NCBI GenBank assembly: GCA_945902955.1
Contig: CAMDNO010000027.1
Location: 1 to 32,749, forward strand
Direction: 5' to 3'
Origin: Porphyromonas cangingivalis
Lineage (GTDB): Bacteria; Bacteroidota; Bacteroidia; Bacteroidales; Paludibacteraceae
DNA length: 32,749 bases
Positions within the stretch are counted from its first letter, which is position 1. The number at the start of each line of letters is the position of its first letter. The position numbers and the translations under genes are program-made. The notes beneath the pieces were generated by a model. That model did not search any database, had not been told where the DNA came from, and worked only from the letters and a program-made list of their open reading frames with translations. Below are positions 1 through 32,749 of the stretch, one piece after another.

Positions 1-419
1 GCAAACGAATAGAGCGATTTGTTATTATTGTAACTTGAAGGGTCAGGGTTATTAATCCGACCTTCGGGATTTAGCTGATTTAACCGTTCGAATAAAATGT
101 CGTCACCTTTTAGGGCATCTACCAAATACTCAAACTCAAAACTATCAAAAAGGCTTTCGCAAAAAGCAATTTCGTCGAAAAAACAGAGGTAAAAATGCCC
201 CATTTCTTTATTGCAACGATACGAATGAAATGTAAACTTGGGAATTAAAAACAGTTTTCCGGGAGTTAAATGATAAGTTCCATTATCTAAGGTAACCCAC
301 GCTTCGCCTTCGGTAATCAAATAAAGCCGGTTGAATGGACTTATAATATTCTTATAATTCCACCACTCACCGACTTTATCGAAGCTGTTGAATAACAGCG
401 AATGTGTAATGTTAATCAT
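1..419 (-). CDS. AraC-family transcriptional regulator, N-terminal part (runs off the window)
   Basis: Reading the minus strand from the ATG at 419 gives an open frame to the window edge (139 codons). It starts MINITHSLLFNSF and contains a cupin-like stretch: 'LYLITEGEAWVTLDNG', then 'YHLTPGKLFLIPKF', then 'FHSYRC'. The turn 'LTPGKLFLIP' is typical of the sugar-sensing AraC_binding cupin of AraC/XylS regulators. The DNA-binding helix-turn-helix would lie beyond the window, so the family call rests on the sensor half alone. A TAnnTTTG box about 50 bases upstream suggests its own promoter. Its place at the end of a glycan locus makes a local sugar-responsive activator plausible, but this is inference. 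A cupin enzyme is a less likely alternative. Confidence 0.7.
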   Translation of the reverse strand, partial: MINITHSLLFNSFDKVGEWWNYKNIISPFNRLYLITEGEAWVTLDNGTYHLTPGKLFLIPKFTFHSYRCNKEMGHFYLCFFDEIAFCESLFDSFEFEYLVDALKGDDILFERLNQLNPEGRINNPDPSSYNNNKSLYSF

Positions 420-466
420 GATTTTTTTACAAGGATACCGATTGTTTCATATATAAAATCAGACTT

Positions 467-474
467 CAAATATA
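467..474 (-). promoter_or_regulatory. Bacteroidota -7 box for the AraC-type gene
   Basis: On the minus strand this reads TATATTTG, an exact match to the Bacteroidota -7 consensus TAnnTTTG. It lies about 48 bases upstream of the ATG at 419, which gives a short leader. No convincing TTTG -33 element is seen at the usual spacing, so this rests on the -7 box alone. Confidence 0.45.
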
Positions 475-525
475 GCATATTTTTCAATTTATATAGCTAT
501 AACTTGTAAAAAAATGCACTTTTCT

Positions 526-690
526 TTATGCTAAATTCACCCGAAATGGTTGTGCATTAAAGTGTTGTGGCGCATTATAACCCGATTCACCTGGACCTAC
601 TGGAGGAGCAGACTCCAATGCTAATGCTATTTCTCTATCGAGATAAATGATTTCGATGCGTGGTTTTACGTATTTTTTCTTTGTTTTCAT
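526..690 (-). CDS. Small 54-residue conserved-type peptide
   Basis: The minus-strand ATG at 690 opens a 54-codon frame ending in TAA at 526. The N-terminus is strongly basic (MKTKKKYVKPRIEII). A short hydrophobic-acidic middle follows (YLDREIALALES), then a Pro/Gly-rich segment (APPVGPGESGYN) and the end PFRVNLA. It has no signal peptide, lipobox or membrane helix. From memory, short proteins starting MKKKYxxPxIE with a later SxPPxGPxE stretch are scattered through Bacteroidales genomes, often by exported proteins; none has a function I know of. It lies between the T9SS protein gene (stop at 826) and the AraC-type gene. It could be a regulatory peptide or a precursor; its function is unknown. 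Confidence 0.6.
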   Translation of the reverse strand: MKTKKKYVKPRIEIIYLDREIALALESAPPVGPGESGYNAPQHFNAQPFRVNLA

Positions 691-738
691 AATATTAATT
701 TACTATTTTTTCAATTACCATTTACTATTTAATTTTTT

Positions 739-771
739 AATCGGAGTGCGACTGAAAGTCGCGCCCCGATT
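739..771. repeat. REP-like palindrome
   Basis: AATCGG at 739-744 pairs with CCGATT at 766-771, and GCGACT at 748-753 pairs with AGTCGC at 757-762, around a three-base loop. On the minus strand (the direction of the upstream gene) no U-run follows, so it does not look like a simple terminator. It resembles a dispersed intergenic palindrome. Confidence 0.5.
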
Positions 772-792
772 TTAGTTATTTGTGTTTTATTA

Positions 793-824
793 ATCAACAC
801 ATCAACGTATCAACACATCACCAC
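793..824. repeat. Four tandem 8-bp units
   Basis: Four consecutive 8-bp units read ATCAACAC, ATCAACGT, ATCAACAC and ATCACCAC. They end one base before the stop codon of the T9SS protein gene at 826. No function is apparent. The array is a possible slippage site just outside the coding region. Confidence 0.7.
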
Positions 825-825
825 A

Positions 826-3651
826 TTATTTAATGATAACTCTATTTGACTGATTTCCAACTTTTACAACATAGATACCTGTTTGCAGTTTGCAGTTTAC
901 AGTTTGCAGTTCGGCGTTTAGCTTACCGTTTTCCATTAGCTGTCCCATTGCATTGTAAATAGCATAATTACTTTTTTCGGGAGCAATAATCGTAATTTGA
1001 TTTACAGCATTTACAAATACTTGCACACTCGGTTTGTTTATGTTTTCAAAACCAGTAGGTGAACTTGGTGAACGGAAAATAATGCTGAAACGCTCGGCAA
1101 CTGTAGTTGCAGGTGAAAAATTATAAGTCGCTGTACCATCTGTTAAATCCGTTTCAGCCTGATTAGCATTGTCTTTTAATACTACTCTAAAACCTGAAGG
1201 TATATTACTAATTTCGTTTGCTTTCAGGCTAAACGCTGTGGCATTACCTGCAATAAAACCAACCGGAATTGGCGTGTCCAACACAATAGCATTCATACCG
1301 TTGATAACCAATTTTTCGTTGTTTATCTTGCTGAAAATCTGCATTACAGAAGATGGCTCAGCGTATTTAGGCGAATCAAAATCGTCGAAAGTGTTTGAAG
1401 CTGCTGCATCGAAATATATCAGTGCTTCGTCGGTTGTAGTGCCGTTAGATACTTGCAAACGAACTCGCTGACGATCAGTATTTTTGGCTGCAGGAGCTTT
1501 TAAACGATTGGTGTTATTATGCGAGCGAACAAGCGTATTGTTGAGCGTTAATGTTCCAACAGCTTTCGCTTTTACCCAAAATGCTTGCATAGGTGCTATT
1601 TCAACATCAGACCAACTTGGCACAGTTTCACCAACTAAAGCATTGTGAGTATTAAACGACCAACCGTCTGAATTCGAACTGCCTGAATTAGTGCGTACCC
1701 AAATAGTAGGATAAATTTTTGATGTATTAGCCGTAGCAAAAGCTTGCGTCCATGTCAAATGACAAGGATAGGGATTGCCAATAAGATTATACCCTGCATT
1801 TGTTTTACTTAAAGATACTGTCACATCGCCTGTATTCATTGCGCCCGAAAACGAAATAGCAGCACTTGATGCACTTGGCAAAGCGATATAGCCTTTACCA
1901 GCTTCCATAAAGGTTGCTCCCGGCGTGTATCCTTTCCAAAACAAGGTTGAATTTACTGCCTGAGAGGCAAAGCCAGAATTATTACCAGCTTCGATATACT
2001 CGTAGTAAGCTGCTATATTGGAAGTAGACGAAGCTGTACTTACAACTGGCGACGATACATACCAGTTTCGTGTGGTGCCTAAATATTGATTTGCATTCAG
2101 AGTGGTAATATTCGATGTGCCGTTATTTACGTAAGTGGCTGTTCCATCGGTTGCATTACTATTTAAAGTCAACGAAGTTGCATTTAAGGTATTCGAATTG
2201 GTAACTTGCCCACCTGCCGAAATAGTTATACTACTGATAGTAGTTGGTTGATTAACAGTCAACAGAGCGTCTTTAGCAACTACCAAATCGCTAACCGGAG
2301 TGAGTGATAATGCTGAAATATTAGTTGCTGCACTTACTGCTATATTGTTATTGATTGCATGAGGCGTAACCGAAGCCGAAGATGTGCTTGCGGCACTTGT
2401 TCCTCTCAGGTTAGTAGCAGTTACTGCAAAAGTATAGGCTGTACCATTCGACAATCCAGTTACGGTTATTGGACTTGTAGAACCTGTGCCTGTAAAACTT
2501 CCAGAGTTTGAAGTTACTGTATAGCTTGTAATTGCCGAACCACCATTGTTGGCAGGAGCAGAAAATGAAACAGATGCTTTACCATTTCCGGCTGTAGCCA
2601 CAGCAGCTGTTGGAGCATCGGGAGCAGTAATAGTAAAAGTACGACTGAACTGTGTAGCTGCCAATGTTGCATTCGATAATCCATCGGTAGCAGCAGCGGC
2701 TGCGATATTAATATTTACAACACCCTCGTTCGTTGGAGTTACATTAGCTGTATAAGTAGTTCCACTTCCCGAAAAACCACTTACTGTACCATTTGTAACC
2801 GATATGTCGGAACTAATAAAATCGGTTACCGAATTATTAAAAGTTATGGTAATAGGGAAAGGTTTTAAGTTTGTGGTGGAAGATGAAGTGGAAGAAATAA
2901 CTGGAGTTGTGCTTTCGGCGAGAGAAAAATCATCGAAGAGTACTTGGCCTGTAACTGTTTTTGATGGGCTACCTGAATAAACCGCATCATAACCAATACC
3001 AACATAAGCCGTTGTATAATCAAGTGCAGAATTCTGTGTTATAATATATGGCACATCGTAATTTACAGTATATTTTGTCCAAGTCGTTCCACCTGTTAAT
3101 GACACATCAACTGAAAAAACTGCTCCACCAGTATTTCCACTTTTATCACCAATAAATACTTTAACAGTAGATATAGTTAATATTTTTTTAGCCCAAAAAG
3201 TGAGCGTGTATTTTTTTGTGTTTGATAATGAAAGCCTTTGTTGAAAATTAAAACTACTCCAAATAATTCCCGTTGTAGTAGTGCCTGCTAAATTTCTTAA
3301 CATTAAACAATTTGTACCTGAATGTGAATCACTTGCTTGATAGTACGAAGTTGCAGCACCAGTAGTCACAGATTGTTTTTTATACCAAACGCCATCAGCA
3401 ACTGTTGTAGTGCTTGCTTCAGGAGTAGTAGGAGCTGGAAGAGTTGATGAAGTTACTGTTATCGCAGTACTCGCCACACGCCTGAGCAAGTATGTGCTCG
3501 GACTATAAGCAACATCTGTTACCGTATTTGTATTATCCTCAAATCCGGGGTTTCCGATTAAATTCGTTTGTGCTTTCGCACCACCCATTACTCCCCATAG
3601 CATAACAGCCACGAGTAGTCCCGTTCTTAAAAAAGTAATTTGTTTTTTCAT
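826..3651 (-). CDS. Secreted CBM-like / Ig-like / FN3 protein with T9SS sorting domain
   Basis: A large extracellular protein. I chose the ATG at 3651, 14 codons inside the longest frame (which starts at 3693), because MKKQITFLRTGLL begins a textbook signal peptide with cleavage after AKA. In the longest-frame numbering: signal to about 41; a CBM4/9-like jelly roll starting NLIGNPGFE, about 42-260; a bacterial Ig-like domain about 263-353; a fibronectin type III domain about 355-443; a Ser/Thr/Asn-rich beta region; and a T9SS type A sorting domain over the last 70 residues or so, ending GIYVVKVGNQSNRVIIK. No catalytic motif is seen, so glycan binding or adhesion is likelier than hydrolysis. 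The CBM and Ig parts resemble those of the two deacetylase-like proteins in this window. A heptanucleotide array lies inside the sorting domain, and a shared leader motif lies upstream at 3739-3765. Confidence 0.85.
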   Translation of the reverse strand: MKKQITFLRTGLLVAVMLWGVMGGAKAQTNLIGNPGFEDNTNTVTDVAYSPSTYLLRRVASTAITVTSSTLPAPTTPEASTTTVADGVWYKKQSVTTGAATSYYQASDSHSGTNCLMLRNLAGTTTTGIIWSSFNFQQRLSLSNTKKYTLTFWAKKILTISTVKVFIGDKSGNTGGAVFSVDVSLTGGTTWTKYTVNYDVPYIITQNSALDYTTAYVGIGYDAVYSGSPSKTVTGQVLFDDFSLAESTTPVISSTSSSTTNLKPFPITITFNNSVTDFISSDISVTNGTVSGFSGSGTTYTANVTPTNEGVVNINIAAAAATDGLSNATLAATQFSRTFTITAPDAPTAAVATAGNGKASVSFSAPANNGGSAITSYTVTSNSGSFTGTGSTSPITVTGLSNGTAYTFAVTATNLRGTSAASTSSASVTPHAINNNIAVSAATNISALSLTPVSDLVVAKDALLTVNQPTTISSITISAGGQVTNSNTLNATSLTLNSNATDGTATYVNNGTSNITTLNANQYLGTTRNWYVSSPVVSTASSTSNIAAYYEYIEAGNNSGFASQAVNSTLFWKGYTPGATFMEAGKGYIALPSASSAAISFSGAMNTGDVTVSLSKTNAGYNLIGNPYPCHLTWTQAFATANTSKIYPTIWVRTNSGSSNSDGWSFNTHNALVGETVPSWSDVEIAPMQAFWVKAKAVGTLTLNNTLVRSHNNTNRLKAPAAKNTDRQRVRLQVSNGTTTDEALIYFDAAASNTFDDFDSPKYAEPSSVMQIFSKINNEKLVINGMNAIVLDTPIPVGFIAGNATAFSLKANEISNIPSGFRVVLKDNANQAETDLTDGTATYNFSPATTVAERFSIIFRSPSSPTGFENINKPSVQVFVNAVNQITIIAPEKSNYAIYNAMGQLMENGKLNAELQTVNCKLQTGIYVVKVGNQSNRVIIK
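881..908. repeat. Four 7-bp tandem units inside the T9SS sorting-domain codons
   Basis: Plus-strand GTTTGCA occurs at 881, 888, 895 (as GTTTACA) and 902. The array encodes part of the sorting domain around the residues LQTVNCKLQTG. The unit is not a multiple of three, so gain or loss of one copy would shift the frame of the last strands of the sorting signal. Confidence 0.75.
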
Positions 3652-3738
3652 AAAGCTATTAAATATATTGAATTTGATTTGATTATGATTCAAATTCAGT
3701 TTTGATTAAACAATTGAAAATAAGTTAATTAAAAGGTA

Positions 3739-3765
3739 GACACTTAGCAAGGCGAAAACCCCTAA
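3739..3765 (-). promoter_or_regulatory. Shared bipartite leader element, site A
   Basis: Minus strand TTAGGGGTTTT, 8 bases, then TAAGTGTC. It lies 88 bases upstream of the start at 3651. It is one of five near-identical elements in the window (see findings) and could be an alternative-sigma promoter or an operator. Confidence 0.6.
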
Positions 3766-3820
3766 AAGAAATTTTGAAAATTTGAAAATTCATTAATTTG
3801 AAAATTCTATTCAGCAATAT

Positions 3821-3828
3821 CAAACTTA
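3821..3828 (-). promoter_or_regulatory. Possible -7 box upstream of the CBM/FN3 protein gene
   Basis: Minus strand TAAGTTTG matches TAnnTTTG. It lies just past the stop of the acetylesterase gene and about 170 bases from the start at 3651. No -33 element is found at the normal distance, so it may be chance in AT-rich DNA. Confidence 0.3.
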
Positions 3829-3836
3829 TCATTTAC

Positions 3837-4550
3837 TTACCGCAGGTATTTTCTCAACTCTGGAATTTTTGTACTTACACTATCCACCGCCATTTTCGCC
3901 ACTGCTCGAGCGCCCTTCTCATTTAAATGCGTATTGTCTTTGCGGTCGTCGACCCACATATACAAAGCTTTGGATGGTTCGTCGCCCATATTTTCTACCA
4001 ACTTCTTGGTAGCGGCATTCAGGTCGATGCAAATTACCTTGTGTTCTTTTGCCACATGACGTACTGCATCTATGTAAGCGCCGTGAGTGTCATTTAGTGT
4101 GCCATCGGCATTGAAAGTGCGGCGTACAATGGAGGTAAACAGCACCGGTATGCCGCCGCTTTTGCGAGTTTCGGTAATGTAGCGGGCAAGGTTAGCTTTG
4201 TAAGTAGTTTCGGGGTCGGTATGGAGTAAGGTATCGGCTTTTTGGTCGTTGTGGCCAAACTGAATAAACACATAATCGCCCTTTTTAATCTGCTCCTGTA
4301 CTTTTGTCCAGCGCCCTTCGGCACGGAAACTTTTGGAGCTTCGGCCATTTTTGGCGCGGTTTTGTATTGTTACGTTCGATTTGAAATACTCCGGCAGCAT
4401 CATTCCCCAACCTCTTTCGGCAGGATGATCGCTCGGGGTGGTTTTATTGGCCATGGTGGAATCGCCAATGGTAAAAATGGTTATTTGCTTTTGTTTGTGC
4501 GAAAACGACAGCAGAAACAGAACTGAAATAAGAAGTGTGAGTTTTTTCAT
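3837..4550 (-). CDS. Rhamnogalacturonan acetylesterase-like SGNH hydrolase (CE12)
   Basis: A 237-residue SGNH/GDSL hydrolase of the rhamnogalacturonan acetylesterase type, which removes O-acetyl groups from the galacturonate/rhamnose backbone of pectin. All four SGNH blocks are visible: Gly-Asp-Ser-Thr with the nucleophile Ser31, the oxyanion Gly69 in Asn-Gly-Arg-Ser-Ser, Asn101 in Gly-His-Asn-Asp, and the Asp205/His208 pair in DNTHLN. The N-terminus MKKLTLLISVLFLLSFS is a signal peptide without a lipobox. Its length suits a single-domain CE12 enzyme. There is no T9SS tail, so it is probably periplasmic, acting on imported oligosaccharides. It follows the beta-helix gene by 108 bases that hold a hairpin. 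Family assignment is confident; the exact substrate is inferred from the family. Confidence 0.88.
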   Translation of the reverse strand: MKKLTLLISVLFLLSFSHKQKQITIFTIGDSTMANKTTPSDHPAERGWGMMLPEYFKSNVTIQNRAKNGRSSKSFRAEGRWTKVQEQIKKGDYVFIQFGHNDQKADTLLHTDPETTYKANLARYITETRKSGGIPVLFTSIVRRTFNADGTLNDTHGAYIDAVRHVAKEHKVICIDLNAATKKLVENMGDEPSKALYMWVDDRKDNTHLNEKGARAVAKMAVDSVSTKIPELRKYLR

Positions 4551-4567
4551 GTTTGATATTTAAAATA

Positions 4568-4598
4568 GTGAGGGCTTCACTTAGAGTGAAACCCTCAC
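4568..4598 (-). other. Strong hairpin in the gap before the acetylesterase gene
   Basis: Arms 4568-4581 and 4585-4598 form a 14-bp stem with one wobble pair and a three-base loop. On the minus strand it is followed by ACTATTTTAAAT, a weak U-tract. It is only 18 bases from the ATG at 4550. It could terminate the beta-helix transcript, act as an attenuator, or protect mRNA ends. Confidence 0.5.
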
Positions 4599-4623
4599 CT
4601 TTAAAAAGTTGAAATTATCTACG

Positions 4624-4655
4624 TCTTCGAACCCCCTTTGGGGGGCAGGGGGGCT
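4624..4655. repeat. CCCC-AAA-GGGG intergenic repeat fragment
   Basis: The sequence is rich in alternating C and G runs (ccccctttggggggcagggggg) and lies just after the beta-helix gene stop. It resembles the core of the dispersed repeat at 7564 and 24900. No gene is visible in it. Confidence 0.4.
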
Positions 4656-4658
4656 AAC

Positions 4659-7286
4659 TTATTTCACCATCACTTTGGTAACTTCGCCATTTACGTTTAC
4701 AAGGTATAAACCTTTAGCAGCAGACACAGTTACATTGTCGGAAGTCAACTGAACTGATTTGAGCAATTGACCAGCGAACGAATAAACCGAAGCGCTTTTG
4801 CCTGAAAGATTTGTGAAACGGATATTGTTATTGATACCATAAACCGACAAATCAGAAAGTTGTTTAGCAGTTTCAACAGCTGTAGAGTTGCTAATAGCAT
4901 AAGCACCCATATCGGCTTTTGTGGCTTCAGCAACATAATTGGCACGAACAGCACCGGCAAAATCGTCGGTTACAGCTGCAATAGCTATTCCATTTTCGTT
5001 TGCTGAAGAACTTGCAGGGACATGCATATCGGGAGTAGTAGCAGTGGCATCGGTAAATAGAGGATTTTGTTGGTCTTTGCTATTTACATCTTCCGACAAT
5101 GCAGTTGGTGACACAACGAGTCTTGCATCATTCCAATCGCTCAATAAAGCATAATCTTCAGCTACAGCTGCAGTTGTAGTATTTGCAAATAAACCATTAT
5201 ATTGGTACAGGTTATTGTTTGAACTTGCAACTCCACCTAAGTCTAATGTCTTGTAAATCTCATTTTTTGCAGCTCCGCCTGCACGTACATTACTGAAAAT
5301 ATTATTGGCAAGTTTCATAGTACCACCACCAGTCTTGTTTAAAACATACGAATTTTTTGTGCTGGAAGTACCACCAATATAAATGGTGTTGTGATATACT
5401 CTAAAATCGGTACCGGCAGTTCCACCATGCGCAATAGCACTGATTTCTGCATCTGATGTTATATCAGTTCCTAATCGAAGGATATTGTTTTTAATTATCA
5501 TTCCTGTACCAATACCTGCATAAATTTGCATTGCTTTCACCGTAGATGTTGTTGTTAATGCTTTATTAATAACATTGAGGTTATAAATCAAATTCTTTTC
5601 AATCAAATTAGCGTTAGCACCTGGTCTTAATCCAATTATTCCATTGGCTGCAGTAGAATTTGCATCACCAGCTGTTAAGTTTGATAGGGTATTACCAACG
5701 CAACTCATTGAATTAGTAGTTGTTGTACCATCAAAATAAATACCTTGCAAAGTACAAGTATTATCAGCTGTAGGCGAAGCAATTGTAATATTCTCAATCA
5801 CATTTTCTTTAATATTTACTGGAAATGGACAAGTTTGTGCTAAAAATAAACCATAAGCATTAGCACCTGTTGCAGTAGCATTTACTGTAATGTCTTTTAC
5901 TGTGTTTTTGTAGCAAATATCATCTGCACTAGCATTAGGTATAATAGTTCCACTTGTAGCTGCAGCATTATGAGCATTTATTTTAAAACCAAGAAAAACC
6001 TTCATATCTAAATTTAGTCCACCAATAGTATTATTTTTAACAGTAGCGTTTTTAACAGCAAGACCATTGAATGTAAGTGCAGTACTTGTTGATTTAATTA
6101 CAGCTCTGGTTACACCATCTGCTTGCCAACCAATGATATTTCCTTCAAAACGATTTCCTAAACCATTCATACTTGGCCCCATACCAATAACAAAAAATTC
6201 AGATTTGAAAGTAGCTTCTTTTGTCCAATATATTCTGTTGTTTAAAACATTGATATTGTAAGAAGATGTATTAGAAGTACTACCAAACTGAAAGAAACCT
6301 GTATTGCCGTTTGGTGAAAAATTGTTCGACACATTATAAATATTATTAGATGAAATAGTGTTTTCAAAATTCACACCTGTTCCAGTCATCCAAAAAGCAT
6401 TAATAGGCATAGGGATATTAGCATCATTCATATCGCATACATCATTATTTGTAATAGTATTGTGGTGGCTACCATTAAAATATACTGTTCCACAAAATCC
6501 ATTATTCCAAGCACCTGTTTGGTTTGCACCACGAATTATACAGTTTGTTACTGTGTTATAAGTTGATGTTCCTGTAAAATAAATCGTTTGTGCATAAATA
6601 TTGTTAGGATTTTGGATTGTCAATCCTGTACTTGCATCTGTACGCGACACTCCATCGATAGTTACATAACTTGCACCATTAAATTTTACAGCAATGGTTT
6701 GTGCAGGTCCAACATATAGTTTATTGCCAGCTATACTTGTTGCAGTAAAAGCTCCAATTGCAGCTGTAATTTTGTTTGTTGCGGCATCTACTGCTGTTAC
6801 TGTTTTAAAAGTATTGCTAGTATACGTGCCAATACCTGAGATATAACTACCAACAGCTATCTGGCTGAATGTACCGCTTGTAATAATACCTGTAAGATCA
6901 ACGTCTTCTGTAACATTAGCAGGTGCAGTAGTATTGGCAGTAAATGTGGTACCTGTAACAGTTGCAATTACTGTTTGATTAGCTGGCCCGATGTTCACTT
7001 TTACTCCTGTAGCCGGTTTAATAGTAACCGAGTTGGTAGCACTTGCATCTGTTTTTGCTCCTAAAGTAATTGGATAAACCTCCGCAGTTGGAGTAGCATC
7101 AATCTGAATTGTATGCGCTCCTGCGTGTGCCGCAAAATCGATGGCATCATAAGCCAACTGAATGGTTGTAAAACTAGCAGCCGGAGTAGCGTCCGGATAC
7201 ATAAGCGTTACTTGCGCTTTTAAACTTGTTGCTCCGAGTAAGGCAACCGCAGCAACGAATGCTGCTTTGAATGTAAATTTTCTCAT
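4659..7286 (-). CDS. Right-handed beta-helix secreted protein with T9SS sorting domain
   Basis: A secreted protein of about 875 residues. The ATG at 7286 is preferred over the longest frame (7328) because MRKFTFKAAFVAAVALLGATSLKAQ is a clean signal peptide cut after LKA; the 14 extra residues would be a Lys-rich prefix. The body repeats short strands of the kind 'NNDVCDMNDAN', 'SSNNIYNVSNN', 'VLNNRIYW', 'VKNNTIGGL' and 'KENVIENITI'. These Asn-rich turns at about 22-residue spacing are the signature of right-handed parallel beta-helices (pectate lyase-like fold, NosD/PbH1 repeats). The last 70 residues or so are a T9SS type A sorting domain ending GLYLVNVNGEVTKVMVK. The fold suits a polysaccharide lyase or hydrolase acting outside the cell, and the neighbouring CE12 enzyme points to pectin-like glycan. 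I cannot pick out catalytic residues, so the activity is open; an adhesin is possible. Confidence 0.8.
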   Translation of the reverse strand: MRKFTFKAAFVAAVALLGATSLKAQVTLMYPDATPAASFTTIQLAYDAIDFAAHAGAHTIQIDATPTAEVYPITLGAKTDASATNSVTIKPATGVKVNIGPANQTVIATVTGTTFTANTTAPANVTEDVDLTGIITSGTFSQIAVGSYISGIGTYTSNTFKTVTAVDAATNKITAAIGAFTATSIAGNKLYVGPAQTIAVKFNGASYVTIDGVSRTDASTGLTIQNPNNIYAQTIYFTGTSTYNTVTNCIIRGANQTGAWNNGFCGTVYFNGSHHNTITNNDVCDMNDANIPMPINAFWMTGTGVNFENTISSNNIYNVSNNFSPNGNTGFFQFGSTSNTSSYNINVLNNRIYWTKEATFKSEFFVIGMGPSMNGLGNRFEGNIIGWQADGVTRAVIKSTSTALTFNGLAVKNATVKNNTIGGLNLDMKVFLGFKINAHNAAATSGTIIPNASADDICYKNTVKDITVNATATGANAYGLFLAQTCPFPVNIKENVIENITIASPTADNTCTLQGIYFDGTTTTNSMSCVGNTLSNLTAGDANSTAANGIIGLRPGANANLIEKNLIYNLNVINKALTTTSTVKAMQIYAGIGTGMIIKNNILRLGTDITSDAEISAIAHGGTAGTDFRVYHNTIYIGGTSSTKNSYVLNKTGGGTMKLANNIFSNVRAGGAAKNEIYKTLDLGGVASSNNNLYQYNGLFANTTTAAVAEDYALLSDWNDARLVVSPTALSEDVNSKDQQNPLFTDATATTPDMHVPASSSANENGIAIAAVTDDFAGAVRANYVAEATKADMGAYAISNSTAVETAKQLSDLSVYGINNNIRFTNLSGKSASVYSFAGQLLKSVQLTSDNVTVSAAKGLYLVNVNGEVTKVMVK

Positions 7287-7441
7287 TTTTCTTTTTTTTT
7301 TGTGAGTTGGTTTTTTGGTTTTTACCACCTCAAGTTAACAATTAATAATTTATTTATAATGTGTAAAAAACTCCATTGGAAAAATCAATATTGATTTGAA
7401 AATCTATTGGTTACAGTAATTTTTTAACAAAATGACAACGA

Positions 7442-7449
7442 CAAAAATA
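7442..7449 (-). promoter_or_regulatory. Candidate -7 box for the beta-helix gene
   Basis: Minus strand TATTTTTG matches TAnnTTTG, about 155 bases upstream of the ATG at 7286. The -33 partner is not convincing. Confidence 0.35.
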
Positions 7450-7563
7450 GAGCTAATTAGATAATAAGAACGCTACAAAAAAATACAAATAGGGGTGTAT
7501 AATAAAAACAATGTCTAAAATGTTACCTCATCCCCATCCCCTCTCCTTGAGGCGAGTGGAGCT

Positions 7564-7624
7564 AATTTTGATTATTCCCGCCCCAAGCCCCTAAAGGGGA
7601 TGTAAATTAGTATTGTCTCTGAAA
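7564..7624. repeat. Dispersed intergenic repeat, copy 1
   Basis: The first 36 bases (7564-7599) are identical to 24900-24935, and the similarity continues for about 25 more. The core is GCCCCAAGCCCCTAAAGGGG. Both copies lie just downstream of a minus-strand gene. It is probably a non-coding dispersed repeat of this genome. Confidence 0.75.
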
Positions 7625-7664
7625 ATTAATTATTTAATTCTTAATCTGTAAAAGTAGATCTTTT

Positions 7665-9932
7665 TTACTTTTTAAAAAACTTTGTCGAAATAGACTCTCC
7701 ATTCGAAAAGCTGCTAATTGCTAAATAATTACCCGCTGTTAGATTTTCTAATTTTATGGAGTCGCTTATTTTTTGAATTCGTTGCGTTTTTACAAGTACG
7801 CCCACTGAATTGTAGATTTTAACAGTCGCATTTTCAGCATGTACGTTTTTTAGTATTAATTCATTATTTGTCGATTGAAAATACACTTTCGAGTTATTCT
7901 GAAAATCACTATTTTGATAAACAGCCGAATTAACCGCACTCGTTAATGCAACTGTTCCACCATTGGGTACAGCATCGTAATAAATGTAGCTCATGCCATT
8001 TTCGACAACCGATTCTATGTTTTTACTCGTCAATCCTTGCATAACATTTACAGTTGTCCATGTGGCAGGCACTTTTGTTTTTAATGTAAGTGGAAATTTA
8101 AAGATATTAGCATCCAAATTGTGAGTAACCGAAATAGCAATTCTGGTAGCAGTGGAGTCCAATGTAATGATTGTCGCATTTTGTTTTTCGCGGAAATAAC
8201 GGGTTACATCGGCAAAAGAACCTATCCACAAATCGGCTCGTTTGCTAGCCACATACTCAAAATGTTTTGTAAAAGCGGTGTCGGGCATCAAATTTATAGC
8301 TGTACCAACACCATGAGCCAATAAAATCAGCCATTGTTTGTTGGCAATGGTATTGTCAATATATTTATTCATTTCGGTAGAATATGCTGGTCTGGATAGC
8401 GAAGCAAAATAATTGACTGACATTTTTAGTCTAAACCATTCGGTATCGGTAGGGCTAAGCGAATTGTAACCGCTTCCACCGTTGCGTGCGGCATAATGCG
8501 ATTGTTTAATCAGCACATCAGCGGCATCGGTATTCACAACTAATGGATTTGCCATGGTGATAATATCCTGTCCTGGAAATTTGTTTCTAAAAATAATTTG
8601 ATTACCAATAATTTCATTATACAACGAGTCTTTACCAGCTTGCGTATTGGTTATTGTTGAAAAACTGATATGCGATTTGGAATGATTGAAAATATCGAAG
8701 CGTCCATCAGCCAAAATACCGTTCCAAAAACCCCAAGTGGAAGTTATCCAATTAGCTGCAAATCCCAGAGAGCCAACTAAATTCAGTCGTTTGAATTCGT
8801 TGTTGAAAAATATGCCCGAAACAGTGGAGGCATCATCGAAAGTAAAAGTATAAACAGCTGGCTTATTATCTTTAGCTGCACAGATAGTGGTAAAATTTGT
8901 ATAATCACCAGTTGGCACCTCGCAGTTTACGAGTCGTACAAACTGATTCGAAGCAATACTTTGTCGGGTGTTGGCATCGACAGCTGCACCCGCCAAAATA
9001 TCCAAAGTAACCTTTCCCGTTGTTGTAGGAACAATATTTACAGTATAGGTTTTGGCATCTACTACTGTAAAGTTGTTCAAAGTGCCATTTGTAACAACCA
9101 AATCTGAAAGCGTAAATTCAGCTACATCTGCATTGAAAGTAATGGTTACAGGTATAGAATTAGTTTTGATATAGATATTATCGGGAGTTGTAGATCTAAT
9201 TATTGGAACAAGACATTCCTTTTTTACAAGCAGCTCGAAATCATCCAAATACAACCAGTTGTTAAGAGTCACTGGAGGTGTAGCTGTATTATATAGGGCA
9301 TTAATACCAACACCAATGTAAGCTGTGGAATAGTCGAGTGAAAGTTTCGCTGCTCTTTCGGCAGGTATATCAAAGGTTACTGTGTATTTAGTCCAAGTGC
9401 TCCCACCTGTTAAAGGAATTGACTTCGTAAAAGAAGCACTTCCCGTATCACCATTTTTATCGGCAATATAAGCATATACTGTATTTACCGCATTTCCTAC
9501 TTTAGCCCAAAAAGAAAAGGTATAAACAATGTTGTTCGAAAGCGATAAACGTTGCTGAGCACTCATTTGTGTCCAGTCAAATCCCATGGTTCCATTTGCT
9601 CCTGCAATTTTCAAAAACAGAAAAGTGGCACTACCATTGGCACCACCTGGGGATAGATATGCTTGAAGACTAGAAGAAGGAACGGTTTGGCGTTTTACCC
9701 ACAAACCATCTGTTATGGCAATTGATGTTGGCGCAATTGGTTGCGTAATATCGGTTTTAGTAGCACTATTGCTTGCTACTTTGTACAAATAATTAACAGC
9801 AGGTGTTCCCACTGGCACCGTAAAAGTAGAAGATGTAGCTTCGAAACCAGGATTTTGGATTAAATTCGTTTGAGCTATTAGTAAGCTCGAAAAAATTGAA
9901 ATGCAAAGCATTAATGTAAATGTTTTTTTCAT
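7665..9932 (-). CDS. Polysaccharide deacetylase-like (CE4-like) T9SS cargo with CBM and Ig-like domains, copy 1
   Basis: A 755-residue secreted protein. Signal peptide 1-20 (cut before QTNLIQNPGFE), CBM4/9-like jelly roll about 21-237, bacterial Ig-like domain about 242-336, polysaccharide-deacetylase-like domain about 350-585, a beta region to about 665, and a T9SS sorting domain at the end. In the enzyme domain, Tyr-Thr-Phe-Thr-Phe-Asp366-Asp367 matches the NodB TFDD motif, Asn-His417-Ser-Lys-Ser-His421 matches the metal-binding His-x3-His motif, and Ala-His540-Gly fits the late catalytic His motif. CE4 enzymes use a divalent metal to remove acetyl groups from sugars. The Asp-Asp and both His are intact, so activity is plausible. 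It is a close tandem paralogue of the next gene upstream. The true substrate (O- or N-acetyl) is unknown. Confidence 0.83.
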   Translation of the reverse strand: MKKTFTLMLCISIFSSLLIAQTNLIQNPGFEATSSTFTVPVGTPAVNYLYKVASNSATKTDITQPIAPTSIAITDGLWVKRQTVPSSSLQAYLSPGGANGSATFLFLKIAGANGTMGFDWTQMSAQQRLSLSNNIVYTFSFWAKVGNAVNTVYAYIADKNGDTGSASFTKSIPLTGGSTWTKYTVTFDIPAERAAKLSLDYSTAYIGVGINALYNTATPPVTLNNWLYLDDFELLVKKECLVPIIRSTTPDNIYIKTNSIPVTITFNADVAEFTLSDLVVTNGTLNNFTVVDAKTYTVNIVPTTTGKVTLDILAGAAVDANTRQSIASNQFVRLVNCEVPTGDYTNFTTICAAKDNKPAVYTFTFDDASTVSGIFFNNEFKRLNLVGSLGFAANWITSTWGFWNGILADGRFDIFNHSKSHISFSTITNTQAGKDSLYNEIIGNQIIFRNKFPGQDIITMANPLVVNTDAADVLIKQSHYAARNGGSGYNSLSPTDTEWFRLKMSVNYFASLSRPAYSTEMNKYIDNTIANKQWLILLAHGVGTAINLMPDTAFTKHFEYVASKRADLWIGSFADVTRYFREKQNATIITLDSTATRIAISVTHNLDANIFKFPLTLKTKVPATWTTVNVMQGLTSKNIESVVENGMSYIYYDAVPNGGTVALTSAVNSAVYQNSDFQNNSKVYFQSTNNELILKNVHAENATVKIYNSVGVLVKTQRIQKISDSIKLENLTAGNYLAISSFSNGESISTKFFKK

Positions 9933-10064
9933 TAAAGTGTTGTTTTTATCTCATCTTTTCATTAAGTCAAGATTGATTAGTATTAAGTTTATTTTTAATT
10001 ATATTCGATTTTTATTACATTTAAAAAAAGTAAAAACATATAACTCAATTTCGATTATATAATT

Positions 10065-10092
10065 GAAACTTAACGGAATTAAAAACCCCTAA
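10065..10092 (-). promoter_or_regulatory. Shared bipartite leader element, site B
   Basis: Minus strand TTAGGGGTTTT, 9 bases, then TAAGTTTC. It lies 133 bases upstream of the start at 9932. It is the most divergent of the five copies, with one extra spacer base and T for G in the right half. Confidence 0.5.
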
Positions 10093-10118
10093 AGGAAATT
10101 TGAGAATGATATATTAAG

Positions 10119-12398
10119 CTATTCTTTAATAAACTTCATTGAACTATAAACACCATTGGACGTATAACAAACCACCAAGAAATTTCCGGCACATAATCTA
10201 TCCAAATGTATTGTTGCCTCTGCACCCACTACGGTGTGCACTCCGAATGCTTGACCCGCAAAATTGTAAATCTTTACGGTAGCGCCGGTTTCATCTTGTG
10301 CATTTTTTATTAGCAATAATTTGCTCGCTTGTTGATAATAAACCTCTGGCTTACTCAAAGTTGTTTGGGGCATTGCATTTGGCGATGCGGGTGCAAGAAC
10401 TATGCTGCCACCATTGGGCACAGCATCGTAATAAATATACGAAACAGCGTTTTCAATTACTGGTGTTACGGCTTTCACCGTTGCGCCTTGTGTTACAGTT
10501 ATGTTTCTCCAGTTGTCAGGCACTTTTGTTTTCAGGGTAAGTGGGTAGTTGAAAATGGTAGCGTCAAGATTATGAGTAACCGAAATGGCAATTCTATTGC
10601 TGGTAGAATCGAGAGTGAGTACAAAGGCATTTTGTTTTTCGCGGAAATATTTTGTAACATCTCCTAAAGTAGCAATCCACAAATCGTTGCGTTTGGCTGC
10701 CACATATTCAAAATGCTTTGTAAAGGCAGTATCTTGCATAGCATTGGCGCCTGTACCAATACCGTGAGTGAGTAAAATGAGCCACTGTTTATTGGCAATT
10801 ATATTGTCGATATGTCTGTTAATTTCGGATGAATATGCTGCCCGGCTTTGCGAACTGAAATAGTTAGCATACATTTTCAGTTTAAACCACTCATTTTCAG
10901 TTGGACTAAGCGAATTGTAACCGCTCGTACCATTGCGCGCAGCGTAATGACTTTGTTTTATCAGCACATCGGCCGCATCGGTATTCACCACAGCAGGGTT
11001 GGCAATGGAGATTATATCCTGTGTAGGAAATTTGGTACGAAAAACAGTCTGATTACCAATTATTTCGTTGCGAAGCGAATCCTGTCCAATCTGTGTATTA
11101 GTTATAGAAGAGAATTTTACGTGCGTTTTGGAATGATTGATAATATCGAAACGGCCATCGGCTAACAAATTATTCCAGAAATCGTAAGTTGAAGCAGGTG
11201 TTTGGCTGCCGTTTATCCAGTTGGCTACCAATGCCAGCGACCCTACTAAATCGAGGCGTTTGAACTCGTTGTTGAAAAAAGTAGCAGCATTGGTAAAACC
11301 ATCGTCGGAAGTGAACGTGTAAACAGCAGGCTTGTTATCTTTTGCGGCACAAATAGTTGTAAAGTTACTATAATTGCCGGTTGTAATTTCGTTGTTGTAG
11401 AGCCGTACAAATTGGTTGGGTGCCACACTCTGACGATTAGTAGCATCGGTAGCAGCACCGGCATTAATATCAAGCGTTACTTTGCCTGTGGCCGTTGGAA
11501 TTATATTAGCAGTGTAGGTGGAGGCATTTATGGCTGTAAAATTTGCCAAAGTTCCGTTTGTAACTACCATATCGGAAGCTGTAAAACCAGTAACATCGGC
11601 ATTGAAAGTAATTGTTACGGGAATAGGATTGGTTTTGATATACACATTGGCAGGAGTAGTCGAAGTAATGGTTGGCACCAGACTTTCCGATTTTGCAAGC
11701 AATTCAAAATCATCTACATAGAGCCAATTATTTTGTGTTACGGGAGGTGTAGCTGTGGTGTAAAGTGCATTTATACCCACGCCAATGTATGCAGTAGTAT
11801 AGTCGAGCGTAGGTTTTGTGGCTCTTTCGGCCGGAATATCAAAAGTTACAGTATATTTTGTCCAAGCTGTGCCACCAGTGAGTGGAATTGCTTTTGTAAA
11901 TGTGGCACTGCCCGTATCGCCCGTTTTATCGGCCAAATAAGCATAAGCAGTTGTAACAGCACTTCCTACTTTTGCCCAAAACGAGAAAGTATAAACGGAC
12001 GTATTTGAAAGCGGCACACGCTGTTGTGCGCTCATCTTTGTCCAGTCGAAACCAGGAGTATTGTTGTTACCTGCAATTTTCAAAAAAAGATATGTAGCGC
12101 TTCCATTAGCTCCACCAACTGCCAAATAAGCTAATAAGCTCGACGAAGTAACAGTTTGACGCTTCACCCACAATCCATCTGTTACCGAAATAGAACTTGC
12201 AGTTGGTTGAGTAGTTTCGGTTACGGTAGCAGCATTGCTTGCTACTTTCATCAAATGATTTACAGCGGGAGAACCTACAGGCACTGTAAAAGTTGAAACG
12301 GCAGCTTCGAAACCCGGATTGGTAATTAAATTGGTTTGAGCCGAAAGAATACTTGTCAAAAATAAGATGCTAAGTATCAAAGTAATGTATTTATTCAT
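10119..12398 (-). CDS. Polysaccharide deacetylase-like (CE4-like) T9SS cargo with CBM and Ig-like domains, copy 2
   Basis: A 759-residue paralogue of the gene at 7665-9932 with the same domain order: signal peptide 1-20 (cut before QTNLITNPGFE), CBM4/9-like domain, Ig-like domain, deacetylase-like domain, beta region, T9SS sorting domain. Active-site motifs: Tyr-Thr-Phe-Thr-Ser-Asp365-Asp366, Asn-His422-Ser-Lys-Thr-His426, and Thr-His545-Gly. Phe of TFDD is Ser here, but the Asp pair and metal His residues are kept. It has a slightly longer loop (GSQTPASTY, near 397-405) before the His motif than copy 1. The gap to the BNR gene upstream is 95 bases with no leader motif, so it may be co-transcribed with that gene. 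The two copies probably arose by tandem duplication, and a degraded third is at 15424. Confidence 0.83.
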   Translation of the reverse strand: MNKYITLILSILFLTSILSAQTNLITNPGFEAAVSTFTVPVGSPAVNHLMKVASNAATVTETTQPTASSISVTDGLWVKRQTVTSSSLLAYLAVGGANGSATYLFLKIAGNNNTPGFDWTKMSAQQRVPLSNTSVYTFSFWAKVGSAVTTAYAYLADKTGDTGSATFTKAIPLTGGTAWTKYTVTFDIPAERATKPTLDYTTAYIGVGINALYTTATPPVTQNNWLYVDDFELLAKSESLVPTITSTTPANVYIKTNPIPVTITFNADVTGFTASDMVVTNGTLANFTAINASTYTANIIPTATGKVTLDINAGAATDATNRQSVAPNQFVRLYNNEITTGNYSNFTTICAAKDNKPAVYTFTSDDGFTNAATFFNNEFKRLDLVGSLALVANWINGSQTPASTYDFWNNLLADGRFDIINHSKTHVKFSSITNTQIGQDSLRNEIIGNQTVFRTKFPTQDIISIANPAVVNTDAADVLIKQSHYAARNGTSGYNSLSPTENEWFKLKMYANYFSSQSRAAYSSEINRHIDNIIANKQWLILLTHGIGTGANAMQDTAFTKHFEYVAAKRNDLWIATLGDVTKYFREKQNAFVLTLDSTSNRIAISVTHNLDATIFNYPLTLKTKVPDNWRNITVTQGATVKAVTPVIENAVSYIYYDAVPNGGSIVLAPASPNAMPQTTLSKPEVYYQQASKLLLIKNAQDETGATVKIYNFAGQAFGVHTVVGAEATIHLDRLCAGNFLVVCYTSNGVYSSMKFIKE

Positions 12399-12493
12399 AA
12401 TAGGTATTTTTTTTGTTTAATAGATTGTTGGCAACAACTAATTTTCTGAATAAGAACTTGCATAAGATGATTCATTAGTAAACAAAATAATTG

Positions 12494-15151
12494 TTAGTCT
12501 GCTTTCACAACTTTCATCACTTTAGATTTTACTGCGTCATTTATTTTCAAAAGATAAATACCTTTTGCAATGTTTTGTTCTTTGACCAAATTACAGATAC
12601 CACTTTGACCTAATTTAGTATTAGAGATAATTTTACCTGTCAAGTCAATTATTAAAACTTCAGCATTAGGACTAAATTTGTTCAATTCGACATCTTGAGT
12701 TGCACTTAACGAATTGGTTTTCAACTGTAACGAATTCAGCACCCAATTTACATCGGTGCCTCCTCCGTCGGAAAAAGTAAATTCAAGTGAATTGTTATTT
12801 GCCGTTACATCAAATTCAGAAGTAACAAAAGCATTTATAGCCGAAGACACAGATGGCACTGCTACAGCTCCATTCACTTCAATTTTCATCTTGTCATGGG
12901 CATAAGTAGCATCACCTTGTTTAACAGTCACATGATATGATCCATTTTGAACAAAAGCTTTAAAAGTTGCTGGAGATGGACAAAGCATAAAGTCTCTTAA
13001 CTCATCGGTGTTTGCGGTTCCTCTATCGCGAGATAATAATCCTGATAATGATAACCAGCCATAAGAATTGTTAATCAGGGTTGATTCGCTTACTCTAATT
13101 GCACCTGATAAAAGAGGCGAAGTAGTAGTACCAAAATCAAAAGTTGCATTTGTTAGGTAAACAGGTTCTTCTACCAGCACTTTGCAGTTTGCAACATATC
13201 CATTGCTGCAAGTGGCCGAAATTACGGCTAAACCTTTTCCCAGACTGATGATATTGCCATTTGAAACGGTTGCTACATTGTTGTTCGAAGAACTCCAAAT
13301 CACGTTCTTATCTGTTGCGATAAATGGAGTTGAAGTAACATTCAGTTTTCTGCTACTCCCTATATACAATTGAATTGAATCTGCATCAAGCGACACTGTT
13401 TGAATGGGTATGTTGAGTGTTTCAATTTTTATGGAATTCAAAACCCAACTAGGATCTACTCCGCCGTTATCCGACAGTGTAATTTCAAGTAGTTTATTGG
13501 CAACCGTTGTGTTAAACTCACTTTCGATAAAAGCACCTGCATTGGTATTAATATTGGTAGCAACAACGCTTCCATTGGCCGCAATTTGCATATTGTCATG
13601 AGCCGCCGACATGTCGCCTTGTAACACTTTTACTTTATAACTCCCGTTAGGCAAGCTTAATTTGAATGTTTTAGGCGTTGCGCTATATACAAATGATTTT
13701 TTCTCTAATGCTCCAGTTGGTGTTTCTTTAGATTCGATATTGCTAATGTCGGCAAATCCAAAATCATCCTCATACAATTTATTATTGAGTACTTTTATCC
13801 CTTCTAAATTTGTTTCAGAAGTAGCGGCGCCAAAGTCATATTCTCGTGAAGCCGCGTTGTGAAACAATACAGAAGTATTGTAATTGGTATAATAGATGTA
13901 TTTTCCTTTCATCCAAAGCACATCGAAGTACCCAGGCTTATGATTGCGTGGCACAATGGGTCTTACATTAATTAAATCTGGTGATGTATTTTGAGTAATT
14001 GCTAATGAATCCCAGGTTACTCCCGAGTCTTTCGAAGTCCACTTGAATATTTCAAAAACATTGTTCACTGGTTTCGATAAATATACAACAGACGTATTGT
14101 TTGCATCCAATGAAATTCCCCCGGAATAGTTAGGCTCAGGTTCTGTAACACCTACCGGAGTTTGTTCAAACCATTTACCAGCTTTGGTAAGTTCTAAATT
14201 TGTCCATTTCGTGCCATCCCATTTTGCATAATTATACCGGTGATCTGTATTTGATGGAAATGATGCGTAAACGACAACTGGATTTCCTAGCTTATCGATA
14301 GCAATATCCCACACCCAACCCTTACCTGCACTGGCATCATAAACTACTTCTGCCTCGTAGGTATCTAAGTTCAACGCTGTGGCACTTCCAGTAAAATCTT
14401 TGATGTAAGTACCATCAGCTTTGTAGAATTTACCATTTTTATAGCAGGCATAATATACTTTGTTGTATGAATCGCGCGGATGCCCATCGGTAAATGCAAA
14501 GTGGATTGTACCATTTTTATCAGAACAATATTTTATGTAAGGCCTGCCTCCACCGCCTTGGATAAATTGCTGTGTGGTACCAAAGGTTTGACCATTATCA
14601 GTTGAGATAGCTATAGAAGGATGCCAATTTATGTCTCTAAAGAAAACGGCTATCTGATTGCCAATTTTAAATGGATTTGGATAGGTTACATTTGTGCCAA
14701 AAGTATAATCGGTGCCCCAGGAGCTAATGTCTTCAGGATTTGTAGAGATAAACCTGTGCATTGGGCCGCTGGAATGTTTGGAGAAAAATACCACCAAACG
14801 TCCATCATCACGTATGAAAATGGAAGGATTATTGTGGTCATCTATCTGAAGTTTAGCGTAAAGAGTCTTTTTGGTATATACCCCTGTTTTATGGTTATAA
14901 GCGGCCACTTCCATATCCCCACTTTTGGTTACCCACGAGAAATAGGTTTGTTCATTTATTCCTTTGAAGTAAACAGCTCGGGGGTCGCCAAACCAACACC
15001 AAGCACCATCAAGCGTCAGTGTGTCGGCTCTTTGAATAGTATTAACGGCCGAAACACTATTTGCATTTAGCAAATTGAAGAATACATAGATGCATGCAAT
15101 TGCAATTTTAAAATCCATCTGAATCATCTTAAGGCACATTGGCGTTTTCAT
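12494..15151 (-). CDS. BNR-4 beta-propeller protein (PL24/PL25 ulvan lyase-like) with two accessory modules and T9SS sorting domain
   Basis: An 885-residue secreted protein. The signal peptide probably starts at Met12 (MDFKIAIACIYVFF) and is cut after SVSA (35). Residues about 45-430 form a BNR-4 type seven-bladed propeller with Asp-Asp-His106-Asn-Asn-Pro, His126 in SKHSSG and Arg203 in GGGGRPY. From memory, ulvan lyases of PL24/PL25 use a similar pair of His about 20 residues apart plus an Arg and Tyr; this comparison is not tested. Two copies of a beta-sandwich module follow, about 437-577 and 670-812, each with FDFG/YDFG, an NGSY-V-V-QGD segment, AHD, and W-VLNS near the end; similar modules sit on rhamnogalacturonan-active CE12 enzymes. 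A Big_2 Ig domain (about 582-662) separates them, and a T9SS sorting domain ends the protein. It may be a lyase acting on Rha-uronic acid linkages, or a binding protein. Confidence 0.75.
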   Translation of the reverse strand: MKTPMCLKMIQMDFKIAIACIYVFFNLLNANSVSAVNTIQRADTLTLDGAWCWFGDPRAVYFKGINEQTYFSWVTKSGDMEVAAYNHKTGVYTKKTLYAKLQIDDHNNPSIFIRDDGRLVVFFSKHSSGPMHRFISTNPEDISSWGTDYTFGTNVTYPNPFKIGNQIAVFFRDINWHPSIAISTDNGQTFGTTQQFIQGGGGRPYIKYCSDKNGTIHFAFTDGHPRDSYNKVYYACYKNGKFYKADGTYIKDFTGSATALNLDTYEAEVVYDASAGKGWVWDIAIDKLGNPVVVYASFPSNTDHRYNYAKWDGTKWTNLELTKAGKWFEQTPVGVTEPEPNYSGGISLDANNTSVVYLSKPVNNVFEIFKWTSKDSGVTWDSLAITQNTSPDLINVRPIVPRNHKPGYFDVLWMKGKYIYYTNYNTSVLFHNAASREYDFGAATSETNLEGIKVLNNKLYEDDFGFADISNIESKETPTGALEKKSFVYSATPKTFKLSLPNGSYKVKVLQGDMSAAHDNMQIAANGSVVATNINTNAGAFIESEFNTTVANKLLEITLSDNGGVDPSWVLNSIKIETLNIPIQTVSLDADSIQLYIGSSRKLNVTSTPFIATDKNVIWSSSNNNVATVSNGNIISLGKGLAVISATCSNGYVANCKVLVEEPVYLTNATFDFGTTTSPLLSGAIRVSESTLINNSYGWLSLSGLLSRDRGTANTDELRDFMLCPSPATFKAFVQNGSYHVTVKQGDATYAHDKMKIEVNGAVAVPSVSSAINAFVTSEFDVTANNNSLEFTFSDGGGTDVNWVLNSLQLKTNSLSATQDVELNKFSPNAEVLIIDLTGKIISNTKLGQSGICNLVKEQNIAKGIYLLKINDAVKSKVMKVVKAD

Positions 15152-15361
15152 GTAAATTGCTAACTGTTAATTACTTATATATTAAATTGTATTTTTCGTA
15201 AAACTTTTTTTGTGCGAAATCAGAGCTTTTGAAATCGCAGATAATAATATTATATACTACAAATGCTACAGGACGCTGTCCGAGAATAAGCGGCAGATGA
15301 TACATTCCAACTTAACGGAAGCACCGAATTGAAAATCGGCGTAGCCAAATACAATATATTG

Positions 15362-15388
15362 GACACCTACACACAAAAAAACCCTTAA
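15362..15388 (-). promoter_or_regulatory. Shared bipartite leader element, site C
   Basis: Minus strand TTAAGGGTTTT, 8 bases, then TAGGTGTC. It lies 211 bases upstream of the start at 15151, between that gene and the deacetylase relic. Confidence 0.6.
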
Positions 15389-15423
15389 GGGAGAATAAAA
15401 TAAAACCACAATCGTTGAGATTA

Positions 15424-15650
15424 TTATTTCAATCGTGTTATTATAATTTCGAACTTATTGGGTACGGCATCAGAATAAACATATCGAACACCATTTCCGA
15501 CAACCGTTGCAATAGCCTGAATTACAGAGATTTGAGAAACATTTATATTCAACCAATTATTAGGCACAACGGCTTTTTAGGGTGAGAGGATAATCAAATA
15601 TCTGAGTTTCTAAAGTGTGCGTCAAAATAATAAGATATGAAAACCTATAT
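15424..15650 (-). pseudogene. Frameshifted remnant of a third polysaccharide deacetylase-like gene
   Basis: The minus strand encodes THTLETQIFDYPLTLK, then a frame change at the A-run near 15577, then VVPNNWLNINVSQI and VVGNGVRYVYSDAVPN, ending FEIIITRLK and a stop at 15424. The intact paralogues have VTHNLDATIFNYPLTLK, KVPDNWRNITVTQG and IENAVSYIYYDAVPN in the same order. The fragment covers only the beta region just after the deacetylase domain. It has no start codon or catalytic part, and it ends before any T9SS tail. Upstream of about 15650 I find no further match. It is a decayed gene end, evidence that this family once had at least three members here. Confidence 0.8.
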
Positions 15651-15686
15651 TTTTTCAATAGGAGAATAAGAAGTTAAACAAAGGGA

Positions 15687-15708
15687 TAAGCGACATCCCT
15701 GTCGCTTA
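15687..15708. repeat. Perfect 9-bp stem palindrome
   Basis: TAAGCGACA (15687-15695) and TGTCGCTTA (15700-15708) flank a four-base loop. It lies in the debris between the relic and the terminator. No U-run follows on the minus strand. Like the palindrome at 739 it looks like a dispersed REP-type element. Confidence 0.55.
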
Positions 15709-15759
15709 AATAAAAAGAGATGAAAAGGATTTTTTTTAGAGCTAAATGCAACTCTGATA

Positions 15760-15802
15760 AAACAAAAATTCCCCATACAAAAATGGAATTCTGTATGGGG
15801 AA
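15760..15802 (-). terminator. Rho-independent terminator of the FISUMP operon
   Basis: A perfect 11-bp stem (TTCCCCATACA at 15769-15779, TGTATGGGGAA at 15792-15802) with a 12-base loop, followed on the minus strand by TTTTTGTTTT. It lies 43 bases after the stop at 15845, so it ends the two-gene unit that starts at 17283. Confidence 0.85.
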
Positions 15803-15844
15803 ATTAATCACTAATCATTAACCATTAAAAAACTATATGTGAGC

Positions 15845-16747
15845 TTAATCTTTAACACAACGCACACCAAATAATAATTGAAGGGCATTTACCTTTCCTT
15901 GTGGTGTAACTCCAGTAGGAAATGTTGTTAAAGAGGGATCTCCAAAGCCTCTTGTAGACGAAACAATATTGCGGCTATTCGCAGCACCACCTGAAGTAGC
16001 AGATCCTGGAGATGTTACGGTTGCTGTCCAGTAGAAACCATTTGTGCCTATTTGTCCCCAACCTAATGCATCACGGAATCCACAGGCTACCAATGAAAAG
16101 CCTGAATTATTATTTTTATGTGGCGCATTTCCAATTTCTTGCCAAGCAGAAGTAGAAGACCAGGTAAGTTGACTAGCCATCGATTTAGCTACTTTTTGCG
16201 CACTACCATCAAATGAAGCTACACCATCATAGTTGTTTGCAGCCGTTTTCGCCAACATGTTTTCGAGTGCCATCCATTCCTGGTTGGTAGCCACGTGCCA
16301 TCCTTTAGGAGCTAATTTGCCGGTTTCGATAGCAAAGTGATTATACATACCACCATAAATATCTTTGTTATAAGGTTGATTCATGTGCCAGCAATAGGCA
16401 GGAGTAGTTCTAAAATCTCCGGCCGATGAACCATCCTGATATTTGGCATTTTCGTTTACGACATTATAGATAGGAGTGCCATCATTCAGTTTTGTAGTTT
16501 TAAGATTATCAATCATCCAGGTCATTGTTTTTCCATCACCAAAATCATACGTAAGGGTGCGATACACATTGCCTTCGATATCCATTACCGTATCGGGAGT
16601 TGCTTTAAACACCACACTATCAACGTTTGAAATGTGTTGTTCGAACGATTTTACACCATTTTTGTAAATAACCATAGTTTTTGACTGCGCCATGCTTACT
16701 GAACACAAAGTAATTACAGCCAAAAGAGTAAATATTAATTTTTTCAT
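15845..16747 (-). CDS. Stand-alone FISUMP-domain secreted protein
   Basis: A 300-residue exported protein. The signal peptide MKKLIFTLLAVITLCSVSMAQ is followed by a short strand module (MVIYKNGVKSFEQHISNVDSVVFK, about 25-48) common at the N-terminus of Bacteroidota surface proteins, then a FISUMP domain (Fibrobacter succinogenes major paralogous domain, about 60-300). Landmarks are WMIDNLKTTKLNDGTPI, YCWHMNQ, YGGMYNHFAIETGKLAPKGWHVAT, GFRDALG, FYWTAT and the end LLFGVRCVKD. FISUMP domains have no established enzyme activity and are thought to be extracellular; the fold is reminiscent of C-type-lectin/formylglycine-type sheets. It lacks the C-terminal lyase-like part of its two relatives at 17437 and 20115. 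It is co-transcribed with the small T9SS gene upstream (gap 29 bases) and followed by a terminator. Confidence 0.85.
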   Translation of the reverse strand: MKKLIFTLLAVITLCSVSMAQSKTMVIYKNGVKSFEQHISNVDSVVFKATPDTVMDIEGNVYRTLTYDFGDGKTMTWMIDNLKTTKLNDGTPIYNVVNENAKYQDGSSAGDFRTTPAYCWHMNQPYNKDIYGGMYNHFAIETGKLAPKGWHVATNQEWMALENMLAKTAANNYDGVASFDGSAQKVAKSMASQLTWSSTSAWQEIGNAPHKNNNSGFSLVACGFRDALGWGQIGTNGFYWTATVTSPGSATSGGAANSRNIVSSTRGFGDPSLTTFPTGVTPQGKVNALQLLFGVRCVKD

Positions 16748-16776
16748 ATTGAATATATTTTAATAAGTTGAATTTT

Positions 16777-17283
16777 TTATTGTTTGTTGAATTTGAAAGT
16801 TTCTCCGCTCACACGTAATAGGTAAACACCTTTATTTAAGCCAGATACATTGATAGTTTCGATATTTGATTGCACATCTATTTGCATCACTTTAGAGCCG
16901 GCAATGCTAAAAACAGTAGCTTGTGTACCTTCCGAAGCTCCTTTTAGGTAGAGATTAGCCGAAGTTACTGTCGGGTACAATTTGATAGAGGTATTGCCCA
17001 ATCGAAGGTCTTTCAATCCGGTAGTTACATCGCCAAAAGTAAAATTCATGGTATTGGCAAGCACGAAAGACTCACCAGCAACGCCAGCGGGACTAACTAC
17101 TGTCATTACTTCGTTTACGAATGTTAGCTTGGCTACATTGCTATACGACAAAGGTGTTGTGGAACCAGAGTTCGATTTTACAATCAAACCCTGTTGCGCC
17201 TGAACAGTCGGCGAAATACTTGCAGCCAGCACAATGGCAAACAAATAGCGCGACGTCAGCGAGAGTAATTTGTTTTTGTTCAT
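16777..17283 (-). CDS. Small T9SS cargo protein of unknown function
   Basis: I chose the ATG at 17283 (MNKNKLLSLTSRYLFAIVL), 12 codons inside the longest frame (17319), because it begins the signal peptide, cleaved after VQA. The mature protein is only about 140 residues. A short strand module (GLIVKSNSG, then PLSYSNVAKLTF) resembles the N-terminal module of the neighbouring FISUMP proteins. The rest, from about LRLGNTSIKLYP, is a T9SS type A sorting domain with VFSIAGSKVMQ and GLNKGVYLLRVSGE. It is thus little more than an anchor module plus export signal. It is the first gene of a two-gene unit with the FISUMP gene and has the shared leader element 90 bases upstream. Function unknown; it could be a surface partner of the FISUMP protein. 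Confidence 0.75.
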   Translation of the reverse strand: MNKNKLLSLTSRYLFAIVLAASISPTVQAQQGLIVKSNSGSTTPLSYSNVAKLTFVNEVMTVVSPAGVAGESFVLANTMNFTFGDVTTGLKDLRLGNTSIKLYPTVTSANLYLKGASEGTQATVFSIAGSKVMQIDVQSNIETINVSGLNKGVYLLRVSGETFKFNKQ

Positions 17284-17372
17284 AAAAATGTTGTTTTTTC
17301 GAATTGGTGTGTGAGTCACACTTAATTCAAGGTTAAGAAAACTGGGATAATTAAAAAACCGATATACTAATT

Positions 17373-17399
17373 GACACCTACTTCGGGGAAAACCCTTAG
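17373..17399 (-). promoter_or_regulatory. Shared bipartite leader element, site D
   Basis: Minus strand CTAAGGGTTTT, 8 bases, then TAGGTGTC. It lies 90 bases upstream of the start at 17283 and 38 bases past the stop at 17437. Here the flanks ACCTAC and GTAGGT could also form a short hairpin. Confidence 0.6.
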
Positions 17400-17436
17400 G
17401 TAGGTAAAAAATATTTGAGAAAATATTTGAAAAAAA

Positions 17437-20106
17437 TTATTTTACATTAAAATCCAATACTAATTTCCGCTTGTTTTTGGTAATTTCGACCACCCCGCTG
17501 TTATAATCCGATTTTATAAACGGACTATCAAAAGCTCTTGTCGGCCGGAGGTCTATCAATTGATTATTAATTTTTGGCAAACTCGTTTTATCTGCATAAA
17601 ACACCAATTCGTCGCCATACAAACTAGTATGTTTCAATATTTTGCCATCATACGAAAGTGGCAATGCCAGAATTTTATCCTGAAAATTGGTAAAGCTTGT
17701 GTAATCTTTTTTCTGACCCACTTCAATAATTACGGGCGAATACCGATCTTTACATACCATCCATCGTCCACCCGGGGTATCCCAGTAAAAAGCTCCGGCA
17801 GCACACTTTACAGCAGCATAAGCACTACCACTTTGAACAAAAACCCAGCCGCTCCGCTCTATTCTACCACTCAACCCAAGAGGGCTAAAGTAAACGCGCA
17901 TGGTATCGGTGTATTTAGAATATGTACCAATGGTAAGTGCCTGAGTTATCATACATCCCTTGCTTTGTACACTCCAATGTTGGTTATAAGCACGGTATTC
18001 TTTTTGGGCTTGCGGAAAAATTCGGCAAAAAGGATTTCCTTTGAAAATGACACCCTGCCAGCGATTCTGACTGCTGATCATTGCCCAATCTTTTTCGGGA
18101 CGCGCTTCGAGGTGCATCGACCCCATTACAAAATCGGGTGTACTGTAGGTGTAGCGCACTATTCCGCCATAATCCTGTCGGAATTTGTAATAGCCGGTTG
18201 GTGCATTATAAAATCCAGTAACAGTTAAACCCAGCGGACGATCTTTAATTTCAAAATTACCCATTTCGCTCTTCGCCAAAGCCAAATCCATGGCCACATA
18301 AGGCATTCGGTAATCGCTTGTTACCGCTGTAAATATAGATCCACTAGGTGTCCAAGCTTCGGCTGTGGCTAAATAATAATACGCCATTTTATAACAAAAC
18401 GTTCTTGCTCCGTCCCCATCGTACCCATTGCTTTCGTTGCCTCTGTAAACTCTTGCTTTTGCTCCACCTCTTACACCATCAATTTCCTCCTGCGCCCACA
18501 AAGCCCAATATAAATCGAGAAATTTGCGCGTTTGGTCTTTCAATTCCGTATCGCTCGAAAAATCATATATATTATAAAAACCTTTTAGCGTTTCAGCATG
18601 ATAGTTGTCGTTGGCCGTTTCGACTAAAAAACTTTTTGCCGCCCTTTGCTGCATCCATTTTTTTAGATAAATAGAATAAGCATCATAATGTTGCTGAACA
18701 GTAAAACCATCATCGCAAATCATGGTTGAGTATAACAAATTGTCTTTTAGCAATTTAGCAAAATGCCAAAAGGTAGTATTCATTAATGCTTGAATATTCT
18801 CTGTACCCCAAACATCCCATGTATTACTAACTTGGTATTCTAATTTTGATATTTTTGATTGTTTTTTTAAATAAAAAAACATGAGCTCGTACAACTTGGT
18901 TTCAACGGTATCGGCAATCAATCCTGGCTTTTTTGTGCCTTTACTGCCATAATATTCAAGCAGTTTTAACCATGTATCGGCAGTCCAACAAAGATCACCT
19001 GAATTATCATTATTCAAAAAATAATTGGTATTCTGGGCAAGGGCATTGTTTGCTTTATCAATATTTATGTTGAGCCAATAGCTTTTAAATGCATAGTTTA
19101 AAAGCGAATAACTAAATTTTATGGCGTAATTGGGTAAGCCGGGAAGTATAGGTGGCAATATAGAATCAACCTTTAAAGCATTGTATCGTAAAGCCTCAAA
19201 AGCAGCATCGCGGCGTGTAATGTAAGTACTATTTAAGCTTGCAAAATGCGAATCGGGAATCATACCAGCTACGGGTGTCGACACAATATCTTTTACGCAA
19301 CGAACAGCATAAGCCATTTGTTTAGTATCCTTTCGCGATTGAATAATTCCGGTATCCGCCACCCCAAAATTTCGACTAGTAGCAATAATCGAATCGTACA
19401 TGGAAGCAGTCCAATAGCCCGCCACATTTCCTGTAGCACCCCACGAATTACCATCCCTATAGCCGCTTGGCATTAATGATAATCCTGATTTATTGTTTGC
19501 TTTAATATTATACCCTACCGAACCCTTTATGGCACTTGAGTTCCAAAAAATATCACTTGTTGCCGATTTTAAAATTTTTGAAACAGAGCCATCGGTCGAT
19601 TTTGTACCATCATAATTATATCCATTTACGGCTAAATAGTTTTCTAATTCAGCCCAATCTTCTTTAGAGGCAACACGCCAGCCCATAGGAGCTAACTTTC
19701 TTGTTTCCAGCGCAAACCAATTGTAAAGTCCGCCAAAAGTATATTTATTATACTCCAAATTGCTGTGCCAACTAAATGCTGGAGTTGTACGCAACACACC
19801 GCTCACACCATTGGCATATTTTATATCGTCGGTTGTGATATTGGTAATTGGTGTACCATCATTCAGTTTGGTAGTTCGGAGGTTATCAACCATCCAGAGT
19901 TTATTACCAATTTTGATAGTGCGGTAAATATTTTTATCAATATCACTTACGGTATCTGTAGTATTAAAAAAAATACTATCCGAATTTGACACCAAAGCTT
20001 CGTAGTATTTCACTCCATTTTTGTAGACAATCATGGTTTTGGTTTGTGCCAAAACAGAAACACATAAACCAAAAATTAACGATAAAGCTATATTTCTTTT
20101 CAACAT
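17437..20106 (-). CDS. FISUMP-lyase-like fusion protein, copy 1 (likely degenerate active site)
   Basis: An 889-residue exported protein: signal peptide 1-20 (cut before QTKTMIVYKNGV), strand module, FISUMP domain about 55-273 ending AYAVRCVKD, then a lyase-like region of about 600 residues from about 285 that aligns throughout with the proteins at 20115 and 22807. That region looks like an alpha/alpha-barrel followed by a beta-sandwich, as in heparinase/alginate-lyase type PL enzymes; this is inferred from motif pattern. Its relatives have Glu-Asn-His-His before a conserved WHFAK segment; here the same place reads Glu436-Asn437-Ile-Gln. The relatives' Arg-Asp-x-Phe-Tyr-Trp-x2-Asp-Glu-Trp is reduced to CWTADTW. 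Catalysis may be lost, leaving a binding role. It is the last gene of a tight three-gene run (8-base gap to the next). Confidence 0.72.
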   Translation of the reverse strand: MLKRNIALSLIFGLCVSVLAQTKTMIVYKNGVKYYEALVSNSDSIFFNTTDTVSDIDKNIYRTIKIGNKLWMVDNLRTTKLNDGTPITNITTDDIKYANGVSGVLRTTPAFSWHSNLEYNKYTFGGLYNWFALETRKLAPMGWRVASKEDWAELENYLAVNGYNYDGTKSTDGSVSKILKSATSDIFWNSSAIKGSVGYNIKANNKSGLSLMPSGYRDGNSWGATGNVAGYWTASMYDSIIATSRNFGVADTGIIQSRKDTKQMAYAVRCVKDIVSTPVAGMIPDSHFASLNSTYITRRDAAFEALRYNALKVDSILPPILPGLPNYAIKFSYSLLNYAFKSYWLNINIDKANNALAQNTNYFLNNDNSGDLCWTADTWLKLLEYYGSKGTKKPGLIADTVETKLYELMFFYLKKQSKISKLEYQVSNTWDVWGTENIQALMNTTFWHFAKLLKDNLLYSTMICDDGFTVQQHYDAYSIYLKKWMQQRAAKSFLVETANDNYHAETLKGFYNIYDFSSDTELKDQTRKFLDLYWALWAQEEIDGVRGGAKARVYRGNESNGYDGDGARTFCYKMAYYYLATAEAWTPSGSIFTAVTSDYRMPYVAMDLALAKSEMGNFEIKDRPLGLTVTGFYNAPTGYYKFRQDYGGIVRYTYSTPDFVMGSMHLEARPEKDWAMISSQNRWQGVIFKGNPFCRIFPQAQKEYRAYNQHWSVQSKGCMITQALTIGTYSKYTDTMRVYFSPLGLSGRIERSGWVFVQSGSAYAAVKCAAGAFYWDTPGGRWMVCKDRYSPVIIEVGQKKDYTSFTNFQDKILALPLSYDGKILKHTSLYGDELVFYADKTSLPKINNQLIDLRPTRAFDSPFIKSDYNSGVVEITKNKRKLVLDFNVK

Positions 20107-20114
20107 TACAATTG

Positions 20115-22802
20115 TTATTTTAAATTAAAATCCAGTACCAATTTCCGTTTGTTTTTTTCAATTTCCACCACGCCGCTATTAAAATCTGATTTTATAAATG
20201 GACTTTCAAAGGCACGTGTTGGTCTGAGGTCGATGAGTTGATTATTAACTTTTGGCAAAGATGTTCGGTCGGCATAATACGTTAAATCTTCGCCATAAAT
20301 AGTTTTGTGAGTCAGCACTTTACCATCGTAAGCTAATGGTAGTGCTAGTATTTTATCCTGAAAATCGGTGTAACTGGTAAAATTCTTTTTCTGCGCTACT
20401 TCAATAATTACAGGCGAATATAAATCGTTACAAACTACGGTAGGTCGCGACCAATACGTAGCATTTTTATAAGTTCCCGACACCACTTTAATAGCAGCAT
20501 AAGCACCGCTACTCGAGGTAAATACCCAACCTCCACGTTCCACGCGTGCCGTTAAACCTTTAGCTCCAAAACACACACGCATACTATCGGTCATTTTGGA
20601 ATATACACCCAACGGCAAAGTTTGCACTATCATTGTGCCTTTACTTTGCACACCCCAATACTGATTATAAGCGCGATAATCGCTTTGTGCCTGTGGATAA
20701 ATGCGTGCTTCGGAATCGCCATCAAAAATAACCCCCACCCATCTATTCTGACTGCTTATCATGGTCCAATCTTCGTATTTACGAGCTTCGGTGTGCATAG
20801 AACCCATAATAAAATCGGGCGTACAGTAGCTGTATCTAACAATGCCGCCATAATCTTGTTTCATTCTGTAATTAGGCGCACCATAATAGCTACCACTTGC
20901 TAAACCCAGCGGACGTTCTTTCACTTCGTAGTTTCCACGTTCCGATTTCATCAAAGCCATATCCATAACCACCAGTGGCAAACGGTAATTGCTACTTACA
21001 AACGTAAACTGCGTACCCGAAAGGGTTGAAGCCGAATTCATAGCCATGTAATAATAAGCCATTTTGTAAAAAGCGGTTGCACCAGTGTAGCTTTCGGGGC
21101 CACGATAAACCCGCGCTTTACTACCACCACGCACGCCGTTAATCTGTTCCTGCGACCAGCAAGCCCAATACAAATCGAGCAATTTGCCCGAAAGTGCTTT
21201 CAACTCAGCATCAGCCGAAAAATCATAGCAATTATAAAAACCTTTGAGTGTTTCCACTTGGTACGAATCGTTTGCCATTTCGATAAACAATCCTTTTTTG
21301 GCACGTTCAACAATATAATGTTTAATATAATCGGTTGTAGCCGTGTAAATTTGTTGAGCTGAGGTTCCATCTGGAAAAGTTTGAGAAGCGTAAGTAGGAT
21401 TGTCTTTTAACAACTTAGCAAAATGCCAAAAAGTACAAAATTGCATCACATGATGATTTTCTGAACCATCAACATTCCATGTATTGCTTATGGCATATTC
21501 GGCATAAGGCACAGGATTTAAGCTTGTTGAAGTAGCTGGCGCCCATGTTTTAAGGTATAAAAACATCAACTCGTACAGTTTTGCTTCGGTAGCGGGCGTA
21601 ATAAGTCCTTTTGTTTTGGAGCCATTACTTCCAAAAAATTCCAACAACCGCGTCCATTCGTCCGACGACCAATAAAAACTATCGCGGTCTTTGAGGTAAG
21701 CTGGGTTGGTGAGGTAAAAATCGGCATTTTGCACCAAAGCAGCATTTGCTTTATCCACATTAGCATTGAGCCACAACGATTTAAAAGCATAATCGGAAAG
21801 GGAATAACTAAAAGCCCTGCTCAATGGAGCACCCGTAGTCGTTTGATAAGTTAAATCGAGCGGTGCCACAACGAGCGCATTGTAGCGCAACGCTTCAAAG
21901 GCATCATCACGTCGGGTTGCAAAAGAGGCATTCAAGCCCGTGAGATGCGAATCGGGTATTGCTCCGGCAACTGGCTCTACCACTACATCTTTTACGCAAC
22001 GCACCGAGTAGGCCGTTTGTTTGTTGTCGGTGCGCGTCTGCACTATTCCAGAATCGGCAACGCCAAAATAGCGACTATTGGCCGTTGCGGCATCGAACCA
22101 CGATGCCGTCCAATAGCCAGCCGTACTGCCTATTTCGCCCCATGTCAAACCATTGCGGTAGCCACTTGGCGTTAATGCAAGACCGGATTTGTTGTTTGCT
22201 TTTATATTGTTTCCAACCGAGCCATTTACTGTACTCGAAATCCAGTAGTTTTCGCTTGTCATGGATTTTAGAATTTTACTAACCGTACCAGCAGGCGATT
22301 TTGAACCATCGTAGTTATAGCCATTTACAGCCAGGTAGTTTTCTAATTCAGCCCAATCTTCTTTGGAAGCTACGCGCCAGCCCACAGGAGCTAACTTTCT
22401 TGTTTCCAATGCAAACCAATTGTAAAGTCCACCAAAATTATACTTATTATAATCTAAATTGCTATGCCAACTAAATGCCGGGGTTGTACGTAACACACCA
22501 CTCACGCCATTGGCATAATTAATATTGTCGGTCGAAATATTTGTAATGGGTGTGCCATCATTCAGTTTGGTAGTTCGGAGGTTATCTATCATCCAGAGTT
22601 TATTGCCAATTTTGATGGTGCGATACACATTTCCGTCCACATCCATAACGGTATCGGTAGCATTAAAAGCCACACTATCGGACTTCGAAACCAATGTTTC
22701 ATATAGTTTCACACCGTTTTTGTACACAATCATGGTTTTCGATTGCGAAAAAGTAGTTGCATAAATTGCTACTAAAAAGAAATATAGCGTGAGTTTTTTC
22801 AT
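20115..22802 (-). CDS. FISUMP-lyase-like fusion protein, copy 2
   Basis: An 895-residue exported protein with the same architecture as the 17437 gene: signal peptide (cut near SQ|SKTM), KNGVKLYETLVSKSDSVAF strand module, FISUMP domain ending YSVRCVKD at about 271, and lyase-like region about 285-895. The lyase-like part keeps Asp-Arg-Asp-Ser-Phe-Tyr-Trp-Ser-Ser-Asp-Glu-Trp (about 372-383) and Glu448-Asn449-His450-His451, followed by WHFAKLL. An Asn-His pair in the alpha-barrel is a hallmark of several polysaccharide lyase families, so this copy could be active. Later landmarks shared by all three copies are GVRGG-KARVY, QDYGGIVRYSYCTPDF, SSQNRW and YSPVIIEV. The FISUMP part is very similar to that of the 17437 gene, indicating a recent duplication. 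No characterised family is recognised. Confidence 0.75.
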   Translation of the reverse strand: MKKLTLYFFLVAIYATTFSQSKTMIVYKNGVKLYETLVSKSDSVAFNATDTVMDVDGNVYRTIKIGNKLWMIDNLRTTKLNDGTPITNISTDNINYANGVSGVLRTTPAFSWHSNLDYNKYNFGGLYNWFALETRKLAPVGWRVASKEDWAELENYLAVNGYNYDGSKSPAGTVSKILKSMTSENYWISSTVNGSVGNNIKANNKSGLALTPSGYRNGLTWGEIGSTAGYWTASWFDAATANSRYFGVADSGIVQTRTDNKQTAYSVRCVKDVVVEPVAGAIPDSHLTGLNASFATRRDDAFEALRYNALVVAPLDLTYQTTTGAPLSRAFSYSLSDYAFKSLWLNANVDKANAALVQNADFYLTNPAYLKDRDSFYWSSDEWTRLLEFFGSNGSKTKGLITPATEAKLYELMFLYLKTWAPATSTSLNPVPYAEYAISNTWNVDGSENHHVMQFCTFWHFAKLLKDNPTYASQTFPDGTSAQQIYTATTDYIKHYIVERAKKGLFIEMANDSYQVETLKGFYNCYDFSADAELKALSGKLLDLYWACWSQEQINGVRGGSKARVYRGPESYTGATAFYKMAYYYMAMNSASTLSGTQFTFVSSNYRLPLVVMDMALMKSERGNYEVKERPLGLASGSYYGAPNYRMKQDYGGIVRYSYCTPDFIMGSMHTEARKYEDWTMISSQNRWVGVIFDGDSEARIYPQAQSDYRAYNQYWGVQSKGTMIVQTLPLGVYSKMTDSMRVCFGAKGLTARVERGGWVFTSSSGAYAAIKVVSGTYKNATYWSRPTVVCNDLYSPVIIEVAQKKNFTSYTDFQDKILALPLAYDGKVLTHKTIYGEDLTYYADRTSLPKVNNQLIDLRPTRAFESPFIKSDFNSGVVEIEKNKRKLVLDFNLK

Positions 22803-22806
22803 CGTT

Positions 22807-24699
22807 TTATTTTAATTTAAAATCAAGTTTTAGCATTCGTTTTCCTTTGGTAATTTCAATTATTCCACTGTTCCAAACTGATTTCACAAACGGGCTATCA
22901 AAAACCATTTTTGGCTGTATGTCAATTGTTTTTCCATTTACCGAAGCTAATTTTGAGTAGTCGGAATGGAATTCAAAATCGTCGTTGTAAATAGACTTGT
23001 ATTTCAGCAGTTTCCCATCGTATTTCATTGGCAATGATAGAATTTTTTCCTGAAACTGCTTGTAATCTGTAAAATCCTTTTTGCTTGCTACTTGTATAAT
23101 AATCGGCGTTAGTTCATCTTCGCACATCAGCCATTGTCCGTCGGTATCAGCATCCCAATAATAGCCTTTCGATACACATTTTACAGCGGCGTAAGCTCCT
23201 TTGGAGGCCACAAAAATCCAATGGTTACGTTCAACCAAATCAGTCAATCCAGCTTTGCTAAAGAAAACGCGCATCGGATTACCCTCCCACGCATATCCTT
23301 CGGGCAATTTTTGGGTAATCATACAACCTTTATTTTGTACGCTCCAATGTTGGTTATACGACCTGTACGTATTATCCAAACTGCATTGCGGGTAAATGCG
23401 GGCATCTTCGTCGCCGGCAAAAACAACTCCATGCCAACGATTCTGACTGCTTATAAGCGTCCAATCTTGCCATTTGCGAGCTTCGAAATGTGCTGCGCCT
23501 AAAATAAAATCGGGCGTACAGTAACTGTAACGCATCAATCCGCCATTATCTTGGCGAAGTCGGTAATCGGGATTCATGTGAAAACTATCGATGGCCAAAC
23601 CCAATCTCCGTTGCTTAATTTCATATTCGCCACGCCCTTCCGTATCCAACGCTATATCCATAACGAGCAATGGCATACGATACGAACTGGCCACCACTGT
23701 CATTAAATTACGCTCTAAATGAGTTGGCTCACCAACGCCCAAATAGTACCAAGCCATTTGCCAAAACTCTCCCCTACCCGATTTGCTATTTACGCCCGGA
23801 TATACCCTGTTTTTACTACCGCCACGTACACCAGCTAATTGTTCTTCGGCCCAAGTAGCCCAATACAAATCGAGCAATTTGCCCGTAAGGCATCGCAATT
23901 CTTTATCGCCAAAATCATAAAAATTATAAGCACCTTTCAGGGTTTCCAAACCATACGCTTCGTTTGCCATCTCTACAAATAGTCCTTTGCGGGCACGCTC
24001 TACAATCCAATGTTTAATGTAAATGTTCCAACCATCATAATGCTCTTTCGACGTGAAACCATCATCATATTTCAAGTCTTTATATGCTGGTAAATCCTTT
24101 AAGTATTTTGCAAAATGCCAATAAGTAGAAAAGCGCTGAATGTGATGATTTTCGGACTCATCGACAAACCAAGTTCCGCTAATTTTGTATTCTGCTTTTG
24201 ATTGTAGTGAAAACACTTTGTTGTATTGCCACATCATTTTAAACAACTTATCTTCGGTTTCCTTTGTAATTAAACCAGCTTTTTTTGTTCCTTTTGTTCC
24301 AAAATACTCTAGCAAACGTAACCACTCATCGGCAGCCCAATAAAAATTATCTCTATCCTGCATGGCCGGGTAATTATCAATATAATAATCGGCATTTTGC
24401 TGCAAAGCGGCATTTGCTTCGGCAACTTGTTCGTTCAGCCACAGGCTTTTAAATGCAAAATCGACCAATGAATAACTAAAACTGCGAGCAAAAAGTGTAC
24501 GTCCGGGCTCCAATGGCGGCTGAAGTTTCGACACAACTAAGGGCTTGCTTTTCAAAGCATCGAAAGCCTCTTGCCGGCGGAAGTCATAACCTTTCCGAAT
24601 AGACTTTAATTGCTTATCTGTAAGAGCATTAACAGGCAACACAAATAGCAATACAACTATCAGCGTAAAAAAATACTTGTATATTGAATTAAATTTCAT
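22807..24699 (-). CDS. Lyase-like secreted protein without FISUMP domain (possible polysaccharide lyase)
   Basis: A 630-residue protein: signal peptide 1-25 (MKFNSIYKYFFTLIVVLLF, cut near VNA|LTD), then the lyase-like region alone. It aligns with the C-terminal two-thirds of the FISUMP fusions at 20115 and 17437. Motifs: RDNFYWAADEWLRLLE (about 116-131), Glu183-Asn184-His185-His186 before YWHFAKYL, GVRGGSKNRVY, RQDNGGLMRYSYCTPDF and SSQNRWHGVVF. The order of helical first half, Asn-His pair and beta-rich C-terminus fits heparinase II/III-like or alginate-lyase-like PL enzymes, but I cannot name a family. It lacks a lipobox and T9SS tail, so it is probably periplasmic. It is the first gene of a three-gene run with 4- and 8-base gaps. 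It is likely the ancestral form to which FISUMP was later added. Confidence 0.72.
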   Translation of the reverse strand: MKFNSIYKYFFTLIVVLLFVLPVNALTDKQLKSIRKGYDFRRQEAFDALKSKPLVVSKLQPPLEPGRTLFARSFSYSLVDFAFKSLWLNEQVAEANAALQQNADYYIDNYPAMQDRDNFYWAADEWLRLLEYFGTKGTKKAGLITKETEDKLFKMMWQYNKVFSLQSKAEYKISGTWFVDESENHHIQRFSTYWHFAKYLKDLPAYKDLKYDDGFTSKEHYDGWNIYIKHWIVERARKGLFVEMANEAYGLETLKGAYNFYDFGDKELRCLTGKLLDLYWATWAEEQLAGVRGGSKNRVYPGVNSKSGRGEFWQMAWYYLGVGEPTHLERNLMTVVASSYRMPLLVMDIALDTEGRGEYEIKQRRLGLAIDSFHMNPDYRLRQDNGGLMRYSYCTPDFILGAAHFEARKWQDWTLISSQNRWHGVVFAGDEDARIYPQCSLDNTYRSYNQHWSVQNKGCMITQKLPEGYAWEGNPMRVFFSKAGLTDLVERNHWIFVASKGAYAAVKCVSKGYYWDADTDGQWLMCEDELTPIIIQVASKKDFTDYKQFQEKILSLPMKYDGKLLKYKSIYNDDFEFHSDYSKLASVNGKTIDIQPKMVFDSPFVKSVWNSGIIEITKGKRMLKLDFKLK

Positions 24700-24882
24700 T
24701 TAGAACTAAAAAATATGTTTTTTTTGTAAATTTGAAGATTTATACCAAGAGCTATCCAAATTAAGGATTTATTCTCATACCATGTTCATTTCGACCCCGA
24801 ATCCGTCAGCTGAAGGAGGCTTCAGACGCAGTATCTTTATTTTTTTCTATCTTTTTTAGGAGAATATGTCTTAGCCCCCAGT

Positions 24883-25089
24883 AGCATAGCCGTCAAGCGA
24901 ATTTTGATTATTCCCGCCCCAAGCCCCTAAAGGGGTGTGAAGTTAATTTCGTCTCCGAAAAAGAACCAATCTGATGTTATAATTATCAATACTAATTTCT
25001 GTTCCCCTTTAGGGGTTAGGGGCAGTACAATAAAACCACTAAATAAAATATCCCCTTCTTAAAATAATCCTTAGCTTGACGGCTATGCT
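24883..25089. repeat. MITE-like element with 16-bp perfect terminal inverted repeats
   Basis: AGCATAGCCGTCAAGC (24883-24898) is the exact reverse complement of 25074-25089. Inside, a GCCCC-AAGCCCC-TAAAGGGG segment (24916-24935) is mirrored imperfectly by CCCCTTTAGGGGTTAGGGGC at 25004-25023. The whole 207-bp unit could fold into a long hairpin. It encodes nothing and starts 7 bases past the stop of the fasciclin-like gene, so it may also terminate the transport operon. Confidence 0.6.
24900..24960. repeat. Dispersed intergenic repeat, copy 2
   Basis: Bases 24900-24935 are identical to 7564-7599, and the match decays over the following 25 bases. This copy lies inside the inverted-repeat element at 24883-25089, which links the two. 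Confidence 0.75.
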
Positions 25090-25095
25090 CTTTCG

Positions 25096-25764
25096 TCAAG
25101 GAATTTCGGGATGATTTTTATCTTTGGGATAATACTCCGGATATTTATCAAAAATATGAATTACGCCACCATTCGAAGGTATTATGTTAGTTTCCAACGA
25201 ATAACATTTCAAAATATCCCGTTCGTAAATAGTTCCGGCGTAGTCAACCAATACCTTGTATTGGTTCAAGTTCTGATTGAAAACCGGGTCGAGACACAGA
25301 AAACGCACTTTAGGAGGCAATGGACTTGACTGATTGAGGTAAGTTGTAGGCATGGTTTTTACAATTTGAGGCGAGAGCGTTAAATCGGTTGATAGATAAA
25401 CTCCTTCCACAATAAACTGTCCCAACCATTGTTGCAAATCGTATTTGGACATGCCCTGAAATGTAATTTTTTTGTTTGTAAAATAGCGATTACAACCCGT
25501 ATTATTTAAAAGTAAATAAGTACGTCCGGGTTTCTCGAATTCGGCTTTGAACTCTGCTTTGTCCACCGCATAGGCAAACGAAGTCATATCTACCGAACTG
25601 CGTTTTTTTATAAATTCGTACGCAGTTATTCCGATATGCGGATCTAATTTGGCATAATCATATTGATAATCAGTCTGCAAAGGCAAACCCATTAATTCGC
25701 AGGACGACATTATGGCAATACTTGAAAATAAAATCAGGTATATATAAATTCTACTGGTTTTCAT
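25096..25764 (-). CDS. Fasciclin-like lipoprotein of the transport operon
   Basis: A 222-residue lipoprotein: signal MKTSRIYIYLILFSSIAIMSSC with the lipid Cys at 22. The mature part is compact and ends with SNGGVIHIFDKYPEYYPKD. The GGVIH-I segment and the preceding 'YLLLNNTGCNRYF' resemble, weakly, the H2 and H1 regions of fasciclin domains, which commonly occur in lipoproteins encoded next to SusD. It is the last gene of the transport operon, 25 bases after the SusD gene. It probably sits at the outer membrane surface and helps in glycan capture or in holding the SusCD complex. The fasciclin call is tentative. Confidence 0.6.
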   Translation of the reverse strand: MKTSRIYIYLILFSSIAIMSSCELMGLPLQTDYQYDYAKLDPHIGITAYEFIKKRSSVDMTSFAYAVDKAEFKAEFEKPGRTYLLLNNTGCNRYFTNKKITFQGMSKYDLQQWLGQFIVEGVYLSTDLTLSPQIVKTMPTTYLNQSSPLPPKVRFLCLDPVFNQNLNQYKVLVDYAGTIYERDILKCYSLETNIIPSNGGVIHIFDKYPEYYPKDKNHPEIP

Positions 25765-25789
25765 ATTTTATAAATATTAAAATTGTTGT

Positions 25790-27439
25790 TTAAGGATTTG
25801 TAATAACCAAGGTACTATCCAAATTTGGATTCGTATTGAGGTTGCGATAGTAAACTGGCCAATAAAGCTGTTTCTCGTCGGTATATTTTGTTAATTTTAC
25901 CGTAGTCGAAATGGTGAGCGCATAATCGTAATAATCATTCATTATGGCCATTGCCTTACCGGTACGCATCAAGTCGAACCATCTTTTGCCTTCGCCAAGC
26001 AACTCGATGCTGCGTTCTTTGAGGATATCCATTTCCAACTGATTACTACTTCCATTTTCGCCATCGGCTACATAGCCCGATACAGGACGAGTTTGATCAA
26101 CCGGGCCGTCGATAACACTGAAGCCAGTGGCATCTGTTAATTTGGCTGCTGTATTTGTTAAACCCGCTCTATCGCGCACTTTTTTCAATTCGGCCACCGC
26201 AGCAGTAATGTTTCCCAATTTATTATATGCCTCGGCACGCATCAACAAAATATCGGCATATCGGTACATAACTACCGGGAAATTATACGATTGCATTACC
26301 GTGGTAGCTTTCATGCCCGCTGTGGCTTTGAGTAACACTTTTGAAGTGCTTGTTGCAATAACATAACCCGTAGAGGAAGTGCCACCGGCAACTGAATCCA
26401 AAGTAGCCGCTTTTCGTTTGTCGCCTTTGTAATAAGCATCGAAAATCCAACCTTTGAGGCGTTTGTTGTAAAACGAAGGTAATTTTGCAACATCATAGCC
26501 TGCCGAACCAGTATAAAACCAGCTGCTGTAAGTGTAGGCAGGCCCAGTTGGAGCCATAAAATTCCATACGGCATAATTAATGGTATTATTTTGATTAATA
26601 TAATCCCATTGCAACACCCAGATATTTTCATTTTGACCAATGGCATCCGTAGGTGTAAAAAGTTTTGAATAATCGGCCGTGGCATTGAGCGAAATAGCAA
26701 CATTGTTCATAAAAAAATTCAAAGGCACACTATAATCCAAAGCTTTTTGATATTGGTGCATCCACATGCTATAGTCGGTAGCCAAAGCAGCCAAAGCACC
26801 TACCGAGAAAAAACCTTTGTTCACTACACGAGATCCACCTTGAGTACCATCTTTATCAGCTTTTACAAAAGCCGAATCAATATCTCTACCTACTTGTGCC
26901 AATAACAAAGCTTGTGAACTTTTGAATGGATATTCAATTTCGTCGACCTTAAGTGTAGGCTTAGTTACCAATGGAGCATCACCCCAAATACGGGCAATAT
27001 TGTAGTAAGCAAACGCACGCAGAAAATAGGCTTCGGCAATATAATGGTTCGACAATACCTTATCGGCAATAGGTGTTAGTGGGATATAGTGCAAACTATA
27101 ATTGGCTACACTAATAATATTATACCAACCTACCCAGTTCGAAGGAGTCATTTGATTGGTTAATTGATTAAAAGTAGCTGCCAACGGACTATTGGAGGCG
27201 GAACTTGTATTGAGGGGCGCCCAATTTTCGGAACGTCCTTCGAACCACTGCGAATAGCCATAATTGTAAGTTGTTTGGATATAGCCGTAAGCCGAATTTA
27301 AGGCCGTACGAACATCTTTTTCGGTTTTCCAAAATTTATCGGTAGTTAAATCGCTTACCGGTTTTACATCTAAAAATTCGTCCATGCAAGAGCTGAATAA
27401 AAATACACTTGCCAAGAATACTATACTAATTTTTTTCAT
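25790..27439 (-). CDS. SusD/RagB-family glycan-binding lipoprotein
   Basis: A 549-residue lipoprotein: signal MKKISIVFLASVFLFSSC with the lipid Cys at 18, then the typical SusD opening DEFLDVKPVSDLTTDKFWKTEKDV. TPR-like helices include 'AEAYFLRAFAYYNIARIWGDAPLV' in part and 'ILLMRAEAYNKLGN'. The RagB/SusD C-terminal region has 'EMDILKERSIELLGEGKRWFDLMR'. SusD proteins form the lid on the SusC transporter and bind oligosaccharides at the cell surface. The length and order directly after the SusC gene (36-base gap) are standard. Specificity cannot be read from the sequence. Confidence 0.96.
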   Translation of the reverse strand: MKKISIVFLASVFLFSSCMDEFLDVKPVSDLTTDKFWKTEKDVRTALNSAYGYIQTTYNYGYSQWFEGRSENWAPLNTSSASNSPLAATFNQLTNQMTPSNWVGWYNIISVANYSLHYIPLTPIADKVLSNHYIAEAYFLRAFAYYNIARIWGDAPLVTKPTLKVDEIEYPFKSSQALLLAQVGRDIDSAFVKADKDGTQGGSRVVNKGFFSVGALAALATDYSMWMHQYQKALDYSVPLNFFMNNVAISLNATADYSKLFTPTDAIGQNENIWVLQWDYINQNNTINYAVWNFMAPTGPAYTYSSWFYTGSAGYDVAKLPSFYNKRLKGWIFDAYYKGDKRKAATLDSVAGGTSSTGYVIATSTSKVLLKATAGMKATTVMQSYNFPVVMYRYADILLMRAEAYNKLGNITAAVAELKKVRDRAGLTNTAAKLTDATGFSVIDGPVDQTRPVSGYVADGENGSSNQLEMDILKERSIELLGEGKRWFDLMRTGKAMAIMNDYYDYALTISTTVKLTKYTDEKQLYWPVYYRNLNTNPNLDSTLVITNP

Positions 27440-27475
27440 GATTTTTCTTAATTTATTTAATTATAAACCAATGAG

Positions 27476-30400
27476 TTAGAAGTTAAGATTTAATCCAAAA
27501 AGAATACTCTTCGAACGTGGATACACGTTTACATCCATCCCATAATTGTAACCACTGGCAGCCATTTCGGGGTCGAACATCGAATAGTTTGTCCACGTAA
27601 AATAATCCTGAAGCATACCATACAAATTCAACGATTTGATGTGTAATGGTTTAAGCCATTTTGCGGGCAAATCGTATCCGAATTTCAAGTTTTTCAGACG
27701 GATATACGACCCATCTTCTATCCACAAACTACTTGTTTGACGGGTATTTTCAACCTTGGTGTCGTTTAGTATTGGATATTTAGCATTGTCGCCAGGCGCT
27801 ACCCACGATTGAGCTACAATACGCGGATCTCCACGTGTGATAGACGATAGTGTCCAAGCATTATTACTTGCCACCGAACGTTTGTAAATATCTCCTCCGA
27901 ACGAAAAACTGAAAAATGCAGATAACGAAAATCCCTCGTAAGTGATACTATTGTTGAAACCTCCAGTAACTATTGGGGCACCATTACCTATTATTTGGCG
28001 GTCATTATCATCAATCACACCATCTTTGTTTATATCCTCCCAGTTTACATCGCCTCCGGCAAATGCTTTACCAGTAGTGGAGCCATACAGTTTTTGTTGA
28101 CGCTGACCAGTGTAAGTCTCTCCATTCAATTGATATTCTTGAAAAACACCACTTTCGGTAAATATTGGCGTTAATTGATTCCAATTCATATCGTAATTAT
28201 TGGATTCGTTATACGAAAATATATTCAATGCTTTGTAGCCAAACATGGTTCCCAGAGCGTATCCTTTGTCGATAATATACATATCGTTCGAATACAAACG
28301 ACCGCCTGGGGGCACCGACGAAATCATATTTTCGTTAAACGACAATGTAACTCCAGTTTTCCATTGCAACTTTTTTGTTTTGATATTTACAGTATTAATA
28401 GCTAATTCGTAGCCTTCGTTGTCTACATTTCCAATATTGCGATAAACGGTACTAAAACCGGTTGTTTCGGGAATATTGATGCGGAATAACACATCCGACG
28501 TTTGCTTTTTGTAATAATCGGCTACAATGTTAATACGCGAGTTGAACAAATTTAAGTCAAGCCCAAAGTTCAATTGTTGCGTTGTTTCCCAACTTAAATC
28601 TTTGTTTTCCATTTGGCTCGGAAAAAATCCAGGATTGAGCGCATACACATTAAGGCCATACAATCCTTGCCAAGGGAAGTTAGAAGCACCCTGATTTCCG
28701 GTTTTACCATAACTCAAACGAAACTTAGCATCGTCGACTACGGTTTTGGAAAAGTTCATAAATTTTTCGTCCGAAAAGCGCCAACCAATCGATGCCGAAG
28801 GGAAAGTACCATATCTATTATTAATTCCAAATCGCGACGAGCCATCACGACGAATATTCGCATTGAACAAATAACGACCCATATAGCTATAAGTAACACG
28901 ACCAAACATAGCCGCCAAAGCATTGCCAGTTTCTAAAGAGCGAGTTGACGATTTTGCCTGGTAGTACGAATACGAAATAGGCAAATTATCCGACACATTA
29001 CCTGTTACATTCAAAGTGGTACTTTTAACATTCGATTTTTGATAACTCAAGCCCGCCATAGCGCTGAAGGAATGTTTCCCTATGGTTTTAGCATAAGACA
29101 AAACGTTATCATTTGTCCACGAAAGCGTGGTAATAGTTTGATTGGTAGAATTTCGCAGAAAAGATGCGTCCAAAATGGCCGGATTAAAATCGCTGTACAA
29201 ACTATTGCTTAAAATGGCCGAAATGCTGGGTTTAAATTTAAAATCTTTTAGAAAAGTAAATTCTAAAAATTGATTCATATTTACATCGTAAATATCGGTA
29301 TCGGCAGCCCCCAGCATGGTTTCGGCCATAGGGTTCGTTCGTCCATTAATTACCGGCGAAAAAGAGCCATCCAATTCATAAATAGGATAGTTGGCAGGGC
29401 GCGAAAGCAGCTGGCCTCTCGAATTACCTGATGCAGTTCGGCGATCGGTTTTTGCCAACGAAATACGACTGCCGATAGTCAATGCTTTTGAAACAATATA
29501 ATCCACATTCGACCGCGCTGTCAATTGCTTGTTGTAGGTGTTTATTTGAATTCCCTGATCATTATTATAACCCGCTCCTACATAATATTTCAAGGTTTTA
29601 CTCGCTCCAGCAATACTAAAATCAAGTTTATGGGTGGGTGCATTCCTAAATATTAAATCCTGAATATAATTATCCTGCATAAAAATAGGATTATAAGTAT
29701 CCACATTTTCGACAGAAGTGGAGGGTAGCGCACCAATAGCATAATTACGCATATTGGCAAAATCAATGCCTTGTTGACGATTCATAGCGGGAATTTTGTG
29801 CCCGATATTCGAATTGCGAAACGAGTAATTAATGGCAATTTTTGGCGTCCCTTCTTTTCCTTGAATAGTGGTAATAAGCATAACACCATTTGCCGATTTG
29901 GAACCATAAATTGAGGCCGAAGCAGCATCTTTCAGTACCTCTATCGAAGCAATATCATTCGGGTTCAAATTGTCGATTGAATTAACTTCCATACCATCAA
30001 CAATATACAGCGGGCTATTTGCCCCATCTTCGGTAGAGAGCGACGAAGCACCACGAATCATTACCGACGAACCAGCGCCTGGCTCCGACGACCCTTGAAT
30101 TAACAACCCAGCCACTTTTCCTTGCATGGCTTCCAACACGGTCGATGTTTTGCTACCATTAATATCCTCGCTACTTACAGAGGTGATTGCACCCGTCAAG
30201 TCGCGCTTTTTCATGCTGCCATACCCTACAACTACCAATTCTTCTAAATTCTGATTGGTAGTAGTTAAGGTGATTTTAAAAACCGTTTTTTTCTGAATAG
30301 GCACACTTTGTTTGTCGAATCCGATATACGAAATCTCAAGTGTTTTGGCACTTTCGGGAACATTCAAAGTGAAATCGCCATTTATATTGGTAACAGTACC

Positions 30401-30583
30401 TATGTTTTTAAGCTCTTTTACCATGACAGTTGCTCCAATAATTGCCTCTTTTCCATCGGTTACATTCCCTGTAATTTTTATGGTTTGCGCCTGAGCCTGC
30501 GCAAAAAAAGAAATAAGGATGGAAGCAATGAGTATTCGAAGCCCCCAATTTTTGATTTTAATCTGATACATACGTATTAGCAT
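27476..30583 (-). CDS. SusC/RagA-family TonB-dependent glycan transporter
   Basis: About 1035 residues. A signal peptide (start at 30583, or the Met four codons in, MYQIKIKN, at 30571) is cut near AQAQ|TIK. Next come a carboxypeptidase D-like regulatory domain (ITGNVTDGKEAIIGATVMVK..., about 36-115), the SusC-type junction EELVVVGYGSMKKRDLTGAI, the plug domain with MIRGASSL and PLYIVDGMEV, and a 22-strand-type barrel ending in the aromatic SILFGLNLNF. It imports oligosaccharides across the outer membrane using TonB energy together with the SusD partner downstream. No extra N-terminal STN domain is seen, so sensing through an ECF-sigma/anti-sigma partner by that route is unlikely. It sits second in the operon, after the lipoprotein gene (21-base gap). 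Confidence 0.96.
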   Translation of the reverse strand: MLIRMYQIKIKNWGLRILIASILISFFAQAQAQTIKITGNVTDGKEAIIGATVMVKELKNIGTVTNINGDFTLNVPESAKTLEISYIGFDKQSVPIQKKTVFKITLTTTNQNLEELVVVGYGSMKKRDLTGAITSVSSEDINGSKTSTVLEAMQGKVAGLLIQGSSEPGAGSSVMIRGASSLSTEDGANSPLYIVDGMEVNSIDNLNPNDIASIEVLKDAASASIYGSKSANGVMLITTIQGKEGTPKIAINYSFRNSNIGHKIPAMNRQQGIDFANMRNYAIGALPSTSVENVDTYNPIFMQDNYIQDLIFRNAPTHKLDFSIAGASKTLKYYVGAGYNNDQGIQINTYNKQLTARSNVDYIVSKALTIGSRISLAKTDRRTASGNSRGQLLSRPANYPIYELDGSFSPVINGRTNPMAETMLGAADTDIYDVNMNQFLEFTFLKDFKFKPSISAILSNSLYSDFNPAILDASFLRNSTNQTITTLSWTNDNVLSYAKTIGKHSFSAMAGLSYQKSNVKSTTLNVTGNVSDNLPISYSYYQAKSSTRSLETGNALAAMFGRVTYSYMGRYLFNANIRRDGSSRFGINNRYGTFPSASIGWRFSDEKFMNFSKTVVDDAKFRLSYGKTGNQGASNFPWQGLYGLNVYALNPGFFPSQMENKDLSWETTQQLNFGLDLNLFNSRINIVADYYKKQTSDVLFRINIPETTGFSTVYRNIGNVDNEGYELAINTVNIKTKKLQWKTGVTLSFNENMISSVPPGGRLYSNDMYIIDKGYALGTMFGYKALNIFSYNESNNYDMNWNQLTPIFTESGVFQEYQLNGETYTGQRQQKLYGSTTGKAFAGGDVNWEDINKDGVIDDNDRQIIGNGAPIVTGGFNNSITYEGFSLSAFFSFSFGGDIYKRSVASNNAWTLSSITRGDPRIVAQSWVAPGDNAKYPILNDTKVENTRQTSSLWIEDGSYIRLKNLKFGYDLPAKWLKPLHIKSLNLYGMLQDYFTWTNYSMFDPEMAASGYNYGMDVNVYPRSKSILFGLNLNF

Positions 30584-30604
30584 TGTATTTTTATAAGGTT
30601 ATTA

Positions 30605-31579
30605 TTACTTTCTACTTTTTTTGCGAATAATAGGAATTTTGATGGCTGGGTCGTAATAAGTCGTTGTAGAGTCTAAACTTTTAGATTTTACAATTCTCAA
30701 ACGGTAATACTTAAAGGTTGTACCGCTGTAAGAGATTGATCGAAATAAAATGCCTGGCGAAAATTTATCCCCATTGCCCGTAATTGGGTCGTAGGATACA
30801 GGTACCTGATAGCTTGAATACACCAAAGTAGAATCGTAAAGCGGACCATCGTTATCACTCAGCGACTTGTTAAGATCTTTATCATCGCGCGAACTTTCTA
30901 AAGGGCCTTCGGGATTACAAGGGCCATAAATGCTGGCCTTGTAAGAAGTTTGATCGTTTAAGCTAAGCGAAATTTTGAGTTTTGTTGAATCGGCTGTTGT
31001 AGGAATATAAATAATTGCATCGTAAGGAGTACTCCATCTACCATTGTTGGACCCAATAAAAAAGGATGCACTTACAGGAGCACCTTTGACATTGTTAATA
31101 ACATTCGAAATGGTAGCCGTAAAAATCTGACTATCAGTATAAACATATTTTTTTAAACGCACAATTTTATACGTCGATGTTTTTCCGCTTTCGGCAATAA
31201 CTTTCAGCGAAGCGGTATCTTTCAAATTCATTGCCGTAAAGCTTGCCGGTTCGCAATGCGCGCCAATACCAAGTATTACTTTGAAAACCAATGCGCTATC
31301 AATAACATGGCTTGGCAAATCGATGTAAATTGTTTTATTGGCTTCGTCGATGCACGATTTCGTTCCGTAATCAGAAACTTTGGTACTTGGCACTGCCACA
31401 AAGTCCAAAACAACATCGTTATAAACATTTGGTGCACTTGGAACTCTAAATTCCAACACATTTCTCGCGTTATACGGTGGTCGCTGCGAGAGAATTTCGT
31501 CCATTGTAAGCTCCGGGTGGCAGCTATTAAATGCTACAATAAGTGAGATAAATCCCACAAATAGAAGTGTTTTTTTCAT
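30605..31579 (-). CDS. Surface lipoprotein (DUF5018-like) leading the SusC operon
   Basis: A 324-residue lipoprotein: signal MKKTLLFVGFISLIVAFNSC with the lipid Cys at 20, then HPELTMDEIL. Two beta-rich halves follow: about 40-150 with a strand pattern ending 'TYKIVRLKKYVY', typical of DUF5018-type Ig-like repeats that precede surface glycan-binding proteins, and a second half about 155-315 ending 'KYYRLRIVKS'. The C-terminus is basic (IPIIRKKSRK). It is the first gene of the transport operon, with the shared leader element just 37 bases upstream. Its likely role is glycan binding at the surface, replacing SusE/SusF. The family assignment is from memory and moderate. Confidence 0.65.
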   Translation of the reverse strand: MKKTLLFVGFISLIVAFNSCHPELTMDEILSQRPPYNARNVLEFRVPSAPNVYNDVVLDFVAVPSTKVSDYGTKSCIDEANKTIYIDLPSHVIDSALVFKVILGIGAHCEPASFTAMNLKDTASLKVIAESGKTSTYKIVRLKKYVYTDSQIFTATISNVINNVKGAPVSASFFIGSNNGRWSTPYDAIIYIPTTADSTKLKISLSLNDQTSYKASIYGPCNPEGPLESSRDDKDLNKSLSDNDGPLYDSTLVYSSYQVPVSYDPITGNGDKFSPGILFRSISYSGTTFKYYRLRIVKSKSLDSTTTYYDPAIKIPIIRKKSRK

Positions 31580-31615
31580 TTTTAGTAAATTATTTAAAGT
31601 GAAATACGGAATATA

Positions 31616-31642
31616 GACACATAGGCCATTTAAAACCCCTAA
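31616..31642 (-). promoter_or_regulatory. Shared bipartite leader element, site E
   Basis: Minus strand TTAGGGGTTTT, 8 bases, then TATGTGTC. It lies 37 bases upstream of the start at 31579 of the SusC operon. The short distance to the start fits a promoter, with transcription starting just below 31616. Confidence 0.6.
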
Positions 31643-31709
31643 GTAATTTTCAATTAATATTCCTAAATGGGTTAGTTTTTAATTAGAATGGTGATTTATA
31701 CCGATAGTA

Positions 31710-31717
31710 CAAATATA
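31710..31717 (-). promoter_or_regulatory. -7 box upstream of the transport operon
   Basis: Minus strand TATATTTG matches the Bacteroidota -7 consensus TAnnTTTG exactly. It lies right after the fucosidase terminator and about 130 bases from the start at 31579. It would give a leader that includes shared element E. The -33 element is not clear. Confidence 0.45.
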
Positions 31718-31724
31718 GATGGAA

Positions 31725-31784
31725 CAAAAAAAAGCGATATAATTGAAATAATACCAAAGTGTGTATTAAATCAATTATATCGCT
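31725..31784 (-). terminator. Rho-independent terminator of the fucosidase gene
   Basis: A perfect 14-bp stem (AGCGATATAATTGA at 31733-31746, its complement at 31771-31784) around a 24-base loop that can pair further (AATAC/GTATT), followed on the minus strand by seven to eight U. It lies about 22 bases after the stop at 31806. Confidence 0.9.
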
Positions 31785-31805
31785 ATTAAATGAAAGATGT
31801 TTCTT

Positions 31806-32749
31806 TTATTTTTTCGAATCGAATTTTATCTTGAAAACATAAATCGGAATGGATTGTACAGCCTTTTGGGGAATGGTTATGATGGTACCTTGTGCTGTTT
31901 GTTTCCACTTAATTTTGCCTTTGTAGCCTAAAAGTTGAACGGATTTGGGTTTAAATTCGTTCCTTTTTAGCGATTTAACCAATACGTCTTTTTGTCGCCA
32001 ACTGCGGGCAATGACATATAAATCAGCCCCTTTGCTAGTAAATCGAATGTCCTGCACCACATCTTTGGGCGTACCGTCGAACACGGCATCTTTTTCGTCG
32101 GCCTTAAACCCTTGTTGGCTTTGGTAAGCTGCCGAATCGGCATTTTCGCCGTATACTTTCCATGGTTTAGTACCATACACAGCTTCACTGTTTGTTTTTA
32201 GCCAGCTGCCAATTTCAGTCAAGCGGCTCAGATTTTCGGTTTTGATAATACCTTCGGGCGTGGGGCCAACGTTGAGCAATAAGTTACCGCCTTTGCTCAC
32301 AGCATCTATCAGTAAACCAATGAGTTTCTCGGTCGATTTGTAAACCGTATCCGATTTTACGTAACCCCAGTTACGCGACATGGTAATACAAGTTTCCCAA
32401 GTGCCGGGAATAATTCTATCGCCTCCTTTTTGCTCCAGCACTTTATAGTCGCCAAAGCCATTGCCAACACGCTCATTCACAATGCATTGCTGGTCGAGTT
32501 TTACAATTAATTCTTTGAGTTCCTTACTTTGCACTTTGCTAATCAATTCGGGCGTATCAAACCACACAATTGCGGGTTTGTACTGCTTTATCAGTTCGGT
32601 AATTTGTGGTTTTACTTTGCGCTCGAAGTATTTCGAAAAATCTTTGGCATCTTCGTTGGGGAAGTCCCACGAATTGCTTCTTCCCGCTTTTACAGGCCAA
32701 TTGGTAGGCACATCGGGGTCGTGCCAGTCGCGCCCAAGCGAATAATAGA
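31806..32749 (-). CDS. GH29 alpha-L-fucosidase, C-terminal part (runs off the window)
   Basis: The frame is open to the window edge. Upstream of an internal GTG at 32711 it reads YYSLGRDWHDPDVPTNWP, the conserved GH29 'YYS...DW..P' segment, so the gene continues beyond the window and that GTG is not its start. The visible part is about 313 residues. It holds the nucleophile Asp in Ile-Val-Trp-Phe-Asp-Thr (about 64 residues in), WETCITMSRNWGY, and the GH29 hallmark LLLNVGPTPEGII, followed by a C-terminal beta-sandwich. It cleaves terminal alpha-L-fucose. It is followed by a strong terminator and is transcribed separately from the transport operon. The visible part has no T9SS tail, so it is probably periplasmic. 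Linkage preference (alpha-1,2/1,3/1,4) cannot be told. Confidence 0.93.
   Translation of the reverse strand, partial: YYSLGRDWHDPDVPTNWPVKAGRSNSWDFPNEDAKDFSKYFERKVKPQITELIKQYKPAIVWFDTPELISKVQSKELKELIVKLDQQCIVNERVGNGFGDYKVLEQKGGDRIIPGTWETCITMSRNWGYVKSDTVYKSTEKLIGLLIDAVSKGGNLLLNVGPTPEGIIKTENLSRLTEIGSWLKTNSEAVYGTKPWKVYGENADSAAYQSQQGFKADEKDAVFDGTPKDVVQDIRFTSKGADLYVIARSWRQKDVLVKSLKRNEFKPKSVQLLGYKGKIKWKQTAQGTIITIPQKAVQSIPIYVFKIKFDSKK

What the first reader, a model, noticed from the sequence alone, without database searches (positions are those of the whole stretch)
3739..31642. Five copies of a spaced bipartite leader element, one per transcription unit
On the minus strand the element is (T/C)TA(A/G)GGGTTTT, a spacer, then TANG(T/G)T(C)-like TANGTGTC. 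Sites: 3739-3765, 10065-10092, 15362-15388, 17373-17399, 31616-31642. The spacer is exactly 8 bases in four copies and 9 in one, while spacer and flanks are unrelated in sequence. All five lie 37-211 bases upstream of a different unit (CBM/FN3 protein, deacetylase-like copy 1, BNR protein, small T9SS cargo, SusC operon), all in gene orientation. From TAGGGG to GTGTC is 15 bases, a -35/-10 distance compatible with an ECF-type sigma factor and unlike the usual TTTG/TAnnTTTG promoter. An operator for a hybrid two-component or AraC regulator is the alternative. It would define a co-regulated set within the locus; the lyase-like, beta-helix, acetylesterase and fucosidase genes lack it.
Basis: partly seen in the sequence, partly recalled or inferred. 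Interest (0 to 1): 0.78.

Follow-up and report, generated by a model that had tools for sequence, protein, structure and literature searches.

The report
Remote-sensor promoters for sugar-scavenging genes
Five look-alike DNA switches in front of a bacterium's glycan-degrading genes look like start sites for one specialised RNA-polymerase sigma factor, whose gene and sugar sensor sit in a different glycan locus in related genomes, so one sensor probably turns on two loci at once.

Summary
In detail: five elements, consensus TTARGGGTTTT-N8-TANGTGTC (9-base spacer in one), all in gene orientation. Exact copies occur four times in the 4.52-Mb genome, all in this 32.7-kb contig. Two congeners with the same SusC operon have 4 and 5 exact copies; one copy in each lies between an ECF sigma gene and its FecR anti-sigma gene, ahead of SusC, SusD, GH78 and GH88. 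ECF genes collected by protein similarity alone repeat the element at that place with the same spacing in 11 of 48 loci, across several families; 24 loci below 36% identity have none. Best model: a signalling SusC in one locus frees the ECF from FecR, and the ECF fires its own operon and, in trans, the window's SusC operon and secreted glycan proteins. Open points: no orthologue of this ECF was found in the window's own 87%-complete assembly, the sensor's STN domain is only weakly matched, and there are no transcript data. ECF control of glycan loci is known, one distant case is published; this promoter and the two-locus regulon were not found in the papers searched.

The parts
31616..31642 (-). 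Element 5 (strong): -35-like AGGGGTTTT 31632-31640, -10-like GTGTC 31616-31620; 37 b before lipoprotein-like gene 30605-31579, head of the SusC-SusD run
   Evidence: same place kept in G178 (L047:1731) and G166 (L052:15846)
17373..17399 (-). Element 4: -35-like AAGGGTTTT 17389-17397, -10-like GTGTC 17373-17377; upstream of small T9SS cargo gene 16777-17319
   Evidence: same place kept in G178 (L047:15660) and G166 (L052:3562)
15362..15388 (-). Element 3: -35-like AAGGGTTTT 15378-15386, -10-like GTGTC 15362-15366; 211 b before BNR_4 protein gene 12494-15151
   Evidence: positional counterpart L052:1594 in G166, after the Fib_succ gene and before a gene matching 7665-9932/10119-12398; terminator-like hairpin 15769-15802 upstream
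10065..10092 (-). Element 2 (weaker: 9-b spacer, GTTTC): -35-like AGGGGTTTT 10082-10090, -10-like GTTTC 10065-10069; 133 b before 7665-9932
   Evidence: 29.9 bits with a 9-b spacer against a best of 18.6 in 30 Markov windows; a 9-b spacer also occurs at the ECF locus of G585 (L134/L180)
3739..3765 (-). Element 1: -35-like AGGGGTTTT 3755-3763, -10-like GTGTC 3739-3743; upstream of Big_12/FN3 protein gene 826-3693
   Evidence: same place after the GDSL gene in G178 (L049:5360)
27476..30583 (-). SusC/RagA TonB-linked receptor without a detected STN signalling domain; proposed output gene, not the sensor
   Evidence: TIGR04056; no STN listed even at E 10
25790..27439 (-). SusD partner in the element-5 run
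   Evidence: PF07980, PF14322
30605..31579 (-). First gene after element 5 (324 aa, N-terminus looks lipoprotein-like by eye)
   Evidence: no Pfam or NCBIfam family; 81% and 71% counterparts in G178 and G166
12494..15151 (-). BNR_4 protein with AGA-YXIM galactose-binding domain; first gene after element 3
   Evidence: PF15892, PF21254
7665..9932 (-). Big_12/CBM_4_9 protein with weak T9SS tail; first gene after element 2
   Evidence: PF19078, PF02018; PF18962 below its cut-off
16777..17319 (-). Small T9SS cargo, first gene after element 4
   Evidence: PF18962 Por_Secre_tail
826..3693 (-). Big_12/FN3 protein, after element 1
   Evidence: PF19078, PF00041

Best explanation
The five elements are promoters for one ECF sigma factor of the Bacteroidota FecI/FecR type (TIGR02985). 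TTARGGGTTTT is the -35 box and (TAN)GTGTC(TA) the -10 box; transcripts would start about 6-10 bases after GTGTC. The sigma gene lies in another locus: in two congeners the order is ECF, element, FecR anti-sigma, a SusC that probably carries an STN signalling domain, SusD, a GH78 rhamnosidase and a GH88 hydrolase. Glycan binding at that SusC acts through FecR to free the ECF. The ECF then transcribes FecR-SusC-SusD-GH78-GH88 and, in trans, the window's SusC-SusD run, BNR_4 protein and secreted glycan proteins. Shown: element, spacing, position and orientation, conservation, and association with ECF genes of two related clades. Inferred: that this ECF reads these promoters, the start site, the operon extents, the signal and the substrate.
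For: (1) All exact copies in the genome lie in this locus, in gene orientation. (2) Of 48 genus genomes three carry the SusC at 83-100% identity (next best in the listed, capped table 42%), and the same three are the only ones of these 48 with the exact element (Fisher p 5.8e-5). (3) In G178, G166 and, in another genus, G078 a copy lies between ECF gene and FecR gene (families). (4) Found by ECF protein alone, 11 of 48 further ECF loci carry [AG]GGGT-N14/15-GTGTC[TA] within 150 b of the ECF stop. With the three above, 13 of 14 have N14, one has N15, and no locus matches at any other spacing from 8 to 23; other strand 0; 0 in 200 shuffles. Carriers come from the window's family and six other families. 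(5) By identity to the G178 ECF, 14 of 27 loci at 36% or more carry it, 0 of 24 below. (6) Other SusC homologues of the genus that were handed out as loci: 0 of 27 have it. (7) For the G166 counterparts of elements 4 and 5, flanks are 36-52% identical to the window while core and spacing stay (core identity is partly by construction). (8) STN is found in the ECF-locus SusC of G078 (3.5e-9), only weakly in G178 (0.012) and G166 (0.078), and not in the window SusC.
Against: No orthologue of the ECF, its SusC or its GH78 was found in the window's own assembly (best 33%, 32%, 31%), and none of its 10 TIGR02985 hits (2 above cut-off) has the element in the fetched flanks of up to 1.5 kb; the assembly is 87% complete, so gap and loss are both open. 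No transcript data. The counterpart sites in congeners were found with a pattern taken from the window. The label 'element' needs 9 changes on the ECF tree (shuffled mean 12.4; 13 of 500 shuffles as low): clustered, not clean, and two carriers (L139, L142) lie outside the two main clades. Within the G178 ECF clade 5 of 10 rows fail the strict pattern: L092, L093 and L133 hold look-alikes, L135 and L137 nothing. Single TAnnTTTG boxes, without a full -33/-7 promoter, lie upstream of three of the five element-led genes. The STN domain in the proposed sensors of G178 and G166 is below Pfam's cut-off.
Confidence: 0.86

Rival explanations
1. Operator for a hybrid two-component or AraC-type activator that controls the glycan locus.
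For: Such regulators are common at glycan loci (PMC11501099, passages); a partial AraC-type binding-domain gene lies at window 3-419; the two half-boxes TANGGGT and TANGTGT look like a loose direct repeat 18 b apart (read).
Against: The element recurs in ECF-FecR gaps in several families, on the coding strand only; spacing is fixed to within 1 b as for a promoter. No systematic search for other regulators at those loci was made.
Confidence: 0.07
2. The elements are ECF promoters, but in this organism a different ECF (not the orthologue of the G178/G166 gene) reads them, or the cognate ECF is lost and the promoters are leftovers.
For: No orthologue of ECF, its SusC or GH78 in the assembly; element 2 has drifted (GTTTC, 9-b spacer).
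Against: Four of five sites fit the consensus exactly, unlike decaying sites; none of the 10 TIGR02985 hits present has the element nearby; about 13% of the genome is missing.
Confidence: 0.12
3. A transcribed leader (RNA) element or spread repeat rather than a promoter.
For: Lies in 5' regions in gene orientation.
Against: Spacer and flanks are unrelated between sites; distance to the predicted start codon varies 37-211 b; no exact copies elsewhere in the genome; found at ECF genes in other families.
Confidence: 0.02

Closest known systems
ECF-sigma/anti-sigma (FecI/FecR-type) control of polysaccharide utilisation loci in Bacteroides
   Same: Same parts: TIGR02985 ECF, FecR with FecR_C, SusC, SusD; in the known systems the anti-sigma couples a SusC to the sigma factor (PMC3878776 and PMC11501099, passages).
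   Different: Here a second SusCD locus with no ECF of its own in the sequence at hand carries the promoter; and the promoter is sharp enough to be read from sequence alone, whereas PMC3878776 (passage) calls such prediction challenging without start-site data.
SigW-1 (BT1817) of B. thetaiotaomicron controlling part of PUL59 from a distance
   Same: A distant ECF controls a SusCD/enzyme set in trans (PMC12596196, passages).
   Different: SigW-1 is assigned there to ECF251 and its promoter motif was not significant; here the ECF sits in its own FecR-SusCD region and the element is strongly conserved.
Flavobacterium psychrophilum SM6 promoters
   Same: ECF-type promoter class in Bacteroidota, defined from start sites (PMC9723704, passages).
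   Different: SM6 has a CGT -10 box and drives several T9SS machinery genes; ours has GTGTC and precedes glycan genes and a T9SS cargo.
Primary sigma promoters of Bacteroidota (-33 TTTG, -7 TAnnTTTG)
   Same: Both are bipartite promoters (consensus from PMC7366714, passage).
   Different: Box sequences and spacing differ; no TTG-N19-22-TAnnTTTG within 400 b upstream of any of 15 genes checked.

Membership tests
ECF-sigma-dependent promoter regulon | Two short boxes with near-fixed spacing, upstream of genes, in gene orientation | tested here: met
   15 b from TARGGG to GTGTC in 4 of 5, 16 b in 1
ECF-sigma-dependent promoter regulon | The ECF gene's own region carries the same promoter | tested here: met
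   G178, G166, G078; 11 of 48 further ECF loci
ECF-sigma-dependent promoter regulon | Cognate ECF present in the same genome as its targets | tested here: inconclusive
   met in G178 and G166; in the window's own genome (87% complete) not found
ECF-sigma-dependent promoter regulon | Transcription starts a few bases past the -10 box and depends on the ECF | not testable with these tools
   needs RNA and genetics
FecI/FecR/TonB-transducer surface signalling | ECF of the Bacteroidota subfamily next to a FecR with FecR_C domain | tested here: met
   TIGR02985 142-155 bits, cut-off 126.4; PF04773 and PF16344 in G178 and G166
FecI/FecR/TonB-transducer surface signalling | Transducer SusC carries N-terminal STN domain | tested here: inconclusive
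   clear in G078 (3.5e-9, above cut-off); G178 0.012 and G166 0.078, both below the curated cut-off
FecI/FecR/TonB-transducer surface signalling | The window's own SusC is such a transducer | tested here: not met
   no STN listed up to E 10; the window locus is read as a target, not the sensor
Primary-sigma (TAnnTTTG) promoter | TTG-N19-22-TAnnTTTG upstream of the genes | tested here: not met
   none in 400 b upstream of 15 genes
Hybrid two-component or AraC operator | Regulator gene of that kind associated with the element across genomes | not tested
   only an AraC-type fragment at window 3-419 was seen; no profile search for such genes at the other loci was made

The most novel reading that the evidence does not exclude
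A set of related Bacteroidota FecI/FecR-type ECF sigma factors keeps one readable promoter code, (A/G)GGGT-N14-GTGTC, from family to family. In several members it seems to serve only the sigma factor's own FecR-SusC-SusD region; in this genus it has been copied onto a second, sensor-less SusCD locus and its secreted proteins, so that one signalling SusC switches on two transport systems and a BNR_4/GH88/GH78 cascade for a rhamnose- and uronate-containing glycan.
Probability: 0.58. Interest if true: 0.7.

Novelty: new member of a known kind. Interest (0 to 1): 0.62.

Why it matters
B. thetaiotaomicron alone has 50 ECF sigma factors, nearly half of them inside glycan loci (PMC12596196, passage), yet PMC7366714 (passage) states in 2020 that no recognition motif was known for any of them, and PMC3878776 (passage) that predicting such promoters needs start-site data. 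Here one group of ECF factors has a promoter sharp enough to find in genome sequence alone, so its regulons can be listed in uncultured genomes. It also gives a testable case of one glycan sensor driving a second transport locus in trans, where loci are usually thought to carry their own ECF/anti-sigma pair (view stated in PMC12596196).

Tried and rejected
Genome-wide extension: near-matches with up to 3 mismatches in the own genome are no more common than the reversed-pattern control (57 against 93); the three 2-mismatch sites are intragenic or antisense. In nine other genomes, 2-mismatch searches also give about as many hits as the control (G166 9 against 11, G178 6 against 4, G180 2 against 5), so the G180 site counts only for its place between ECF and FecR. 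Exact hits elsewhere: G213 lies inside an ORF. In the order scan (393 genomes, 5 matching with the own one, control 2 hits) G585 is an ECF-FecR gap, G404 and G463 are antisense inside SusC-like genes and G455 antisense between ORFs. Other SusC homologues: no element in 27 genus loci, nor in the Pedobacter and Segetibacter loci (L045, L046). Assembly gap or real loss of the ECF locus: the other ORFs of the G166 contig found no counterpart in the G178 stretches beside its ECF region, so synteny could not decide it. A first label of G166 site L052:1594 as 'BNR?' was wrong: it precedes a gene matching 7665-9932/10119-12398; I use it only as a positional counterpart and leave that pair out of the footprint figures. 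Of the eight pairs I quote the two window-G166 pairs; window-G178 pairs have flanks 17-24 of 25 identical and say little. Sister signature TAAGGGTT-N13-GTGTCATA in 48 genus genomes, up to 1 mismatch: 8 hits, control 4; 5 are exact, 4 of these are ECF-FecR gaps (the loci already known), one (G216, L190) has neither gene detected; the 3 with one mismatch have no ECF beside them. Consensus scan for sigma-70 promoters: 70 and 60 found, shuffles 59.8 and 54.8. Papers: the EcfO paper PMC3536166 is not held; the large ECF classification paper (recalled) did not come up, so its predicted motifs were not compared. 'Not found in print' rests only, in an open-licence library; of those listings I read passages of PMC12596196, PMC3878776, PMC9723704, PMC11501099, PMC10766802 and PMC4855328, and of PMC7366714 fetched by DOI, none whole.
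Full report
1. Observation. The five sites are as written. In minus-strand sense they read TTAGGGGTTTT-CGCCTTGC-TAAGTGTC, TTAGGGGTTTT-TAATTCCGT-TAAGTTTC, TTAAGGGTTTT-TTTGTGTG-TAGGTGTC, CTAAGGGTTTT-CCCCGAAG-TAGGTGTC and TTAGGGGTTTT-AAATGGCC-TATGTGTC. The window is the whole contig C27 of a 4.52-Mb, 292-contig assembly, 87% complete. The strict pattern occurs 4 times in the window and in none of 100 shuffles, 4 times in the genome and only here. With up to 3 mismatches the genome gives 57 hits against 93 for the reversed pattern, so there is no sign of further weak sites. A matrix from nine congener sites puts the four on top of the window, and the fifth at 29.9 bits once the spacer is let to 9 bases; 30 Markov windows reach 18.6 at most.

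2. Surroundings. The genes that I follow all run on the minus strand. Element 5 leads 30605-31579, SusC 27476-30583, SusD 25790-27439, 25096-25764, 22807-24699 and two Fib_succ proteins; element 4 leads a small T9SS cargo and a third Fib_succ protein; element 3 a BNR_4 protein and one CBM/Big_12 protein; element 2 the second CBM/Big_12 protein, a DUF6383 protein and a GDSL esterase; element 1 a Big_12/FN3 protein. Genes 'lacking' an element thus lie downstream of one and may be read through. Against read-through for the esterase: a 15-pair terminator-like hairpin at 4567-4599 just before it, though such hairpins are no more frequent here than in shuffles (16 against 13.8). Another, 15769-15802, lies after the element-4 unit and before element 3. 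The fucosidase starts outside the window.

3. Relatives. Pattern search of 300 genomes of the family, own included: 5 with a match, namely the own genome (4), the congeners G166 (5) and G178 (4), and G078 and G213 with one each; the reversed control gives one hit in all. The window SusC matches G178 at 89% and G166 at 83%; the next in the listed (capped) table is 42% (48 genomes). By contig number and length G178 and G166 are CAMBSB (a MAG labelled Paludibacter jiangxiensis) and CAIWCC (uncultured Bacteroidales). So element and SusC occur together in 3 of 48 genomes and apart in none (Fisher 5.8e-5). In G178 and G166 the element stands before the same SusC run and the same small T9SS cargo, after the Fib_succ gene in G166 and after the GDSL gene in G178. 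For the two window-G166 pairs, flanks of 25 bases match at 10-13 upstream and 9-10 downstream positions and the spacer at 2-3 of 8, while the core is unchanged. That the core is unchanged is partly built in, since the sites were found with the exact pattern; that exact sites sit before the same genes is not.

4. The ECF link. Three exact sites outside the window's gene set lie between an ECF sigma gene and a FecR gene: G178 C9 (L048), G166 C235 (L053) and G078 C23 of another genus (L054). The sigma proteins are TIGR02985 members above cut-off; the G178 and G166 partners are FecR plus FecR_C. The region goes on with SusC, SusD, a GH78 alpha-L-rhamnosidase and a GH88 hydrolase. The SusC of G078 has a clear STN domain (3.5e-9); in G178 and G166 STN shows only weakly (0.012, 0.078, below cut-off); the window SusC shows none up to E 10.

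5. Independent test. ECF relatives were collected by protein alone in the genus (20 loci handed out) and in 393 genomes of the order (30 loci handed out); with L054 that makes 51. Fourteen have [AG]GGGT-N14/15-GTGTC[TA] within 150 bases after the ECF stop; leaving out the three already known from the pattern, 11 of 48. The spacing is N14 in 13 and N15 in one; no match at any other spacing from 8 to 23, none on the other strand, none in 200 shuffles. Carriers are 14 of the 27 loci with at least 36% identity to the G178 ECF and 0 of the 24 below. G180, whose ECF is 48% identical, holds a version with CTTGTC (2 mismatches) in the gap between ECF and FecR; 2-mismatch hits as such are no commoner there than the control (2 against 5). 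L093 and L133 hold TTTGGTGGTA...GTGTCTA look-alikes. On the ECF tree the label falls mostly in two clades (5 of 10 and 7 of 9 rows; SH-aLRT 99 and 98), with two carriers outside; 9 changes against 12.4 in shuffles, 13 of 500 as low. The carriers of the first clade, which holds the G178/G166 ECF, have GTGTCT in 4 of 5; all 7 of the second have GTGTCA. In 48 genus genomes the second signature has 5 exact copies, one per genome, and 4 of them are ECF-FecR gaps. G078 and G585 likewise have a single exact copy. Tentatively, then, the usual state is one promoter for the sigma factor's own region, and the several copies in G178, G166 and the window are a regulon that spread to a second locus; looser sites would have been missed.

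6. Mechanism. Shown: anatomy, spacing, position, conservation and association. Inferred from described FecR-type systems (PMC3878776, PMC11501099, passages): glycan at the signalling SusC alters FecR, which frees the sigma factor. Inferred from the element: the free sigma factor transcribes both its own FecR-SusC-SusD-GH78-GH88 region and the window locus. The -35 to -10 distance is in the range usual for ECF promoters (recalled). Substrate is a guess: GH78 and GH88 point to a glycan with rhamnose and unsaturated uronate ends; BNR_4 proteins include rhamnose-uronate lyases (recalled, not tested), which would make the ends that GH88 removes.

7. What does not fit. The window's own assembly has no orthologue of the ECF (best 33%), its SusC (32%) or its GH78 (31%). 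Ten TIGR02985 hits are there, two above cut-off, none with the element in the fetched flanks. The three missing genes lie in one stretch of about 11 kb in G178, which a gap of 13% can swallow; loss cannot be excluded. No RNA evidence exists. Some rows of the right ECF clade lack the element: for L135 and L137 the longest ORF starting near the ECF end is 79 and 258 aa, shorter than FecR.

8. Known or new. ECF control of glycan loci is known, and one distant case, SigW-1 on PUL59, is published (PMC12596196, passages), there without a significant promoter motif. SM6 of F. psychrophilum is an ECF-type promoter class with CGT (PMC9723704, passages). PMC7366714 (passages) says no ECF motif was known in B. 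thetaiotaomicron and that one, for EcfO, was known in B. fragilis. The present motif was not found in searches of the open library; the ECF classification literature with predicted motifs was not at hand. I file it as a new member of a known kind: an ECF promoter regulon, with a well-defined promoter and a two-locus layout.

Noticed in passing
window 3-419 (-): Partial gene with AraC-type ligand-binding (cupin) domain at the contig end; its other half is cut off. Possible local regulator.
   Followed up: no
window 526-690 (-): Short ORF of about 54 aa beginning MKTKKKYVKPRIEIIYLDREIALALES (read by eye), between the glycan locus and the AraC-type gene; unknown small peptide.
   Followed up: no
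window 7665-9932 and 10119-12398; 17437-20106 and 20115-22802: Two tandem paralogue pairs, 69% and 63% identical; in G166 one and the same ORF is the match of both members of the second pair.
   Followed up: partly
L093, L133 (and, without GTGTC, L147) after the ECF gene: A different -35-like box, TTGGTGGTA, in the stretch after the ECF gene, with GTGTCTA in L093 and L133: perhaps a drifted promoter code in sister ECFs.
   Followed up: partly
L190 (G216:C110:16749): Exact copy of the sister-clade signature with neither ECF nor FecR detected within 1.5 kb: a possible trans target.
   Followed up: no
L131 (G166:C2:33206): One-mismatch copy of the element outside the known loci; possible extra regulon member.
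   Followed up: no
L181:9064-10661 (G178 C9): Two adjacent ORFs that resemble an HTH plus HipA-like pair (recalled resemblance, not searched), inside the glycan region downstream of the ECF genes.
   Followed up: no
L052:8612-8992 (G166): 126-aa ORF inside the SusC run of G166 with no counterpart at that place in the ORF lists of the window and G178.
   Followed up: no
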